From positions 1-64,000 of the forward strand of contig NZ_BSSQ01000009.1 in assembly GCF_030161375.1 (NCBI RefSeq): DNA of 64,000 nt, in the 5' to 3' direction. Below the pieces are notes generated by a model. It made no database searches. It was given only the letters and a program-made list of their open reading frames with translations, and was not told where the DNA came from. Shown one piece after another: positions 1 through 64,000 of this stretch. Both the position numbers and the translations under genes were made by a program. The stretch is from Paenibacillus glycanilyticus (GTDB lineage: Bacteria; Bacillota; Bacilli; Paenibacillales; Paenibacillaceae). The first letter of the stretch is position 1. Each line of letters begins with the position of its first letter.

Positions 1-100
1 TTTGACTTGCTCAAACTTGTTTTATCGCTTTTCCGTTATAAATAACGGGGCAGTTTCGCTCGTTGTTCAGTTTTCAAAGAACAATTTTTTCAACAACGCG
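1..100 (-). other. rRNA operon leader with boxA-like element (gene lies outside the window)
   Basis: Read on the minus strand this stretch follows a strong promoter and contains TTCTTTGAAAACTGAACA (complement of about 65-82). That sequence is typical of the transcribed leader or spacer of Bacillus and Paenibacillus rRNA operons, where boxA-type signals support antitermination. A small dyad around CCGTTATTTATAACGG follows. No mature 16S sequence is present, so the rRNA gene should begin left of base 1. The short plus-strand ORF here has no other support. Confidence 0.7.
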
Positions 101-104
101 GTAT

Positions 105-134
105 ATCATATCACGTCATCGTTTTCAGTGTCAA
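105..134 (-). promoter_or_regulatory. strong sigma-A promoter, probable rrn promoter
   Basis: On the minus strand a perfect TTGACA -35 (complement of 129-134) is followed after 18 nt by a TATGAT -10 (complement of 105-110). About 25 nt further on comes the boxA-like leader. A perfect -35 directly ahead of such a leader is what rRNA promoters of this group look like. It reads leftwards out of the window. Confidence 0.7.
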
Positions 135-280
135 GCTTTATTTTTCATCACTATTCGTTGATGACTTTCAGCTTTTCGTCCCAACCGCTTGTCTCTCTCG
201 GCCGGAATTAGAATATACCATAGATCGAAATATGAATGCAAGCTTTTTTTTGCAAAATAAATAGATTGTTCCTGATACAA

Positions 281-304
281 GAAAAACCACCTCGAAAGGT
301 GGTT
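281..304 (-). terminator. rho-independent terminator after the first response regulator
   Basis: On the minus strand an 8-bp stem AACCACCT/AGGTGGTT with a four-base loop is followed by a T run. It lies 24 bp after the response-regulator stop at 328 and separates that operon from the rRNA promoter. Confidence 0.8.
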
Positions 305-327
305 GCTTGCAATACTTGTTTTTTCGC

Positions 328-1938
328 TTATTGCACTCTGCGGTATGGTTTGCGGTATTCCTGCGGCGTCACGCCGTGAACCTTGCGGAACAGCCTGGCG
401 AAATACGAGAAATTGCCGTAGCTTAGTCCGTCTGCGATTTCGCTAATGCTGCGGTCGGTTGTAGCCAACTGTTCCGCCGCTTTGTCCATCCGTTCCTTCA
501 ATATATAGTCGGTCAGCACCATGCCGGTCTCCTTGCGGAACAATCTGGAGAGATAAGCCGGATTAACAAAAGCAATTGCCGCCAGCTGTTCACGGGACAA
601 TTCTTCGTTCAAATGCTCGGCGATATAAGCCTTCACCCTCAGAACGATTGGACTTACCGCCATTGTTCTCGCAAAGAGACTGCCCGCCGCTTCGGAAATG
701 CAGCGTACCCATGCTTTGAACTGACTGACGGAACGGGTAGCCGTCTCAACGCCCGAGCAGGCGTGATTCTCGTAGAGTTGCTGGGCTTGAAGGCCTTTGC
801 GGTGCATCGCATAATAAATGACCTGAAGCAAAGCGTGGTAGAATGCGGTTAAGGTCTCAACGGTGGCTTTGCTTGAATCGATAGTATTGGTCCATTCCTC
901 CAATCGGAGAGACAATTCCCGCATATCCCCTTGTTCCAGCAAATCCGCCCAGTCCAGCATAAACTCCGTGAAGCTAGCAGCGGGTTTCGCTATAGCGCTC
1001 AGCGGATCTTCGCTCCAAATGACGCTGCCAGCCATACTCACGTTGCGGTACTCCTTGTTGAGCAGCGCCAGATAGCTGTGCAGAACATTCGTTACAGCGG
1101 TTAACTCCCCAATATAGCAGGATAGACGGCAATAGAAATATCGACTGCAAGCTTCAACATAACTCCGGCATAAACTTTCTATCTGTTCTCTTGTCGCATC
1201 GGCTTCGCCGAGGTGCAGCACAACTAATATATTGCCCCTATGATCTTGAATCACGTTGCCCGGCAGCTTCTCGAGCAGCATCTCTTCGGCTGATTTGCGA
1301 AGCGCAAATTCCATAATAAGCTCATCGCGCTCGTTAAGCGGACGTTCCCAGCTCTCGACGCTAATGAGGATAAGCCTGACGCGTTCAACCAAACTCATGC
1401 TCATGTCATATAACGAGAGCGATTGGCGGATCGCCTCCCGATTGCTCGAAACCCGGCGTTCCAGCAGATCTTGCCAGAACCGTTCGACAAGCATCGGCTT
1501 GCGGCTGTTCCACACCTCTACGATTTTGTTATATTGATCATCCGTCTCGCTGATTCTCCGCTTCTCCTTCACCCGGGAGATTGCGGTTGTTAGCGTCTCC
1601 TCAAGCTCCGTATAAACAACGGGCTTCAGTAAATATTCAAAGCTGCCCAGGTGAATCGCCCGTTTGGCATATTCGAATTCCGAATGGCAGGTCAGGACGA
1701 TAGTCTCCGGCTGCATGCCTTGCGACTTCACCCATTCCATCAGTTCTAGACCGCTGATCTCCGGCATTTCAATATCGCAAATGACAATATCAATAGGCTG
1801 TTCCCGCAGCACCTGCTGAGCCATCGGAGCATGATAAGCTTCATAAATCTCGTCTACGCCAATCAAATTCCAGCGCACGCCTGAACGGAGTCCTTTTACC
1901 GCATAGATCTCATCGTCTACAATAAGTACCCGTATCAT
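328..1938 (-). CDS. YesN-type response regulator with AraC DNA-binding domain (alpha-glucan locus)
   Basis: 536-aa response regulator. The N-terminal receiver domain (about 1-120) has the acidic pair D8-D9, the phospho-acceptor D55 in VICDIEMPE and the lysine in LLKPV. The C-terminal 100 residues are an AraC/XylS double helix-turn-helix (SREQLAAIAFVNPAYLSRLF, then GNFSYFARLFRKVHGVTPQEYR). The start has a GGGAG site 8 nt upstream. The ATG overlaps the kinase stop codon by 4 bp (ATGA), so the two are translationally coupled. It most likely activates this locus, including the neighbouring glucanase and MalEFG-type genes, in response to the upstream kinase; the targets are inferred from position and from the shared promoter motif. 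Confidence 0.93.
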   Translation of the reverse strand: MIRVLIVDDEIYAVKGLRSGVRWNLIGVDEIYEAYHAPMAQQVLREQPIDIVICDIEMPEISGLELMEWVKSQGMQPETIVLTCHSEFEYAKRAIHLGSFEYLLKPVVYTELEETLTTAISRVKEKRRISETDDQYNKIVEVWNSRKPMLVERFWQDLLERRVSSNREAIRQSLSLYDMSMSLVERVRLILISVESWERPLNERDELIMEFALRKSAEEMLLEKLPGNVIQDHRGNILVVLHLGEADATREQIESLCRSYVEACSRYFYCRLSCYIGELTAVTNVLHSYLALLNKEYRNVSMAGSVIWSEDPLSAIAKPAASFTEFMLDWADLLEQGDMRELSLRLEEWTNTIDSSKATVETLTAFYHALLQVIYYAMHRKGLQAQQLYENHACSGVETATRSVSQFKAWVRCISEAAGSLFARTMAVSPIVLRVKAYIAEHLNEELSREQLAAIAFVNPAYLSRLFRKETGMVLTDYILKERMDKAAEQLATTDRSISEIADGLSYGNFSYFARLFRKVHGVTPQEYRKPYRRVQ

Positions 1939-3704
1939 AGTCCCGGCTCCCTTTCGCCCGTTTTGTATCTCGGCACCCGCAGTGTGACGACCGCGCCTTG
2001 CGGATCCGCGCTGCCAAATGCCATTCTGACTGATCCTTTATAGTAGAGCCTGCATCGCCGGACGACGTTCCACAGTCCCAAACTGCCGTCGCCCGGTTCA
2101 AGAGAATGTACTTTGTCTTGCAAATGCTCGATCTGCTCTTCCGTTAGACCTTTCCCGTTATCCTCCACCGTAATTACTAGCTCGGCGTCATCCCCTTCGC
2201 CCTCGGTTGTCACCTTCACCCGGATATGAAACGGCGTGCCCGTGCGGATGGAGAAGCCATGAACCATCGCATTTTCAACCATAGGCTGAATGGCCAAAGG
2301 CGGAAGACTTACTTTTTCCAGTGCCGGATCCACCTCGAAATTAAAATCAAGCGTCTCGGGAAACCTGTATTTCTGAATCGATAGGTAATGGTTGATATGT
2401 TCGATTTCTTCCTTCACGGAAACCGCCGACACCTGCGTCCTTGTTGTAAACCGGAAGTAACGGACTAGATGCAGCGACATGTTCTGAATGACCTCATAAT
2501 CCTTGATCTGCGCAAGCTGATAGACAATATTAAGCGAGTTCATGAAAAAATGAGGGTGAATCTGCGCCTGCAAATGTTTCAGCTCCGCCTTCTGAGTTCG
2601 AAGCTGCTCCTCGTAAATATCGATCTTCAAATGCTCAATCTGCTGCGCCATGCCGTTAAACGTCTCTTTGAGCGTAATAAATTCTTGCAGCTTATAATCG
2701 TCCATGCGCACGCTCAGGTCGCCGGAACGGATCTTGCGCATCCCTTTAATGAAATGATGAATCGGCTTAACGATTGAGTTCTGCAGGAAGATGAGATATA
2801 AGCCAAGCATAATGGCAGCGAGCATCGGAATGAGATACGTCATCTTCCGGAAGATCGGAAGACCTTCAAGCAGCTTGCGCTCCGGCAAAAGGAAGATTAG
2901 ATTCATATCCGCCATCCTGGAGCTTTTGGCTACTAGCAGATAAGGGGCTCCCAGCTTTACGATATTGTAAGCCGCGTTCCCGTTATCCATATAGGCGGTC
3001 AGGTCAAAAGCTTCCATCTCCTTGCGGATCGAGGAATCTGCTATCGATAATGGTTTGCCTTCACCGGATACGAGAAGCGCTTCCGCTTTGCCATCCTGGC
3101 CTAACAAGCGAATCGGCTCCATCAGACGGTTCAGGTCAATCCACGCTCCGATATAGGAATCGTAATTCGTATCGACTACCCGGACAAGCGCATATTCCCC
3201 TTTAAGTTCTACTACCTTCCAGCCCGTACGGAGAGCCGGATCATCCGTTCCTAGCAGCTCCTTCAGCTTCGCCTGAATTTCCTGCTTGCGGTTATACGTT
3301 ACCGACTGCTGCTGGGCAACCAGCAGCTCCTTGTATTTGGAGCTGTACGCGAATAACACGTCTGCCGCGTCGTAGTAGTTAATGTTCAGATCCAGATCAT
3401 TCGACGTTTGCGTTGTGGCCAAATAATATTCCCAGCTGTCCTTGTCGTATTGGCTGAGCGAAATTAAGCTTTGATCCTGCTCTGCGGCTTTATATAAGTA
3501 ATTCTCGATCTCGCCAAGTACCTGGTCCATATCGTTCATATACATCGTGAGCATATTCCGGTTCGATTGCGCCACCTGGGAGTGGACAACCTTCGTCGCG
3601 TAAAGATTGTTCCACAGGAGCAGGATTACGAGAGGAATTGTCACGAGACCAAAGCCAAGAATCAGTCTGGACCGCATCGTTGCTTGTCTCATTGCTGTAC
3701 TCAT
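1935..3704 (-). CDS. YesM-type sensor histidine kinase (alpha-glucan locus)
   Basis: 589-aa membrane sensor kinase. There is a transmembrane segment near residues 12-30, a large extracellular sensor region, a second transmembrane segment near 290-310, a HAMP domain, the phospho-acceptor helix and a HATPase domain with the N box MVENAMVHG and G box EDNGKG. The acceptor motif reads IHPHFFMN where most YesM-type kinases have INPHFLYN; the histidines are kept. It follows the solute-binding-protein gene by 22 bp and overlaps the regulator gene by 4 bp, making a three-gene operon. A second in-frame ATG 12 bp downstream is an alternative start. Confidence 0.92.
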   Translation of the reverse strand: MSTAMRQATMRSRLILGFGLVTIPLVILLLWNNLYATKVVHSQVAQSNRNMLTMYMNDMDQVLGEIENYLYKAAEQDQSLISLSQYDKDSWEYYLATTQTSNDLDLNINYYDAADVLFAYSSKYKELLVAQQQSVTYNRKQEIQAKLKELLGTDDPALRTGWKVVELKGEYALVRVVDTNYDSYIGAWIDLNRLMEPIRLLGQDGKAEALLVSGEGKPLSIADSSIRKEMEAFDLTAYMDNGNAAYNIVKLGAPYLLVAKSSRMADMNLIFLLPERKLLEGLPIFRKMTYLIPMLAAIMLGLYLIFLQNSIVKPIHHFIKGMRKIRSGDLSVRMDDYKLQEFITLKETFNGMAQQIEHLKIDIYEEQLRTQKAELKHLQAQIHPHFFMNSLNIVYQLAQIKDYEVIQNMSLHLVRYFRFTTRTQVSAVSVKEEIEHINHYLSIQKYRFPETLDFNFEVDPALEKVSLPPLAIQPMVENAMVHGFSIRTGTPFHIRVKVTTEGEGDDAELVITVEDNGKGLTEEQIEHLQDKVHSLEPGDGSLGLWNVVRRCRLYYKGSVRMAFGSADPQGAVVTLRVPRYKTGEREPGL

Positions 3705-3726
3705 CCTCTCCTCGCATTAGGAAAAT

Positions 3727-5277
3727 CTAGTGGTTGGCAAGCCATAGATCAAGCTGGCGCTGTTTTTCCTGTACAACCTTATCGGCGCCGGCCGCTTTCA
3801 GCTTGCTTAAGTACATCGGGATAATCTTCTCCGGGTCCTGCGCCCCGGTGTTAAACGCCGGCATAAATTCTTTCTCCACGAGAAGGGAAGCCGCGATCTC
3901 TGCCTTCACCCGCTCCGGGTTAAAGACGAACCCGAGCGCTTTCGATTTATCCGCCTGCTCGTTAAAACTGCGGTATTCCTCCCATAAATTCGGGTTCTCA
4001 TTCTCCCACAGGTACGAGTTCAACTGATTGCCGAACATCCACGGCTGATTGAGGTTATAACCAACCGTCTTGGCATCTACGCCAGCCGGGTATTCAATAA
4101 CGTTGTCGGATTTCTTGACATAATGAATGCCCTCCACGCCCCAATCCAGCAGGTTCAGCAAATAAGGGTCGGTATACAGTAAATTAAGCAGCATCATTGC
4201 CTTCTCCGGATGTTTGGCATTGCGGCTAATGGCAAACATCGCGCTGGTTGTATCTGCCGTCGTTGTGTAGGGCTTGGTCAGTTCGACGCTCACCATCGGA
4301 TAGCCGGTATCCCGGGAAGCCTGAATCTCGAAGCCGGGCTTGAGCGACTCGGCGTAAGCGAAGGCATTGCCGGCTTTTACCGCGTCATATTCGTTATCCT
4401 TCGACGTGGTTGCGTCCGCGTTCAGATAGCCTTTCCGGTTCCATTCATACAGCAGCTTGGCATACGTCATAAACTCCGGCGTTTCCGCCATGTTAAGCAC
4501 CTTTGTCGATTGCCCTTCTCTGCGCAAGACCCCCGGACCTTCGCCAAGCATGTCAAAAATACCGTATTGCATCATAAACGTAAGCGGGCTGCGGTCCGCG
4601 CGGGCTTGCAGCGGCGCAACTCCGGGCTCATCTTGCTTGATCATATCGAAAATCGGGCCAAAGTCGGCCAACGTCTTGATCTTGGACAAATCGATGTCGT
4701 ATTTGTCGACCAAATCCTGACGGAGGACAAGTCCTTTGCTCGAGGCAAATTCCTTATTCGTGACGATGCCGTACAACTTGCCATTTACTTTGCTTGCTTC
4801 CAGAATGGACGGGTCCAATATTTTGCGGATGCCGGAACCGTATTTGTCGAGCAGCTCATCGAGCGGAAGGTAACGGCCCTTTGCAATCTCGTCGCCAAAA
4901 CGCATCCAGCCCGCCGTAAAAAGAATATCCATCTGCTCGCCGGATGCGAACATGAGCCCCGTCTTATCCCACCAGGAGCCCATGTCGATCGTGCGTATAT
5001 CCAGCGTGGCATTGATCTTCTTCATGAGATAATCATTCATTTTGTCTTCGACAAGGTTAAGATCCTTGGGCACATTCCCGGCGGGGAAAACCATGACCAG
5101 CTTGTCGGTATTATCATCGGCTGCCGGCTTGGCAGCTTTGTTCTCTGCGGAATCGGCCGTTGAACGGGCCGGCTTTGGCGTTTGACTGTACATCGTCGAA
5201 AATACGATTAGAGCAGCGACGACAAGTAGCGATCCGATTATTATTGGAAGCGCTTTCTTATTAGCTCTATTAAACAT
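3727..5277 (-). CDS. membrane-anchored solute-binding protein, probable sensor partner of the kinase
   Basis: About 516 aa, of the LplA/YtcQ (DUF3502-type) extracellular solute-binding family. The N terminus (MFNRANKK, then about 20 hydrophobic residues) lacks a lipobox cysteine, unlike every other binding protein in this window, so it is probably held by an uncleaved membrane helix. The start is the ATG at 5277, with GAGGAG 9 nt upstream; the longer frame to 5316 has no such site. It heads an operon with the kinase and regulator and has no cognate LplB/LplC permeases beside it; the neighbouring importer is of the different MalEFG type. This recalls the AraP-AraS-AraT sugar-sensing system of Geobacillus, where a binding protein feeds a kinase. 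The sensor role is inferred. Confidence 0.85.
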   Translation of the reverse strand: MFNRANKKALPIIIGSLLVVAALIVFSTMYSQTPKPARSTADSAENKAAKPAADDNTDKLVMVFPAGNVPKDLNLVEDKMNDYLMKKINATLDIRTIDMGSWWDKTGLMFASGEQMDILFTAGWMRFGDEIAKGRYLPLDELLDKYGSGIRKILDPSILEASKVNGKLYGIVTNKEFASSKGLVLRQDLVDKYDIDLSKIKTLADFGPIFDMIKQDEPGVAPLQARADRSPLTFMMQYGIFDMLGEGPGVLRREGQSTKVLNMAETPEFMTYAKLLYEWNRKGYLNADATTSKDNEYDAVKAGNAFAYAESLKPGFEIQASRDTGYPMVSVELTKPYTTTADTTSAMFAISRNAKHPEKAMMLLNLLYTDPYLLNLLDWGVEGIHYVKKSDNVIEYPAGVDAKTVGYNLNQPWMFGNQLNSYLWENENPNLWEEYRSFNEQADKSKALGFVFNPERVKAEIAASLLVEKEFMPAFNTGAQDPEKIIPMYLSKLKAAGADKVVQEKQRQLDLWLANH

Positions 5278-5311
5278 GTCACTCGTCTCCTCGGCACATG
5301 GTAGATACCTC

Positions 5312-5377
5312 ATCATACAACGGCTTGGTTTCTTCCGACTACTCTAATTGTAACTTTTAATAATAAGATTGTGACTT
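5312..5377 (-). promoter_or_regulatory. candidate promoter and tandem AraC-type operator for the sensor operon
   Basis: On the plus strand ATTGTAACTT (5347) and ATTGTGACTT (5368) form a direct repeat with a 21-bp period. A TATGAT -10 for the minus-strand operon is the complement of 5312-5317, 30 bp from the proximal copy. There is no good -35, which fits an activated promoter. The same layout occurs ahead of the malE-like gene at 15065-15131. Confidence 0.5.
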
Positions 5378-5394
5378 CCGTTGGATGGCAAATA

Positions 5395-5418
5395 GCCGGC
5401 AGGGAAATCCCTGCCGGC
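5395..5418 (-). terminator. stem-loop after the GH87 gene
   Basis: Perfect 10-bp stem GCCGGCAGGG/CCCTGCCGGC with loop AAAT, 21 bp after the GH87 stop. The T tract is weak (TATTTG), so it may act as an inefficient terminator or as an mRNA 3' end stabiliser. Confidence 0.5.
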
Positions 5419-5438
5419 TTGCCGTTTAAACGATGGAA

Positions 5439-8400
5439 TTAGAGATTCATTAAGCCTGATGCCTGAAGCAGACGCTTCAGGGTAACCGCGGCTTCAGCGC
5501 GCGTGGCTTGGTCTAGCGGCGCGAACTTGCCTGCCGATTTGCCTTGCATTATGCCCGCGGCTACCAGCTCGTTGACGGCTTCATGTGCCCAAGCCGCGAT
5601 TTGGCTGCCATCTTGAGCAAACGTTGCTTCCGGAGCTTGTGCGGACGAAGGTTGCCGCTTCGCCAATGCCAGCGCCCGTCCAAGCATAACCGCCATCTCT
5701 TGGCGGGTAATCTCCTGATTCGGACGGAAAGTTCCGTCGCTCATTCCTTTGACGATGCCGTATTGTACGGCTGTCTTCACATAGGAAGCATACCAAGAGG
5801 ATGGTAATACATCCGAGAAAGAGCTTGTTGTTTCATTTGTTGTTGCAAAACCAAGCGCTTTCACGATTAGTGCGGCAAACTCCGCTCTTGTAATATCGCG
5901 GTTTGGCGCAAACAAGTCAGCCGATACGCCGTTTACGATTCGTTTGTTCGCGAGCAGCAGGATATCTTCTTTTGCCCAGTGGGAGGCAATATCCTTGAAG
6001 GTAACGTCCGTGATTGCAACGGCGTACAGACTATTCGTTGTGCTAAGAACCGTGACGGCCGTTTGGCCGCCTACGCTCTTGAACAAGGCGGGAACGGTTC
6101 TGAACTGGCCGGTTGCCGGATCATAAACAACGACGGAGCTATGTGGATTGTCCAGTTGGCTGTCCACCGTAAAACTTCTGGCAATGAATTGATTGCCGAA
6201 TTGATGTACCGCGATCGACTTGCCGCCCGATTGAAGCGTCAACTCGAAGGAGACCGGATTGCCTGCAAGAGCAAACCCTGCGGACGAAGCCTTGCTCTTC
6301 ATCTCGTCTGCTGCCGCACTGGATACAGGCGAAAGCGTTAGGGTCAGATTGGCATCTGCTCCTGCTAGTGCGTCTCCGTAACCCGCTTCCGCAAGAATGC
6401 TCCAAATGGTTGACGGGAGCGTATAGGTCATGCCGCCATAACGAATGACGATAGTCGCCTCCCGCGGTGAAGATAAAGCTGCTTTCAAAGCCGCTGCCGA
6501 GAACTGAACCGTCCCGGTCGCACCGCCCGCCGGGAGGTTGATCACGATCTCTTGTTGCCCGGACGACAAACCTGCCTTCAACTGCGCATCATAATTGGCC
6601 GTTGGCTCAATCGGCGCGGAACCGCCGCCCGTATCGCCGGAGCCAGACTGATCTTCATGGGTAACGTTACGAAGCTCAAAGCCAGTGCCTTTACCATTAA
6701 AGACAGGGCCAATCTTCGTATTTCTTACAATAACATTATCCAGATTAATCGAGCCGCTGACGTCATTATTCACTTGAATGCCCCATGTTCCGGCGCCGTC
6801 AATGACATAGTTCTCAATCGTAATGCTGCGGGTACCGTTTGTTATCGCATTTGGCCCGTTAACGTACAAGCCTTGGTACGTGCTGCCGAGAGCCGTGTTA
6901 TTGCGAATGTGGATGTCGGCATCAATCGGCTTGTCGCCCGTGAACAGCCAGATCGCGCCGAAGTTTTGCCCCCAGCTAGGTTCACGGCCGCCTGTACGGA
7001 TCAGCGTATTGCGTTCGATCAGCGTTGTGCCGTCAAAGGCAACCGGGTTAAAACGCGTCGATACCGCAATGCCCGCGCCAAATCCTACCGTATCCGAGAG
7101 AAGGTTATCCTGCACTTTATTATCTCGTCCGCCGAAGATTGCCACATTGTCCGCCAGCCATGGCAGCTGGACCGTATTGAAACGCACCGTATTGCCGCTT
7201 ACCCGGCTGTCGTCATCGGATACGCCGTCCGGCTTTTGCGACCAAAGCGCAATGCTGTCGTCTCCGGAGTTGCGGATGTGCGTCTGCTCGATCATCGAAT
7301 TTTTGGTGCCGGTCGTAAAGTTGATGCCGTCCGCGTAAGTATCGCGAATGCGCGCCCCGCCGACGTACAAGCCGTCCGTCGATACGCCTTCGTCGCTTCG
7401 CATCGACCAGATGCCTGCTTTGGCATGCTCAATCCAAACGTTCTGAATGATGGAGCCTTGACCAAACGTTCCGTCAAAGCCCGCTTCGCGCAGCTCGTCA
7501 TGGCGGCCCGTTACGCCAAGATCCATATACAAGTCGTATACGCGAACCTTGCTGCCTTCAACGAGGAAACCTGCTCCATGCAGCTCGGTATGCCACATCC
7601 CCGCACCGCGGATGGTGACATTGTCGACATGAAGAGGTCCTTGAAGGAGCGTAAACACGCCAGCAGGGATCCAAACTCCTGCGTGTTGCTCTTTCGCAGC
7701 CGCAATCGCCGCTTCAAATGCAGCCGAGTCGTCAGAGTTGTCATCGGCCGTTGCGCCGTAATCCGTCACGGACAAGAAGCCTTCCGGTTTCGCATAAGCC
7801 TCAGGAGCCTGCTCGAGATCTACCAAGTCTACTACGTAATAGTCGGCTGTATCATCGGCTTCTTTCACGAGCTTGATCGTGGAACCGGCTGGTACATCTC
7901 CGATTAATAGACGGGATTCATCATAGAAACGGTGAGCATCGCCGTCCGCCGGATTATTCGTCCAAGGGTATTTGCCGTACACCCAGCTGTATTTGCTGGA
8001 CAAGTTGAGCTTGCCTTGCTTCTGGCCATTGATATAAAGCGTCAGCGTGTGGTCTTCGCCGTCGCCATTAACGGAGTCAGGGATGATATACCGCATCGTA
8101 AGAGCATTCGCTTGTTCCGTTGTTGTGAACTCGACATATTGCCCCGTTTCGTCCAGCTGGACGGCTTCTCTTCCTGATGCTTCGGAAGCAAAGGTCTTAA
8201 ACGTACGGTCCTCTTCAATAAGGGTACCGTTCGTTACGCCATGCTCCGCCTCATAGGTGATGAACGGAACCGTTGCTCCGCGATATTCCTTGCTCACCGC
8301 GTTGTGCACCAGGAGATAATCGATGTCGATACCGCCAGTGCTGCCGCTATCATACTGCAAGGAAACCGTGTTCATGCCGGCGCGAAGCGGAAGAGCAAGT

Positions 8401-11369
8401 TCCAAATCCGCCCAGTTGTTGCCGGTGCCCGCAAACTCTATTGGCGCTGTTTGCTTCAGGCCGTTGATATAAATATTCAAAGTCTTCGCATTGCTGTCTG
8501 TATTGCGGTAGCGAAGTTGTGCATCATAACTGCCTTCTCCGTCCGTGTTCACGGCGAAGAGCAACGCCGCAGCCTCTTTGGTAAATCCGGATACGGAAGT
8601 TCCGCTTGCCGTAACGCCGCCTGTCTTAAAAGCGTCTTCCGCTTCATAGCGCACATCGCTCTTCAACGGTTGCAACAACCAATGCGCCGAATCAGCCGAC
8701 GTTTCTACCGCTTGAACGGAGACAGCTCCGCTACCGCCATGCGTCATGTATTGATCCGCAATAGAAGCGTTGCTGAACACTTGATAACCCGCATAAGCTT
8801 CCAGCTTCCATTGCGAAGCCAAACTTGCTCCGTCTGCTGTAATGGTTGCCATGCCGCTCGCCTTCACCGCCAGCTTATGGCCGGTTTCTTGATTCACATA
8901 TTGCTTGTGACCATTGTAATCTTGCGGCAGCCATTCGGCCGCTTGGCCGTCTGAGGCAGCAGGGGTATCTACCACAATCGTTCCATTACGTTCTATGAGT
9001 GCCTTGCCTGTTGCCGCGTCAATTACTTGGACCGCATTAAGCTCTTTGATTACCGGCGTTACCGCATTGGAAGGGCCGTCAACCGGCGGTACCGTTACCG
9101 CTTCGGCCGGTGCCGTCTCGAATCTCCACTGAACGGCGCGGCTTTCAATCGACCGCAGCTCATATTGCGCATAACCTTGCAAATCTTCGGTATGGATGTA
9201 GTTGTCTTCGTAACCTGTCGCGGCACTGCGCAGCAGATATAGACCGGAGGACGGACCGTTCTCAACCACCCAATTCGCTTTGGAATCGTCCGCGGCCGGC
9301 GATGCTGCCGTCTCCAGGTAGCTTTGCAAATGTTCAATAGAAATCGCGTTGCCGGTAGCGCGGTTTACGATTTGGTCCACGCCATTGGTTGAAGTGATCT
9401 TCCAATGCGAAGCCGCATTGTTCGTTGCGGGCGTTCCGTACAACACCACGTTGTTGCCGTTCTCGTACAGGTATTGGCCGGATGCTTCATTCTTGATGCG
9501 GATGTAACCTGCCGGAAGTTGAGCCGGCGCCTCTGGCGCAGCTTCCAGTACCCATTGCGCGCTGCCCCAGTCGGCTGGAATCGGGCTCGCTTGGCCAAAG
9601 CCGGTCTGATCCTGAATGTGGATCCGTGCCGTAGCCGTCGTGTCGTCGCTGTTCTTCCAGTTCGCATTCCAGCTGTTGCTGAACACCTTCGTATTCGGGG
9701 AGCCCGCTACATCCGTTACCGTCCATTGCACGCTGCCCCAGGTTTTGTCGATAACAAGGCTTTCGAGCGGCTTCAGATGAGGGTCGGTTTCCCCTTGCTG
9801 CTTATTAATGTTCTCATTCGAGATCATATGTCCGGTTGCTTTGTTCACTATATAGACCCCTTGCGGTGAGGTCTCAATAGACCATTGGGAGGCCGGATCA
9901 TCCGCAGTTGGCTGACCGTAAGCAACTTTGCCTTCTAGATCTTCATAAAGATACTCGCCAAAATAGCTGTTCTTCAGCCGCACATAAGCAGGAGCCGTCT
10001 CGAGGACTGTAATAAACTCCCATTTCGGGCTGCCCCAATCCTTCGGCACAACGCTGAACTGCGCATACTTCAGCTTGTTCTCCGCGTTAACGTATTTGCC
10101 GCTGTCGTCACCAGGCTTGCCAATCAGCTTGTAGCCTTGATAGGTTTCAATGGTCCAGTCGCCCGCCGTGGAACCATCGGCCAAAGCGGTGGATTTTATA
10201 GCATCGCGATCGCCCGTTACGCCATCATTGTTCAGATAATGGCCGGTGCCGCGGTTCTTGATCCGCTTCACGCCGTCATGATCCTCAACCAGCCACTCTG
10301 CGTTCTGGTTAGACGGAAGCACGTTGCCATATTGAACAATGCCGCTGGCATCTTCATACAAATACAACTGCAACCAGTTATTCTTGATCCGGATATATGG
10401 CTGAACTGGAGCCGTTGGCGGTGCCGGATCCTCCAGCGCCCATTGCGCGCTGCCCCAGGTTGCTTGCGCCCAGTTATTGCCCTGCGCAAAGCCGTCTTGA
10501 TTCTGCACATTAATGTAACTGTTTACGCTTGTTGCGCTTCTCATCGTGACGAAGCCGTCCACTTCGTTGGCATTGGCGTCTTTGGCAGCCGCGATGAGCC
10601 AAGCAGAATCCGCAGTTGGCGTACTCTCGGCAGACAGCGGCGTTGCGCCGACATAGTCGACACTAGTTGCGTAATGGCCGGTTGCCACGTTCCGCAGCAA
10701 GGTGCCTTGCGCCGTATCAATCAGCGTCCACTGCGAGGTTGTGTCCGTATAGTCTGGCTCGCCGTATTTGATCTGGCCGTTGTCTTCATATAAATAGGTG
10801 CCTTTCCAATTGTTCTTAATCCGTTGCGGCGCCCGGACAGGTTCAATCGCTTGTGACTCAAATGTCCATGTCGCGCTTCCCCAGTCCTTTTGCGCCCAAT
10901 TGTTCGATTGCACCGTACCGGCATCAATCTGGAAGTTCACAATCCAGGCCGAGTTGCGCGTGCTTATTATATTGAATTCGCCGGATTTGCCAGGAGCAGC
11001 CGCAATATCCCAAGTGTCGGATACCCAATTCTCCCCAATATCCGAGCTAGTAACGGGTTCGGTAATTTCGTTATCCGTTACATTTTGCGAGTTCATGTAA
11101 TGGCCGGTCGCACGGTTCTTAATCCGTTTGTGTCCGCCCTGTTCTTCAATCGTCCACTCTGCATACGGGTCGTTGGCTTCCGGGAAGCCATAACGCACCT
11201 TGCCCTGCGCATCCTCATAAAGCGAATAACCTTTCCATGGATTATAAATTTGAATGAAAGCGCCTTCATCATTAACCCCGGAAACGCCGTCCGCACTAGC
11301 GGACAGCGGGGGGATCGCAACAAGGAGCGCCATGCAAAGAATCATTAGTTTCTTCATTAATGATGGCAT
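5439..11369 (-). CDS. secreted, S-layer-anchored GH87 alpha-1,3-glucanase (mycodextranase family)
   Basis: 1976-aa secreted enzyme. Signal peptide 1-28; residues about 30-880 hold six related units of about 150 aa, each opening with a variant of RIKNNWxGxYLYED; two carbohydrate-binding-like modules open at YEAEDAF (about 905) and YEAEHGV (about 1038); a right-handed beta-helix catalytic region spans about 1195-1570; an unassigned region follows; three SLH domains end the protein (about 1786-1976). The aspartates D1347 (in YADGINF) and D1370-D1371 (in NSGDDS) keep the 23- and 24-residue spacing of the three catalytic aspartates of GH87 alpha-1,3-glucanases. The start at 11369 was chosen for AGGAGG 10 nt upstream. 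It should cleave fungal-wall or bacterial alpha-1,3-glucan at the cell surface. It is the last gene after malEFG-like genes; exact specificity is inferred. Confidence 0.88.
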   Translation of the reverse strand: MPSLMKKLMILCMALLVAIPPLSASADGVSGVNDEGAFIQIYNPWKGYSLYEDAQGKVRYGFPEANDPYAEWTIEEQGGHKRIKNRATGHYMNSQNVTDNEITEPVTSSDIGENWVSDTWDIAAAPGKSGEFNIISTRNSAWIVNFQIDAGTVQSNNWAQKDWGSATWTFESQAIEPVRAPQRIKNNWKGTYLYEDNGQIKYGEPDYTDTTSQWTLIDTAQGTLLRNVATGHYATSVDYVGATPLSAESTPTADSAWLIAAAKDANANEVDGFVTMRSATSVNSYINVQNQDGFAQGNNWAQATWGSAQWALEDPAPPTAPVQPYIRIKNNWLQLYLYEDASGIVQYGNVLPSNQNAEWLVEDHDGVKRIKNRGTGHYLNNDGVTGDRDAIKSTALADGSTAGDWTIETYQGYKLIGKPGDDSGKYVNAENKLKYAQFSVVPKDWGSPKWEFITVLETAPAYVRLKNSYFGEYLYEDLEGKVAYGQPTADDPASQWSIETSPQGVYIVNKATGHMISNENINKQQGETDPHLKPLESLVIDKTWGSVQWTVTDVAGSPNTKVFSNSWNANWKNSDDTTATARIHIQDQTGFGQASPIPADWGSAQWVLEAAPEAPAQLPAGYIRIKNEASGQYLYENGNNVVLYGTPATNNAASHWKITSTNGVDQIVNRATGNAISIEHLQSYLETAASPAADDSKANWVVENGPSSGLYLLRSAATGYEDNYIHTEDLQGYAQYELRSIESRAVQWRFETAPAEAVTVPPVDGPSNAVTPVIKELNAVQVIDAATGKALIERNGTIVVDTPAASDGQAAEWLPQDYNGHKQYVNQETGHKLAVKASGMATITADGASLASQWKLEAYAGYQVFSNASIADQYMTHGGSGAVSVQAVETSADSAHWLLQPLKSDVRYEAEDAFKTGGVTASGTSVSGFTKEAAALLFAVNTDGEGSYDAQLRYRNTDSNAKTLNIYINGLKQTAPIEFAGTGNNWADLELALPLRAGMNTVSLQYDSGSTGGIDIDYLLVHNAVSKEYRGATVPFITYEAEHGVTNGTLIEEDRTFKTFASEASGREAVQLDETGQYVEFTTTEQANALTMRYIIPDSVNGDGEDHTLTLYINGQKQGKLNLSSKYSWVYGKYPWTNNPADGDAHRFYDESRLLIGDVPAGSTIKLVKEADDTADYYVVDLVDLEQAPEAYAKPEGFLSVTDYGATADDNSDDSAAFEAAIAAAKEQHAGVWIPAGVFTLLQGPLHVDNVTIRGAGMWHTELHGAGFLVEGSKVRVYDLYMDLGVTGRHDELREAGFDGTFGQGSIIQNVWIEHAKAGIWSMRSDEGVSTDGLYVGGARIRDTYADGINFTTGTKNSMIEQTHIRNSGDDSIALWSQKPDGVSDDDSRVSGNTVRFNTVQLPWLADNVAIFGGRDNKVQDNLLSDTVGFGAGIAVSTRFNPVAFDGTTLIERNTLIRTGGREPSWGQNFGAIWLFTGDKPIDADIHIRNNTALGSTYQGLYVNGPNAITNGTRSITIENYVIDGAGTWGIQVNNDVSGSINLDNVIVRNTKIGPVFNGKGTGFELRNVTHEDQSGSGDTGGGSAPIEPTANYDAQLKAGLSSGQQEIVINLPAGGATGTVQFSAAALKAALSSPREATIVIRYGGMTYTLPSTIWSILAEAGYGDALAGADANLTLTLSPVSSAAADEMKSKASSAGFALAGNPVSFELTLQSGGKSIAVHQFGNQFIARSFTVDSQLDNPHSSVVVYDPATGQFRTVPALFKSVGGQTAVTVLSTTNSLYAVAITDVTFKDIASHWAKEDILLLANKRIVNGVSADLFAPNRDITRAEFAALIVKALGFATTNETTSSFSDVLPSSWYASYVKTAVQYGIVKGMSDGTFRPNQEITRQEMAVMLGRALALAKRQPSSAQAPEATFAQDGSQIAAWAHEAVNELVAAGIMQGKSAGKFAPLDQATRAEAAVTLKRLLQASGLMNL

Positions 11370-11407
11370 GAATCCCATTCCTCCTGAAATGAAATACGTC
11401 TTGAACG

Positions 11408-12250
11408 TTAACCTTTGGTCGCCCCGTCGGCAAGACCGGAGATAAGGAACCGCTGCAGCAACAAGAAGACGATCGAGATTGGAATCGCAATCAGAATCGT
11501 GCCCGCGGCAAACATCGTAAAGTTATTAGCGAATTTATCGTTGATGAAATTGTATAAGCCTAGCGCCAGCGTAAACTTCTCCGGACTGCGGATAATGATC
11601 TGAGGCGTTAGAAAATCGAAAAACGGCGCCATAAAGGTGAACAAAGCAACAACCGCTATAATAGGGCTGGCAAGCGGCACGAGAATCTTGAAGAAAATCG
11701 TCAGGTAGCCGGCTCCGTCGATTTTGGCCGATTCGTCAAGGTCGCGCGGAATCGTATCGAGGTAACCTTTTACAAGGAATAGGTTCATCGGAAGCCCGCC
11801 AAACACATAGATCAGGATCAGTCCCGTAAACGTATCGAGCAGATTGACGGTATTAAGCAGCAAGTAGATGGCCACCATCCCCATTAACACCGGAAACATC
11901 TGGAGGAGCAGGAACGTGTAAATGCTGTTCTTGCGTCCGACAAACCGGAAACGGGAGAACACATAAGCAACGATCGATACGAGACATACGGATGCAAGGC
12001 CGTTCGCAAAGGCGATGATCAGCGTATTTTTGTACCATAACGTGTAGTTGCTGCTTGGATTGTTGAACAGCCACCGGTAATGCTCGAGCGACCAGTTGTC
12101 CGGAATCATCTTGAGCGAGAACAAGCTGGTGCCCGGGTTGAGCGACATGCTGAACGCCCAGAGCAGCGGGTATAAGATGACGGCAAACATAATTAGAACG
12201 ACTAGATAAATGCCGGACACTTCCAGAGCGGATTTGAGCGAACGTTTCAT
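11408..12250 (-). CDS. MalG-type ABC sugar permease
   Basis: About 280-aa inner-membrane permease with six predicted helices and the cytoplasmic EAA-loop (ESAKIDGAGYLTIFFKILVPL) that docks on the ATPase. The sequence resembles maltodextrin MalG/GanQ permeases. The start at 12250 lies 1 bp after the MalF-like stop and has GAGGAGG 12 nt upstream inside that gene; the longer frame to 12307 would overlap it needlessly. With the two upstream genes it forms an oligosaccharide importer, plausibly for the products of the adjacent GH87 enzyme. No ATPase gene is nearby. Confidence 0.9.
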   Translation of the reverse strand: MKRSLKSALEVSGIYLVVLIMFAVILYPLLWAFSMSLNPGTSLFSLKMIPDNWSLEHYRWLFNNPSSNYTLWYKNTLIIAFANGLASVCLVSIVAYVFSRFRFVGRKNSIYTFLLLQMFPVLMGMVAIYLLLNTVNLLDTFTGLILIYVFGGLPMNLFLVKGYLDTIPRDLDESAKIDGAGYLTIFFKILVPLASPIIAVVALFTFMAPFFDFLTPQIIIRSPEKFTLALGLYNFINDKFANNFTMFAAGTILIAIPISIVFLLLQRFLISGLADGATKG

Positions 12251-12251
12251 C

Positions 12252-13562
12252 TTAGTACATATCCTCCTCTCTGAAGGAACGGGTTCTGCTGAATTGATAG
12301 AGAGCAAACGCGGCTACGACAATACCCATGATGATGGACACGGCTGCAGCCATTTTGTAGTTATTCTCCTTGAACGTCAGGCTGTACACCCATGAGATCA
12401 GAATGTCGGTTGCGCCCGAATTCTGGCCTGGCACCGGCGGACCGCCTTTGTTGAACAGGTAAATAATATTGAAGTTATTGAAATTGTACGAGTATTGCAT
12501 GATGAGCAGCGGAGCCGTTGCGAACAGCACATGCGGCAACGTGATGAAGCGGAATTTCTTCCAACGGGAACCTCCGTCCACGTCGGCCGCTTCGTACCAG
12601 TCTTTCGAGATCCCTTGCAGCACACCCGTGATCAGAGTAAATACGTAAGGGAAGCCGAGCCAGATCTGAATCCCGATAATCGCTACGCGTGCCCAAACCG
12701 GATCCGACAGCCAAGGAATCGTCACGCCAAAGTGGGAGAAAATGTCCCGGTTGATCGCGCCAAACGTATCGTTGAACATCGCCGTAAACACGAGCACGGT
12801 CATAAACGATGGAACCGCCCAAGGCAGGATCATAACGGTTCGTATCAAACGCTTGAACCTGACGCGGCTGTCATTAATCATTACGGCCAGGAAAAAGGCC
12901 AGGACGATCTGAAGAGTGGTTGCGACCAGCGTCCATACCACCGTCCAGGAAAGAACGGTAAACAAGCTTTTGCTCCACACCGCTTCCGTGAACAGCGCTT
13001 TGAAGTTCGCAAAGCCGACCCAATCCAGTAAATGAGCAGGCGGAGAATTGTACAGGTTGTAGTTGGTAAAAGCGAGTGAGATCATAAACAGCAGCGGGAA
13101 AATGACGATCAATGCCATCATGATGAAGTTCGGCACGACAACGAAATAAGGGAAGCCATGCTCCCAGCTGTCCTGGAAAGCTTGGCGGACCGACGGCGTG
13201 CGGGCGCCCGCCTGCCGCTTCTTCGCATCCTTGCGGGCATCAAGCAAATTCAGCGCGTAAAGGCCAAGCAGGATGATGCCAATGATGGAGGATAACAAGC
13301 CTTGAACGAGTAGATTCCGGGAATCGTCAGTCTCCGGATTATCCCCAAGCGTAATCATTCCCGCGATGCTGCTAGCGATAGGCACGGACAACGCAATGAT
13401 CAAGCTTAAGCCAATTACAAGAAATACAATTCCTTTGATCCACCGTCGGTTATACAGCTGACCTAGTCCCGGCACAATCGAGAGGAGTGTTGCCAGCTGC
13501 GGATTATGATTGGTTGGGATGGGACTGGCCTGCGGCGCCGGCCGCGTAGCGTTGATGTTCAT
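12252..13562 (-). CDS. MalF-type ABC sugar permease
   Basis: About 436-aa permease, longer than most in the family because the N terminus carries extra hydrophobic segments (LLSIVPGLGQLYNRRW and following) before the conserved domain, as in Firmicute maltodextrin or galactan MalF-like proteins. The EAA loop EAADVDGGSRWKKFRFITLP is clear. The ATG at 13562 has a GGAAGGTG site at good spacing and is preferred over the frame start at 13580. It is the middle gene of a malE-malF-malG order; a stem-loop separates it from malE. Confidence 0.9.
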   Translation of the reverse strand: MNINATRPAPQASPIPTNHNPQLATLLSIVPGLGQLYNRRWIKGIVFLVIGLSLIIALSVPIASSIAGMITLGDNPETDDSRNLLVQGLLSSIIGIILLGLYALNLLDARKDAKKRQAGARTPSVRQAFQDSWEHGFPYFVVVPNFIMMALIVIFPLLFMISLAFTNYNLYNSPPAHLLDWVGFANFKALFTEAVWSKSLFTVLSWTVVWTLVATTLQIVLAFFLAVMINDSRVRFKRLIRTVMILPWAVPSFMTVLVFTAMFNDTFGAINRDIFSHFGVTIPWLSDPVWARVAIIGIQIWLGFPYVFTLITGVLQGISKDWYEAADVDGGSRWKKFRFITLPHVLFATAPLLIMQYSYNFNNFNIIYLFNKGGPPVPGQNSGATDILISWVYSLTFKENNYKMAAAVSIIMGIVVAAFALYQFSRTRSFREEDMY

Positions 13563-13603
13563 GTTTGGTTCACCTTCCATATTTCCGAATGCAATTTAAT
13601 GGA

Positions 13604-13627
13604 AAAGGGGCTGCAAGGAGCCCCTTT
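13604..13627 (-). terminator. intra-operon stem-loop between malE-like and malF-like genes
   Basis: Stem AAAGGGGCT/AGCCCCTTT with a six-base loop, 9 bp after the malE-like stop and followed by TTTTCC on the minus strand. A partial terminator here would keep binding-protein mRNA in excess over permease mRNA. Confidence 0.65.
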
Positions 13628-13636
13628 AGAAACGTT

Positions 13637-14992
13637 TTACTTCGCGCCTGCCATTTTCATCTTATCGTTAATGAGTTTAACCGCATCATCGAGCGAAGCT
13701 TGAACGTCTTTGCCTTCTGTGATGAATTTCAGAGCGTTCGCCATTGGATCCCATACATGGTCAAGTTCGGGAACGGTAGGGAACGGTTGGCCGTATTGGA
13801 TTTGTTGCGAGAAGCCCGCTACAAGCGGATCTTGAGTAAGGATTGGATTGTTCAGCACGTTGATGACCGGCGGAACTTCGCCTGTTTTTTGGAAGTAATC
13901 AAGCGCATTCTCTTCGTTAGTCAGGAAGGCTGCGAAATCCGCTGCCCACTCTGGGCTTTTCGTGAACTTGGAGAGCATCCAGCCTTTTACGCCAATGAAG
14001 GAAGTAGGATGCGCGCCGCCGTCAAGCGTAGGGATTGGAGCAACGGCCAGATCGTCGCCGAGCGCTTTTTTGTAATCGTTGATTGCCCATGGTCCGTTTA
14101 TAACCGCGCCAACTTTGCCTTGCGTGAACAAGCCGCCAACGATGTCGCCGTTTACGCCTTTAGGCAGGTAGCCGTTGTTGAACCAGCTTTGAATGAGGGA
14201 AGCGCCTTTGACCGTACCTTCTTTGTTCAGGCCGATGTCGTTGATATCGTATTTGCCCGCGTTGTCCTTGAAGATGTAGCCGCCTTCGCCGCCGAGGAAA
14301 CCCCAAGCAAAGTAGAAGTTTGCCGCTTCAAAAAGGAAGCCGTAGTTTTGTTTCTTCGCGTCGGTCTGGTCTTTCATGATTTGCTCCAGGTCCGCAATCG
14401 TTGCCGGTGCCGTTGGAACAAGCTTCTTATTATAGAAGAGAGCATACGTTTCCGTTACAAGCGGCAGACCGTAAAGGACGCCGTCTTGGCTTAGAGCGGC
14501 AAGCGCTTCCGGCGTGTAAGTGCCTTTCACTTCATCGGAAGCTTTCACTTCTTGCACGAGACCTTTCACAACCAAGCTGCCGATGCCCGGCTGGTAGAAC
14601 AAGTCCGGACCTTTGCCCGCGGGACCGTCGAGCGCCAGCACATCCGGCTGGTCGTTCATCGCTACCGGCTTGATGTTGATTTTGATCCCCGTTGCGGCGG
14701 TGTATTTATCTGCTGCCGCTTGGATTACGGCCAGTTTGTCTTCTGCCGTATCCGGCCAGATCGTAAGTTCCGCAGGCTTCGCTTCCGTAGGCCCGCTTAC
14801 TTCCGCTGTTGCCGCTGCATCCGCGCTTGGCGATTCCGAAGCAGGCGCGTTAGCGTTGGTGCCAGTGTTCGTGCTTGCGGAGGCCTTTGCGTTGTTTGCG
14901 GTATTGCCGTTGTTGTTGCCGCCGCAAGCCGCGAGCGACATCGATACAGCCAGCAAACTAAGCGTAATCAGCATCTTTTTGCTCTTTAACAT
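13637..14992 (-). CDS. MalE-type oligosaccharide-binding lipoprotein
   Basis: 451-aa lipoprotein with signal peptide and lipobox SLAAC (C23), then a low-complexity Asn/Ala/Ser linker and a maltodextrin-type family 1 binding fold (LTIWPDTAEDKLAVIQ, GPAGKGPDLFYQP, ALFYNKKL). The start at 14992 has GGGAG 9 nt upstream; the frame to 15058 is an unsupported extension. It should deliver an alpha-gluco-oligosaccharide to the MalF/MalG-like permeases. Nigero-oligosaccharides from alpha-1,3-glucan are a reasonable guess given the GH87 gene in the same operon, but the ligand is not visible from sequence. Confidence 0.9.
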   Translation of the reverse strand: MLKSKKMLITLSLLAVSMSLAACGGNNNGNTANNAKASASTNTGTNANAPASESPSADAAATAEVSGPTEAKPAELTIWPDTAEDKLAVIQAAADKYTAATGIKINIKPVAMNDQPDVLALDGPAGKGPDLFYQPGIGSLVVKGLVQEVKASDEVKGTYTPEALAALSQDGVLYGLPLVTETYALFYNKKLVPTAPATIADLEQIMKDQTDAKKQNYGFLFEAANFYFAWGFLGGEGGYIFKDNAGKYDINDIGLNKEGTVKGASLIQSWFNNGYLPKGVNGDIVGGLFTQGKVGAVINGPWAINDYKKALGDDLAVAPIPTLDGGAHPTSFIGVKGWMLSKFTKSPEWAADFAAFLTNEENALDYFQKTGEVPPVINVLNNPILTQDPLVAGFSQQIQYGQPFPTVPELDHVWDPMANALKFITEGKDVQASLDDAVKLINDKMKMAGAK

Positions 14993-15064
14993 AGTTGAGA
15001 GCTCCCTTCCCTTTATCAACTCTTTGTCGTTTGTTAACCCCGGTTTGCCGTGGTTCATGAGTTA

Positions 15065-15131
15065 ATTGTAGGATTTCGAGGGGCATCCCCACTACCAATC
15101 CGGTGACCTGAAAGGATAAGATTGTGACTTG
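15065..15131 (-). promoter_or_regulatory. candidate promoter and tandem operator for the malE-like operon
   Basis: On the plus strand GGTGACCTG (15102) and TGTGACTTG (15123) share GTGACnTG with a 21-bp period. A TACAAT -10 for the minus strand is the complement of 15065-15070. The distal ATTGTGACTTG copy begins 51 bp from the -10, exactly as in the sensor-operon promoter at 5312-5377, and 15 bases (ATAAGATTGTGACTT) are identical between the two sites. Confidence 0.55.
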
Positions 15132-15180
15132 TCGATGAGATGGGATGGATAGAGAGAAATAGCTGGTGCCATCGGGCAAC

Positions 15181-15229
15181 AAAAAAAAGGCCGTCTACCA
15201 AGCTTACGGCATGCTTGGTAGACGGCCTT
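15181..15229 (-). terminator. strong terminator after the FGE gene
   Basis: A 17-bp perfect stem AAGGCCGTCTACCAAGC and its complement with a 9-base loop, followed on the minus strand by eight T residues. It lies 5 bp after the FGE stop and insulates the malE-like promoter. Confidence 0.92.
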
Positions 15230-15233
15230 TCTA

Positions 15234-16241
15234 TTATGCTTGCGGTGCGGACAGCACCGTGCGGAAGCCGCAATTGCCGGTGGAGCTGTCAGGGGTATTC
15301 TTGCTGCGCGCCGCTACCCTGTAGCGGTTGCAATAAGAGCTGTGACAAAGGTACGATCCGCCGCGCATGACGCGTCCTTCGCCGGTGCGCGGGCCTTGCG
15401 GGTTGTCGCTCTCCCCGCTCTGGTAATAGGCCGGGCTGAACCAGTCCGAGCACCACTCCCATACATTGCCCGCCATATTGTATAGGCCATAGCCATTCGG
15501 CCGGAAGCTCTTGGCCGGAGCGGTTCCTTCGTAACCGTCGCTGGCGTGATTTTTGACCGGGAATTTGCCTTGCCAGATATTGCAATTATGCTCGCCGCCT
15601 TGCTTCAGCTCATCGCCCCAAGGGTACCGCTTCTGCGCAAGCCCGCCGCGTCCCGCGTATTCCCATTCCGCTTCCGTCGGCAGACGCCGCCCCGCCCATT
15701 CGCAATAGGCCATCGCATCATGCCAGCTGACATGAATAACCGGATGATCCTCGCGACCTTCTATTGTGGAATCCGGGCCTTCCGGATGGCTCCAGTCGGC
15801 GCCTTCTACCGGGAACCATCAAGGGGCCGTCTGCGGCACCGTCTTCACCTTCGCCGCTTCGGCTTCCGAGACGAACAGATGAAATACGTAAGACCAGCCG
15901 AACTTCTGGGCTTCGGTGACGTAACCCGTTGCGGCAACAAAACGTCCAAACTGCCCATTCGTTACCGCCGTTTCATCCATATAGAAACGATCTACCGTTA
16001 CGCTATGCACCGGGCCTTCCCCGTCAGCGGGAAACCCTTCCTTATCGTTGGTTCCCATTAAGAAAGTTCCGCCAGGAATAAGCACCATTCCCGTTGTATC
16101 GGGATCCAGTTCAGCGGCCGGCTTGGAGTCCGCCGGTTTGACCGCGGCTTTCAGCTTCAGGTTCTTAGGCGCAATAACAACCGATGAACGATCGGTTGAA
16201 CAGCAGGATTTTACCGCGTTGTTCTCTGATTCTTGTGCCAT
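15234..16241 (-). pseudogene. formylglycine-generating enzyme (sulfatase-modifying factor) with in-frame TGA
   Basis: The frame encodes a full-length FGE/SUMF1-family protein (336 codons) interrupted by one TGA at codon 141 (15819-15821). The reading frame is unchanged on both sides. The stop replaces the first Trp of the conserved PWW(L/F)PV motif: TAP[13 protein letters not shown], then HPEGPDSTI, as in human SUMF1. The copper-binding catalytic cysteines (C299 and C304 of CHSSYC) and the NCGFR end lie after the stop, so the truncated 140-residue product would be inactive. The start at 16241 has a GGAGAGG site. FGE converts the active-site Cys of sulfatases to formylglycine; the partner sulfatase is the next gene upstream. 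A sequencing error, a recent nonsense mutation or readthrough are all possible. Confidence 0.85.
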
Positions 16242-16328
16242 CTTCAACTTCCTCTCCGTATAAGAAGTGTCTATGATCAATCTAGCTATTCTATAAAATG
16301 TCTTCCTTCAACACTACCATAATAAGAA

Positions 16329-16382
16329 ATGGCAGTACAATGCTTTCCGCTCGTCATCTAACGGAAGGCTTTGTACTGCCAT
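16329..16382 (-). terminator. long stem-loop between sulfatase and FGE genes
   Basis: ATGGCAGTACAA and TTGTACTGCCAT form the base of a roughly 20-bp imperfect hairpin, followed by TTTCTTATT on the minus strand, 8 bp after the sulfatase stop. It may terminate or attenuate transcription into the FGE gene. Confidence 0.6.
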
Positions 16383-16390
16383 CGACTCTA

Positions 16391-17863
16391 TTATTGTTCT
16401 ATTAGTCCAAGCCGGACATACTGTTCTTCCGGTGCTCCCGCCTGCTTCATGCCCGCAACGAGCAGCTCTATCATCCGTGCCTCGGCGACCTCATCCTGAA
16501 GGTGATGCTCCTGATGCTCATCGACCGCCAGATCATATAACTTCGTCTCCATGACGAATTGATTCCTGGCATAGGTTACGCCTTGCGCGCTCTCCGGAAT
16601 CCGGAACACCGGAAACTCCGTATAAGGCAGGAACCTCCCCGTTTCAATCCGCTCAGGAGCTGCACGCCCGATATAAGAACGGAAGGTGGTCGGCATAGCG
16701 GTATACGTGTAGCAAGGATAATTATCATCGGAGACCGGTGCCCGCATATACGTATAACGGCCATCCGTTACGTTGACGCACATCCCGTGGTAGCCGTACA
16801 AAGCCGCTTCCCTCACCTTCTCCTTCGTTCCTTCAAGCAAGCCGCGGAGCGAAGCCCCTTGCACCGTTTCCGGAATTAAAGCTCCCATATAGTCCAGGAT
16901 CGTAGGCATAAGGTCGATATTTTGCGTAAGCGCCTGGATGCGAGTGCCTGCGGCCCGGCCTTCAGGCAGACGGATCATGAGCGGGATATGGGCCAGCTCG
17001 TTATAGACATGCATGACGTTTTTGCCGGTCTGTTCATGCTCGCCTAGCAATAAACCGTGGTCGGTTGTAAAAATAACAAGCGTATCGTCCAATATATCCA
17101 GCCGTTCCATCGTATCCAGCAGCTTGCCAAGCCAATGGTCGATCATCGTAAGCGTTGCCGCATAACGCTTCTGAATATGGGCAAGCGCCTCCGGCGGTAC
17201 GTCAACAGTGCCGTATTTCGGCCAGCTGTAGGCCGGACCATCATAGCTGTCCTGGTACATTTGCAAATAATGATCGGGCGTATCAAACGGCTCATGCGGG
17301 TCAAAAGCTTCCACGGTGAGGAAATACCGGTCCTCGCGCCCGTTTCTCTCCAGCCAGTCGCATGCCGCTTGAATCGTCCTTGGCCCCGGATAATCCTCTT
17401 CGCGATGAAACCGCGTACGGTTCTTCTCGCATTGCGCGCGTACCTGTCCGTAATAACGCTCCGGGGCGGGCAACTCTTTAATAGAAGAAACCCATGGATC
17501 ATCCTCCTGCCCCCGGTGGAAATCCCAAGTGGAGAAGGACTGGCAGTAGTTCTCGCCGCCCGTGGCAAAATAATGATAGTGGTCGGTCACGATATGGCTG
17601 AACACGCCGGACTCCCGCAGCGCCGCCGGCAATGTGCGGTCAAACGGTTCAATGCCGCCCCAGCCCTTCTCTAGAAAAGCAGCCCGTCCCGTCAGCATAT
17701 CGCGCCGCGCCGGCATGCAAGGCAGCGAACCGGACCAATGCTGGTCGAAGACGACGGACTGCTCCGCTAACCGGTCGATATTAGGCGTCTGAACGCCCTC
17801 CCCGCCATAGGCCGATAAAGCTCTGCGGTTCAAGGTATCGAGCATAATCATAATCGTTCGCAT
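16391..17863 (-). CDS. cysteine-type sulfatase
   Basis: 490-aa sulfatase of the alkaline-phosphatase superfamily. The signature C-x-P-x-R is present as C49-M-P-A-R53 followed by RDMLTGR, so activity needs conversion of C49 to formylglycine. Other family motifs are TPNIDRLAEQS near the N terminus and FTTDHGLLLGEH for metal binding. No signal peptide is seen, so it should act in the cytoplasm on imported sulfated sugars. The start at 17863 has AGGGG 8 nt upstream; the longer frame to 17986 would run deep into the preceding permease gene. It follows two permease genes by 11 bp in the same operon, which suggests that the importer carries a sulfated glycan fragment. Confidence 0.92.
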   Translation of the reverse strand: MRTIMIMLDTLNRRALSAYGGEGVQTPNIDRLAEQSVVFDQHWSGSLPCMPARRDMLTGRAAFLEKGWGGIEPFDRTLPAALRESGVFSHIVTDHYHYFATGGENYCQSFSTWDFHRGQEDDPWVSSIKELPAPERYYGQVRAQCEKNRTRFHREEDYPGPRTIQAACDWLERNGREDRYFLTVEAFDPHEPFDTPDHYLQMYQDSYDGPAYSWPKYGTVDVPPEALAHIQKRYAATLTMIDHWLGKLLDTMERLDILDDTLVIFTTDHGLLLGEHEQTGKNVMHVYNELAHIPLMIRLPEGRAAGTRIQALTQNIDLMPTILDYMGALIPETVQGASLRGLLEGTKEKVREAALYGYHGMCVNVTDGRYTYMRAPVSDDNYPCYTYTAMPTTFRSYIGRAAPERIETGRFLPYTEFPVFRIPESAQGVTYARNQFVMETKLYDLAVDEHQEHHLQDEVAEARMIELLVAGMKQAGAPEEQYVRLGLIEQ

Positions 17864-17874
17864 GAAAGCACCCC

Positions 17875-18735
17875 TTATTTCAGACCTGTTGTTACAATCC
17901 CCTGCACGAAGTATTTCTGCGCTGCCAAGAATAATAATACAAGAGGCAATACGACTAGTGTAGTTGCCGCCATAAGCAAATTCCATTCTACGTTCGTCTC
18001 GCTGCGGAAAATGGTAAGGCCAAGCTGCACGGTCCGCATATGCTCCGTGTTAGTCATAATAAGCGGCCACATGTAATCGTTCCATGTTGCCGTCGTCTTA
18101 AAGATTGCCAGCGTTGCCAGAATCGGCTTGCTAAGCGGCAGATAAATCTGGAAGAATACGCGGAAGACGTTCGCTCCGTCAATCTGCGCCGCCTCGTCAA
18201 GCGCACGAGGGAAATTCAAGAAATATTGCCGGCACAGGAAGATGCCGAAGGAGCCCGCAATAAACGGCAGCACTAGACCCGTATAGCTGTTAATGAAACC
18301 AAAGCCGCCTTGCCCCTGCCAGTCATTGCCTCCAAAGAACGGGAACATCTTCATCATCAGGAAGGTTGGAATCATCGTCGCCTGCGGCGGCACCATAATG
18401 CCGATCAGCACGGAGAAGAAGAGTATATCCCGGCCCGGGAAACGAAGCCTTGCAAAAGCAAAGCCCGCCATGGAGTTAAACACCAGGCTGAATACAACGG
18501 TAACGCCGGTTACAATAAACGAGTTATAGAAATATCGAAGCCAATCGCCTCGTCCCATGGCGACCGAGTAATTGTCGAATAGCCAATGTTTCGGAATAAA
18601 CGTAAACGTCGGGGATTGAATCTCGCCCATCGTTTTTAGCGAAGTAACTACCATCAATAAGAACGGGAACAGCATAAGCAAGGCAATAATAAACATAACA
18701 ATTGAAAAAAGTACAGTAGGCCATTTTCTAGTCAT
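17875..18735 (-). CDS. MalG-type ABC sugar permease (sulfatase locus)
   Basis: 286-aa carbohydrate permease with six hydrophobic segments and an EAA loop (DEAAQIDGANVFRVFFQIYLPLSKP). It starts 14 bp after the partner permease gene and ends 11 bp before the sulfatase start, with GGAGG ahead of its ATG. It belongs to the CUT1 group that imports oligosaccharides and uses a shared ATPase. Location between the second permease and the sulfatase suggests a sulfated substrate; this is an inference from gene order. Confidence 0.9.
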   Translation of the reverse strand: MTRKWPTVLFSIVMFIIALLMLFPFLLMVVTSLKTMGEIQSPTFTFIPKHWLFDNYSVAMGRGDWLRYFYNSFIVTGVTVVFSLVFNSMAGFAFARLRFPGRDILFFSVLIGIMVPPQATMIPTFLMMKMFPFFGGNDWQGQGGFGFINSYTGLVLPFIAGSFGIFLCRQYFLNFPRALDEAAQIDGANVFRVFFQIYLPLSKPILATLAIFKTTATWNDYMWPLIMTNTEHMRTVQLGLTIFRSETNVEWNLLMAATTLVVLPLVLLFLAAQKYFVQGIVTTGLK

Positions 18736-18749
18736 TGCGGGTCCGCCTC

Positions 18750-19682
18750 CTAATCCACATCTGTGTCATTCCCTTTATTTCCGAGACGGAAGTTCAGCAA
18801 AGTAATAAGCAGCGTAATTACGAACAGGACCATCGCCATCGCCGATGCGTAGCCCATCTGGAAATCCTGGAAGCCGCGCAGGTAAATCTGATGTACGATG
18901 GTTGTCGTTTTGTTCAGCGGTCCGCCGTTAGTCAGAATGTTGACCTGCTCAAACACCATAAACGAGTTGATGCAGGACATAACCAGAATAAAGAACGTTG
19001 TTGGCTTAAGCATTGGAATCGTGATGGCAAAAAACTGCCGGACCTTTGTTGCGCCATCCATATGCGCGGCTTCATAAAGGCTTGTCGGGATAGACTGCAG
19101 ACCGGACAAATATACGATCATCGTGTAGCCGATCGATTTCCAGATCCCCATCATAATAATTGCGGCCATCGCCGTGCTTGGATCGTACAGCCATTGCACC
19201 GGGGCAAGGCCAACCGTCTTCAGCACGCGGTTCAAAATCCCGAGGGACGGATCGTAAATCCACAGCCAGATCATCGATACCGCAACCATGGAGGTAACGT
19301 TCGGAACGTATACGCTGACACGGGCGAACAAGCGGCCTCTCAGCTTTCCGTTCAGCAGTACCGCGAGCAAGAGGCCCAGTGCCATCTGAGGGAAAATCGA
19401 AAACAAGGAATAAATAAACGTGTTGTACACCGCAGTGCCAAACAGCTTATCGTGGAAAAGCCTTACATAGTTATCAAATCCAACAAACGCCGGCGTCGAG
19501 TAAAAGTTGTAGTTCGTAAAGCTGTAATACAACCCCACCAGCAGCGGGATAAAAATAAATGCGAAATAAACGAGATAGCCCGGGGCAATAAACAGATAAC
19601 CGGCCTTATCGATTGGGGCGCGCCGCCGGCTCTTCGAAGTTGTCGCCTTGCTTGCTGCAGCCGCCGAATTCACGGAATTCAT
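18750..19682 (-). CDS. MalF-type ABC sugar permease (sulfatase locus)
   Basis: 310-aa permease of the UgpA/MalF type: a short charged N terminus (KSRRRAPIDKAGYLFIAPGY), six hydrophobic segments and the EAA loop EAAHMDGATKVRQFFAITIPML. The ATG has an AGGTGAGG site. It is preceded by the binding-protein gene, from which a strong terminator-like hairpin separates it. Together with the next gene it forms the membrane part of a CUT1 importer. Confidence 0.9.
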   Translation of the reverse strand: MNSVNSAAAASKATTSKSRRRAPIDKAGYLFIAPGYLVYFAFIFIPLLVGLYYSFTNYNFYSTPAFVGFDNYVRLFHDKLFGTAVYNTFIYSLFSIFPQMALGLLLAVLLNGKLRGRLFARVSVYVPNVTSMVAVSMIWLWIYDPSLGILNRVLKTVGLAPVQWLYDPSTAMAAIIMMGIWKSIGYTMIVYLSGLQSIPTSLYEAAHMDGATKVRQFFAITIPMLKPTTFFILVMSCINSFMVFEQVNILTNGGPLNKTTTIVHQIYLRGFQDFQMGYASAMAMVLFVITLLITLLNFRLGNKGNDTDVD

Positions 19683-19721
19683 AACGCCTCACCTCTCTTC
19701 CTTCAATGAGAAAAATCCTTT

Positions 19722-19759
19722 AAAAAAGGCGCCTGCCCTTCTTGCGGCAGCAGGCGCCT
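19722..19759 (-). terminator. terminator or attenuator after the binding-protein gene
   Basis: GC-rich hairpin AGGCGCCTGC paired with GCAGGCGCCT, followed by six T residues on the minus strand, between the binding protein (stop at 19783) and the permease start at 19682. Partial readthrough would explain an unequal binding protein:permease ratio. Confidence 0.85.
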
Positions 19760-19782
19760 ATCACAAGCTAAATGGATGCCAG

Positions 19783-21093
19783 TTAGTTGGTAATCAGGTT
19801 AGGAAGCTCTTTTTTCAGCTCCGCGGCCGCATCCTTCATCGCTTGCTCCGCCGACTTCGTATTGTAGAAGGCCGCTTCAAGATGCTGGCTGATAATTTCG
19901 TACATTTTGCTGGAGTAAGTCACTTTGGCTGCGCCTTCCCCGTAGGATACCGCGTCGAATACCGCCTGGTTCATTTCCGGCTTGTCCTTGATGTAATCGT
20001 CCTTAAGCGAGTTCAGGACAACCGGCGTGCCTAGCTCCTTGTATCGGTTCCAAGTCTCTTCCTTGGACATAACCGTCTGCATGAATTCAAACGCCAGATC
20101 CTTCTGTTTGCTTTGCGAGCTCATGAAGAGCAAGCGCATACCGGCGAACGTTGCTTTTGTTTTGCGCTCGATTGGACCGGATACGCCAATCTTGCCGGCC
20201 AGCTCCGGATGATCCTTTTGCGTATTCACGTAAGCAGCCGGGCTGTCGTACGCGATTGCGGCTTTGCCGTTCGGGAACAAGTTCTCGTTGGATTTCGCCG
20301 AGTCATTGGGAATCGTTACGCCTTTCTTCACCAAATCCACGATATACTGCGTGGCTTCGATCGATTCCGGAGAATCGAAGAGCGGCTCGTTCTTGTCCGC
20401 ATCGATGATTTTGCCGCCGTTCTGGAGGACAAACGACTGCCAGAACGTCCAAGCGTTAGCCGTTGGAATAGCAAGACCCGCCATCACCGTTGTGTCGCCG
20501 TCTTTCTTCGTCAGAAGCTCCGCGTCCTTCGCAAGCTCTTCCCAGCTTGCCGGCGGCTTCTCGGGATCAAGTCCCGCTGCTTCGAACAGATCTTTGCGCC
20601 ATAACAGTACGCGAGGGTCGGGAATAAAACCAAGGCCGTAAACCTTGCCTTTGTAGGTGCCGGTGTTCAGCACGCTTTCCATCATGTCGCTTTTGCCGTC
20701 CCACTTATCCGTATAAGAGTCTAGCGGTTCATATTGGCCAAGGTTTGCCCGCTGGGCAACCGATGCCAGCGTATAGGACAGCACATCCGGCGCGGTACCG
20801 CTGGCATAAGCGGCATTCAGCTTGGTCTCCATATCGTTGCCGAACGGAACCTCGCTGTAGTTCACCTTCACGCCCGGATGGCTGGCTTCGAATTCCTGAA
20901 TAACGCGCGTCCAATACGCTTTCTCCGGGGCGTCCGTGCCAGCCCGCCAGAATGTCAGCGTCTTGCTGCCGCCGGAAGAACCGTTGTCCTTCGGGTTCAG
21001 CTGCTCGGTGGAGTTGCTGCCGCATGCGGTTAGCGCAACGCTGGCCAGTACGGTCACGCAAAGCGCCGTCATAATGCTTTTTCTTTTTTTCAT
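19783..21093 (-). CDS. ABC sugar-binding lipoprotein (sulfatase locus)
   Basis: 436-aa family 1 solute-binding lipoprotein. Signal peptide and lipobox LTAC (C24), then LTFWRAGTDAPEKAYWTRVIQEFEASHPGVKV, the usual opening of a UgpB-like binding fold, and APDVLSYTL. The start has GGGAGG 11 nt and AGGAG 2 nt upstream. It is the first gene of the operon that runs through two permeases to the sulfatase and FGE genes. The ligand cannot be read from the sequence; operon context suggests a sulfated oligosaccharide. Confidence 0.9.
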   Translation of the reverse strand: MKKRKSIMTALCVTVLASVALTACGSNSTEQLNPKDNGSSGGSKTLTFWRAGTDAPEKAYWTRVIQEFEASHPGVKVNYSEVPFGNDMETKLNAAYASGTAPDVLSYTLASVAQRANLGQYEPLDSYTDKWDGKSDMMESVLNTGTYKGKVYGLGFIPDPRVLLWRKDLFEAAGLDPEKPPASWEELAKDAELLTKKDGDTTVMAGLAIPTANAWTFWQSFVLQNGGKIIDADKNEPLFDSPESIEATQYIVDLVKKGVTIPNDSAKSNENLFPNGKAAIAYDSPAAYVNTQKDHPELAGKIGVSGPIERKTKATFAGMRLLFMSSQSKQKDLAFEFMQTVMSKEETWNRYKELGTPVVLNSLKDDYIKDKPEMNQAVFDAVSYGEGAAKVTYSSKMYEIISQHLEAAFYNTKSAEQAMKDAAAELKKELPNLITN

Positions 21094-21129
21094 ATCTCCT
21101 ATGACCTCCCTTTGTTGAATCTACTGTGA

Positions 21130-21266
21130 AGTATAAAGAATGGAAGCACCCGCCAGTGACGCCATATTCCGCTCTTTCAGCACAAAAGCACAGGAATAAA
21201 GAACAGTCCTGCTCGGCAAACGGAAGGGACTAGCAAAATATTCGGATTCCATACTCCGATATTCGG
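21130..21266 (-). promoter_or_regulatory. candidate regulatory region of the sulfatase operon
   Basis: Two copies of ATATTCGG (21238 and 21259, plus strand) are exactly 21 bp apart. A third related ATATTCCG (21164) lies 29 bp from a TATACT -10 candidate (complement of 21130-21135). Direct repeats two helical turns apart suit an AraC-type regulator, most likely the adjacent one at 21331-22950. Confidence 0.4.
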
Positions 21267-21283
21267 TTAATTGCTTCATTCGC

Positions 21284-21308
21284 AAAAAAACACCGCAATC
21301 GCGATGTT
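21284..21308 (-). terminator. terminator after the sulfatase-locus response regulator
   Basis: Stem AACATCGC/GCGGTGTT (one G-T pair) with a four-base loop, followed by a run of T residues on the minus strand, 22 bp after the regulator stop at 21331. Confidence 0.75.
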
Positions 21309-21330
21309 TAAGGTGGTACCGGTATAAAAT

Positions 21331-22950
21331 TTAAATGTTCCGCTGACGCTCCATATATTCGGACGGGGACAAGCCCGTATAGTTCTTAAACAGCTTGATG
21401 AAATAGCTCGTATTCGAATAACCGACAAGCGCCGCGGCATCGGCAACCTTCAGCGTCTGCCGTTTCAGAAGCTCCTTCGCTTTCTCCATCCGCACCTGCA
21501 TCAGGTACTCGTTATAATTCATGCCCGTTTCTTTCTTGAACAATTCGCTGATATACGTCCGGCTCAGATGAACATGGTCCGCGATATCCTGCAGCATCAA
21601 GTCCTCCGCATAGCGCTGCGCAATGTATTCGCATGCCCGCTCCACGGCTTCGACGTATTGCGGACGCTGAGCGCTGATCCGGTCCATGATCTGATGGAAC
21701 GTGCTGCTTGCCCAGCCGGACAGTTCCTTAAACGTTGCATACCGCTGAACCTCTACATGGGCGTCAATATAGAGTGTCTCGAGCTGTTCCATTGGAACGC
21801 CTACCGCCCGCCCCCGGTTCACCGCAATATAAATTAGCTCCAGAACCAGCGATCTTGCTTGCTTGGCGGACAGCAGCTTGCCCGTCCCCAGCTCGTCCAT
21901 GATTGTCGCAAGAAGCGAGCCGGCTTTGGCCGTCAGACCATTATCCATATAGCCTTGGAACATAGACGTCCAGCCGGAGCTGACGTTGTTGTAGGCTGAG
22001 CTGCCCGTGCTGCTCTTTTCTTCATACCAGGCGATTCCGGGATCCCCATAAAATAAATGACGGTCCGCAGCCGCAAGCGCCTCCGACAGCTGCTCCGGCA
22101 GATAAGACAGCTTGCTGTACATATGGCTAATGCCGATAACCGCGTCTGCGCAGACAAACCGCTTAAGGTGCTCGCTTGCCCGGCTTGCCAGCACAAGCAG
22201 CGACTCCCGCTGCGACTTCAATCCCGTATGAACCGAATTGCAAAGCATTATATACAGACCCGGCTTGTATAGAAAGGAGCAGCCGTTGCCCAGTTCATGC
22301 TGCATTGTCTCGTCCAGAATGTTAATGACGGCGTTTTGCAGAAGCCCTTCCTCTTGAATCCGGAGGGGCTTCTCGCCTTGTACAATTCCCACGGCAAGCA
22401 GGGTGAGATGTTTCTCGGACAACCCGATATGCAGACGCTCCATCTTGTCCGCGAAACCAATCGCCGCCTCTCGGCCGCCCTCCAAGAGTTCTCGGAAATA
22501 AGCATTGCGCAGCGTAACCTGGCTTTCGTTCAAGCTGTATCTCAGCGCGTTTATCTCGCTAGCCGCCCGTTGATCCAGCTCAATATCCTTCTTGATTTTC
22601 CGCAAAATCTCTTCCAGTCCGGACAGCGTAATTTCCGCCTTCAAAATATATTCGCTTGCTCCAAACTTCAGCGCTTCCGCCGCGAACTGGAACTCGCTAT
22701 AAGAACTGAACACAACCGAGCGGATACGCGGCAATTCCTCTTTGAGCGCTTTAATCAGGTCAATCCCGTTCATTCCCGGCATCTTAATGTCCGTAACGAC
22801 AAGGTCAACCGGATGGGTACGGCAAAAAGCTAAAGCGTCCTCGCCGTTTGAAGCTTCGCCCGCAATACGGTAGTCGCCGCCCGTCCGCTCCACCGTCATC
22901 TGGAACCATTCCCGGATCATCGGTTCGTCATCCACAATTAGAATATTCAT
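21331..22950 (-). CDS. YesN-type response regulator with AraC DNA-binding domain (sulfatase locus)
   Basis: 539-aa regulator. The receiver domain has D7-D8, phospho-acceptor D54 in VVTDIKMPG and a lysine in ILKAE. The C terminus is an AraC double helix-turn-helix (MLQDIADHVHLSRTYISELF, then NTSYFIKLFKNYTGLSPSEYM). The start at 22950 has GGAGG 9-10 nt upstream and overlaps the kinase stop as ATGA; the longer frame to 22971 lies inside the kinase gene. It probably drives the binding protein-permease-sulfatase operon that begins just downstream, where 21-bp spaced repeats are seen. Confidence 0.93.
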   Translation of the reverse strand: MNILIVDDEPMIREWFQMTVERTGGDYRIAGEASNGEDALAFCRTHPVDLVVTDIKMPGMNGIDLIKALKEELPRIRSVVFSSYSEFQFAAEALKFGASEYILKAEITLSGLEEILRKIKKDIELDQRAASEINALRYSLNESQVTLRNAYFRELLEGGREAAIGFADKMERLHIGLSEKHLTLLAVGIVQGEKPLRIQEEGLLQNAVINILDETMQHELGNGCSFLYKPGLYIMLCNSVHTGLKSQRESLLVLASRASEHLKRFVCADAVIGISHMYSKLSYLPEQLSEALAAADRHLFYGDPGIAWYEEKSSTGSSAYNNVSSGWTSMFQGYMDNGLTAKAGSLLATIMDELGTGKLLSAKQARSLVLELIYIAVNRGRAVGVPMEQLETLYIDAHVEVQRYATFKELSGWASSTFHQIMDRISAQRPQYVEAVERACEYIAQRYAEDLMLQDIADHVHLSRTYISELFKKETGMNYNEYLMQVRMEKAKELLKRQTLKVADAAALVGYSNTSYFIKLFKNYTGLSPSEYMERQRNI

Positions 22951-24752
22951 CTTGTCCGCACCTCCTCCCATTTGTGTATAGCGGGTATCCTAATGAGGAC
23001 CGTTGTTCCTACTCCCGCTTGCGATTGCACCGTGATTCCGTAATTCTCGCCAAAATTAAGCTGAAGCCGTTCGTGGACGTTCCGGTAACCGCCGCGGTGA
23101 ACCAGCTTCCCGTCCTGATCCGCCGGTACTGAGGCGTCCATGATGTTGCGATCCATGCCGACCCCATTGTCTTCGATCTCAAAACATATATCGTTTCTTT
23201 CCATATATCCTCTCACGACCAGTTGCCGCATGCCCGATCCCTTGCGTTCCAGGCCATGGAAAATCGCATTTTCAATTAACGGCTGCAAAATAAGCTTGAT
23301 GGTCTTGTATTCATAAAGCTCCTCTTCAAGCTCATAGCGAATCTCCATCCGGTCTCCTTGCCTTATTTGCTGGATGTATAAATAATTGCGGACCATCTCG
23401 AGCTCTTCCCCAATCGGAATAAGCTCGTCCTGCTTCGAAATCGATTGCTTCAGCAGCTTCACCAGCGCTACGATAACCGAATCAATCGTCTCCGGCTTAT
23501 GCTTCACGAGCATAAACCGGATTGAAGCAAGCGTATTGTACAGAAAATGCGGATTGATCTGCGATTGCAGCGCCTGGAGCTCCGCATGTCTTTTGCGTTC
23601 CTGCTCGAGCCGGATATTTGCCAGCAGCTCCTGGATCCGTTCGATCATGCGATTGAACTTTCTCGTCAAATGCCCGATTTCATCTTCCGAGTTAACGGGA
23701 AGACGGACGGACAAATCGCCAAGCTCCACCCTTCCAAAATGGTTATACAATCTTTTGATCGGGACGGCAAGACGCCTTGCCATGAAATAGGAGGCTGCGT
23801 AGGCAAGCAGAACGACACCGGCAAACACTAGGATCACAATCTTCTGAAGCTGGTTGATACTAGACAATACCGTCGCGGTTGGCGTGTATGAAATAAGCTT
23901 CCAATTCGTCTTGCCAATCGTCTGGAACGAAATCAGCTGCTCCTTCCCGCCTTCCTCCGCCCGGAAATAACCGGAGTCGTAATCCCGAATTTTATAATAG
24001 TACGGCCGGTCCGCCAGTGACTGACGGATCTGGTCTTTATGGCCGGAGGAGATAATCCTTCCGCTGGCATCCACGATCTCAATCTCCTGCGCTTTATCAA
24101 GCGCGCTGCTGTATAAATCGTTAAGCGAGCCTTCATTTACGCTGACCGCCACAATGCCAGTGGGTGAACCGCTTTCAAACCGCTTGCTGATCCGCACGCC
24201 ATAGAAGGCGGCCCCCCGGTCTACTCCCGTCAGCTCCGGCATCGGCTCGGTTACCCAAATGATCTTGCCTTCACCGTAGACGGCAGCACGGTACCATTCC
24301 TTGCCCGAATACGAGCTGACCGGCTGAGACAACGTCTCTTCCATGCCGTTGCCCGGAAATTCAAAGCCGTTAAGTCCTCTCAGCAGCACTTGAAAGCTGA
24401 TCCGGTTAAACGAATAAATGGAATTAGACAGCATTTGGTCGAAGGAGGCGCGTTGCATGGCATATTCGTAGCTGCTTGGATCAAAGGTTTGCGTAAACGC
24501 GTGGTTTACCTCGGTACTGAGGAAGAATTGGTTCGACACCGCGATAATGTCATCCAGCATCCGGTCGGTTTTATCCGCAATCTGCCCCAACATCTTCAGA
24601 TTCGACTGACTGACCTGCGAGGTGATGGAATCCTTCGATATTTGCAGCGAAATGGTTCCGAACAGTCCCAGCGGTATAATAATGAGCACCAGCGAAGCGA
24701 TCAGAAACTTATTTTGCACGCTGCTTTTTCGAATAAACCAGTTCCATACCAT
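22947..24752 (-). CDS. YesM-type sensor histidine kinase (sulfatase locus)
   Basis: 601-aa kinase: transmembrane helix near 15-37, extracellular dCache-like sensor (about 40-290), second helix near 300-320, HAMP, a phospho-acceptor helix with SQINPHFLYNTL, and a HATPase domain (LIENAIFHG, EDNGVGM). The start has GGGGGAG about 9 nt upstream. A terminator separates it from the binding-protein gene before it, so it likely has its own promoter. It is coupled to the response regulator by a 4-bp overlap. Confidence 0.93.
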   Translation of the reverse strand: MVWNWFIRKSSVQNKFLIASLVLIIIPLGLFGTISLQISKDSITSQVSQSNLKMLGQIADKTDRMLDDIIAVSNQFFLSTEVNHAFTQTFDPSSYEYAMQRASFDQMLSNSIYSFNRISFQVLLRGLNGFEFPGNGMEETLSQPVSSYSGKEWYRAAVYGEGKIIWVTEPMPELTGVDRGAAFYGVRISKRFESGSPTGIVAVSVNEGSLNDLYSSALDKAQEIEIVDASGRIISSGHKDQIRQSLADRPYYYKIRDYDSGYFRAEEGGKEQLISFQTIGKTNWKLISYTPTATVLSSINQLQKIVILVFAGVVLLAYAASYFMARRLAVPIKRLYNHFGRVELGDLSVRLPVNSEDEIGHLTRKFNRMIERIQELLANIRLEQERKRHAELQALQSQINPHFLYNTLASIRFMLVKHKPETIDSVIVALVKLLKQSISKQDELIPIGEELEMVRNYLYIQQIRQGDRMEIRYELEEELYEYKTIKLILQPLIENAIFHGLERKGSGMRQLVVRGYMERNDICFEIEDNGVGMDRNIMDASVPADQDGKLVHRGGYRNVHERLQLNFGENYGITVQSQAGVGTTVLIRIPAIHKWEEVRTR

Positions 24753-24832
24753 GTGGAGCTCCCCCGTTACTTGGCGTATGACTTTTTAAATAACCATTAC
24801 TATAACATAAAAAGTATGAAGAGCGGGGGGCG

Positions 24833-24865
24833 AAAAAAAACCGCCCCTAGTATTTAGAGGCGGTT
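24833..24865 (-). terminator. terminator after the beta-glucan binding-protein gene
   Basis: AACCGCC paired with GGCGGTT, followed by eight T residues on the minus strand, 13 bp after the stop at 24879. It marks the end of the beta-glucan operon and isolates the kinase-regulator pair. Confidence 0.88.
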
Positions 24866-24878
24866 TGGAAACTTATTA

Positions 24879-26615
24879 TTATTTTGTTCCGCCGCTGACG
24901 GATTGGTACCACTCGTTTACTTCCTGAGTGATTTTGTCGCCGCCGGAGGATTTCCACTTGTCCACGAATTTGTCGAAGGAATCAACCGGCGCTTTGCCGT
25001 AGATGATTTGCGAGAAGGTATCCTTCTCCATCTTCGCGAGAATATCGTTGCTCGTCTGCATCGTTGCCGTCGGAGCACCCGTGAACATTTGAGGCAGAAC
25101 CGAATCCTTCTGCTCCAATACGATCTTCGCCGCTTCAAGCAAAGGTTGACTCGAGCTCAGCTTGAGCTTTTTCTCGAATGGCGTTGTTGCTTCTTCTCCG
25201 CTTGCGAGCTTCGAGAGCACTTGCATGTTCAGGCTTGGAATACGCGCGCCGTCAAACGTAATCGTATACTTCTCCGGTGCGTAACCGCCGGTGCTTGCCG
25301 CGTCCGTCTTCACTTGGCCGTCTGCCATTACCCAGTCATAACCTTCGGCAAGTCCGTTCTCGAACTCTCCGCCAACTTGCGGATTCGCGTATTGCTCGAA
25401 CAGGTAGTTCTGGTAAGCGAAGAACGCTTCCGGATGTTCCATCTCGGCATTGATCAAGACAACCCCGTTGGAGTTAGACGTTCCGTGACGGCCGACTTTG
25501 CCATCCGGTCCAGCAGGCAGAGGATATGCTTTGTATTGAGCGTCTTTATTGTTTTTCTTCACGTCTTCAAGCGGCCATGCCGGCATCCAGTGAGGACCAA
25601 CCACGATGCCTGCTTTGCCGGCCGTGAAATCTTCTGCTGCTTTGGTCTCGTCGTACAGACCCGCTTCCGTTGGAAGATAACCTTTGCTCATCCAGCTTTG
25701 AAGAGTGGCAAGAGCCTGCTTGGAGCCTTCCGTAACGGAGCCGTATTCCAGCTTGCCGTCCGCGGTTTTGTTCCATTGGTTCGGCATCGTGCCGTATGCG
25801 CCAAAGATCCAGCCCGCATCCGACATCCAAGTGTTGATCCAGTTCTTGAAGCCAATCGCCAGACCGTAAGTATCTTTCTTGCCGTTGCCGTCCGGATCCT
25901 GGTTCGTGAAGGCATCCATCACTTTTTCAAGATCGTCCAGTGTTTTTGGAGCGGCTAATCCAAGCTTCTGCATCCAGTCTTCGCGAATCCACATCACCGG
26001 GTCGCCATTGTAAGCGTAATCGAGAATCGGAATGCCGACGCGTTTGCCGTCCTCCATGTACGGATACCATACCGTTGGATCTTCGTTCATTGCGTCCTTC
26101 CATACTTGGCTGGCATACTTATCGAATAGCTCGCCCGCATCAATAAATCTTCCGGAATCGATTAGCTCTCTTACAAGGTTAAAGTCGCCGCGGTAAGAGA
26201 TAATGTCCGGCATCTTCTCGTTTGTTGCGAGAGACAACCGAAGCTTCGTTTCGAAAGCGTTGTTGGTGGAAGGCGCAATCCACTGGTTTTTGAGCTGAAT
26301 GCCGAATTTATCAAGCGCCCATTTCGTATGGACGTTGTTGTCCTGATCTTCGCCCTCTTTGAACTTCACGTCCGGCCCCCAAGGACGCAAATAGCTAATC
26401 GTAATCGGAGGATCGAATTTCACGTCTTTTGCTTCCGCGCCCGCGTTTGCATTACCTTCGGCAGCGGTGTTGCTAGGCTCTTGGCTTGCGTTGGAATTGG
26501 CATTGCCTGCTGCATTGTTATTGTTGCCGCATGCGCTTGTAATCGCCGTGAGGGAGATCACTCCCGCAAGTACCATGGTAGGCAGCAACTTTCTTTTATG
26601 TTCTTTCAACTGCAT
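24879..26615 (-). CDS. LplA-type oligosaccharide-binding lipoprotein (beta-glucan locus)
   Basis: 578-aa lipoprotein with signal peptide and lipobox ITSAC (C29), an Asn/Ala-rich linker and a large family 1 binding domain (PPITISYLRPWGPDVKF, MPDIISYRGDFNLV, QDPDGNGKKDTYGLAIG). The size matches partners of LplB/LplC permeases, and those genes lie at the head of this locus (32125-33969), with two beta-glucanase genes between. It should bind beta-glucan oligosaccharides; this is inferred from context. A TTG at 26609 with better spacing to GGGGGA is an alternative start. It has its own promoter region carrying a motif shared with the divergent promoter at 34 kb. Confidence 0.88.
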   Translation of the reverse strand: MQLKEHKRKLLPTMVLAGVISLTAITSACGNNNNAAGNANSNASQEPSNTAAEGNANAGAEAKDVKFDPPITISYLRPWGPDVKFKEGEDQDNNVHTKWALDKFGIQLKNQWIAPSTNNAFETKLRLSLATNEKMPDIISYRGDFNLVRELIDSGRFIDAGELFDKYASQVWKDAMNEDPTVWYPYMEDGKRVGIPILDYAYNGDPVMWIREDWMQKLGLAAPKTLDDLEKVMDAFTNQDPDGNGKKDTYGLAIGFKNWINTWMSDAGWIFGAYGTMPNQWNKTADGKLEYGSVTEGSKQALATLQSWMSKGYLPTEAGLYDETKAAEDFTAGKAGIVVGPHWMPAWPLEDVKKNNKDAQYKAYPLPAGPDGKVGRHGTSNSNGVVLINAEMEHPEAFFAYQNYLFEQYANPQVGGEFENGLAEGYDWVMADGQVKTDAASTGGYAPEKYTITFDGARIPSLNMQVLSKLASGEEATTPFEKKLKLSSSQPLLEAAKIVLEQKDSVLPQMFTGAPTATMQTSNDILAKMEKDTFSQIIYGKAPVDSFDKFVDKWKSSGGDKITQEVNEWYQSVSGGTK

Positions 26616-26649
26616 TTCCCCCAGTGCAATGTAATAGCTTACAGGACTT

Positions 26650-26699
26650 ATATTAAGGAACCCGCTAGCCCCGTTCTATACTAAGATTGCAACATCGAT
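26650..26699 (-). promoter_or_regulatory. candidate promoter and operator of the beta-glucan binding-protein gene
   Basis: ATTGCAACATCGAT at 26686-26699 matches ATTGCAACAACGAT at 34074-34087 in 13 of 14 positions. A TAATAT -10 candidate (complement of 26650-26655) is 31 bp away from the motif start, the same distance as from the TATAAT to the motif at 34 kb. Confidence 0.55.
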
Positions 26700-26786
26700 T
26701 GCACTTCTTTAGGATGTTCGAAATTGAATATGTATCTTAAAATTTTACTGTACCCGGCCGCTTGTGTCAGTTGGAATTTCCTGTAC

Positions 26787-26821
26787 AAAAAAATAACGGT
26801 ACAGGATCCCCCTGCACCGTT
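26787..26821 (-). terminator. terminator after the lichenase gene
   Basis: Hairpin AACGGTGCAGG paired with CCTGTACCGTT, followed by ATTTTTTT on the minus strand, 7 bp after the lichenase stop. Confidence 0.88.
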
Positions 26822-26828
26822 ACCTCTA

Positions 26829-27542
26829 TTAATTGCTCGTATATTTCGTCCAATCGTACTCCGCGTAGAGTGGATTGGCGCCGTTGTAGGCGCCGAGCCA
26901 GCCGTCTACGCCGGTGCCGTTCCAGATGTTCATCATGATTTTGCCCGGATTGCTTGGGATGTTGGAGGTCGCCGTATGCTTCAGCACACCGTCCACATAC
27001 CATTGAATCGAGCCGGCTTGCCAGTTAAACGCGTAAGTATGGAAACCTTGCGAGGCATCAAAGCCAAGATCGACAACCTTCTCGTGGCCGCCAACGCCAT
27101 TCGTGAAGTAGTTGAACTGCACCTTCGTTGTATCCTTGCCGAGGAACTCGATGTCGATCTCATCCCATGGCGTTCCGTCGGCCGGGCCGGTGTACGTGAA
27201 GAAGGAGGAGACGATACCGGTATTTTTCGCAGGTTTCATACTAACCTCGTAGAGGCCGTAACCGTATTTGTATACGGACCGGAATTCCGCGCAATCAAAC
27301 ACGTTGTACGCCGAGCTCGTTAATCCCAGCTTCAGATGGCCGTCGCTGGTAAAGCTTACGTTGTTCGCCCGCCAGGTACAGTTGAACATGCCGCCGTTCG
27401 AGTAGCCGTCCGCCTTCTGCCAGGTGACCGGATTGTAGTAAGTCAGCGGTTCCCAAAACTCCGTAGCCCCGTAAGAACTTGAGACGAATAACATGGACAC
27501 GATTGCCGAACCCGCCATCAGAAGAGACGCTTTCTTTTTCAT
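26829..27542 (-). CDS. bglS: secreted GH16 lichenase (endo-beta-1,3-1,4-glucanase)
   Basis: 237-aa secreted enzyme that cleaves mixed-linkage beta-glucan. Signal peptide [20 protein letters not shown] up to about residue 28; the rest is one GH16 jelly-roll domain of the usual 210-aa size. The catalytic motif [10 protein letters not shown] supplies E128 (nucleophile), D130 and E132 (acid/base). Other signatures are [14 protein letters not shown] and [17 protein letters not shown]. The start at 27542 has GGAGGT 6 nt upstream. It follows the laminarinase gene by 54 bp in the same operon. Similarity to Bacillus and Paenibacillus BglS/LicB is obvious by eye. Confidence 0.95.
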
Positions 27543-27596
27543 GGAACACCTCCGGTTATAGTCCAAACCTTAAAGCAATCGATCTATTAAATGGCG

Positions 27597-30500
27597 TTAA
27601 ACCGGTCCAAGATTGACCAAGCTAACGTCCGAGATCGTGATCATGGCATTGCCGGCATTACCGCCTGGAATATTGCCCATATCGAAGGAAATGCGGGATG
27701 TATTATAACCCTCGTCGGTTACGTCAAACGTAAAGGTGAACGTCTGCTCTTCTTCCGTCAAATCTACCTGCTGGCCGTAATAGCCATGCCAGGCATACCC
27801 CGCAGGCACATCCACCCAGCCGATTCCAAGCCCAAGCTTTCTGGCCGTGCTTGCTTTTGCTTTGAAGCTAAACGAATATTTATAACCCTGCTGAATAGCG
27901 AAACCTTCCTGGATCACCTGGCGGTCCCATGGATTATCGCCAACGGCGCCAATTGAAGACTCGAGCTTACCGTTATTCGCCGCGATCGAGAGTTCGCCCG
28001 GGGCTGCGGTATAAGCGAACCATCCTTCAAGACCACTTGCGAAATTGCCGTTCTGCAGCAGATTCACATTGGTCGGTTGTCCGCCGCTTTCCGCCGAACC
28101 ATTCACCTCGTACAGCCGTACATTGTCGATCCTTACCGTATGCGGGCCTGCGTTGTCTGCCGGGTCACCAAGCCCAAACACAAGTACGGAAGCCGGATCG
28201 GAGTTATTCTCCATTGTAAAAGAGTACGTATAATGTTCTTGGTCCTCGGTCAGCCGTGCCGTGTCTTCCAAATACTTGGCGAACTCCCCGCTGCTCTGCG
28301 AAACAACAACCTGCATCGATTTCGGGCTTGAAGCCGACGCCTCGAATTCCAGCCTGTAGGTTTTGCCTTTCTCGATAGGAAGCGGAGTCTGCTGCAGCGT
28401 ATCGTCCCACCAGTTCGCGCTTGTTCCCGGAAGATCCGCTACAACTTCCCCTTCTTCCGCACGGCTAATGGTTGCCCCGGAACCCGCAATAAAACTCCAT
28501 CCGTTAAGATCGGCATCAAATCCGCCGTTCTGCACGAGATTTGGCGATAGATCGACCCAAAGCGTGTTATAGCCGAAGCCTTGGAATTCCAAGTAATAAT
28601 CATGACCGGCTTCCAACGCGGCAGGCTTCAAATAGATCGTCTTATACGTTTGCCAGCCTCCCGTATTGCCGAGATCATAACTCATCTGCGAGATGACGGC
28701 ACCCGTCTCGTCTTTGATCCGCAGTCGGATTTGCGATTGATCCTGACCGCTGGCGACTCTTGCCGAGATTTGATAGTTCCCCTCGTGCGTTACGCCAATC
28801 TTGTATTTGAGCGTATCCCCTTCATCCATATAAGCGATATTTTTGCCGCCTTCGCTTGCATTCTCCAGCTGCAGCCCTTGCATCTCCCAGGCCCGGGCGG
28901 CCGGAATATGCGTATAGCCCGCAACGGCAAGCGGCTCGCCGCGTTTCACAAGCCGCACATTATCCACGTAAATCTTGCCCGTATCGCCGCCGAACAACAG
29001 CTTTAACTCCGCATTCGCTTGATCTGCGCCGTCCCCTACAATTGCTTCAAGCGAGTAGGTTTGCATCGTTGTTCCTAGCGTGACGTTGCTTCCTCCCGGG
29101 AACGCAACCGAATGATCGCTTGTCAGGTCAACCTTCATACTCCGTTGCATATCGGCTTTGGCATCGAAATAAATCGCGTATTCGCTGTTCTTCTCAAGCA
29201 CCAGATCCGGCTGGGTAACCGAGACCGCTTCCGCTGCCGTACCGCCATTCTTCACATCAACAACCAGTTGCCGTTCATAGATCGGAAAAGCCAGGAAGTT
29301 ATTGACGCTAACCGTAGCTTCAGCATCCGAAGCCACCGCCTTGGTCCAGAATGCCAACCGGTCTTTCCCTTGATCAAACGTGCCGTTATAGATCAAGTTG
29401 CCGTCAGCTAGCGCCGTCCGCTCCGCCGGTACCTCCGGCTGCAGAGACGCATCGCCAATCTCAACCAGCTTCGCATTGGCGAGATAAACAGCGGTGTCAT
29501 CTTTGCCAAGATTGAATTCAAATCTCGCGTTATTATCCGTGCCTTCCAGCATGTCGAACGTATATTCATAAGACTTCCAATCGGTTGTCAGATTCGCGTA
29601 TTGCTCGCCCGAATAGTTCTTCCAGCTCTTCTCGAACTGATTCACCTTGGACATAAGCGTACGCGTTCCGTCCGCCTTCGCGTCGTAAGTGACTTTATAC
29701 TTCTTGCCCTTCTGCAAAAAGACCGGCATCTGCGTAAGCTGAACGGAATAAACTTCCGTGCCGCTGTTATCGATCGCGATTTTTGCCGCTTTCCCTTGTG
29801 CCGCGTCATCCAATACCGTCACTTCGCCGGTACCGCCCGCATTCAAGAGAAACTGCCAATCTTGCGGAACGCCATTTGCATCAGTAGGCTGCGTAAATTT
29901 CTCGTTATAGAGCAAATTCCCGTCTGCTTGCGGCTCGCGTTTGGGCGATGGCTCCGGCGGATTGCCCGTTACGTCTTCCCAGCTGGCGAGATTCTTGTAT
30001 TCATACACGCGGACAAAATCCACATTCATCTGATCCGCCGCAAAATCGCTGTTAGGCGCTCCCGGCCAATCTCCGCCAACGGCCAAATTCAAGATGAGAT
30101 AAAACGGCCGGTCAAACGGCGCGGGATACGTATAATATTCCGGCTGTCCCGGACCTTTTGTTTTCCAGTCTCTCACTTCATGGTAGAGTTCTCCGTCCAC
30201 GTAGAACCGGATAACCCCCGGCAGCCATTCCAGTTGAAAATCATGATAATCATCGGCAAACGACTTGCCCTCAGGCAAAACATAGCTACTCTGATCGGAG
30301 CCATGCGAACCGTCAGGTTGAACGCTATCGTAATGAAGCGTGCCATAAGCGCGGTTCTTGTTCGCCCCGCCGATCAGCTCCATCAGGTCAATCTCGCCGG
30401 ATGCGGGCCAGCCCCCGTAATGGGCTTCATCCGTTGGCAGCAGCCAAATCGCCGGCCACATGCCTTGCTGAACCGGAAGTTTCGCGCGAACCACCACTTT

Positions 30501-31904
30501 GCCGTAAGTCCAGTCGCCCTTTTCTTTGGTAATCAGCTTCGCGGACGTATACTGGCTGCCTTTATGTTCTTCTTTCTTCGCTTTGATGCTTAAGACGCTG
30601 CGGTCTCCGTCCTTCTCGATAACTGCATTATCCGGATTGTAATATTCCAGCTCGTTATTGTAGACGACGCCGGTATCCTGTACCGTCCATTTGCTGGAAT
30701 CAAGCGAAGAAGCATTAAATTCGTCATTCCAGACCAACTTCCATTCATTATCCGCAATGGTTGTTGAAGGCACGGGCTTCTCGCCGGATGTTGCCGGCGG
30801 ATTTGTTGTACCGCTTCCCGTTGAGCCAGAGCCTCCGGCTACTAGCGATGTTACTGTGCCAGCCGGTACCGATTTGTCATTGACCGTGACGCCGTCCGAT
30901 TGAACTTGCAGCTTCCGCGCCGCGCTGTCTTCCGACCACTCGAAATCCGTCGGCTGCTGGATCAGCACTTCGCCGGCTGTCGTGCCGTTCGAGAAAACAA
31001 CCCGTACCGGACTGCCTGGCTTGTTAATAAGCACTTCATTCAGCTGGGCATGATCAAATACAACGGAGTGGCTTCCGCCGCCTTTAATAACGGTCTTGCC
31101 TGTCACGGACACGTCCTTTAACGCAACGTCGCCTTCCTTAATTCCTTCGGCAAGCAGCAGGTTCCCGTGCACAGCCGTACCAGTGACCGTCACGCCGGTT
31201 GAGCGGATAATGAGGTTGCCTTCCACTTCAGCGGCATCATACGCGGCAGGCTGCGTAACCAAATCACCGATCATGCCGGACAATAGAACGGCTGATTCGG
31301 CGCGCGTAATCGGCGATTTCGGCTGAAGTTTGCCGTTGTAGCCTTTTATGTATTTTTCGTCTGCTAAATAGGTAAGCGCTTTCTTGGCATAGCCGGATAC
31401 ATCCGCGTAATCCTTATATTGCCGAAGCGCCGCATCCGATTCGGAGCCCGTCGACAGCTCGAACGCACGGTCGATCATAACTGCCGCGTCTTCTCTTGTA
31501 ATGCTGGCGTTTGGCGCAAAATGCCGGGCATCCACGCCTTGCACAATTCCCGATCCGCTTGCTTTTGTTACCGCGTCATAATACCAGGCGTTCTGCGCTA
31601 CATCTTGAAAGCCGTCCTTATTCGATCCGGCAAACCCGAATACCCGGTCCAGCATCGTAATGAACTCGGCTCGGCTGATGGTAGAACCGGGCTTAAACCC
31701 GCCATCTTCGTAACCGCTTACAACTCCAAACGAAGCCATGCGCTTCACTGCCGTTTCTGCCCAATGCCCTGTCATATCCAGAAACGACGTAGCACTAACC
31801 GGCTCCTCGGCGTGAACGCGATTCCCGCCGGCAAACGGACTTATGCACGAGAGAAGCATGCTCCCAATCATCAATTGCGATAGCCTTTTTTTCACGATTT
31901 CCAT
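27597..31904 (-). CDS. secreted, S-layer-anchored GH16 laminarinase (endo-beta-1,3-glucanase)
   Basis: 1435-aa multidomain enzyme. A signal peptide is followed by three SLH domains (about 38-225), a linker, a GH16 catalytic domain (about 390-635) and several CBM4-like jelly-roll modules to the end, each opening with a form of NLLxNGxF (for example NLIYNGTFDQG, NLVQNGGFDADLNGW, NLLQNGNFASGLEGW). The catalytic motif GEIDLMELIG gives E504, D506 and E509; the extra Met is typical of laminarinases as opposed to lichenases. The ATG at 31904 has AGGAGG 10 nt upstream and is preferred to the TTG at 31910. Here the SLH block is N-terminal, unlike the GH87 enzyme. It lies between permease and lichenase genes in one transcription unit. 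Confidence 0.93.
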   Translation of the reverse strand: MEIVKKRLSQLMIGSMLLSCISPFAGGNRVHAEEPVSATSFLDMTGHWAETAVKRMASFGVVSGYEDGGFKPGSTISRAEFITMLDRVFGFAGSNKDGFQDVAQNAWYYDAVTKASGSGIVQGVDARHFAPNASITREDAAVMIDRAFELSTGSESDAALRQYKDYADVSGYAKKALTYLADEKYIKGYNGKLQPKSPITRAESAVLLSGMIGDLVTQPAAYDAAEVEGNLIIRSTGVTVTGTAVHGNLLLAEGIKEGDVALKDVSVTGKTVIKGGGSHSVVFDHAQLNEVLINKPGSPVRVVFSNGTTAGEVLIQQPTDFEWSEDSAARKLQVQSDGVTVNDKSVPAGTVTSLVAGGSGSTGSGTTNPPATSGEKPVPSTTIADNEWKLVWNDEFNASSLDSSKWTVQDTGVVYNNELEYYNPDNAVIEKDGDRSVLSIKAKKEEHKGSQYTSAKLITKEKGDWTYGKVVVRAKLPVQQGMWPAIWLLPTDEAHYGGWPASGEIDLMELIGGANKNRAYGTLHYDSVQPDGSHGSDQSSYVLPEGKSFADDYHDFQLEWLPGVIRFYVDGELYHEVRDWKTKGPGQPEYYTYPAPFDRPFYLILNLAVGGDWPGAPNSDFAADQMNVDFVRVYEYKNLASWEDVTGNPPEPSPKREPQADGNLLYNEKFTQPTDANGVPQDWQFLLNAGGTGEVTVLDDAAQGKAAKIAIDNSGTEVYSVQLTQMPVFLQKGKKYKVTYDAKADGTRTLMSKVNQFEKSWKNYSGEQYANLTTDWKSYEYTFDMLEGTDNNARFEFNLGKDDTAVYLANAKLVEIGDASLQPEVPAERTALADGNLIYNGTFDQGKDRLAFWTKAVASDAEATVSVNNFLAFPIYERQLVVDVKNGGTAAEAVSVTQPDLVLEKNSEYAIYFDAKADMQRSMKVDLTSDHSVAFPGGSNVTLGTTMQTYSLEAIVGDGADQANAELKLLFGGDTGKIYVDNVRLVKRGEPLAVAGYTHIPAARAWEMQGLQLENASEGGKNIAYMDEGDTLKYKIGVTHEGNYQISARVASGQDQSQIRLRIKDETGAVISQMSYDLGNTGGWQTYKTIYLKPAALEAGHDYYLEFQGFGYNTLWVDLSPNLVQNGGFDADLNGWSFIAGSGATISRAEEGEVVADLPGTSANWWDDTLQQTPLPIEKGKTYRLEFEASASSPKSMQVVVSQSSGEFAKYLEDTARLTEDQEHYTYSFTMENNSDPASVLVFGLGDPADNAGPHTVRIDNVRLYEVNGSAESGGQPTNVNLLQNGNFASGLEGWFAYTAAPGELSIAANNGKLESSIGAVGDNPWDRQVIQEGFAIQQGYKYSFSFKAKASTARKLGLGIGWVDVPAGYAWHGYYGQQVDLTEEEQTFTFTFDVTDEGYNTSRISFDMGNIPGGNAGNAMITISDVSLVNLGPV

Positions 31905-31925
31905 CCCCAAATAACCTCCTAAAAT

Positions 31926-32066
31926 GAATGATCACCATAATGACCTTTTAAGAGGTCATCGTGATGATTCATACTTCGAAAGCGTAAGCCTAAAAAGAAT
32001 AATCACACAAACGGCTTGGGAAAAAGCCGTTTGTGATGATTCTTACTTCGAAAGCATAAGCCTAAA
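31926..32066. repeat. two tandem hairpin units with a shared tail
   Basis: Units 31926-31994 and 31997-32066 each hold a long stem-loop (arms GAATnATCAC and GTGATGATTC plus an inner stem that differs between the units) followed by a nearly identical tail, ATACTTCGAAAGCGTAAGCC versus TTACTTCGAAAGCATAAGCC. They lie between the permease stop and the laminarinase ribosome binding site, so they are transcribed. On the minus strand unit 2 is followed by TTTTT. Confidence 0.75.
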
Positions 32067-32090
32067 TTCGTTTATCCTGCTGAGTATGGC

Positions 32091-32110
32091 GAGGCCGCGC
32101 AGGCGGCCTC
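32091..32110 (-). other. GC-rich stem-loop after the LplC-type permease gene
   Basis: Perfect 8-bp stem GAGGCCGC/GCGGCCTC, 14 bp after the permease stop, with no T tract. It may protect the 3' end of the permease message. Confidence 0.45.
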
Positions 32111-32124
32111 ATCCCAGGTTGCAG

Positions 32125-33003
32125 TTACTCTTTTACCGCGCCAATAACCATGCCTTTTACGAAAAACCGCTGCAGAAACGGATAAACAAGCAGAATCGGA
32201 AGCGCGCCGATAAAGATCTGCGCAGCCCGTACCGTACGCTGCGAAATGTTCTCCAACTGCTTCGGATCGACGTTGATTTTGCTGAAATCCTGCTGGACGA
32301 TAATCGTCTGGAGAAGCGATGCCAGCGGATAATCCTTGACGTCCCGCATATAGATCATCCCGTCGAACCAGGAGTTCCATTGGTACACCATCGTGAACAG
32401 CGACAACGTTGCGATCGAAGGCATCGACAGCGGGATGAACACAAGAACGAGCGTCTTGAGTTGGCCCGCGCCGTCCAGATAGGCCGCTTCTTCCAGCTCC
32501 TTCGGAAGACTCCGGAAGAAATTGAGCATCAGAATGATATTCCATACCGATACCGCGCCGGGCAAGATCAGCGCCCAGATCGAATCCATCAGTCCCAGCT
32601 TCTGCACCAGAATATAGCTTGGGATGAGGCCCCCGCTGAACAGAATCGTAAAGACAAAGATCCAGATGTACATCGTGCGGCCGCGGAAGTTAAGATCCTC
32701 CTTCGACAGCGGATAAGCCGTAATGAGACAAAGCGCCATGCCGATTGCCGTAGCAAGGATCGTTCGCATGACCGAAACGCCAAGCGAGTTCAGAAAGTTG
32801 GAGTTGCCGAACGTTTTCTCATAAGCGTCCGTTGTGAAGCCGATCGGCCAGAAGCCTACGAGATTCGACGAGGCAGGAGCCATGCTGCTGAACGAGACCG
32901 CGAGAATATGGATAATCGGCAAGATGCATAAGATCGACAGAAGGCCAAGAAACACATAATTGCTGATGCTGAAAATTTTGTAGCCAAACGTTTTGTGGTA
33001 CAA
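32125..33003 (-). CDS. LplC/YtcP-type ABC permease (beta-glucan locus)
   Basis: 292-aa permease with six hydrophobic segments, the EAA loop (LEEAAYLDGAGQLKTLVLVFIPLS) and the LplC-type C-terminal end FVKGMVIGAVKE. The start is a TTG with AAGGGGG 7 nt upstream; no ATG has comparable support. It begins 12 bp after the partner permease gene. With that partner and the lipoprotein at 24879-26615 it should import beta-glucan oligosaccharides released by the two GH16 enzymes in the same unit. Confidence 0.9.
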   Translation of the reverse strand: MYHKTFGYKIFSISNYVFLGLLSILCILPIIHILAVSFSSMAPASSNLVGFWPIGFTTDAYEKTFGNSNFLNSLGVSVMRTILATAIGMALCLITAYPLSKEDLNFRGRTMYIWIFVFTILFSGGLIPSYILVQKLGLMDSIWALILPGAVSVWNIILMLNFFRSLPKELEEAAYLDGAGQLKTLVLVFIPLSMPSIATLSLFTMVYQWNSWFDGMIYMRDVKDYPLASLLQTIIVQQDFSKINVDPKQLENISQRTVRAAQIFIGALPILLVYPFLQRFFVKGMVIGAVKE

Positions 33004-33015
33004 AGTAGAACCCCC

Positions 33016-33969
33016 TTAGAAGACGCGGTAATTCGCAAATTTATAAGCCATACGGTACGAGGTCGCAATTAGAATGGTTGCTACGACGGATTTGAACAAC
33101 CCGACCGTTGTTGCGAAGCTCATTTTCCCGTTCAAAATCCCTAGCCGGTACACGAACGTATCGATAATATCGCCTTTCTCCATGACAAGAGGGTTATACA
33201 AGTTAAAGACCTGATCAAAACCCGCGTTCAGAATGTTGCCGATCGATAACGTGCCAAGCACGATTGTAATCGGCATTAGAGCCGGCATCGTAATGTGAAT
33301 GGTCTGCTTCAGCCTTGAAGCTCCGTCGACCTCCGCCGCTTCATACAGCGCGGGATTAATGCCGGCAAGCGCCGCCAGGAAGACGATGGTGCCAAAGCCA
33401 AATTCCTTCCACACGTCGCTGACGATCAAGGTAAACCGGAACCAGTTGTTGTCGCCAAGGAAGAAGATCTCCTTGAAGCCAAACGCCGTCACCGCTTTGT
33501 TCACCAGCCCTCCGTCGGGAGCCAGAATGTCGAGCAAGATCCCCCCGAGAATGACCCAGGACAGAAAATGCGGCAAATACACAAGCGTTTGCGTAATCCG
33601 TTTGAAGGCCATCAGCCTTATTTCGTTAAGCAGAATGGCGAAGAGGAACGGAACGATTAACCCCGCAGCCATTTTGAAAAAAGCAATGACAAGCGTATTC
33701 CAGATGACCTGGCCGATATCCGGATATTTCAGCAGAAACCGGAAGTTGTCGAAGCCTACCCATTCAGACCCCGTCAGTCCTTTAAAAGGCTTGAAATCCT
33801 GGAAGGCAATCACGATGCCCGCCATCGGAACGTATTGAAAAATAATGACCAGAATAAGCGCCGGCAGAAGCATCATGTGCAGGGGCCAGTTCCGTTTCAT
33901 GTTCCAGCTTTTCCTTGCAGCACGGCGTTTTTCTTGTGGTGTGGATAGCTGTACAGCTGTTTCTTTCAC
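33016..33969 (-). CDS. LplB-type ABC permease (beta-glucan locus)
   Basis: 317-aa permease: polar N terminus (EKRRAARKSWNMKRNWPLHMMLL), six hydrophobic segments, FQDFKPFKGLTGSEWVGFDNF, and the EAA loop EAAEVDGASRLKQTIHITMP. The GTG at 33969 is chosen because GGAGG lies 8 nt upstream; the ATG at 33984 overlaps that ribosome binding site. First gene of the beta-glucan operon, transcribed divergently from the kinase-regulator pair at 34 kb across a shared control region. Confidence 0.9.
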   Translation of the reverse strand: MKETAVQLSTPQEKRRAARKSWNMKRNWPLHMMLLPALILVIIFQYVPMAGIVIAFQDFKPFKGLTGSEWVGFDNFRFLLKYPDIGQVIWNTLVIAFFKMAAGLIVPFLFAILLNEIRLMAFKRITQTLVYLPHFLSWVILGGILLDILAPDGGLVNKAVTAFGFKEIFFLGDNNWFRFTLIVSDVWKEFGFGTIVFLAALAGINPALYEAAEVDGASRLKQTIHITMPALMPITIVLGTLSIGNILNAGFDQVFNLYNPLVMEKGDIIDTFVYRLGILNGKMSFATTVGLFKSVVATILIATSYRMAYKFANYRVF

Positions 33970-34037
33970 CGCGGTAACCTCCATATTCAGACAAATTTTT
34001 ATACTATGCGAGGTCGCCTTGACCTTGTATGATAACG

Positions 34038-34101
34038 ATTATAGCAACGCCGATTTTGGATCTATATCCTAATATTGCAACAACGATATTGATATTTTAA
34101 C
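34038..34101 (-). promoter_or_regulatory. candidate promoter and operator of the beta-glucan operon (divergent region)
   Basis: A TATAAT -10 on the minus strand is the complement of 34038-34043. ATTGCAACAACGAT begins at 34074, 31 bp from it, and a weaker ATTTTAAC copy at 34094 lies 20 bp further. The motif nearly equals the one ahead of the binding-protein gene (26686). The region also serves the plus-strand kinase gene, so the regulator may control itself. Confidence 0.55.
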
Positions 34102-34121
34102 TATCTTAAGGGGGCATCATC

Positions 34122-35849
34122 TTGCTGCTGCGCTTTAATGTTTTTACCAAAATTTCGCTTCTGGTGCTGCTCTTGCTCATCCCGGTCTTATCTCTGTACA
34201 CCTATTCCAACCGGGAAAGCGTGCGCGTGATCGAGAACGAAATCCAAAGCGGCACAACGAATCGTCTATCCTCCTTCGCTGCCCAAGTGGAGTCCAATAT
34301 TTATCAATTATCACTCTACGGCGTATCGATCGGACAAGACTCCAGCATCCAGGAATTCCAGCGGCCGGACTTCAAAGGGCAGCCTTACGAACGGGTAAAG
34401 CTAAGCGTCGCCATCCTGGAGAAAATGAATCTGTACAACGCGGCAAGCAAATGGCATTCTACGATTACGTTGTATTTCCCGCGTACGGGGGACGCCTTGT
34501 CCACGGAATATTACAACACGATCACTTATCAAGAAAGCGCTTTTACAAAGCCCTTCCTCAAATCTTGGGAGTATATGGGCGATAACTTTGTCTGGTATGC
34601 CACCGAACCTACGACGGCCATGTCCAATCCCCAAAGCGCGAGACTTATTACGAAAATCAGCTTCCCGATCACGCATTTGAAGACGATGCTGAACGAGAAC
34701 AAGGTGAATAACAGCGGCGATCCTTTCCTGTTCAACGCCAGCCAAGGCACGATTCAGAACAGTTCGGCCCATGAATCAAAGATTGCTATGCTCTCGCAGA
34801 AGCTGAAAGATTCCAAGCTTGGCGACAGGGGCGGGTTCCGCACGAAGCTGGACAATACGGAATATTACGTCTCCTACATCAAGTCGAATAGTCTGGATTG
34901 GTATTATGTCGACTATGTTCCGATGCAGCAGATTCTAAGTCCGATTACAAGCAGCCGGAATTTGTTCTATACCTCGATTGCGGTTCTGCTCGTCATGAGT
35001 TTGGCGGTTATTTTCATCATTTACCGGGGTGTGCAAGTCCCCCTGCTGCAGCTCGTCCGGGGAACCAAACGGCTCTCGTCCGGCGATTTCTCGGTTCGGC
35101 TTAACCATTCGGGCAATAACGAATTCAGCCTTTTGTTCGGGCGGTTCAATATTATGGCGCAGCGGATTCAGGAACTTATCGAGAATGTGTACGAGGAGAG
35201 GTTGCGGCGGCGCGAAGCCACGCTGAAACATTTGCAGTCCCAGATCAACCCGCATTTTTTGTACAACTGCCTGTTCTATATTAAAAACATGGCGCGGATG
35301 AAAAATGAAAAAGCGGTCGTGGCGATGTCGCTTAATCTAGGCGAATATTTCCGTTACATAACGAGGTCCGAGAACGACGAAGCGACTATCCGCGAGGAGC
35401 TCAGCATGGTTACGAATTACTTGGAAATCCAGTCGCTTCGTCTCGAGCGGATGCGATTTACGATCGATGTAGCGGATGATATATTGGACAAGACTATTGC
35501 CCGGTTAACCCTGCAGCCCATTGTGGAAAATGCCATTGTTCACGGTCTGGAGCCGCAAGCGGAGAATGGCGAAATCCGTATTCGCGGGTACGCCGACGAT
35601 AACGGCCAGTATCGTTTGATCGTTGAAGACAGCGGAGTTGGCATGTCCGATGAGGATATGCGGGAACTCCAGCTTAAGCTTACCAAACCGCTGGATGACC
35701 AAATGGGCTGCGGGACTTGGAATGTGCACCAAAGACTGATGTATCTGTTTGGAGAAGAAGCCGGCTTGTCTTATTCCGCTTCCGAATTAGGGGGAATCCA
35801 GACCATGATTGCCTGGAGCGATAAAACAAGCCATAAAACGATCGAGTAG
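34122..35849 (+). CDS. YesM-type sensor histidine kinase (beta-glucan locus)
   Basis: 575-aa kinase: transmembrane segment near 9-27, extracellular sensor (about 30-285), second segment near 287-306, HAMP, phospho-acceptor helix SQINPHFLYNCL and a HATPase domain (PIVENAIVHG, EDSGVGM). The start is TTG at 34122 with AAGGGGG 7 nt upstream. It is divergent from the permease-glucanase operon and 10 bp ahead of its response regulator. It likely senses beta-glucan fragments directly or with the binding lipoprotein. Confidence 0.92.
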   Translation: MLLRFNVFTKISLLVLLLLIPVLSLYTYSNRESVRVIENEIQSGTTNRLSSFAAQVESNIYQLSLYGVSIGQDSSIQEFQRPDFKGQPYERVKLSVAILEKMNLYNAASKWHSTITLYFPRTGDALSTEYYNTITYQESAFTKPFLKSWEYMGDNFVWYATEPTTAMSNPQSARLITKISFPITHLKTMLNENKVNNSGDPFLFNASQGTIQNSSAHESKIAMLSQKLKDSKLGDRGGFRTKLDNTEYYVSYIKSNSLDWYYVDYVPMQQILSPITSSRNLFYTSIAVLLVMSLAVIFIIYRGVQVPLLQLVRGTKRLSSGDFSVRLNHSGNNEFSLLFGRFNIMAQRIQELIENVYEERLRRREATLKHLQSQINPHFLYNCLFYIKNMARMKNEKAVVAMSLNLGEYFRYITRSENDEATIREELSMVTNYLEIQSLRLERMRFTIDVADDILDKTIARLTLQPIVENAIVHGLEPQAENGEIRIRGYADDNGQYRLIVEDSGVGMSDEDMRELQLKLTKPLDDQMGCGTWNVHQRLMYLFGEEAGLSYSASELGGIQTMIAWSDKTSHKTIE

Positions 35850-35859
35850 GTGAAGCAGC

Positions 35860-37485
35860 ATGTTACAGCTCTTGTTGGTAGATGATGAACGGTCCGTTGT
35901 TGAGACCTTGGCCGAGACGATTCCCTGGGAAACGTGCGGCATTACCGTTGTTCACGAAGCGTTATCCGGACCGATGGCTCTGCAGATTATGGAAGACCAT
36001 CCGGTTGATATTGTCATAACCGATATCCGCATGCCGGGCATGTCGGGCATCGAACTTATTACGGCGATTAATAACAAGTGGCCGCATGTTAGAACGATTT
36101 TGCTGACGGGTTATGCGGATTTCGATTATGCCAAGCAGGCGATTGCCCAAGGCACCTTTGATTATTTGCTGAAACCGGTCAGCGACGAAGATCTAATAGA
36201 TTCGGTGACTCGCGTCGTCAACCAAATCAAGGCCAAATGGGAGCAAGTCGCCTCTTACCAGAAAACGTTATATACGTTGAATGAACATCTCCCTCTGCTC
36301 CGTGCGAATACGCTCAATGAGCTGCTGCGGGGCAGCACTTCTTCTGCTCTGGCGGACAAGCTGAAGCTGCTGGAGCTTCCTTTTGCCGCTGGGGATGACA
36401 TCTGCATGATGCTAATGCGGATGGAGGAACATTTTGCCGAAATGCCCGGACAGGATTCCGCGCTCATGGAATATGCGATCTGCAACATTACGAGTGAAAT
36501 TATGCAAAAAGACTACGTCATCTGGCATGCCCGGGACGCCCATGATTACATTGTTCTGGTCGTAAAACCTAAAGACTCGTCTGTGGCCCGAGCCGAGGCC
36601 AAAGCTCTGCTAGAACGTTACGCCGCGCAAATTCAAACCAACGTACAGCTCTATCTCAAGGGAGCGATTTCGGTGCTTGTTGGAGGCTGGGGACCGTTCC
36701 CGGCGCAAATCAAGGACATTTACGAGAATGCCGTCACCTCCATGCGCCGGAAAATGGGTTACGGAAAAGGGCTGTTTGTAACTACACAGGAAGCAGCGGA
36801 GACCGGGTCGGTTAATACGTTATGGTCACTGTATGAGCCGCCTACTCTAATTAGCCTTTTGGATGCCGGCCGATTCGACGATGTGGAGGTTAAAATCCGA
36901 CATATTTTCCGGGATATGCTGGAGGCTGGCAGCGAGCAGGATGTACCCGAACAGCTGATCGAAGCTTATCATGTGCTAGCCGGAGCTTTTTCGTATATCA
37001 TCCACAAAAACGGCAAGCAGCTGTCGACGATTTTGTCGGCTGATGCCATGAAGTTCTTCCGTGCTCCGGCTTATACAACCGCGTCGCAGCTAATGGAATG
37101 GTCCATCCGCATTCTGCAGGCCATCCGCGAAGATGCGGATCAGGAGCTGAAAGATAATCACAGCATGATTGTCCGGTCGGTCCGGTCGTTTATTGATGCG
37201 AATCTGGCCAAGGACGTATCCTTGCCGGCTATAGCCGATCATGTTCATCTGCACCCGGTGTATCTGTCGAAGATTTATAAGGCAGAAACCGGTGAGCCTC
37301 TGACGGAATATGTATATCGGCTGCGGATGGAGAAAGCCGCTTTCCTGCTCCGCACGACTCCGGCCAAAGTATTCGAGATTTCCGAGACGGTTGGCTATAA
37401 TAACACCGCTTATTTCATACGGGTGTTTAAGAAGTTTTTTGACGTGACTCCGCAAGAGTATAGGGGGGACGATGAGGGGAGGTAG
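35860..37485 (+). CDS. YesN-type response regulator with AraC DNA-binding domain (beta-glucan locus)
   Basis: 541-aa regulator. Receiver domain with D8-D9, phospho-acceptor D55 in VITDIRMPGMSG and the lysine in LLKPV; C-terminal AraC domain (SLPAIADHVHLHPVYLSKIY, then NTAYFIRVFKKFFDVTPQEYR). AGGTGA lies 6 nt before the ATG. Expected to bind the ATTGCAAC motifs in front of the permease operon and the binding-protein gene; that link is inferred from shared motif and spacing. Confidence 0.93.
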   Translation: MLQLLLVDDERSVVETLAETIPWETCGITVVHEALSGPMALQIMEDHPVDIVITDIRMPGMSGIELITAINNKWPHVRTILLTGYADFDYAKQAIAQGTFDYLLKPVSDEDLIDSVTRVVNQIKAKWEQVASYQKTLYTLNEHLPLLRANTLNELLRGSTSSALADKLKLLELPFAAGDDICMMLMRMEEHFAEMPGQDSALMEYAICNITSEIMQKDYVIWHARDAHDYIVLVVKPKDSSVARAEAKALLERYAAQIQTNVQLYLKGAISVLVGGWGPFPAQIKDIYENAVTSMRRKMGYGKGLFVTTQEAAETGSVNTLWSLYEPPTLISLLDAGRFDDVEVKIRHIFRDMLEAGSEQDVPEQLIEAYHVLAGAFSYIIHKNGKQLSTILSADAMKFFRAPAYTTASQLMEWSIRILQAIREDADQELKDNHSMIVRSVRSFIDANLAKDVSLPAIADHVHLHPVYLSKIYKAETGEPLTEYVYRLRMEKAAFLLRTTPAKVFEISETVGYNNTAYFIRVFKKFFDVTPQEYRGDDEGR

Positions 37486-37542
37486 TTGTGGCGTGGTATT
37501 GCGCTGTGGGGGCGGGCGCTGGGTCGCTGTGGCTGGCACTAC

Positions 37543-37657
37543 GCAAGTAAATGTTCTTCCGATCGCTGTTGTTTTCAAAGTTTCCGATTCCAATTGGTTA
37601 AAGGTTAAACTTTGAAAACAAAGGCGAACGCTCCGCTTCTCCAGAACATTTACTTGC
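37543..37657. repeat. 115-bp imperfect palindrome
   Basis: The ends GCAAGTAAATGTTCT (37543) and AGAACATTTACTTGC (37643-37657) are perfect 15-bp inverted repeats. An inner pair TTGTTTTCAAAGTTT (37569) and AAACTTTGAAAACAA (37607-37621) is also perfect. The rest of the stem is unpaired. No target-site duplication was recognised. It looks like a dispersed palindromic or MITE-like element. Confidence 0.7.
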
Positions 37658-37732
37658 TCCGTGCCTGCCTGCTCCTTGCCTCGCGCTACACACCACAAAA
37701 ACCTTGCTTCATCGTTGGGGATGAAGCCGAAG

Positions 37733-37758
37733 AGACCCGCGCTCGCTGGGTCTTTTTT
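37733..37758 (+). terminator. plus-strand terminator after the beta-glucan regulator
   Basis: Stem AGACCC/GGGTCT followed by TTTTTT. It is the first plausible terminator after the regulator stop at 37485, about 250 bp on. Confidence 0.6.
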
Positions 37759-37830
37759 GCTCGCGCGAGCGCGACAAATAAGCGGTCGTGGGCTTCGCCA
37801 CTCCGCGCTGCTAGCGCTGCAACTCCCACA

Positions 37831-38151
37831 GCGCCTACTTCTGCAGCAGGCTTTTTGCCTGCTGCACCGTTACTCGCACCGTTACTCGCACCGTTCCGTC
37901 ACCGCGCCTACCTCCTGCAGCAGGCTTTTTGCCTGCTACACTGCTACTCGCACCGTTCCGCCACCGCGCCTACCTCCTACAGCAGGCTTTTTGCCTGCTG
38001 CACCGCTACTCGCACCGTTCCGCCATCGCGCCTACCTCCTGCAGCAGGCTTTTTGCCTGCTACACCGCTACTCGCACCGTTCCGCCACAGCGCCTACCTC
38101 CTGCAGCAGGCTTTTTGCCTGCTGCACCGTTACTCGCACCGTTCCGCCGCA
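37831..38151. repeat. five tandem copies of a 62-bp repeat
   Basis: Units begin with GCGCCTAC at 37831, 37904, 37966, 38028 and 38090. The last three intervals are exactly 62 bp; the first is 73 because 12 bases (GTTACTCGCACC) are duplicated and one is lost. Each unit contains the palindrome GCAGGC-TTTTT-GCCTGC with two or three further pairs. Copies differ by only a few substitutions. Confidence 0.9.
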
Positions 38152-38154
38152 CAA

Positions 38155-38206
38155 CCGAGCAGTAACGCAAAAAAGACCCCGAAGGGTCTTTTTGGTTACT
38201 GCTCGG
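38155..38206. terminator. bidirectional terminator next to the small membrane-protein gene
   Basis: Outer stem CCGAGCAGTAAC/GTTACTGCTCGG and inner stem AAAAAGACCC/GGGTCTTTTT. The minus-strand stop codon at 38196-38198 lies within the outer stem. Confidence 0.85.
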
Positions 38207-38504
38207 TTTCGGGCTTGGGCTTGAAACGGCCGATAATGTCCATCACGTACTTCACGATCAGGGATAAGCCGCCGATAAAGAACAACGTTATCAGCGTCCA
38301 TTCCGTCGGGTCCAAGGACACAATGGATATAAGGAAATACATCGGATATACGTAGAATAGGATGTCCTTTAGATAAGGAAGAAATGATGTCTTGAAGCTT
38401 CCCTCCCAGAACGACTTGGAAAAGGCAATTACGAAATCGATAATCATGAATCCGAATACGCCCCAGAACGTGTACTTAATCCAGTCGATAAGTGTAAATG
38501 TCAC
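38196..38504 (-). CDS. small membrane protein of unknown function
   Basis: 102 aa with three predicted hydrophobic segments (about 8-28, 45-63, 68-88) and a short charged C terminus KPKPETEQ. The start is GTG at 38504 with AAGGTGG 10 nt upstream. I do not recognise a family. The size and layout resemble small holin-like or yqzF-like membrane proteins, but no motif supports that. A strong terminator ends it and no obvious partner gene is linked. Confidence 0.65.
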   Translation of the reverse strand: MTFTLIDWIKYTFWGVFGFMIIDFVIAFSKSFWEGSFKTSFLPYLKDILFYVYPMYFLISIVSLDPTEWTLITLFFIGGLSLIVKYVMDIIGRFKPKPETEQ

Positions 38505-38610
38505 TTCATCATCACCACCTTCCTACACCATATGCGATGAAAGGTGACATGTTGATAAAAGCGCCCAAAACTTTTCGACTGGCTTGTGTGATTTTTGACA
38601 ATTTCCGAAA

Positions 38611-38649
38611 CAAAACGCTTACAACGATTCTACAAATCGCCGTAAGCGT
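38611..38649 (-). terminator. terminator after the GNAT gene
   Basis: Arms ACGCTTAC/GTAAGCGT plus an inner CGATT/AATCG stem, then TTTTG on the minus strand, 10 bp after the stop at 38660. Confidence 0.6.
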
Positions 38650-38659
38650 CGAATGGTCA

Positions 38660-39178
38660 CTATTCGATCCAGAACCGCCGGATCACATTCCCGTCTTCCT
38701 CTACAAAATGATCATCTTCCACTCCGCCGTTGTTCAGAATGGTCTTGGCCGACCCGACATTCCAATCGTCGCAGCAAACCAAAACCCGCTGTACGCCAAG
38801 CTCTCTAATCTTCTCGAGCGATAAATCCAGCATCTGGGTCGCATAACCTTGCCGTCTCGCCGAAGGACGGATTCCGTAGCCGATATGCCCTCCCCGGTCC
38901 ATCAGCCATGGCGTTAACGCATGCCTGATATTGACTGCGCCAACAACCCTGCCATCGTCAGCCGCAAGCCAATACGTCGAATGAGGCACCCGGTCATCCG
39001 CAATGCCGATTCCTCTCTCCTGATCCTCCAGCCACTGAATCATCGCGGCAAAATCCGACGGATCCTGCTCCACCACCCAAGGCACGATATCCTGCCCGCT
39101 GTCGATCCATTCCCGGTAGAAATCCAGATACGGCTCCTTCCACTCGAGAGACGGACGAACGAGATAGACATTCTCCAT
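38660..39178 (-). CDS. GNAT-family N-acetyltransferase
   Basis: 172-aa acetyltransferase-like protein. The acetyl-CoA loop is visible as GYGIRPSARRQGYATQML, followed by VQRVLVCCDDWNVGSAKTILNNGG, the usual beta4-alpha4 end of the fold. It starts one base after the stop of the DUF1801 gene (TAG-G-ATG) and is co-transcribed with it. The substrate is unknown. Confidence 0.88.
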   Translation of the reverse strand: MENVYLVRPSLEWKEPYLDFYREWIDSGQDIVPWVVEQDPSDFAAMIQWLEDQERGIGIADDRVPHSTYWLAADDGRVVGAVNIRHALTPWLMDRGGHIGYGIRPSARRQGYATQMLDLSLEKIRELGVQRVLVCCDDWNVGSAKTILNNGGVEDDHFVEEDGNVIRRFWIE

Positions 39179-39179
39179 C

Positions 39180-39551
39180 CTACTTCTTCCCTTTCTCCCG
39201 ATTCTCCGCAGCGCGGTATTCGGTAATCCGTCTAATCAGCTCGAACGGAATCGGCTTGTTCAGCGGGAACTGTACGGAGCCCTTCGCCCCTTTGTAAGCG
39301 GAAAGCTCCTCTTGGAAAGCGCTAATCCCGCCGGCCGTCGGGTAAAATCCGATATGCTTCTTGAACGCCGCATAATAAACCAGATTTCCGTTCAGCTCAA
39401 AAGCCGGCATCTGGTAGCTGATCTTTTCTTTCGCATCCGGCGCAGCTTCCTTAATGACTTCTCGGATCTTTTCCAATATAACCTGCAGGTCCGGGGGGAA
39501 ATTTGCAATATACTCGTCTATGTTTGTAAATTCTGTTTTATTCGCTTCCAT
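39180..39551 (-). CDS. DUF1801 / YdhG-like protein
   Basis: 123-aa small cytoplasmic protein of the DUF1801 (iron-chaperone-like, YdhG) family: EYIANFPPDLQVILEKIREVIKEAAPDAKEKISYQMPAFELNG and IGFYPTAGGISAF are its typical stretches. Preceded by a good sigma-A promoter and followed without a gap by the GNAT gene. The molecular role of the family is not established. Confidence 0.88.
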   Translation of the reverse strand: MEANKTEFTNIDEYIANFPPDLQVILEKIREVIKEAAPDAKEKISYQMPAFELNGNLVYYAAFKKHIGFYPTAGGISAFQEELSAYKGAKGSVQFPLNKPIPFELIRRITEYRAAENREKGKK

Positions 39552-39608
39552 AACGGCTCCTTTCGCCCCTACACATCATCGCTTCCCGATATAGGGATAC
39601 ATGTCCGT

Positions 39609-39638
39609 ATTATAAAATCCAACGCTATACACAATCAA
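39609..39638 (-). promoter_or_regulatory. sigma-A promoter of the DUF1801-GNAT operon
   Basis: On the minus strand TTGATT (complement of 39633-39638), an 18-nt spacer and TATAAT (complement of 39609-39614), about 60 bp before the DUF1801 start. Confidence 0.6.
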
Positions 39639-39722
39639 CTATCAGCAGCCGCCTTGTTCCTCCAGCCAGTGAGTGTGTGCAATGCCCGGCGCGGAGCAGC
39701 GTAGCCTTCGAGCGCATTCCGT

Positions 39723-40064
39723 TTACAATCCCGCCGCCGCTTTATTCAGCAATTCGCCGAGCAGGCTGTAATCCACGGCTTGTCCGTCTTTGAATTTAAC
39801 GGTCTTCCGCTCGGGCGGCCCGTCGAAACCTTTCGGAAATTCGATGCCTTCGGCATTAAAAATAACAAAACTAACCGCGTCTTTCGCCGTTGAAATGACG
39901 GCAGCGTATTTGCCATTTTTCAAGAAATGGGGTTTCTTGTATTGAATCCGTTCTTCCACGCTTGGGACAGTCTCATGCACCAGATCTCGGAGGGCGCTAG
40001 ACAGTTCCGCCTGCCATGGTTGCGCTAACGCACCGATAAAAGCCGTCACTTCTTCTTGTTTCAT
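39723..40064 (-). CDS. DUF1801 domain protein
   Basis: 113-aa protein of the DUF1801 fold, seen in IQYKKPHFLKNGKYAAVISTAKDAVSFVIFN and IEFPKGFDGPPERKTVKFKDG. The start at 40064 has GGAG 8 nt upstream; the ATG at 40070 is too close. It is distinct in sequence from the 123-aa family member at 39180 and not in the same operon, since a promoter lies between. Function unknown. Confidence 0.85.
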   Translation of the reverse strand: MKQEEVTAFIGALAQPWQAELSSALRDLVHETVPSVEERIQYKKPHFLKNGKYAAVISTAKDAVSFVIFNAEGIEFPKGFDGPPERKTVKFKDGQAVDYSLLGELLNKAAAGL

Positions 40065-40144
40065 GCCCATCTCTCCTTGTTATCGATTCTAGTAACCACT
40101 ATACCATTTTGACCAAATAATAGAAATCCAGACGGCGCGTACGC

Positions 40145-40179
40145 AAAAAAGCAGACCCTGCTTCTAAGCAAAGGTCTGC
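40145..40179 (-). terminator. terminator after bshB2
   Basis: Stem GCAGACC/GGTCTGC with an inner GCTT/AAGC stem, followed by TTTTTT on the minus strand, 12 bp after the bshB2 stop. Confidence 0.9.
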
Positions 40180-40190
40180 TGTCATCGTGC

Positions 40191-40853
40191 TTATTTCCAT
40201 GTCTCGAACTTATAGGTCCAGAACCGTTCGGTGCCGAAGCGCTCCCGGATTTCTTTGTCGGTATGCTGCTTGCTGCCGATAATATCGGCCGCTTGGAATT
40301 GGGAACGGTGCGCCCGGAGCGCAGCCAATTTGTTCTTCAGGTAATCCCGCACGTCAAACGAAATATCCGGCTTGCCGATCGCCTGCTCGTGATCCCGGGA
40401 GAACGCCATGCAATATACCGGAGGGCGGTCCGCCTCGGGCAGCCTTCCCACCGTCCGGACAACCGCTTCGCCGGTTGCGTCATGATCGGGATGAACGCTG
40501 TAGCCCGGGTAAAACGTGAAGATGACGTCGGGTTTTACTTCCTCAATAAGAGCATGAATATGTTCATCGAGAAACACTTTGTCCTCGAACTCAATCGTCT
40601 TGTCATGGAAGCCAAGCATCCTCAAATCCTGAATGCCAATAGCGGCGCAAGATTCTTCAAGCTCTCCGCGGCGGATCTGCGGCAGCGTCACGCGGCTTGC
40701 GAATGGCGGAAACCCCATGTTGCGGCCCATCTCGCCTAACGTAAGGCAAGCATAAGTAACAATTGCGCCTTGATCGATCAGCTGTGCCAGCGTGCCAGAC
40801 AACCCAAACACTTCATCATCCGGATGCGGCAATATAACTAGTACTCGTTCCAT
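40191..40853 (-). CDS. bshB2: bacillithiol biosynthesis deacetylase BshB2
   Basis: 220-aa zinc-dependent deacetylase of the LmbE/PIG-L family that removes the acetyl group from GlcNAc-malate in bacillithiol synthesis. The metal motif HPDDE is at residues 10-14 (ILPHPDDEVFGLSG) and the later HPDHDATGEAVVRT supplies the third ligand. The start at 40853 has GGAGAG upstream; the frame to 40889 is an extension. It sits 40 bp after yojF, the same pair as yojF-yojG in Bacillus subtilis. Confidence 0.92.
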   Translation of the reverse strand: MERVLVILPHPDDEVFGLSGTLAQLIDQGAIVTYACLTLGEMGRNMGFPPFASRVTLPQIRRGELEESCAAIGIQDLRMLGFHDKTIEFEDKVFLDEHIHALIEEVKPDVIFTFYPGYSVHPDHDATGEAVVRTVGRLPEADRPPVYCMAFSRDHEQAIGKPDISFDVRDYLKNKLAALRAHRSQFQAADIIGSKQHTDKEIRERFGTERFWTYKFETWK

Positions 40854-40893
40854 CTGTTTCTCTCCTTCCTTTAACTCAAGCTGTCCCAAAAGG

Positions 40894-41241
40894 TTAAAAA
40901 GGTTCTCTGCTCAGTTGCAGCGAAACGACAAGCTTGCCTTGCTGGTCATGTCCGGCAAGAATAAGCCGTTCCGGTTCGTTCTCCTCGTAGTGGGTCAACC
41001 CTTCCGAATAGATCCAGCCCTGCAGCATTTTCAGGCCGACACGGTAAGGTCCGTTCCCTGAAATCAAACTATGCGAATATTGAATAACGGCGTTGGTTAT
41101 AAAAGTAGCGGCAGGATGCTTGGAGGCATCATGATGAGCCGCGTAAGCTCCTGTTGTCATCTCAAGATGAATATACACATCTTGATCTTTAAGGCTTTCC
41201 AGGCGTCGTTGAACTTCAGCCGGATGGATCGGTTGCATCAT
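40894..41241 (-). CDS. yojF: YojF family protein (DUF1806), partner of bshB2
   Basis: 115-aa protein matching YojF by its sequence (ESLKDQDVYIHLEMTTGAYA, AFITNAVIQYSH-like segment, KMLQGWIYSEGLTHYE) and by its position directly ahead of bshB2. AAGGAG lies 8 nt upstream of the first ATG. The biochemical role of YojF is not known; conserved pairing suggests a function linked to bacillithiol. Preceded by a sigma-A promoter. Confidence 0.9.
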   Translation of the reverse strand: MMQPIHPAEVQRRLESLKDQDVYIHLEMTTGAYAAHHDASKHPAATFITNAVIQYSHSLISGNGPYRVGLKMLQGWIYSEGLTHYEENEPERLILAGHDQQGKLVVSLQLSREPF

Positions 41242-41284
41242 CTTGGATTCTCCTTTGACCTTATCGTCATAATGAATTGAGAAG

Positions 41285-41313
41285 ATTGTATAGTAAGTTT
41301 ATCGGAATAGCAA
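41285..41313 (-). promoter_or_regulatory. sigma-A promoter of yojF-bshB2
   Basis: TTGCTA (complement of 41308-41313), 17-nt spacer, TACAAT (complement of 41285-41290), about 45 bp before the yojF start. Confidence 0.6.
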
Positions 41314-41321
41314 GAATAAGA

Positions 41322-41876
41322 TTACTTTTCCAATACCTTTTTCTCATACAGATTAAAATCGGCGATCGGGTTTGTTGCCGTGCCTTTGAATTCGTAACCG
41401 CAAGTGCTTCCGTAGAAGCCGTTCAGCTTCGGATTGTTGGCAATGCAGTCAAGCCTGATCCGGTCTTTGCCCGGGAAATGAATGCCCTCGCTAGACCAAC
41501 GGACGATAGCTTCGCCAAGGTTGGTTCCGGCAGCCGCCCGGTTAATATTAAGACGGTGCAGATAAACGGAGCTCTCATGCCCCTCTTCGCCCCATAACTC
41601 CCGGTCCCACGGACTGGCGTGCTGCATCAGCATAACCATGCCCATAAGCGTGTCTTCCTGCACGAAAATATATACTTCGCCGCGTTTGATGGCTTCCGGC
41701 GTCTGATGGGAATCTTCTCCCTGCAACAACCCGCTCCATTGCGAAGAACCTCTGCTTTTTAGCCAGGTTGCCGTATCCACGAGCAGTTGCAATACCGCTG
41801 GCGTATCCTCTTCGGTGGCTTGGAATACTTTTATATGATTCTGGATGATCCCGATTGGTTCTGCTTGCGTAAACAT
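41322..41876 (-). CDS. GNAT-family N-acetyltransferase
   Basis: 184-aa protein with a GNAT fold: IKVFQATEEDTPAVLQLLVDTATWL, the beta strand SSVYLHRLNINRAAAGTNLGEAIVRW in place of a canonical R-x-x-G-x-G/A loop, then IRLDCIANNPKLNGFYGSTCGYEFKG. The bulky N-terminal helix and the WLKSRG segment resemble acetyltransferases annotated in Bacillus with unknown substrates. It is a single gene with the yojF promoter directly after it. Confidence 0.85.
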   Translation of the reverse strand: MFTQAEPIGIIQNHIKVFQATEEDTPAVLQLLVDTATWLKSRGSSQWSGLLQGEDSHQTPEAIKRGEVYIFVQEDTLMGMVMLMQHASPWDRELWGEEGHESSVYLHRLNINRAAAGTNLGEAIVRWSSEGIHFPGKDRIRLDCIANNPKLNGFYGSTCGYEFKGTATNPIADFNLYEKKVLEK

Positions 41877-41991
41877 TAGATATCCTCCTGCTAATCCAAA
41901 GATATCTCCAGTATACTCCTTTCTGTCAAACCTCTACAAATCCCAGCCGGCGCATTGGTTTAAGATTGAAGCGGCGCACAGCGGACAAGGC

Positions 41992-42046
41992 AAAAAATCC
42001 GCTTCCGTTCTAGAACAATAAGATGTTCCAGAACGATGACGGATTT
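41992..42046 (-). terminator. terminator after the GH88 gene
   Basis: Arms AAATCCG/CGGATTT and an inner GTTCTAGAAC-type stem, followed by TTTTTT on the minus strand, 18 bp after the GH88 stop. Confidence 0.75.
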
Positions 42047-42063
42047 CAATCGTTGAATGTTAT

Positions 42064-43203
42064 TTACCAATAAACTTCCGTTTCACCGAGCAGTCTTGCA
42101 ACCGCCTCTGCGAAATAGTAATCCCCGTAAATGAGCGATACATTAATATTGGAATCAGCAGGCTTGTGGCCTGTCGCTTCCTTCAGAAGACCTTCTTGCT
42201 TCGGCTCGTCCTTCGTTGAATAGTTCTCATATAGACTCTCAACGATACGTTCGGCTAAGCGGCGGTAATAGGCGCCTTCCTCCTCGGGAAGAAGACTAGC
42301 CATCTCCAGGAAACTTGCTGCGGCTATAGCTCCAGCGGAAGTATCGCGAGGTTCTCCCTCTTGGCCGCCGGCAAATGCGAAATCCCACATCGGAACTAAA
42401 TCATCCTCAAGACGGTCAATATAGACTTGCGCGAGTTCTTTGGCTAGCTGCATATATTCAGGCTTGCGGGTATAACGGTAAGCATGGGCGTAACCTCCGA
42501 TCGCCCAAGTCTGTCCGCGCGACCAGCAGGAATCGTCCGCATAACCTTGATGCGTCTTGCCGCGAAGCGGTTCTCCGCTCTCCGGATCAAACAGATAGGT
42601 ATGGAAGGTCGTGCGGTCTGGCCTGACGATGGTCTTGGCGCAAGTATCAGCCTGGGCAATGGCGATTTCGCGGTATTTGTCGTCCCCCGTCTCCTCGCTG
42701 GCCCAGAATAGTAGCGGCAGGTTGTACATGCAATCAATGATGATTCGTCCTCTGTTCTCTTCGCTGAACGGATCGCCAGGCGTCCAGACATTCCAGGCTT
42801 GAATGTAATTCCCCGGCGGATTAAAGCGCTCCGCCAATGCTTCAGCAGCATCTAGAGCATGCTGGCGTGCCGCTTGGTCTCCTGTCAGCCTATAATCGGC
42901 AACCGAGGACAAGCTGAACAAAAATCCAAGATCATGATCCGTTGTCTCGCGTTCTTCATACAGCCGTTTAGTGAATCGGTTACGGGAGCGGCGAGCCGCC
43001 TCCGCCCAAGCTGCATCTCCCGTCGCTTCAAAAGCAAGCCACAATAATCCCGTCCAGAAACCGCCAACCCAAAAGCCGTTATCCATAAAATCGTATTGGC
43101 CATTAACGGTGGCATGCGGCAGCTTGTCACCGAAACGGTTCGCGTTTTGTCTTGTTTTTTCTAATATAAAAGCTTGTATTTCTCTAAGGCGTTTCTGCTC
43201 CAT
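42064..43203 (-). CDS. GH88 unsaturated glucuronyl hydrolase
   Basis: About 379-aa cytoplasmic alpha/alpha-barrel enzyme that removes the 4,5-unsaturated uronic acid from lyase-generated oligosaccharides. The two family catalytic aspartates are visible as D91 in HDLGF and D157 in RIIIDCMYNLPLL, equivalent to D88 and D149 of the Bacillus GL1 enzyme; GFWTGLLWL and THQGYADDSCWSRGQTW also match GH88. No signal peptide. The start at 43203 has GGAGG 10 nt upstream; ATG 43209 is an alternative. Last gene of an operon with a sugar isomerase and a dehydrogenase. It implies that the nearby importer takes up unsaturated uronate oligosaccharides. Confidence 0.92.
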   Translation of the reverse strand: MEQKRLREIQAFILEKTRQNANRFGDKLPHATVNGQYDFMDNGFWVGGFWTGLLWLAFEATGDAAWAEAARRSRNRFTKRLYEERETTDHDLGFLFSLSSVADYRLTGDQAARQHALDAAEALAERFNPPGNYIQAWNVWTPGDPFSEENRGRIIIDCMYNLPLLFWASEETGDDKYREIAIAQADTCAKTIVRPDRTTFHTYLFDPESGEPLRGKTHQGYADDSCWSRGQTWAIGGYAHAYRYTRKPEYMQLAKELAQVYIDRLEDDLVPMWDFAFAGGQEGEPRDTSAGAIAAASFLEMASLLPEEEGAYYRRLAERIVESLYENYSTKDEPKQEGLLKEATGHKPADSNINVSLIYGDYYFAEAVARLLGETEVYW

Positions 43204-43230
43204 GATCATTAATCCTCCATTATGAATGAA

Positions 43231-44247
43231 TTAAGCAAGCGCATTGGAAGTCATTCGGTTGAATTGCTCAAGCGTCACATTCCCGTCAGGCTCTTCGCCT
43301 CTGATGCAGGCAATCAGCTGATCGATGATGTAATCGCCGAAAGCCCGTTTGCATTGCCCCGCAAACCCGCCGATATGCGGCGTGCATAACACATGCTCCA
43401 TCTCGTGCAGTTCATGATTAACAGGTACTGGCTCTTGATGGAAAACATCCAATGCCGCACTAAATCTGCCTGTCCGCAGCTCGTTCATCAACGACTCTTC
43501 ATCCACAATTCTGGCGCGGGCCGTATTCACGAATAATGCCCCGTCCTGAATTAGCGACAGCTCCCTGCGGCCAATCATGCCAACGGTAGAAGGCGTAAGC
43601 GAGCTGTGCAGGCTGATGATCTCGCTGGTCGTAAGCAATTCGTCCAGCGAACATAACTGGACGCCAAGTTCCCTCGCTTCTTCTTCGGAGCAATAACGCG
43701 AAGCCAGCTTGATTTGTACCGGGAAGCCGCGCAGGAGGCCGATCACATTCCGCGAAATTTCGCCGTAGCCGATCAGACCAATCGTACGGCCGGTTAATCC
43801 AAGCACCGTTTCCTTGCTGTTGTTTGCCCAGCCGCCCCGCTTCATTCTCATGCTGTACGGCTGCAGGCTCCAAGCCGCACTCATCATGAGAGCTACGGCG
43901 GATTCCGCAGTGGATCGGGCTAGTACGTTGTTGGCCGTCACCACGACCATGTCTTTCGCGAAAGCTTGTTCATTAACAATCGCAGTAGCTGAACCTGCGA
44001 GGTGACCGATAAACTTCAGCTTGCTAGCTTTCGCAAGCACTTCATCCGTAAAGAAAGGCGAACCCCACGAAGTAAGCACCGCATCGTAATCCTCCACGAC
44101 AGCCGCCAGTCCTGCACTGCCGGAGAGAGGCGTCATTTCTTTTATCCAATGGTATTCCGACACCGTGCCGAGCTTCTTCAAGACAGCCGGATTCTGAAAA
44201 AACATCTGAATCAGGTCCGGATCCGAAATGGCCAATAAGGTTTTCAT
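43231..44247 (-). CDS. D-2-hydroxyacid dehydrogenase family protein
   Basis: 338-aa NAD-dependent oxidoreductase of the D-isomer-specific 2-hydroxyacid dehydrogenase family. The Rossmann motif is GLIGYGEIS (about 160), and the catalytic triad is present: Arg in NTARARIVDE, Glu in DVFHQEPV and His in TPHIGGF. In uronate operons such enzymes may reduce or oxidise keto-acid intermediates; the substrate here is not visible. Gap of 36 bp to the isomerase gene and 27 bp to the GH88 gene, so one operon. Confidence 0.9.
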   Translation of the reverse strand: MKTLLAISDPDLIQMFFQNPAVLKKLGTVSEYHWIKEMTPLSGSAGLAAVVEDYDAVLTSWGSPFFTDEVLAKASKLKFIGHLAGSATAIVNEQAFAKDMVVVTANNVLARSTAESAVALMMSAAWSLQPYSMRMKRGGWANNSKETVLGLTGRTIGLIGYGEISRNVIGLLRGFPVQIKLASRYCSEEEARELGVQLCSLDELLTTSEIISLHSSLTPSTVGMIGRRELSLIQDGALFVNTARARIVDEESLMNELRTGRFSAALDVFHQEPVPVNHELHEMEHVLCTPHIGGFAGQCKRAFGDYIIDQLIACIRGEEPDGNVTLEQFNRMTSNALA

Positions 44248-44283
44248 TCAAACATCGTCTCCCTTGTTAACGCTCTATTTGAT

Positions 44284-45123
44284 TTACTCCGCAAGAATGC
44301 CGCTCATAAGCTGGACATAATCGGCAAATACCGAATCCAGTGCCAGGTCAAGCTCCTTCAGCTCCGGGCGCCACTTCGTCTCCCATTCCAGCGAATAATA
44401 ACCGGCATAACCGCTATCCTTAAGCAATTCCACTATCGCGGCAAGAGGCAGCTGACCGTCTCCCGTCCGCGTATATTTCCACTCATGCATATCCGCCTCT
44501 TCGAACGGAACGCCGTCTTTCATATGCACATGGGCAATGAAGGGGCCAAGCAGCCGAATCGTGTCCGCCGGCGCTTCCCCGAATTCGTACGGATGGATAA
44601 TATCGTAAATAATCCGGCAGTTGGAACGATGGATGGCCTCAAGCATCGGCTTTAATTGCATGCCCGTCGAGAACTCGTTATGCGTCTCGATCCAGATGCC
44701 CACTCCCGTTCCCCGCGCGAGCGCTTCATCGCAAGCTTCCTGAATATGACGGATTAATCGTTCCTTGTCATGAGCTTGATTCCGCTCGCTGATCTTTTTG
44801 AAGAACGTTCCGGTAAAAATCCGAATGCCTCCTGCCTCAAGCAGCTCGGCAATCCTGATATGGCGGGATAACGACCGCCGCGCTTCCCTTTCTTCACCAA
44901 GGCCGTTCAGCAAAATACCGGAGCCGATATTCGTTACCGTAATTCCTGCTTCCCGAAACCTCGCTGCGGCCGCCTTCACTTCTTCTTCCGTTGAATCCGG
45001 CGTAATCGCGTAGCCATAATCAATCTTCAATTCAATACCGGAATAACCGTGTTGCTTGCAGCCTTCAATTAATTGCTCCACGCTCCACCCTTCGCAGGGA
45101 AGCGTGCTGAAGCTGAGCATCAT
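44284..45123 (-). CDS. TIM-barrel sugar phosphate isomerase/epimerase family protein
   Basis: 279-aa xylose-isomerase-like TIM barrel (AP endonuclease 2 superfamily): HGYSGIELKIDYG, GVGIWIETHNEF with metal-binding Glu, CRIIYDIIHPYEF, HVHMKDG and YSLEWETKW carry the typical His, Asp and Glu ligands. The start at 45123 has GGGAG 8 nt upstream. First gene of the isomerase-dehydrogenase-GH88 operon, so it probably acts on the released sugar or keto-uronate. Confidence 0.88.
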   Translation of the reverse strand: MMLSFSTLPCEGWSVEQLIEGCKQHGYSGIELKIDYGYAITPDSTEEEVKAAAARFREAGITVTNIGSGILLNGLGEEREARRSLSRHIRIAELLEAGGIRIFTGTFFKKISERNQAHDKERLIRHIQEACDEALARGTGVGIWIETHNEFSTGMQLKPMLEAIHRSNCRIIYDIIHPYEFGEAPADTIRLLGPFIAHVHMKDGVPFEEADMHEWKYTRTGDGQLPLAAIVELLKDSGYAGYYSLEWETKWRPELKELDLALDSVFADYVQLMSGILAE

Positions 45124-45236
45124 CTCATCCACTCCCTTTCCGTTCAACAACAACTTACCATGGAGAGCCTTGCTTATGAGGACACTTTCTTACGATGACA
45201 TTGACGTCTTTAACGAAATGTATCTAGTACGTAAAC

Positions 45237-45275
45237 AAAACAAAAAGACAAAGCCTTTAATCAACGGCTTTGTCT
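45237..45275 (-). terminator. terminator after the AraC gene
   Basis: Perfect 10-bp stem AGACAAAGCC/GGCTTTGTCT followed by TTTTTG on the minus strand, 8 bp after the stop at 45283. Confidence 0.9.
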
Positions 45276-45282
45276 TCTTGTT

Positions 45283-46125
45283 TTAAGAAATAGAATGGGG
45301 CTGCTTACGATAAGCAAGCGGACTGACGCCTACCGACTTGCGGAACATCCGATTGAAATGGCTGGCATTGTTGAAGCCGGTCGCCACGCTAATCTCAATG
45401 ACGCTAAGCTCGGTTGACCGCAGCAGATCAAGCGCTTTGCGGATCCGAATATCGTTCAGGTATTGCGTAAACGGCTGGCCGATCAGAACCTTGAACATGT
45501 AACTGAAGTAGGAAGGAGACATGGCCGCGCGCTGCGCCAGTTCCTCAAGCTTCAGACTATCCGCGTAATGGGCTTCCATGTAGCGGACGGTCTCATAGAA
45601 TAGCGGGCGGCGATCCTCCAAAGACGTCTCTCCCGGTGGACTCAAGCTGTCGCTCTGCCGAAAAGCCGTTACGAGCAAACGGATAAGATCGGCACGGATT
45701 AAATGGCGGTAACCCGGCTCTTGTCTCAGATGCTCATCATTCATGCGGGACAATAACTGTTCCACCTGCACCTGGTAATCGCCTGATAGTCTGATTTTCG
45801 GAAAAAAGGGCGGTTCAGCCAGCATGTCTTCCGTATCGAGCACAATCGGCATAAAGTCGACTTGAACGAGGTTTACTTTCTCGCCTTTGTAGAAATCCAG
45901 ACGGTGCGGAACATACGGCGGAATCGCCAGCAAATCCCCTTTGCTCATCAGATAAGCCTGATCCTCCACATAATGAAGACAAACGCCCCTCTGCAAATAA
46001 CAAATTTGAAAATGCTCATGGGCATGGGGCACGCGGTTCAGCGTTTCCTCCGTCCGGTACTCCAGCTTGAACGGAAAGCCCGGGTCCATCACATCGCGAC
46101 AGGCATATACCGCATAGGTACTCAT
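45283..46125 (-). CDS. AraC-family regulator with cupin sensor domain
   Basis: 280-aa one-component regulator. An N-terminal cupin-like region (HAHEHFQICYLQRGVCLHYV, GDLLAIPPYVPH) that usually binds a sugar, and a C-terminal AraC double helix-turn-helix (KLEELAQRAAMSPSYFSYMF, then NASHFNRMFRKSVGVSPLAYR). The ATG overlaps the stop of the membrane AraC regulator by 4 bp (ATGA), so the two are co-translated. Likely target: the isomerase-dehydrogenase-GH88 operon that follows. Confidence 0.92.
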   Translation of the reverse strand: MSTYAVYACRDVMDPGFPFKLEYRTEETLNRVPHAHEHFQICYLQRGVCLHYVEDQAYLMSKGDLLAIPPYVPHRLDFYKGEKVNLVQVDFMPIVLDTEDMLAEPPFFPKIRLSGDYQVQVEQLLSRMNDEHLRQEPGYRHLIRADLIRLLVTAFRQSDSLSPPGETSLEDRRPLFYETVRYMEAHYADSLKLEELAQRAAMSPSYFSYMFKVLIGQPFTQYLNDIRIRKALDLLRSTELSVIEISVATGFNNASHFNRMFRKSVGVSPLAYRKQPHSIS

Positions 46126-48353
46126 GACGGATCATGCTCCTTCTTCTGTTGGCGCGCCAATTGCTGATAATCGCTTGGCAGCATGCCCGAATAACGGACG
46201 AATAAACGCGACAGCATGTCTGCATTGCAGCCGACCATTTCCGCGACTTCCCTTAGCTTCTTCTCCGGATGCCGCTCCAGAATGCCGCAAGCCATCTTAT
46301 GGCGATATTCGCTTAAATAATCTTTGAAATTGCGGCCCGTCGAATTCTTAAACAACGTGGATACGTAATTCCGCGACAAATTCAAATAATCCGCCAAATC
46401 AAACAAGCTGATCTCGTTCTGATAATTCTCATGCACATATGCGAGCATCTTCTCGGACAAGCCGCTGTTTGACTTTTCCTGCTCCCGGGCAAACCAAGAA
46501 GCAAGCACTCCAAAGGTGTCCAGCGCTTTGCGTTCCAGCTCATCATAGGACCGGCTTGCCCGGAAGTGAAGCTCGGACACTTTGTCGGAGCCAAACAGCT
46601 GCGCCGCGTTAATGTTTGAACCGTCTACGATCCGGTTCACAGTTGCGTCCAGCATGACGGCTAGCTGAGAATGATTCGATCCGCGCTCGCTGTTGTTCGT
46701 CCGGATAATTTCCGTAATGGTGGACTGCCATACTGTCGTCTTGCAGTGAATGATTGCGTTAATAAGCGTCTGCTCCTCCTGCAGAGGGAAATACACCGTC
46801 CCTTTCCAGACGGGCTTCGCCTCGTCCGCCTCAACAACCTTCGCGTTATAGTTCAAATACTCCCTCGTATCGGCATACTTAACCGTCTGCCGGTAGGAGG
46901 CAAACAACTGCTCCATCCGATCGCAGGACGGGCCGATTATCGCATAAATTTCATGACCGTACGCCGGCTCCGCGTTAATGATCGTATTTCGCAGCCGTTC
47001 GGGCAGCAGTTCTCCTCCAGCCGATACGATTACAACCTGGGTCTCGGAATTCAGGTCGACGATTCGGTAAAACGGCTGTTGCGCAAACAGCTCATCAAGC
47101 GCAGCGTCAAGCCGCAGCTTAACATCATAGGTACCGCTGTTTGACATTGTCCCTTCAAAAGGATCCGTCTCCGCAAACTTCAGCAAAATAACGGTAAACG
47201 GCCCTTCCGTCTGCAGATTCGGATAATGGGTCAGCCCTTCGGCTATGGCTTCCGGCGGAATAAGTCCGATCAGCAGATCATGCACAAACTTGTTCTCCAG
47301 CGAAACATTATATTTCTCCAGCGATTGCGTCATCGTCTCTACATCGATGTGCAGCGTCTCTATCGTGCTCTTGATATGCGCAAACTCGTCTCCCGCGGTA
47401 AACGACTCGCCGGTCGTCTGCAGCACGTTCTCAATTGGCGTATACATACGCTTCGTAATTAGCGACATCAAGCCAATACCAAGCGCCATCGCTGCCAACC
47501 CGCTCCCAATCAGCATCATAAGCGCCGGCGTAAAGATCTGCTGGGGTTTCGTCAAATAAACGTAATGAACGCCAGCTACAGTGGACGGTTCTGTATGAAA
47601 GACGAGGCCGGAATCGCTGCGGTTTCCAACTGCCTCCAGCACCTGTGTCCGATCGAGCTGCCCAGAGGAAGCAACAAGCTCGTTCTGATAATAGACGGCA
47701 AGCGTCCCGTCCTGAAGCGCATCGGCATGAAACATCTGATTTGTATAATAAGAAGTGAAAATATAAATGGGCTTAGGATTGCCAATCCACTCGCATCGGG
47801 CGACAACGTACATCTCGTTCCCCTGCTCGTCTTGCACATTAATGACCTGCATGGGAATGCTTCGATTCTCGTTAAATTGTTTGATCACCCGGTCAAGCGT
47901 TTCGTCTCCGATATAGAACAGGTTCTGAAAGGCATCTATATTGCCCGTGCTGTTGTTCATAATGACGTAATCATCGTCGTATTTGGTAATCGCAATCGCA
48001 TGCTTGGAGCCTGGCGTCAGGCCATAAATGCCGGTTATGAAGTTGTAATATTTCAATTTCTCATAGTTCGTCAAATAGCTTCCCAAATATTTTTTCGTAT
48101 ACTCGGATACGTTCAGCATAAGACCAATCTCCTGCAGCGACTGCAAGCGGAAGTCCGTATACTCGCTCACCTGGCTGGCCGTCGCCTCCGCTCTTGTCTC
48201 GTACTCGTGCCGGGACGGAATCCAATAGAAAAAAAGAAAAACGATCTCGATGAGCAACGTATAGATAACGGCGATTCCTGTAAAAGTGCGAAACATTTTG
48301 CGATAGTAGCGCAATCCAACCCCTCCTGACCGATTCCTCGAAAGCGCATTCAT
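46122..48353 (-). CDS. membrane-spanning AraC-family regulator (one-component sensor)
   Basis: About 743 aa: transmembrane segment near 24-47, an extracellular sensor region of about 230 residues, second transmembrane segment near 275-295 (ALMMLIGSGLAAMALGIGLMSL), a central cytoplasmic region, and a C-terminal AraC domain (SLFDLADYLNLSRNYVSTLF, then RHPEKKLREVAEMVGCNADMLSRLF). No receiver or kinase domain, so signal and output are one protein. Start uncertain: ATG 48353 follows GGGGTGA; TTG 48314 has AGGAGG at better spacing; GTG 48362 is less likely. It is divergent from an LplBC importer that it probably controls. Confidence 0.88.
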   Translation of the reverse strand: MNALSRNRSGGVGLRYYRKMFRTFTGIAVIYTLLIEIVFLFFYWIPSRHEYETRAEATASQVSEYTDFRLQSLQEIGLMLNVSEYTKKYLGSYLTNYEKLKYYNFITGIYGLTPGSKHAIAITKYDDDYVIMNNSTGNIDAFQNLFYIGDETLDRVIKQFNENRSIPMQVINVQDEQGNEMYVVARCEWIGNPKPIYIFTSYYTNQMFHADALQDGTLAVYYQNELVASSGQLDRTQVLEAVGNRSDSGLVFHTEPSTVAGVHYVYLTKPQQIFTPALMMLIGSGLAAMALGIGLMSLITKRMYTPIENVLQTTGESFTAGDEFAHIKSTIETLHIDVETMTQSLEKYNVSLENKFVHDLLIGLIPPEAIAEGLTHYPNLQTEGPFTVILLKFAETDPFEGTMSNSGTYDVKLRLDAALDELFAQQPFYRIVDLNSETQVVIVSAGGELLPERLRNTIINAEPAYGHEIYAIIGPSCDRMEQLFASYRQTVKYADTREYLNYNAKVVEADEAKPVWKGTVYFPLQEEQTLINAIIHCKTTVWQSTITEIIRTNNSERGSNHSQLAVMLDATVNRIVDGSNINAAQLFGSDKVSELHFRASRSYDELERKALDTFGVLASWFAREQEKSNSGLSEKMLAYVHENYQNEISLFDLADYLNLSRNYVSTLFKNSTGRNFKDYLSEYRHKMACGILERHPEKKLREVAEMVGCNADMLSRLFVRYSGMLPSDYQQLARQQKKEHDPS

Positions 48354-48417
48354 TTGGCTCACCCCATTATAAATAAAACCGCCAGAAAAGCGAACCTCTA
48401 AGGAACCCCCAAAATTT

Positions 48418-48432
48418 ACGAAAACGTTTACC
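48418..48432. promoter_or_regulatory. cre-like or LacI-family-like site in the divergent region
   Basis: ACGAAAACGTTTACC matches the CcpA cre consensus with two mismatches at the ends and has a central AAACGTTT palindrome. It lies between the membrane AraC gene and the plus-strand importer. Confidence 0.35.
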
Positions 48433-48591
48433 GTAATTAATAAGGGTTCGGAAACGGTATTTTTTCGGGTCAGGGAGAAAAAGAAAGGGTTTTCATAACG
48501 CTTTGGGCCATGTTACCTTGAGGGAGCAACAGGTTCGGCCGGCGAACCCGGGGTCATACAACCCACATTTAAGGCAAGGAGGGGCACAGCG

Positions 48592-49548
48592 ATGAGAGAC
48601 GTTCCCCATAAGGCAAGATCGGCAGCAATGCGAAAAGCGCGAGGCTCCGAACTGCTCGTCTCGATTGTAAGAGACAAATATTTGTACTTCATGCTCATCC
48701 CGTTTGTCCTGTATTACGCAATCTTCTATTATATGCCGTTTCAAGGGCTGCGGTTGGCTTTTATGGACTATAAACCGTTCCTCGGAATGGCCGGCAGCAA
48801 GTGGGTAGGGTTTGACAACTTCGCCGAATTTTTTAATGGACCCTACTTTACTAGAATTATCCGGAATACGCTGCTCATCAGCTTGTACAATATGATTTTC
48901 TCGTTTCCGGTACCGATTATTCTAGCCATTCTCTTCAATGAATTGAGGAACCGGAAGTTCCGGGTATTTGTCCAAACGATTTCTTATATGCCCCATTTTA
49001 TTTCAACCGTCGTTATTGCGGGACTTGTCGTTAACTTCCTGTCCCCTTCCACCGGGATCGTAAACATCCTGCTCGAGAAAATGGGATTCGACAGCGTGTA
49101 TTTCCTGACCAAACCCGAATACTTCCGTATCATCTTTGTCATCCAAGGCATTTGGGCAACGGCAGGCTTCTCTTCCATTATCTATTTCTCTTCGCTGATG
49201 TCGATCGACTCTTCGCAATACGAAGCGGCGATGATTGACGGCGCGGGCCGCTTTAAGCAAATCTTGCACGTGACTTTGCCGGGGCTGTTGCCGACCATCG
49301 GAATTATGCTGCTGCTCGGGATTGGAAATATTATGAACATTGGCTACGAAATGATTATTTTGCTCTATCAGCCTATTACTTACGAAACGGCCGACGTCGT
49401 CGGAAGTTTTGTATACCGGCTTGGCATTCAGAATGCGGACTACTCCATGTCCACGGCCGTTGGTCTGTTTAACGGGATTATCTCGCTTGTTCTCGTATTA
49501 ACCGCTAACCGCATTTCCAAAAAAATCAGCGAAGTTTCCATCATGTAG
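48592..49548 (+). CDS. LplB-type ABC permease (uronate locus)
   Basis: 318-aa permease with six hydrophobic segments, YMPFQGLRLAFMDYKPFLGMAGSKWVGFDNF near the N terminus and the EAA loop EAAMIDGAGRFKQILHVTLPGL. GGAGG lies 9 nt before the ATG. First gene of a permease-permease-lipoprotein operon, divergent from the membrane AraC regulator. Given the GH88 operon on the other side of the regulators, the substrate may be an unsaturated uronate oligosaccharide. Confidence 0.92.
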   Translation: MRDVPHKARSAAMRKARGSELLVSIVRDKYLYFMLIPFVLYYAIFYYMPFQGLRLAFMDYKPFLGMAGSKWVGFDNFAEFFNGPYFTRIIRNTLLISLYNMIFSFPVPIILAILFNELRNRKFRVFVQTISYMPHFISTVVIAGLVVNFLSPSTGIVNILLEKMGFDSVYFLTKPEYFRIIFVIQGIWATAGFSSIIYFSSLMSIDSSQYEAAMIDGAGRFKQILHVTLPGLLPTIGIMLLLGIGNIMNIGYEMIILLYQPITYETADVVGSFVYRLGIQNADYSMSTAVGLFNGIISLVLVLTANRISKKISEVSIM

Positions 49549-49564
49549 GAAAGGAGGAACGACA

Positions 49565-50434
49565 ATGAATCGGACGAAAGGCGAGAAAATTTTCGGCTGG
49601 TTTAATATCATTCTCATGTTGATGATCATGCTGGTTACCCTGTATCCTCTGTACTATGTTGTTATCGCGTCTTTTTCGGATCCGGTAGCGGTATCTACGG
49701 GGAAAGTGACCATCCTGCCGAGCGGATTCGCTCTTGATTCCTTCAACAAGGTTGTTCATATGGAGAACCTGTGGAAGTCCTATGGCAACACGGTATTCTA
49801 TTCTGTCGCGGGTACAATCATCAGCCTTGCTCTCACCATTCTGGGAGCGTATCCGCTGTCCAAAAAACGGTTGAAGGGCCGCAAATTGATTACCTTTTTC
49901 GTCTTGGTGACGATGTGGTTCAGCGCCGGGATGATGCCTACGTACCAGAACTTTCAGAATTTAGGGTTGCTTGATACCCGCATTGGCGTATTGTTATGCT
50001 TTGCCATCGATTCGTTCAACGTCATCCTCCTTCGGACGTTCTTCGAGAACGTTCCGGATTCCATGGAGGAATCCGCGAAGGTGGACGGCGCCAACGACTG
50101 GACGATTCTAACCCGCATTTATTTGCCGCTGTCGGTACCCGCGCTTGCCACGATCACGATGTATTATTTCGTTGGCCGCTGGAATTCCTATTTCTGGTCC
50201 ATGTTGCTTCTTAAGGATCAAGACCTGGTCCCGCTGCAGGTTCTTCTGAAGAAATTGATTGTCGAAGTTTCCTATAACGTTAACGAAGCGGTAGATATGA
50301 GCGCCTCGGTCATGACCGAGCAGACGATCGTATACGCGACCATTGTTATCGCCGTTCTTCCTATGCTTATCTTATATCCTTTTATCCAGAAGTTTTTTGT
50401 CAAAGGCATTATGGTTGGAGCGATTAAAGGTTAA
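49565..50434 (+). CDS. LplC/YtcP-type ABC permease (uronate locus)
   Basis: 289-aa permease partner of the preceding gene, 16 bp downstream with AAGGAGG 7 nt before its ATG. Six hydrophobic segments, EAA loop EESAKVDGANDWTILTRIYLPLSVP, and the typical end KFFVKGIMVGAIKG. The last codons overlap a longer frame of the lipoprotein gene, but the lipoprotein starts at 50472, after this stop. Confidence 0.92.
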   Translation: MNRTKGEKIFGWFNIILMLMIMLVTLYPLYYVVIASFSDPVAVSTGKVTILPSGFALDSFNKVVHMENLWKSYGNTVFYSVAGTIISLALTILGAYPLSKKRLKGRKLITFFVLVTMWFSAGMMPTYQNFQNLGLLDTRIGVLLCFAIDSFNVILLRTFFENVPDSMEESAKVDGANDWTILTRIYLPLSVPALATITMYYFVGRWNSYFWSMLLLKDQDLVPLQVLLKKLIVEVSYNVNEAVDMSASVMTEQTIVYATIVIAVLPMLILYPFIQKFFVKGIMVGAIKG

Positions 50435-50471
50435 TTCTAATGCAGGCTACTATAAAGGGAGGTTATTATTC

Positions 50472-52103
50472 ATGAAAAAGAAAACAACGGTACTCGCGTT
50501 ATCCCTGGCCTTATCCTTAACACTCGTTGCAGGCTGCAGCGGCGGCAACAACAATAATCCAGCGTCCAACAACGCTAACGGCAAGACGGAAGCATCCGGC
50601 AATGAGCCGGCAGCTTCGGGCTATAACGGATCCGACAACCTGAAAATTTCGGATAAATCCGCAACGATTACGATGTTCTCCGCTTTTGGCGGCAACGGCG
50701 CTCCAAAAGGCGATATGCCCGCTTGGAAAAAAACCGCCGAGATCACAAACGTCTCCATGGAAAACGTAGCGAATGAATCTATTTCCGATGAGCTTCAATC
50801 TTTTAATACGATGCTTGCTTCCGGTAAATTGCCGGACCTTATCCATGCCCTTCGTTCCAGTATTAATCCCGTAATTACGCAAGGAGCGTTTATCCCGCTT
50901 GACGATTTGATCGAGCAGCATGCTCCTAATATTAAGAAGTTTCTGGAAGATTTCCCTGAAGCCCTCCGCGCAGGCACCGGACCTGACGGCAAGATCTACT
51001 CGATTACAGGCACTTTAGGCGGAGAACCGGGCAAAGCATTGCCTTCCATGGGTTTCTTCGTCCGCCAGGATTGGCTGGACAAACTGAGTCTGCAGGCTCC
51101 AACTACGCTCGAAGATTACAAAAAAGTACTATATGCATTCCGCGATCAGGATCCGAACGGCAATGGCAAGAAGGATGAAATTCCTTTCTTCTATCGTGAC
51201 AAAGGCATTGGAAACCTTCTGCAATTATGGGATGCGCATATAGACTATTACATTGGAGCCGATGATAAAGTCCATTACGGCAGAGCCGAGACCGAATACC
51301 AAGCAGCTATGAAGGAACTGGCGCAATGGTACAAGGACGGCATCATCGATCCGGAAATATTCACCCGCGGCGCACAAGCGCGCCAATTCCTGCTCGGCAA
51401 CAATACCGGCGGGGCAACCATTGACTGGTTCGCTTCGACCGCTGCCGTGAACGATGCCGTGAAAGAGCAAGTGCCGGGCATTAACTTTGCCGCTATCGCG
51501 CCGCCTGCCGACGTGAAAGGCGCCGTGAAGATGGACCAAAGCCGCGAACCGATTCACGCTTATGCTTGGGGCATCTCGAAGGACGCCAAAGATCCCGTTA
51601 CCGTCATCGAGTATATGGACTTCTTCTTCAGCGAAGTGGGCAACCGCCTAATGTCTCTTGGCATCGAAGGGCAGGATTACGACTTGAAGGACGGCCAGCC
51701 GGTGATCCGCGACAGCGCGCTGAAAAATCCGACCGGCTTCCCGAACTATCTGAGATCGATCGGCTCGGGTTATGATATCGGCCGCCGCGGCAGCCTGGTT
51801 GGCGAAATCAATTCCATGAACGCGATTGGCAAAGCCGGCTTTGAATTGTACGAGAAGAGCAATTGGCTGACCAAACCATTCCCTGTTCTGACCTTTACGG
51901 AAGAAGAGAAAAAAGCGATTGACGACGCCACCGTTAATCTGAAACCGTACACCGACGAATATGAACAAAAAGTACTCATGGGCGCGCAAGCCATTGATTC
52001 TTCCTGGGACAGCCACTTGGATGAAATGAACAAAATGGGCTTCCAGCAAGCGCTTGACGCTTACAACTCTGCTTACGAACGCTTCAAATCGGAAGCGCAA
52101 TAA
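50472..52103 (+). CDS. LplA-type binding lipoprotein (uronate locus)
   Basis: 543-aa lipoprotein: signal peptide and lipobox LVAGC (C22), Asn/Ala linker, then a family 1 binding domain of the LplA group (ITMFSAFGGNGAPKGDMPAWK, QDPNGNGKKDEIPFFYR). The ATG at 50472 has GGGAGG 9 nt upstream; the frame to 50343 is an overlap artefact. Third gene of the importer operon. Ligand unknown; context suggests an oligosaccharide with unsaturated uronate at one end. Confidence 0.92.
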   Translation: MKKKTTVLALSLALSLTLVAGCSGGNNNNPASNNANGKTEASGNEPAASGYNGSDNLKISDKSATITMFSAFGGNGAPKGDMPAWKKTAEITNVSMENVANESISDELQSFNTMLASGKLPDLIHALRSSINPVITQGAFIPLDDLIEQHAPNIKKFLEDFPEALRAGTGPDGKIYSITGTLGGEPGKALPSMGFFVRQDWLDKLSLQAPTTLEDYKKVLYAFRDQDPNGNGKKDEIPFFYRDKGIGNLLQLWDAHIDYYIGADDKVHYGRAETEYQAAMKELAQWYKDGIIDPEIFTRGAQARQFLLGNNTGGATIDWFASTAAVNDAVKEQVPGINFAAIAPPADVKGAVKMDQSREPIHAYAWGISKDAKDPVTVIEYMDFFFSEVGNRLMSLGIEGQDYDLKDGQPVIRDSALKNPTGFPNYLRSIGSGYDIGRRGSLVGEINSMNAIGKAGFELYEKSNWLTKPFPVLTFTEEEKKAIDDATVNLKPYTDEYEQKVLMGAQAIDSSWDSHLDEMNKMGFQQALDAYNSAYERFKSEAQ

Positions 52104-52109
52104 ATACAA

Positions 52110-52147
52110 CAAGACGCGCAGAACCCCTAACGGTTCTGCGCGTCTTT
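52110..52147. terminator. bidirectional terminator between importer and VOC gene
   Basis: Perfect 14-bp stem AGACGCGCAGAACC/GGTTCTGCGCGTCT with a six-base loop and short T runs on both sides, between convergent genes. Confidence 0.9.
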
Positions 52148-52160
52148 ATCCTATCTACAG

Positions 52161-52913
52161 CTACTCCACAACCAAAATATCTTCCAGCTTCCCGGCAATC
52201 CGCGACCAGTCCTCATGGCCGCTGCCGTATTGCTCAAGCAGCGCGGCCAACTTGCTGTTCATTGCTTCGTTAACAACCTGCTTCTCCTGCAGTTCCATGT
52301 CTAGCGCTACGAGCAGGATTTTTGCAAGATCCAGATCGCTGACCCGGAGTTCCTCTACGTCCGCCGGGAAAAACTTAGCCCACATCAATGAAGCGGTATG
52401 GCTGTCTTCCTTCGAATACAGGAGATCATATAAGATCTCAAAGTTTGTGGCATGCTCCTCATTCTCTATCGTTCTTAAGAAGATAGGCTGATCTGCCTGC
52501 TTGGAATGAGGCGTACCGATAAACAGCGTATTGCCTCCGACATCTGTCAGAACAAAGCGACGGTCATCGGTCAAATCCTTCAGCTTGGACAAGCGGGGAA
52601 TTCCGCTGCGCGGGATTTTGTTTGTCTTTTCTTTGAGCGCTGTTGTGAAGCTGGCATACAGTTGGTCGACCTGATCCGTCTGTACGTAGCACATATTCGA
52701 ATTCTCGGCAGGCACCGTCTTTTTGCTTCCGTAGAAATGCAGCTCGAGCTCGCCGTATTTCATCACCGCATACGGATTCGGACGGGTATACAATTGCACG
52801 GTTTGAAATCCAAGCATCTCATAAAACGCGACTTGCTCTTTAATGGACGGGCAAGGCAAGATCGGGATAATCCTCTCCAGCTGGTTCAACTCCCCAAGGT
52901 TATTAAATCGCAA
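52161..52913 (-). CDS. VOC-family protein with helical C-terminal extension
   Basis: 250-aa protein. Residues about 12-125 form a vicinal-oxygen-chelate (glyoxalase/bleomycin-resistance) domain: IIPILPCPSIKEQVAFYEMLGFQTV, ELHFYGSK, DDRRFVLTDVGGNTLFIG. Residues about 145-250 are a helical region not typical of the family. The start is TTG at 52913, 11 bp after the beta-helix gene stop, with TAAGGT upstream; it is therefore probably translated from the same message. Function is unknown. Confidence 0.8.
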   Translation of the reverse strand: MRFNNLGELNQLERIIPILPCPSIKEQVAFYEMLGFQTVQLYTRPNPYAVMKYGELELHFYGSKKTVPAENSNMCYVQTDQVDQLYASFTTALKEKTNKIPRSGIPRLSKLKDLTDDRRFVLTDVGGNTLFIGTPHSKQADQPIFLRTIENEEHATNFEILYDLLYSKEDSHTASLMWAKFFPADVEELRVSDLDLAKILLVALDMELQEKQVVNEAMNSKLAALLEQYGSGHEDWSRIAGKLEDILVVE

Positions 52914-52924
52914 GAGGTAATACC

Positions 52925-55015
52925 TTACTCCGCCGCCGAAGGTTTCACTCTGGGACCAAATCGCGTGAAATCAATATCTTGCCAGCCAAGCCGGTAAGCC
53001 GGTGATCCGGGCAGCAGCCGGTAATCACCGGCCTCCTCATCAATAAACTCTGCGGGAGCAAGGATAGTTTCTGCATCATATCTTCCTTCTAGGAAGGTTC
53101 GCCAGGATTCCCAAGCGTGCAGCTTCCCCCACACCTTGCTCACGCCTACTGCGGGGAACGGCAACTTCTCCCCCGTCACAAGCGGAGCTTCGCCGCTGCG
53201 CCAATACAAGTTGCGGTCAGCGTAGGCCAGCCGTTCCTCGCTCCAGTTCACATGGGCATACATATAGCCGGAGTTCGATACGATGTTCGACGATATCGTA
53301 ATAGCCCGATTAACCTCTCCAACCATCTCCTGCGTGCCAAAGGCGCATTCCGATTCATTATTTGTGATTAAGTTGTTGATAATCCGGTTGCCGATCCCTT
53401 TCGAGAAAATCGCCATCCACAACTTGCCTTCCCCCGTCTGGTACAAATGGTCGAGCACATTGCCCGTAACTTCCACATCGTTGGAAGCATCGTCGAGATA
53501 GATGCCAAATCCGAAGGAGAAATGGATCCCGCTATGATGGAGCCGGTTGCCATGAATGGCATTTCCCCTGCCGATTCCCCAAGACTCGATCATTCCGCCG
53601 TCTTGACTGTCAGTCATGACGTTCGAGATATCGTTATGGCCAATGGAATTGTTGCGGGTGAACAGGAACGAAGAATGATTATCCCAAGTTACGGGAATTC
53701 CCCAAAGCTCCTCCGGCATCCGCTGATAACGGAGCCCTTTCATGGAAATCCCGTACCGGGGCATATTCGCGATGCGATTATGGATAATCTCGTTATCCCC
53801 GCTTTGGTACAGGACAATGCCGCTGCCATGTCCGACCAGTTGGCCTCCATCTGTAATTGCGTTATCGGAAATAAGATGTCCTTTGTTCCGGTAAGCGGCG
53901 GTTTGATTGGGGAAATCGCCTTCTCCCGGCGCATAACCGGAGGCGTAGATTCCTGTATGCCCCAATTGCTCGATCCGGTTGCGAAGCAGCCGAACGCCTT
54001 CCGCGCAGCGATCGAGATAGATGCCGCAAGTGCCCGAATTGCGAATAACGCAATCCGAAATCTCAATGCCGCTTACATTCCGCATGTAGATAACGCCGTT
54101 TCGGTTCTCGTCCGGTTCGGCGTTGTCCATGCCGGGCTCCTCCCTCATCATCCGGAAGTCCTCCGCAAAATCCGTGCAGGCGAACGTAATACCGGAGAAG
54201 GTCAAGCCGGATACCGGCCCATCGTCGTTGTCCCCTTGTATATCGATGATCCGGCCAACCCTTGGCGCAATTACCCGCTCCTCAAGCGGTGACCCGCTTT
54301 GAGGACGATAGTACAATACGCCCTCCGCTTCATCCAGATGGAACTGGCCTGGCTCACGCAGGAAGGCTAAAGAGCCTTGCAAATAATAGCGCGAATCTTC
54401 TCCGATCTCCCAGCAGCTAGGACGTTTGAATAGAATCCGGCGTTTATTCCCCTCTATCTCCGCGACCGGTATGGTCTCCGCAAACCAATTCGCTTCGCCG
54501 CCTCCCGGCCATACATAGATTTGCAGACCTGCCGCATCCTCTTGCAAGCCGTCCGGCAACTCTCCTTCTCTGTAGCGGATGCCGGCCCGCCCGTCTTCCT
54601 CCAGCGGCAGCGAGCGGTAATAGCCGGCGGCCGGCATTGCCGCTTTCCGAATTCGCCGTCCATCGGCATATAAGGTCTGGAATCGTACACCTTCCGGCAC
54701 TTCGGCTTTCCATAACCCGTTACCCGTCTCTTCCCATTCCTTCAAGGCGATGCCACCGATCAGCTCCGGCGTTTCTCCTTCTGCATTGCGGTATAGGACC
54801 GGGCATCGCTCCGCATCCGCATCCCCGCGGCCAAAGCGCAAAGGCGCATCAAGCAAATATTCGCCCCCTTCGACTGTAACGGTAATTCCGCCTGTTGCCC
54901 CGTTCCGAAGCATGGAGCGAACCGCCTCTTGCGCTTCCTTTATGCTTCGGAAAGGCTTCTCCTTGCTGCCGTCCCCTAACGCCGGTCCCGTTGTGCTTAC
55001 GTAAATTTCAATCAT
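52925..55015 (-). CDS. right-handed beta-helix protein, probable cytoplasmic glycoside hydrolase
   Basis: 696 aa, no signal peptide. The opening IEIYVSTTGPALGDGSKEKPFRSIKEAQEAVRSML is typical of the GH120/GH141 type of beta-helix enzymes; beta-helix coils follow from about 260 to 620 (GLTFSGITFACTDF, NGVIYMRNVSGIEISDCVIRNSGTCGIYLDRC, GSGIVLYQSGDNEIIHNRI, FGIYLDDASNDVEVTGNVLDHL). The family cannot be fixed by eye, nor can catalytic residues. Being intracellular, it would act on imported oligosaccharides. It is the first gene of a two-gene unit with the VOC protein and is divergent from the membrane AraC regulator at 55224. Confidence 0.8.
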   Translation of the reverse strand: MIEIYVSTTGPALGDGSKEKPFRSIKEAQEAVRSMLRNGATGGITVTVEGGEYLLDAPLRFGRGDADAERCPVLYRNAEGETPELIGGIALKEWEETGNGLWKAEVPEGVRFQTLYADGRRIRKAAMPAAGYYRSLPLEEDGRAGIRYREGELPDGLQEDAAGLQIYVWPGGGEANWFAETIPVAEIEGNKRRILFKRPSCWEIGEDSRYYLQGSLAFLREPGQFHLDEAEGVLYYRPQSGSPLEERVIAPRVGRIIDIQGDNDDGPVSGLTFSGITFACTDFAEDFRMMREEPGMDNAEPDENRNGVIYMRNVSGIEISDCVIRNSGTCGIYLDRCAEGVRLLRNRIEQLGHTGIYASGYAPGEGDFPNQTAAYRNKGHLISDNAITDGGQLVGHGSGIVLYQSGDNEIIHNRIANMPRYGISMKGLRYQRMPEELWGIPVTWDNHSSFLFTRNNSIGHNDISNVMTDSQDGGMIESWGIGRGNAIHGNRLHHSGIHFSFGFGIYLDDASNDVEVTGNVLDHLYQTGEGKLWMAIFSKGIGNRIINNLITNNESECAFGTQEMVGEVNRAITISSNIVSNSGYMYAHVNWSEERLAYADRNLYWRSGEAPLVTGEKLPFPAVGVSKVWGKLHAWESWRTFLEGRYDAETILAPAEFIDEEAGDYRLLPGSPAYRLGWQDIDFTRFGPRVKPSAAE

Positions 55016-55163
55016 CCGTTCACCGCCCCCAACCTATCGTTTAGCTCCACACTGCCACAGCGCCGGCCAACCTGTAAACTGCACAAAATGCTAAAAAGCG
55101 TACGATATGCGCATCTCCGCTTCCTAAGGTGATTACAGCTAAAATAACCCTTGCGCAACTGTT

Positions 55164-55177
55164 TGATAGCGTTTACA
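55164..55177 (+). promoter_or_regulatory. candidate cre site (CcpA)
   Basis: TGATAGCGTTTACA differs at one position from the common cre form TGAAAGCGTTTACA. It lies 47 bp before the ATG of the membrane AraC regulator and between divergent genes, consistent with catabolite repression of this locus. Confidence 0.55.
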
Positions 55178-55223
55178 ACTATACATATAGAGATTACATG
55201 CAGGATAAAGGGGCGGGACACTT

Positions 55224-57542
55224 ATGAAAGCCTATGGCTACTTTACCTCCAAAAAATATTTCAAACGCGTGTTGTTTTCGATCATGCTGACGATGGCGCT
55301 AATCCTCACCGGCCTGTCCGCAACAAATACCTACCTTCTCGAAAGGTCCGTCAAGCATGTCCAGGAAGACGCCAACCTGAAGGTGCTGACCCAGACCCAA
55401 TATAATCTTTCTTATATGAATGAAATCATCGTTCACTTGTCCTCTTTCGCTTATCGGGACAATGCTTTAATCCCGCTTATGTTCAGCAACAATCTGCCGA
55501 AAATGGATTACATCCGCGGCTACCAGCAAATGTACAATATGCTCGAAAGCTCCTCCTTCCTGCATTCCATGGCGGTGTACAACGCCACAACCGGCGAGCT
55601 GTACGGCTCCTCAAGCGATTTCCTCGTCGATGGCGGCACGACAAAAAGCAGCATCCTGGAGTGGCTTTTGCATAGCTCCAGCGGTTCCTTGCCAACCTCG
55701 AGGCTGATCCCGTTCAGCTTGCATAACTCCAGCAATATTGATTCGTTTGCGTTTATCGTGACGGATACGTACAACTCTTTCACCCCCAGCCAATCTGCCG
55801 TTATCTTGTTTATTAAACCCGACTGGGTATTTGAGAGCCTTAACAAGTTGAACGGAGTCAGCAGCGGAAACAGCGGCGAGATCCTCATCCGGACCGCAGA
55901 CGGCCAGCTGTTCAATAACGGACATTCGGAGCAAACCATGCCCCTCGATCAGGAGGCGATCGGCAGGCTGATCCAGGAGCCGGACGGGAAGACCGGAGGA
56001 ACAAACGGTTCCGGATTTGTCATTGGCAATTCAGGCGGGAATAAGGTGATGATTACTTACCTGCACGGCATTGGCGACTGGACCATTCTGTACATGCAGC
56101 CTTACAAGGAGATCATGCAGGCGGTTTCGGATATGCGGACAAGGAATTATGCCTTAACCGGCGCTTTTATCCTTCTGTCCATCGGGATATCCATATGGCT
56201 AAGTTACAAGCTGTATGGCCCAATCGAAGCGATGCTAAAGCGGATTTTGCCGCATATGCGAAACAATGGACCGGACAGTCGTACCCGCAATGAGCTGGAT
56301 GTGATGAGCGATGTATACGAGCAGCTCTCCGGGCAGCTGCAGGAGATTAGTTCAGAGCAAATCGTCCGCAAATATTACGTCCGCAAATTTCTGACCGATA
56401 ACCGGAGCTTATCCGAGCTTGATATGCAGCAGCTGATCGGCAAGCATGAACTGAAGCTCATTCCGACTGGGCCTTTTACCGTCTGCACGCTTCGGATCGA
56501 CCGCTATGACGACTACGACCGCAGAACCTCGCCTGCCATGAAGAAGCTGCATCGGTTCGCGGTTACGAATATCGCAATGGAAGTAATGGCACGGTCATTC
56601 CACTGTGAAATCATCGATATGCAGGAAGACCATTTCACTTTGATTTTATCCGGCTCCATGGAAGCGGATGCGATCAAGCGGGCGATTGCCGATGTCCAGC
56701 AAGTGCTGGAGCGTTACTATGATCTCTCTCTTACTTGCGGAATTGGCGAAGCCGCGCCTCAGCTAAGCCAGCTGTCCGCAAGCTACTACCAATCCTATCA
56801 GCTTAGCCAATACAGCATTCTGATGGGTTACAAAGCGATTATAGAAATGCAGGATATACGTACAAATCTGGAGAACAAACAGAAATCTCTGCCCGATGAC
56901 GTGGAGAAAAAGCTGTCCGAAGCGCTTAAGAAGGGGAAGTTGACCGATTCGGGCAGCGAGCTGGAACGGGCTTTTGATCTGCTGTCCAAGATGCAGCTGG
57001 AGGATATGCAAAGAGCGATCGCAGACATGGCTTGGCTGATTAAGAATGCCGCGGCTGACATTACGAACAACCGCATTACCCATCTATCCGTCGACATCGA
57101 GCGAATCCCTCTCCTTCCGCGGGATTACTATACGCTTGACGAGCTGCATCTCGCTTTCCTGTCTCTCTGCACCGCCATCTGCGAAGAAGCGAAACCTTCC
57201 AGCATGGAACGAAACGAGATGATTATCGAGACGGTCAAGGAATTGATCTGGCAGAAGTACAGCGACTTCAATCTGAGCCAGCAATCCATCGCTTCAACCG
57301 TCAAGTTAAGCTCCGCTTATGTCGGCAAGCTGTTCAAAGACAGCTGCGGGCTCACGATTACGGAGTATTTGAACGATGTCCGTCTGCGCAAGGCGCAGGA
57401 GCTGCTGCTGAAGGAAGACAGCACGATTACGGAAATTATGGAGAAGGTCGGTTACGGCAACCAGAGCTACTTCTTCCGCTTATTCAAAAGCAAGTTCGGC
57501 AGCACGCCGAAGGAATTCCGCATTAAGAAATCGATCTCTTAA
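55224..57542 (+). CDS. membrane-spanning AraC-family regulator
   Basis: 772-aa one-component sensor: transmembrane segment near 16-36, extracellular dCache-like region to about 300, second segment near 308-328 (YALTGAFILLSIGISIWLSYKL), a cytoplasmic linker domain and a C-terminal AraC double helix-turn-helix (NLSQQSIASTVKLSSAYVGKLF, then NQSYFFRLFKSKFGSTPKEFR). No phosphorylation domain. It is followed by a terminator and then an importer operon on the same strand, its probable target. Same architecture as the protein at 46122-48353 but only distantly similar. Confidence 0.9.
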   Translation: MKAYGYFTSKKYFKRVLFSIMLTMALILTGLSATNTYLLERSVKHVQEDANLKVLTQTQYNLSYMNEIIVHLSSFAYRDNALIPLMFSNNLPKMDYIRGYQQMYNMLESSSFLHSMAVYNATTGELYGSSSDFLVDGGTTKSSILEWLLHSSSGSLPTSRLIPFSLHNSSNIDSFAFIVTDTYNSFTPSQSAVILFIKPDWVFESLNKLNGVSSGNSGEILIRTADGQLFNNGHSEQTMPLDQEAIGRLIQEPDGKTGGTNGSGFVIGNSGGNKVMITYLHGIGDWTILYMQPYKEIMQAVSDMRTRNYALTGAFILLSIGISIWLSYKLYGPIEAMLKRILPHMRNNGPDSRTRNELDVMSDVYEQLSGQLQEISSEQIVRKYYVRKFLTDNRSLSELDMQQLIGKHELKLIPTGPFTVCTLRIDRYDDYDRRTSPAMKKLHRFAVTNIAMEVMARSFHCEIIDMQEDHFTLILSGSMEADAIKRAIADVQQVLERYYDLSLTCGIGEAAPQLSQLSASYYQSYQLSQYSILMGYKAIIEMQDIRTNLENKQKSLPDDVEKKLSEALKKGKLTDSGSELERAFDLLSKMQLEDMQRAIADMAWLIKNAAADITNNRITHLSVDIERIPLLPRDYYTLDELHLAFLSLCTAICEEAKPSSMERNEMIIETVKELIWQKYSDFNLSQQSIASTVKLSSAYVGKLFKDSCGLTITEYLNDVRLRKAQELLLKEDSTITEIMEKVGYGNQSYFFRLFKSKFGSTPKEFRIKKSIS

Positions 57543-57549
57543 CCATTAG

Positions 57550-57588
57550 CCGCCTGTTAACCCGCGAGGGAGCAGGCGGTTTTTTTTG
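57550..57588 (+). terminator. terminator after the membrane AraC gene
   Basis: Stem CCGCCTG/CAGGCGG followed by at least eight T residues, 8 bp after the stop. Confidence 0.92.
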
Positions 57589-57721
57589 CGGCAGCAAGCT
57601 GTATAAAACAGTAATTCGCAATAAGTACAGCACGCTTCTACAGTTATTCAAACAATGAACTCTATCCGGAAGAATCGCGGCCGTGGCATGCTGGACTCAT
57701 CAAAGATTGGAGGAGATGCAC

Positions 57722-58714
57722 TTGACGAACATCCCGCCTGCCGGTCTCCCGAGCAACCAGGAACAGCCCGCAGCACCTACATCTAAGAAACGCAAAAGCT
57801 GGCTGGCCAAAGAGCTTTGGCATATCCGGCGAAACCGCGAACTGATCCTGCTTGCCCTCCCCGGCGTCTTATTCAAACTGGTCATTGCCTATTTGCCTAT
57901 GGTCGGGCTGATCCTGGCCTTCAAATATTTTCGGTATGATCAGGGGATATTCGGGAGCAAATGGGTTGGCCTCGACAATTTCGAGTTTCTGTTCAAAGCG
58001 CAAGACGCGTTCCGCATTATCCGCAACACGCTGCTCTACAACATCTCGTATATTCTGCTTACGATGGCCGTGTCGCTTCTGCTAGCGCTGCTACTTAACG
58101 AGCTGACGAGCAAGCTGATCAAGGTATACCAGACAACTTTGTTCCTTCCTTATTTCATATCAATGGTGCTGGTTGGCTACATCGGCAACGCTTTTCTCGA
58201 TTTCCAGAACGGGTACCTGAATACGGTCCTTGAATTTTTCGGCGCCAAAGGCCACAACTGGTACCTCGAGACGACACCTTGGATATTTATTCTCCCGCTT
58301 GTGGCGTTATGGAAAGGCGTTGGATTCTCCACTCTCGTCTATTTCGCCGGTATTACGGGAATCAGTACGGATTATTATGAAGCCGCCCGTTTGGACGGAG
58401 CCTCTCGCGTGCAGATGATGACCCGGATTACGCTGCCGCTCCTGAAGCCGCTTGTCATTATTTTGTTCATCTTGGGTCTCGGCAATATATTCAGAGGGGA
58501 TTTCGGGCTTCATTACTTCGTTCCGAATAACGTGGGACCTAACTTCCCGACAACGGACATTATCGATACCTACGTCTACCGTGCCCTCACGAAGCTTGGA
58601 GATATTAACTCTGCTGCCGCCGTCGGATTCCTGCAATCCGTCGTTGGACTCGTAACCGTCGTCACCGCTAACCTTATTGTCCGCCGAGTGGACAAAGACA
58701 GTGCGCTTTTCTGA
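57722..58714 (+). CDS. LplB-type ABC permease
   Basis: About 330-aa permease: polar N terminus, six hydrophobic segments, FKYFRYDQGIFGSKWVGLDNFEF and the EAA loop EAARLDGASRVQMMTRITLPLL. The TTG at 57722 is taken as start because GGAGG lies 8 nt upstream; ATG 57716 is only 2 nt from that site and GTG 57683 has none. First gene of the importer operon downstream of the membrane AraC regulator. Confidence 0.9.
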   Translation: MTNIPPAGLPSNQEQPAAPTSKKRKSWLAKELWHIRRNRELILLALPGVLFKLVIAYLPMVGLILAFKYFRYDQGIFGSKWVGLDNFEFLFKAQDAFRIIRNTLLYNISYILLTMAVSLLLALLLNELTSKLIKVYQTTLFLPYFISMVLVGYIGNAFLDFQNGYLNTVLEFFGAKGHNWYLETTPWIFILPLVALWKGVGFSTLVYFAGITGISTDYYEAARLDGASRVQMMTRITLPLLKPLVIILFILGLGNIFRGDFGLHYFVPNNVGPNFPTTDIIDTYVYRALTKLGDINSAAAVGFLQSVVGLVTVVTANLIVRRVDKDSALF

Positions 58715-58734
58715 ACGAGGAGGCTTGCCTAATT

Positions 58735-59613
58735 ATGAAAATCAAAGTTGCTGATACCTTTATTAATCTGTATTTCATTATCGTCTGTCTGCTCATTGCG
58801 ATGCCTTTCGTTCTTGTGATCTCGATCTCGCTTAGTTCAGAGAACAGCCTCCATCAATTCGGCTATCAGTTTTTCCCGAAAGAATGGAGCCTGGAAGCCT
58901 ACCGCATCGTGTTCGAGAAGCCGGAGCCGCTAATTAGAGGTTACGGGGTTACAATCGCCATTACCGTCATCGGCACCGTGTTATCGCTGTTTATGACCGC
59001 CCTTATGGCTTACCCGATTTCCCGGAGCGATTTCCGTTACCAACGTCCGCTGACGTTTTACGTATTTTTCACGATGCTGTTTAACGGCGGTCTCATTCCG
59101 TTCTATATTCTGATGACCCAATATCTGCATTTGAAAAACACGCTCGCCGCTCTCATCATTCCGGCCGTCATGAGTCCATTCAACATCATGATCATGAAAG
59201 GCTTTCTCGACAAGATTTCGAGGGAAATCATTGAATCCGCGAAGGTAGACGGAGCGAAGGAATACAGGATCTTCTTCACCATTATATTGCCGCTGTCCAC
59301 GCCTGCCCTTGCAACGCTTGGCTTGTTCATCGCTTTTGGTTACTGGAATGAGTGGTTTAACGCGCTGCTCTTCATCGACAATGACAAATACGTGCCGCTG
59401 CAGCTTCTTCTCGTACGGATTCTATCGCAGGCCGAGTTTCTCGCAAACTCGCCGATGGCGGAAGTGGCGGATAAGCTCAAATTCGCGCAATTCCCAACGC
59501 TTACCGTGCGAATGGCGATGGCGATTGTCGCGAGCGGACCGATGCTGGTCATCTTCCCGTTCTTCCAGAAGTATTTCGTCAAAGGGTTAACGGTTGGTTC
59601 TTTGAAGGGCTGA
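58735..59613 (+). CDS. LplC/YtcP-type ABC permease
   Basis: 292-aa permease, 20 bp after its partner, with GAGGAGG 11 nt before the ATG. Six hydrophobic segments, FTMLFNGGLIPFYILMTQYLHL, EAA loop ESAKVDGAKEYRIFFTIILPLS and the family end KYFVKGLTVGSLKG. Pairs with the preceding permease and the following lipoprotein; no ATPase is encoded. Confidence 0.92.
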   Translation: MKIKVADTFINLYFIIVCLLIAMPFVLVISISLSSENSLHQFGYQFFPKEWSLEAYRIVFEKPEPLIRGYGVTIAITVIGTVLSLFMTALMAYPISRSDFRYQRPLTFYVFFTMLFNGGLIPFYILMTQYLHLKNTLAALIIPAVMSPFNIMIMKGFLDKISREIIESAKVDGAKEYRIFFTIILPLSTPALATLGLFIAFGYWNEWFNALLFIDNDKYVPLQLLLVRILSQAEFLANSPMAEVADKLKFAQFPTLTVRMAMAIVASGPMLVIFPFFQKYFVKGLTVGSLKG

Positions 59614-59738
59614 TCTACCATTTCGAAGCAAAAAGAATTCTTTTTAGGAGGTGATCTGCAGCTATTCTCCGGCTTAGCAGGTCTGCTTCACTGAAATGTA
59701 GTATTACTAAATCAGGAACAATAATAGGAGGGTTCACG

Positions 59739-61304
59739 GTGAATATCAAAAAGAACCGATTAATCGCCAAGCTGCTGACTGTCACCTGCGTGTTTGTTAT
59801 TCTCGCTGCTTGTTCCAGCAATAACGGCAATAATGGCAATAATACATCTCCATCGCCTTCTGCGGATCCAACAACTGCGGCTAGCGAATCGCCTGCCGAA
59901 TCTACGGAGCCGGCTTTGGATCCGGTGAAGCTTACGTTCCTTTATCCGGTTGCGGCCGATCCTGGTCCGGACCAAAAGCTTGTGAATGACGAGATCAACA
60001 AATACTTGCAGGAAAAGATCAACGCGACCGTTGAACTGAAGCCGCTTACTTTCGACGAATACGAGCCTAAGCTGAACGCGATGCTCGCCGCTAACGAGAA
60101 CTTCGATATTGCCTGGAGCTCCAAAGGCTGGCTCGGCAACTATCAGCCGTATATCGACCGCGGGGCTTATCTAGAAATCACGGATGATATGCTCGCCAAA
60201 TATGCTCCTGAAGCACGCGCGAACATTCCCGATAAATTCTGGCCGGATATGTTTGCCGCAGACGGCAAAGTATATGGCTTCCCCATCTATCAAGTAGCAG
60301 CTAAACAGAAGAGCTTGATTATTCAGAAGCGCTTCATTGATAAATACAATCTGGACGTCTCGACTATCCATTCCTACGCCGACATCGAGCCGTTCCTGCA
60401 AACTTTGAAAGAAAACGAACCGGATGTTGTACCGCTTGGTCTGGCGCAAAACTCCCGCGGGATGTATGTTGACAATGCGGTTGCAGGTACGGACGGCTCT
60501 CCTGTTTACTACAAGAAGGATGACCCGGCTTATACGCTTTGGACTTATCTGCAATCGGCCAATGACCGTCTGCCTTACTATCAAAAGCTTCATGATTGGT
60601 ACGAAAAAGGCTATATCAATCAGGATGCTCCCGTCCTCCAGAACATTAACGATTTGAAAGCAAAAGGCAATGTTGCGGTATCGATCGAGTTCACTTCGAA
60701 ACCGGGCGGCGAGATTGGCGAAAAAGCGATCAACGGCGGCAATGACGTCGTGTACGTTCCGATCTCCGACAGCTACTTCACAGGCATCGCCAGCGCTATG
60801 CATGTCATTAACAAAAACTCGAAAAATCCGGAACGCGCACTTATGCTGATCAACCTTCTGAACACGGACAAATACTTGTACAATCTGATCTGTAACGGCA
60901 TTGAAGGCAAGCATTACGAGAAAGTCGACGACACCACAATCAAGCCAATCGAAGGTTCCGGTTATGCGCCTAACGGCGACTGGGTATTCGGCAACCAGTT
61001 TAACGCGTATCTGAAACCGGGCATGGCCGCCGATACATGGCAGAAGACGATTGAACTGAACGACAATGCCGTCGTTCTGGCGAGCAGCGGATTTGGCGTC
61101 AACGAAGAAAATATTAAAGCCGAGAATGCCAACATCAACGCAGTGAAAAACGAATACGAAACGGCGCTCGAGACCGGCGCGGTTGATCCAAACAAAGTGC
61201 TGCCGGAATACGTGGCGAAGCTGAAAGCGTCCGGCCAGGAGAAGGTAGACGCGGAAGTTCAGAAGCAATGGGACGCGTTCCTTGCGCAAAAAGGCTTGAA
61301 ATAA
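59739..61304 (+). CDS. LplA/YtcQ-type binding lipoprotein (DUF3502 type)
   Basis: 521-aa lipoprotein with lipobox LAAC (C25), Asn/Gly/Ser-rich linker and a binding domain closest, within this window, to the membrane-anchored protein at 3727-5277 (shared pattern KINAT, then FDIAWSSKGWLG versus MDILFTAGWM, and a similar C-terminal helix). The start is GTG with GGAGGG 6 nt upstream. The 125-bp gap after the permease gene contains an extra AGGAGGTGATC but no frame I can support. Ligand unknown. Confidence 0.92.
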   Translation: MNIKKNRLIAKLLTVTCVFVILAACSSNNGNNGNNTSPSPSADPTTAASESPAESTEPALDPVKLTFLYPVAADPGPDQKLVNDEINKYLQEKINATVELKPLTFDEYEPKLNAMLAANENFDIAWSSKGWLGNYQPYIDRGAYLEITDDMLAKYAPEARANIPDKFWPDMFAADGKVYGFPIYQVAAKQKSLIIQKRFIDKYNLDVSTIHSYADIEPFLQTLKENEPDVVPLGLAQNSRGMYVDNAVAGTDGSPVYYKKDDPAYTLWTYLQSANDRLPYYQKLHDWYEKGYINQDAPVLQNINDLKAKGNVAVSIEFTSKPGGEIGEKAINGGNDVVYVPISDSYFTGIASAMHVINKNSKNPERALMLINLLNTDKYLYNLICNGIEGKHYEKVDDTTIKPIEGSGYAPNGDWVFGNQFNAYLKPGMAADTWQKTIELNDNAVVLASSGFGVNEENIKAENANINAVKNEYETALETGAVDPNKVLPEYVAKLKASGQEKVDAEVQKQWDAFLAQKGLK

Positions 61305-61310
61305 CAAATA

Positions 61311-61346
61311 AGCAGTCCCTCGGCTGATGCCGGGGGACTGCTTTTT
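61311..61346. terminator. terminator between convergent lipoprotein and thioredoxin genes
   Basis: AGCAGTCCC paired with GGGACTGCT, followed by TTTTTG on the plus strand, 6 bp after the lipoprotein stop. Confidence 0.85.
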
Positions 61347-61357
61347 GCGTAAGGGCT

Positions 61358-61681
61358 CTATTCCGCGTATCTTGCAATGGCCTGCTGATAAACATCTTTC
61401 GGACGGAGACCGATAAATTTATCCACCGGCTCGCCGTTATGGAACACAATGACGGTTGGCATCGACATAACGCCATATTCGGAAGCAAGCTCCGGCGACT
61501 CGTCGCAGTCTACCTGAAGGATCGTAACGCGCTCGCCTTCTTCCTGCTGCAGCTCATCCAGAATCGGCAACAGAACCTTGCATGGGGGACACCATTTCGC
61601 CCCGAATTCAACCAGAGTTGTTGCTCCTGCGCCAAGAGCGGCCTGACGGAACGATTGGCCGTCTATTGTGGTAACGCTCAT
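61358..61681 (-). CDS. thioredoxin-family protein with WCPPC active site
   Basis: 107-aa single-domain thioredoxin. The active site is W30-C-P-P-C34 instead of the usual WCGPC, which generally makes the pair less reducing; the cis-proline loop SMPT is present. No signal peptide, so cytoplasmic. It starts 3 bp after the stop of the MerR gene, so the regulator and thioredoxin form one operon under a MerR-type promoter. It may serve a specific disulfide or stress role, not the general thioredoxin role. Confidence 0.92.
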   Translation of the reverse strand: MSVTTIDGQSFRQAALGAGATTLVEFGAKWCPPCKVLLPILDELQQEEGERVTILQVDCDESPELASEYGVMSMPTVIVFHNGEPVDKFIGLRPKDVYQQAIARYAE

Positions 61682-61683
61682 CT

Positions 61684-62049
61684 TTATTCCTCCGTTTCCT
61701 TCTGCTCTTCTAGAATCGACTGGATGCGGTCCTCAAGATTGCGTTTAATGTTGCTGAGCAGCTGAATTTGCGTCTCGATCTCCCCCAGCTTCTCGCGGTA
61801 GATCGGGAGCACCTCCTTGCAGAACGCCTCTTTGTTCTTCAAGACGCAATGCAGGAAGCCGGCGATTTGGTCCGTCGTTAAGCCAAGCTGAAGATACAGC
61901 TGAATCGTTTGCACCTGCTCTTCGGCAAGCGGCGAATATTCCCGGTATCCGTTCTCCAGCCGGATTGGTGTAAGCAATCCCTGCTCCTCATAATAACGAA
62001 GCGACCTTAAACTGACTCCCGTACGGGCCGCAAGCTCTCCGATTTTCAT
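61684..62049 (-). CDS. MerR-family regulator linked to thioredoxin
   Basis: 121-aa MerR protein: winged helix at the N terminus (MKIGELAARTGVSLRSLRYYEEQGLL), a long dimerisation helix and a short C-terminal effector region. It contains two cysteines spaced HCVLKNKEAFC (about 82 and 91), candidates for redox or metal sensing. It is preceded by a promoter with an over-long spacer and a centred dyad, the normal MerR target, so it probably controls itself and the thioredoxin. Confidence 0.92.
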   Translation of the reverse strand: MKIGELAARTGVSLRSLRYYEEQGLLTPIRLENGYREYSPLAEEQVQTIQLYLQLGLTTDQIAGFLHCVLKNKEAFCKEVLPIYREKLGEIETQIQLLSNIKRNLEDRIQSILEEQKETEE

Positions 62050-62083
62050 CCGTATACGCCTCCTGCATGGTCGATTCGAACTG

Positions 62084-62115
62084 ATTATATACCCTCACAT
62101 TAATGTGAAGGTCAA
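62084..62115 (-). promoter_or_regulatory. MerR-type promoter with 20-bp spacer and operator dyad
   Basis: TTGACC (complement of 62110-62115) and TATAAT (complement of 62084-62089) are 20 bp apart. The spacer holds a near-perfect dyad, CCTTCACAT-TAATGTGAGGG (62091-62112 on the plus strand). Over-long spacers that are corrected by a bound activator are the hallmark of MerR promoters. Confidence 0.82.
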
Positions 62116-62121
62116 GTAGAC

Positions 62122-62147
62122 AAAAACCCTTCCTTAATCGGAAGGGT
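62122..62147 (-). terminator. terminator after the AraC gene
   Basis: Stem ACCCTTCC/GGAAGGGT with a six-base loop, followed by TTTTTG on the minus strand, 10 bp after the stop at 62157. Confidence 0.88.
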
Positions 62148-62156
62148 GGCATGCTA

Positions 62157-62960
62157 TTATTGCTGGCGGTAGATTTGCGGGGTTACGCCGGTTATTTTCG
62201 AGAAGCTGCGATGGAACTGGCTGGCGCTAGAGAAACCCAGACTTTCGCTAATTTGCGCGATTGTCGCGTCCGAACGCTTCAGTCTGTTCATCGCTTCCGT
62301 GATCCGTAATTTCAGCAAATATTGATAAGGCGTCGTTCCGGTCGCTTCGCGGAAGGACCGGATGAAATGATACCGGCTTTGCAGCGCGATCCCGGCAAGC
62401 TCGTCGATATTTATCGTATCGGCATAGCAATCATGAAGATAGGCTAAAGCTCTTACCAGATGCGGATCGCAAATGCCCGGCGGCATGGATGACTTCCGGT
62501 CTTCAAGCTTCAGCATGCCGCCTAAATAAGCGACTACGTCCTGCTCCACTTCTTGCACCGCAAGCGGATCGGCCAACGCCTGGCCTTGAATAAGCGCCAG
62601 CATCCAACCGCGGAAACGGCCAACCATATCCTCCGCATGGAAATGCTGCCGGATATCGTGCTCCGATCCTGCCGTAAATTGCGGGTTAATAGACGCCATT
62701 CCTCCCGCTCCCTGCTCGCGGACTTTCATAATAATAACGGATGACTGCTCGCCTAGATAAAAATGATGCTCCGTCCCCGGCGGCTGCAAAAGTCCGTTTC
62801 CTTGCCGCAAGCCGTAGCTGCGATCTTCCTGCGTAAAATGAACGATGCCTTTGATCGGCAGCGTCACTTGCATCCAGTCATCATGCTTATGCGGGACATT
62901 CCTGAAACCATGGCTGCCTTGCCATAACTCGATCCAATCCGTCTCTACCTTCATCTCCAT
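62157..62960 (-). CDS. AraC-family regulator with cupin domain
   Basis: 267-aa regulator. N-terminal cupin-like domain with HKHDDWMQVTLPIKGIVHF and LLQPPGTEHHFYLG; C-terminal AraC domain (NIDELAGIALQSRYHFIRSF, then SASQFHRSFSKITGVTPQIYR). AGGTGA lies 6 nt before the ATG. Divergent from the MFS exporter gene at 63079, which is its likely target. Such cupin-AraC/MFS pairs are common; the inducer is unknown. Confidence 0.92.
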   Translation of the reverse strand: MEMKVETDWIELWQGSHGFRNVPHKHDDWMQVTLPIKGIVHFTQEDRSYGLRQGNGLLQPPGTEHHFYLGEQSSVIIMKVREQGAGGMASINPQFTAGSEHDIRQHFHAEDMVGRFRGWMLALIQGQALADPLAVQEVEQDVVAYLGGMLKLEDRKSSMPPGICDPHLVRALAYLHDCYADTINIDELAGIALQSRYHFIRSFREATGTTPYQYLLKLRITEAMNRLKRSDATIAQISESLGFSSASQFHRSFSKITGVTPQIYRQQ

Positions 62961-63078
62961 ATGTTCTCACCTGCCATCATTATAGCAAAAGTTGCTCGTT
63001 TTGCAGCACTTTTCGCTGATGACCGCTCCCCGCTCCCCCCATTATACTGAAGCAAATGATAAAGGGGGCTTTCGTTCC

Positions 63079-64000
63079 ATGAATTCTACCGCAGCTCTAC
63101 AGGTTCAGCGCAATTCTGCGATTTGGATGCTGTTTGGCGTCAGCTTCGCGCATTTGCTTAATGATGCGATGCAGACTGCCGTACCGTCCGCTTTTCCGTT
63201 GTTTCAATCCGAAATGCATCTGAGCTTCACCAAAATCGGTTGGGTTGCCTTTATGCTCAACATTACCGCATCCCTGCTCCAGCCGTTTATCGGGTATGTC
63301 TCGGATAAAAAGCCCATGCCGTTCCTGCTTCCGCTTGGCATGGTCTTCTCGCTCGCCGGCGTATTCGGCTTTGCTTATGCGGACAACTTCTGGATGCTGC
63401 TTGTGTCGGCCGCTTTGATTGGGGTAGGCTCATCCGTCCTACATCCGGAATCTTCCCGGGTAGCGCGGATGGCCGCTTCCGGAAGCAAAGGCATGGCCCA
63501 ATCTATCTTTCAGGTTGGCGGCAATACCGGACAGGCGCTGGCACCTCTGCTTGTTGCTTTTCTGCTGATGCCGCAAGGCCAGCGGGGCTTCTTGTGGTTT
63601 ACGATTTTTGCCGTAATCGGAATCGCGTTGCAGCTCGTCATTAGCCGCTGGTATGCGGGTCAGCTCGTTACTGCCGCCTCAGTCAAAAAAGCCGCTAACC
63701 GGTTGCTGGACCAGCAATCAGCTCATTCCACCTGGTTTGTGGCAGGAACGATGGGACTGTTAATCATCCTATTGTTCTCCAAGTTTGTTTACATTGCAGG
63801 CATGACCGGTTACTACTCGTTCTATTTCATTGATCATTACGGGTTGTCGTTCTCTCGCGCCCAAATCTGCTTGTTCGCTTTGCAATTCGCCGGCATGGTA
63901 GGCACTTTGCTTGGAGGGCCGCTTGCAGACAAATTCGGCCGCAAGACGATGATCTGGATTTCCATCGCCGGAACCGCGCCGTTCTCGCTGCTGCTGCCAT
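63079..64000 (+). CDS. MFS exporter, Fsr-like (fosmidomycin-resistance type), 3' end outside the window
   Basis: At least 307 residues; the frame is open to the window end. It starts MNSTAALQVQRNSAIWMLFG, followed by FAHLLNDAMQTAVPSAFPLF and the motif A-like loop GYVSDKKPMPF, then IGVGSSVLHPESSRVARMAASGSKGMAQSIFQVGGNTGQALAP, which is characteristic of the Fsr subfamily. A second motif A, GPLADKFGRKTM, opens the C-terminal half. AAGGGGG lies 10 nt before the ATG. Probably a drug/proton antiporter under the divergent AraC regulator. Confidence 0.9.
   Translation, partial: MNSTAALQVQRNSAIWMLFGVSFAHLLNDAMQTAVPSAFPLFQSEMHLSFTKIGWVAFMLNITASLLQPFIGYVSDKKPMPFLLPLGMVFSLAGVFGFAYADNFWMLLVSAALIGVGSSVLHPESSRVARMAASGSKGMAQSIFQVGGNTGQALAPLLVAFLLMPQGQRGFLWFTIFAVIGIALQLVISRWYAGQLVTAASVKKAANRLLDQQSAHSTWFVAGTMGLLIILLFSKFVYIAGMTGYYSFYFIDHYGLSFSRAQICLFALQFAGMVGTLLGGPLADKFGRKTMIWISIAGTAPFSLLLP

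Follow-up and report, generated by a model that had tools for sequence, protein, structure and literature searches.

Candidate operators of two YesMN-type systems in Paenibacillus glycanilyticus are arranged like AraC-type activator sites

The araI1-I2 half-sites of Escherichia coli araBAD form a direct repeat with a period of about 21 bp, the proximal half falling in the -35 region. AraC occupies these adjacent half-sites upstream of the promoter, and the proximal araI2 recruits RNA polymerase (PMC4760080). The AraC-type response regulator of the XydS/R system of Clostridium cellulolyticum binds upstream of hemicellulase genes in gel-shift assays; the passages of that report on binding locate XydR to fragments of about 245-270 bp, note repeats to which no consensus could be assigned, and state that no consensus site is identifiable for AraC/XylS activators (PMC3572039). 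In the CuaDSR three-component system of Ruminiclostridium cellulolyticum, the gene of a solute-binding protein adjoins a two-component system, and the system turns on a separate sugar ABC transporter operon; the abstract of that report gives no operator (PMC10384115). For pneumococcal YesN, the motif section of another study describes no clear repeat, only a conserved AATTC with some cytosines and thymine stretches, and for RR07 (TCS07) it gives the motif CTWWWWWWAG (PMC11034029). YesN regulators are numerous in the genomes compared here and their known sites are rare, and in the open-licence literature on YesN operators in Paenibacillus we recognised no paper that defines the sites described below. 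Here we propose two candidate operators together with their regulators, targets, promoter geometry and recognition helices.

We analysed a stretch of 64,000 nucleotides of DNA from the soil bacterium P. glycanilyticus (the window), in which the following genes are concerned.

328-1938, minus strand: RR1, YesN-type response regulator with receiver and AraC HTH domains, proposed to bind operators 1 and 2
1935-3704, minus strand: HK1, YesM-type histidine kinase
3727-5277, minus strand: SBP1 (SBP_bac_1 and DUF3502), operon 1, which has no permease; candidate sensor subunit
5439-11378, minus strand: alpha-1,3-glucanase of family GH87 carrying SLH domains, at the end of operon 2
11408-13580, minus strand: two ABC permeases, operon 2
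13637-14992, minus strand: SBP2, sugar solute-binding protein (SBP_bac_8), operon 2
21331-24752, minus strand: RR2-HK2, third YesMN pair (RR2, 21331-22971), directly downstream of SBP3
24879-26609, minus strand: SBP3, operon 3, with sequence similarity to solved solute-binding proteins, including AlgQ2
26829-33984, minus strand: operon 4, which encodes two permeases at 32125-33984 and a pair of GH16 glycoside hydrolases at 26829-31910
34122-35849, plus strand: HK3, YesM-type kinase, divergent from operon 4
35860-37485, plus strand: RR3, response regulator of the YesN type, proposed to bind operators 3 and 4

All three regulators carry Response_reg and HTH_18/HTH_AraC domains above cut-off, and the three kinases carry His_kinase, HATPase_c and HAMP domains of the YesM group, each adjoining its regulator. 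By domains and adjacency, RR1-HK1, RR2-HK2 and RR3-HK3 would be YesMN-type two-component systems, with phosphotransfer predicted; RR2 had not appeared in the initial annotation of this DNA. The gene order SBP1-HK1-RR1 on one strand is kept in 7/7 close genomes, and we infer that these genes form one transcript. Judged by eye, SBP1 likely starts at ATG 5277 (the listed ORF extends to 5316) and SBP2 at ATG 14992 (listed ORF from 15058, beside the hexamer described below). The likely start of SBP3 is the TTG at 26609, because two relatives have ACG in place of the ATG at 26615; Pfam and NCBIfam gave no match for this protein. A terminator-like hairpin (24866-24838) lies 3' of SBP3.

The operons 1 and 2 are preceded by a composite element of the form GTCACAAT-N13-GTYAC-N7-GTAGT, with a half-site spacing of 21 bp.

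5359-5375, minus strand: operon 1, distal half-site of the RR1 operator, GTCACAATCTTATTATT
5338-5354, minus strand: operon 1, proximal half-site, GTTACAATTAGAGTAGT, at a 21-bp spacing
5317-5312, minus strand: operon 1, -10-like hexamer TATGAT, +58 from the distal G, lacking a TTGACA with a 17-bp spacer
15112-15128, minus strand: operon 2, distal half-site of the RR1 operator, GTCACAATCTTATCCTT
15091-15107, minus strand: operon 2, proximal half-site, GTCACCGGATTGGTAGT
15070-15065, minus strand: operon 2, -10-like hexamer TACAAT, +58 from the distal G

The initial annotation had pointed to short motifs at 5368 and 15121, each 51 bp from a -10-like hexamer, and both coordinates and distances are correct: AAGTCACAAT lies on the minus strand at 5377-5368 and 15130-15121, within an identical 15-mer, AAGTCACAATCTTAT. 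It had also placed a proximal copy 21 bp closer at each promoter. The positions hold, and GTTACAAT at 5354 is a clear copy, but GTCACCGG at 15107 has only GTCAC in common with the motif. The 15-mer shared by the two upstream regions was reached in 0/400 dinucleotide shuffles (longest match, 11), and the direct repeats 21 bp apart are kept at both first promoters in 7/7 genomes.

Operons 3 and 4 are preceded by a second composite element, TAAA-N14-GTTGCAATnTTAGnATA, with candidate half-sites spaced about 20 bp apart.

26694-26713, minus strand: operon 3, distal half-site of the RR3 operator, CCTAAAGAAGTGCAATCGAT, degenerate and conserved
26677-26693, minus strand: operon 3, proximal half-site, GTTGCAATCTTAGTATA
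26655-26650, minus strand: operon 3, -10-like hexamer TAATAT, +58 from the distal half-site
34082-34101, minus strand: operon 4, distal half-site of the RR3 operator, GTTAAAATATCAATATCGTT
34065-34081, minus strand: operon 4, proximal half-site, GTTGCAATATTAGGATA
34043-34038, minus strand: operon 4, -10-like hexamer TATAAT, preceded by TGC, +58 from the distal half-site

The motif GTTGCAAT occurs on the minus strand at 26693-26686 and 34081-34074, with hexamers 31 bp away, and TGTTGCAATCTTAG and TGTTGCAATATTAG are identical at 13/14 positions, as had been described. At operon 4, GTTAAAAT and GTTGCAAT lie 20 bp apart; the distal half-site of operon 3 has only TAAA and ATCG in common with that of operon 4. 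The longest exact match between the two upstream regions (9 nt) is unremarkable, being reached in 66/400 shuffles, but the best ungapped 25-mer has 21/25 identities, where 60 shuffles reached at most 18.

When up to 3 mismatches were allowed, each short motif by itself gave 2 matches in the window against 1.2 and 1.7 expected from shuffles, which is no excess, but all of these matches are exact. The layout described is beyond chance. The four motifs are the cores of two longer composite operators; these are two-box elements of about 38 bp, not 8-10-mers. A genome-wide search found TGTTGCAATNTTAGNATANA (up to 2 mismatches) only at the operon-3 and operon-4 promoters, and GTNACAATCTTAT five times, at the operon-1 and operon-2 promoters and at three places inside ORFs. 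The cores of the two types had been likened over ATTG-two bases-AC; read from the sequence, their likeness is longer and extends to GT-NN-CAATnTTA. The equal 58-bp span of both types had been hidden because a distal box of one type was set against a proximal box of the second.

In a footprint comparison, each of the four blocks was conserved in 7/7 congeneric genomes. The DNA upstream of the SBP1 and SBP2 blocks diverges among close genomes; the SBP3 block extends upstream for roughly another 50 bp and that of operon 4 adjoins the HK3 coding sequence, so their edges are less telling. The patterns were derived from the sites themselves, and conservation inside the sites is therefore partly circular. 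The hexamer formed no part of either search pattern. In 41/41 RR1-type contexts it lay at +57/58 from the distal half-site (38 at +58). The corresponding distance for the RR3 type was +58/59 in 42/42 contexts (41 at +58), these being the distinct contexts with downstream DNA out of 62 matches. The proposal of one geometry for both types is thus supported, with the hexamer at +57 to +59 throughout. These hexamers are consensus matches and candidate -10 elements; a standard promoter scan found promoters no more frequent than in shuffles. RR1-type sites have no good -35 hexamer: TTGACA was matched at 0-2 of 6 positions with a 17-bp spacer in 41/41 contexts and at 2-3 of 6 with an 18-bp spacer; a 16-bp spacer gave 0-4 of 6, the 4 being reached in three contexts.

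We searched 394 genomes of the family for operators and regulators. The RR1 pattern (up to 2 mismatches) gave 41 matches in 21 genomes, against 0 for the reversed-pattern control; an earlier scan of 51 genomes with up to 3 mismatches had given 17 matches in 7/51 genomes and 4 reversed-control matches. The 21-bp spacing is part of this pattern, and the 394-genome search is therefore no test of it. RR1 orthologues (E <= 1e-145) occur in 21/394 genomes, 19 of them among the 21 bearing the operator, and the site is absent from 371 of the 373 genomes without an orthologue. The two orthologue-only genomes carry degenerate sites, one (G343) before SBP1 with 4 mismatches and the other (G068) before SBP1 (4 mismatches) and SBP2 (3). 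Conversely, G062 has an RR1-type site with a target and no orthologue at the cut-off, and G364 has a site with neither an orthologue nor a plausible target. Forty of the 41 matches precede a gene like SBP1 (12), SBP2 (20) or a GH87 paralogue (8). This paralogue, a second alpha-1,3-glucanase encoded away from RR1, would be a third RR1 target; its site is present in 7/7 close genomes, and one genome from a different genus has it too. Among the 14 orthologue genomes beyond the close seven, the site before SBP1 has up to 2 mismatches in only 5, and in two (G295 and G342) the DNA stretches scanned contained no SBP1-operon site at up to 4 mismatches. The SBP1 site is thus often weak beyond the close genomes, which makes positive autoregulation a less secure proposal than the control of SBP2.

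The RR3 pattern (up to 3 mismatches) gave 62 matches in 52 genomes, with 0 for the reversed control. This set coincides with that of the 52 genomes carrying an RR3 orthologue, defined as a match of at least 63% identity (that of G183 is partial; the next match has 49%), and the site is absent in 342/342 genomes without RR3. Of the matches to the RR3 core alone, only the 14 exact ones stand out, a pair in each of the seven close genomes; with 2 mismatches the core did no better outside those genomes than the reversed control. The genomes counted are not independent, and joint inheritance inflates the co-occurrence, since regulator and site lie mostly in one locus. The assignment of two operons to each of two YesN regulators is supported by these counts (RR3, 52/52; RR1, 19/21) and by two genomes that lack RR2 and keep the RR3 sites.

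Recognition helices hardly vary inside a regulator clade, and the two clades have different ones. In the RR1 clade, NPAYLSRLFRKETG and NFSYFAR are invariant in 31 alignment rows, some of which hold the same protein twice (e.g., L141/L221 and L142/L219), down to 48% overall identity; in the RR3 clade, HPVYLSK and NNTAYFIRVFK are invariant in 32 rows drawn from the 52 orthologue genomes. Of 42 named loci scanned, those with at least 48% identity to RR1 had a site (up to 4 mismatches) in 16/20 cases, and those with 40% or less in 0/22, the readable helices of the latter being different. In L142, L146, L147 and L149 the RR1-type site has more than 4 mismatches. By eye, these four loci show a GTCAC box and, at about +57/58, a -10-like hexamer, a reading that we kept outside all counts.

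Drawing on the sites, spacing, conservation, co-occurrence and target genes read from the sequence, we infer that these are the operators of two YesMN systems, arranged like AraC-type activator sites, and that RR1 and RR3 bind and activate as proposed (probability about 0.85). Activation of HK1, perhaps through SBP1, would place RR1 on two direct-repeat half-sites 21 bp apart. The proximal half-site would end at about -33, if transcription starts 7 nt past the hexamer, and would cover the place of the missing -35 element; bound RR1 would then recruit RNA polymerase to the hexamer 58 bp from the distal half-site. RR1 may in this way switch on SBP1-HK1-RR1, a positive autoregulation, as well as SBP2-permeases-GH87 and the second GH87 gene elsewhere, which together would make up an alpha-1,3-glucan regulon. 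RR3 would act likewise at two promoters, those of permeases-GH16-GH16 and SBP3, with a substrate that is probably a beta-glucan; its half-site spacing is about 1 bp shorter than that of RR1, the total span being equal.

Binding as proposed with the opposite outcome, namely repression by RR1 or RR3, or both effects at the divergent HK3 promoter, is unlikely. The distal half-site of operator 4 does occupy the place that an HK3 promoter would need, and its block, conserved to that edge, comes within about 20 bp of the listed HK3 start; yet the lack of -35 elements fits an activator, as does a proximal box with its end near -33. No HK3 promoter could be recognised by eye, and repression of HK3 by RR3 is possible, not indicated. 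It is distinctly improbable that the blocks are sites of a global catabolite or stress regulator, or constitutive sigma-70 elements, instead of local YesN sites. GTCACA-17-TACAAT at operon 1 itself scores as a sigma-70 promoter, but operon 2, with GTCACCGG as its proximal box, does not fit this reading, nor do its orthologues in six close genomes, and the constitutive promoter was rejected on that ground. The sites of a global regulator would moreover spread over many genes and genomes, whereas these are missing from the 342 genomes without RR3 and from 371 of the 373 without RR1.

We regard it as very improbable that the operon-3 and operon-4 sites belong to RR2, or are common to RR2 and RR3, even though RR2-HK2 follows SBP3 directly on the same strand and RR2 is of the same protein family. 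A terminator-like hairpin separates SBP3 from HK2, SBP5, beside RR2, carries a different conserved block, and every RR3 genome has the RR3 site. We rejected RR2 as the regulator of operons 3 and 4, since two genomes without an RR2 orthologue (G010 and G016; no match at E <= 1e-100) retain both sites intact. There is hardly any likelihood that the blocks act in RNA, as leader structures or a small RNA. Leaders downstream of the hexamers are also conserved and the SBP2 leader can form a short hairpin, but the blocks sit upstream of the hexamers. An Rfam search of 3000-38000 gave no match and the SBP2 leader fold is ordinary (z -1.4), on which grounds an RNA element was rejected.

Beyond activation by RR1 and RR3, one may tentatively ask whether YesN paralogues share a single grammar: a half-site of the GT-NN-CAAT-N-TTA type that recurs after 20-22 bp, its distal copy lying about 58 bp from a hexamer. 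Specificity might then lie in few bases (CA or TG after GT; GTAGT or GnATA at the far end), to which a small number of residues in the two recognition helices would respond. We consider this doubtful. Each of 51 genomes has 33-49 matches to RR1, that is, many YesN paralogues, and a scan of 30 other YesN loci for a repeat with a hexamer gave 2, 5 and 6 matches, several overlapping, at spacings of 20, 21 and 22 bp, against 0-6 at other spacings from 12 to 30. Since spacings of 20-22 bp are not enriched, a general YesN operator grammar stays conjecture. A tandem-core scan of the distant RR1 homologues L048-L053 found only scattered matches, the one present in L048, L049 and L050 being upstream of another conserved gene, not of YesMN genes. 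If the grammar were true, RR1 and RR3 would be two decodable cases of a general code.

The RR1/RR3 family is directly testable, because long, precisely spaced candidate sites are kept with their own regulator across many related species and more than one genus. If our reading is true, it would allow regulon prediction in related genomes, provide inducible promoters for Paenibacillus and Cohnella, and offer a clean test of how paralogues diverge in specificity under one activation geometry.

Compared with the systems described above, SBP1-HK1-RR1 has a layout like that of CuaDSR as its abstract presents it, a solute-binding protein gene with a kinase and a regulator and without permeases. The CuaDSR signal is cellobiose; here it is probably an alpha-1,3-glucan product, and contact between SBP1 and the kinase is putative. 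Pneumococcal YesN and RR07 are regulators of the YesMN group whose motifs likewise came from comparison of upstream regions, and neither motif, as given in that section, resembles the RR1 or RR3 operators. XydR is an AraC-type response regulator like RR1 and RR3; its site is given in those passages at the level of fragments, whereas here sites are proposed to the base. RR1 and RR3 differ from AraC, a sugar-binding dimer, in being response regulators with a receiver domain, and their half-site sequences presumably look unlike those of AraC. Like the araI1-I2 system, RR1 and RR3 have an AraC HTH and candidate half-sites in pairs upstream of the promoter, direct repeats for RR1 and putative ones for RR3, at a fixed distance from the -10-like hexamer and with the proximal half-site in the place of the -35 element. 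In this respect the operators resemble the AraC-type activator-site arrangement and, with activation presumed, may be new instances of it.

The initial annotation named two YesN-type regulators for four minus-strand operons. Both are present (RR1 and RR3, each a receiver with an AraC-type helix-turn-helix), and the window in fact holds three pairs of such a regulator with a YesM-type kinase (HK), the additional one being RR2/HK2. The closest named matches of RR1 are in Paenibacillus glycanilyticus, P. lupini and P. catalpae (88-89%). From strand and spacing, each of the four units is predicted to form a single transcript.

YesMN pairs and minus-strand units of the window (SBP, solute-binding protein; GH87, alpha-1,3-glucanase; GH16, glycoside hydrolase)
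328-3704, minus strand: RR1/HK1, YesMN pair
21331-24752, minus strand: RR2/HK2, YesMN pair
34122-37485, plus strand: RR3/HK3, YesMN pair
Operon 1, minus strand: SBP1-HK1-RR1
Operon 2, minus strand: SBP2-permeases-GH87
Operon 3, minus strand: SBP3 alone, with a terminator-like hairpin at 24866-24838
Operon 4, minus strand: permeases-GH16-GH16

All motif coordinates and distances proposed initially were correct on recheck. The promoters of operons 1 and 2 have an identical 15-mer in common, a length reached by none of 400 shuffle pairs. Those of operons 3 and 4 match at 21 positions of an ungapped 25-base segment (shuffle maximum 18, n=60); their longest exact match was by itself unremarkable as compared with shuffles. 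Genome-wide, GTNACAATCTTAT has five exact copies, one at each of the operon 1 and 2 promoters and three inside ORFs, and the second motif (up to two mismatches) was found only at the operon 3 and 4 promoters.

RR1 orthologues (87-89%) were found in six more genomes of the genus, the top match in 44 others being 43%. When the sequences upstream of SBP1, SBP2, SBP3 and the operon-4 permease were aligned across these seven genomes, each showed one conserved block, with both half-sites and the -10-like hexamer inside. The SBP1 and SBP2 alignments diverge upstream of the block, the SBP3 block extends about 50 bp further upstream, and the operon-4 block abuts the HK3 coding sequence. Two genomes, G010 and G016, lack RR2, HK2 and SBP5 at the locus and gave no RR2 orthologue genome-wide (threshold 1e-100). 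Both nevertheless keep intact blocks at SBP3 and operon 4, so these sites do not require RR2.

Five of the seven genomes have the HK2-RR2-SBP5-permeases block (16391-24752); its absence from G010 and G016, where SBP3 adjoins the remaining sulfatase-side genes, suggests a cassette gained or lost. Upstream of SBP5, a block conserved with small changes in five genomes, CTTTTGTGCTGAAAGA(G/C)CGGAATATGGCGTCACTGGC (21152-21188, minus strand), is a candidate RR2 operator; by eye, its distance to a TATACT hexamer is about that in the RR1 and RR3 operators, and it has no obvious repeat. About 3.4 kb of additional DNA separates GH87 from the SBP1 promoter in G010 and G036 (L038, L046), leaving the operator block unaffected. 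The SBP3 promoter (26600-26720, minus strand) is flanked by an 8-bp inverted repeat, whose arms are AGTGCAAT, within the distal half-site, and ATTGCACT, within the leader; both are conserved in 7/7 genomes. The SBP2 leader (14990-15058, minus strand) opens with conserved sequence that could fold into a short hairpin, AACCaCGG-loop-CCGgGGTT, at a z-score of just -1.4.

Across 394 family genomes, the RR1-type operator pattern GTCACAAT-N13-GTYAC-N7-GTAGT (up to two mismatches) gave 41 matches in 21 genomes, and the reversed-pattern control none. An RR1 orthologue at E <= 1e-145 was likewise found in 21 genomes; site and orthologue occur together in 19 and are both absent from 371. Two genomes with an orthologue have weaker sites, with four mismatches before SBP1 (G343) or four before SBP1 and three before SBP2 (G068). 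At the same cut-off, G062 has a site before SBP2 without an orthologue, and G364 has one site with neither orthologue nor plausible target. The latter (L271:3494-3531, minus strand; one mismatch) is isolated, with a TACAAT hexamer at +58 and a convergent ATPase-like gene downstream. The RR3-type pattern TAAA-N14-GTTGCAATnTTAGnATA (up to three mismatches) gave 62 matches in 52 genomes and none in the control. These are exactly the 52 with an RR3 match of at least 63% identity (partial in G183), and sites occur in 0/342 genomes without one. Sites were readable in 15/15 fetched loci with RR3 orthologues of 65-75% identity and in 0/3 with homologues of 44-49%.

The Fisher P values (4e-28 for RR1, 3e-66 for RR3) overstate the evidence, because the genomes share ancestry and most sites lie in the same locus as their regulator. 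However, a shared locus fails to account for the persistence of RR3 sites down to 65% identity, for the constant hexamer distance, or for a distant third RR1 site, which in the seven close genomes lies on a contig other than that of RR1 or, in G027, more than 3 Mb away. The proposed division of operons 1/2 and 3/4 between two regulators is supported by these co-occurrences and by the RR3 sites of RR2-less genomes. Comparison of the genomes shows the sites, spacing, conservation, co-occurrence and targets of both operator types.

The hexamer distance played no part in the search patterns. With the distal half-site's first base as reference, a -10-like hexamer (four or more of six positions matching, with A at 2 and T at 6) starts at +58 in 38 of the 41 RR1 contexts and at +57 in the remaining 3; among the 42 RR3 contexts, 41 have it at +58 and one at +59. 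Other offsets reached at most 5/41 and 3/42, respectively, except RR3 +66 (21) and +67 (8), which reflect another AT-rich stretch further downstream. At a 17-bp spacer, the RR1 contexts had no TTGACA-like -35 (0-2 of 6 in 41/41). The distances of 51 and 31 bp noted initially describe one arrangement, taken from the distal box in the first pair and from the proximal box in the second. The single geometry is supported by the hexamer positions. For a start site 7 nt beyond the hexamer, the distal half-site would cover approximately -70 to -54 and the proximal one approximately -49 to -33. The two are spaced by 21 bp (RR1) and about 20 bp (RR3); the spacing in araI1-I2 is 21 bp.

Aligned from G, the half-sites read GTCACAATCTTAT (RR1 distal), GTTACAAT or GTCACCGG (RR1 proximal) and GTTGCAATNTTAG (RR3 proximal). 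The suggested relatedness of the cores therefore extends further than first described, to GT-NN-CAAT-N-TTA. RR1 and RR3 are 28% identical overall. The recognition helices are NPAYLSRLFRKETG and NFSYFAR(L/Q)F in the RR1 clade (31 rows), and HPVYLSK(I/V)YK and NNTAYFIRVFK in the RR3 clade (32 rows); we take the differences, by alignment to MarA, to include base-contacting positions. Among 42 named loci scanned, an RR1-type site (up to four mismatches) was found in 16 of the 20 whose regulator is 48% or more identical to RR1 and in none of the 22 at 40% or below, the latter having different helices where readable (e.g., NPDYL or HPAYL). The other strand of the RR1 distal box, ATTGTGAC, resembles the motif bound by Streptococcus pyogenes MsmR, ACTGTGACCATAA (PMC9722767), which may be chance.

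Besides those at the operon 1 and 2 promoters, a single RR1-type site is present in every one of the seven close genomes, and it precedes a second GH87 gene. The product carries Pfam alpha-1,3-glucanase domains in this genome; the copies in G007, G010, G016 and G027 are 85-87% identical, and those in this genome, G009 and G036 were identified because they are 35-37% similar to the first GH87. G056, which belongs to another genus, has a copy of this arrangement as well. In all, 40/41 matches precede an SBP1-like (12), SBP2-like (20) or GH87-paralogue (8) gene. Given these targets, the theme of the RR1 regulon is likely alpha-1,3-glucan use, the enzyme class being a sequence assignment and the regulation a predicted one. 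Outside the close genomes, the SBP1 site appears at up to two mismatches in 5/14 RR1-orthologue genomes, and none was found at up to four in the fetched stretches of G295 and G342. Since this site is often weak or not found there, RR1 autoregulation may vary among genomes, against a fixed regulon.

In the best reading, phosphorylated RR1 or RR3 would occupy both half-sites of a tandem pair and would recruit RNA polymerase from the proximal half-site, which takes the place of the missing -35. We infer binding, phosphorylation, activation and the sugars of both systems from the sequences. RR1 would also boost its own operon, which has no permease, and SBP1 may serve HK1 as a sensor subunit. The divergent HK3 gene is no more than about 20 bp from the operon-4 operator, so RR3 may also influence its own production, up or down.

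When 30 further YesN loci were scanned for repeats spaced by 20-22 bp with the hexamer in the right place, these spacings were not enriched relative to others, so there is as yet no support for applying this grammar to YesN regulators as a whole. For the same reason, possible tandem boxes at L168:8075 (plus strand; GTCGCAAT/GTCGGAAT) and L170:8136 (minus strand; GTCGGAAT/GTCCGAAT), and GACAATT occurring twice at L164:8072 (plus strand), all in unrelated YesN loci with the hexamer at the expected distance, are leads only. In two studies of YesN-group regulators, no clear repeat was found for pneumococcal YesN, with CTWWWWWWAG given for RR07 (PMC11034029), and a consensus site could not be assigned for XydR (PMC3572039). 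As we recognised no paper giving the RR1 and RR3 operators in searches of open-licence literature, these are new examples of a familiar site type with unusually good comparative support. SBP1-HK1 may be likened to CuaD-CuaS, in which CuaD is described as the sensor subunit of CuaS (PMC10384115). In their arrangement, the RR1 and RR3 operators resemble araI1-I2, where the proximal half-site is described as recruiting RNA polymerase (PMC4760080).
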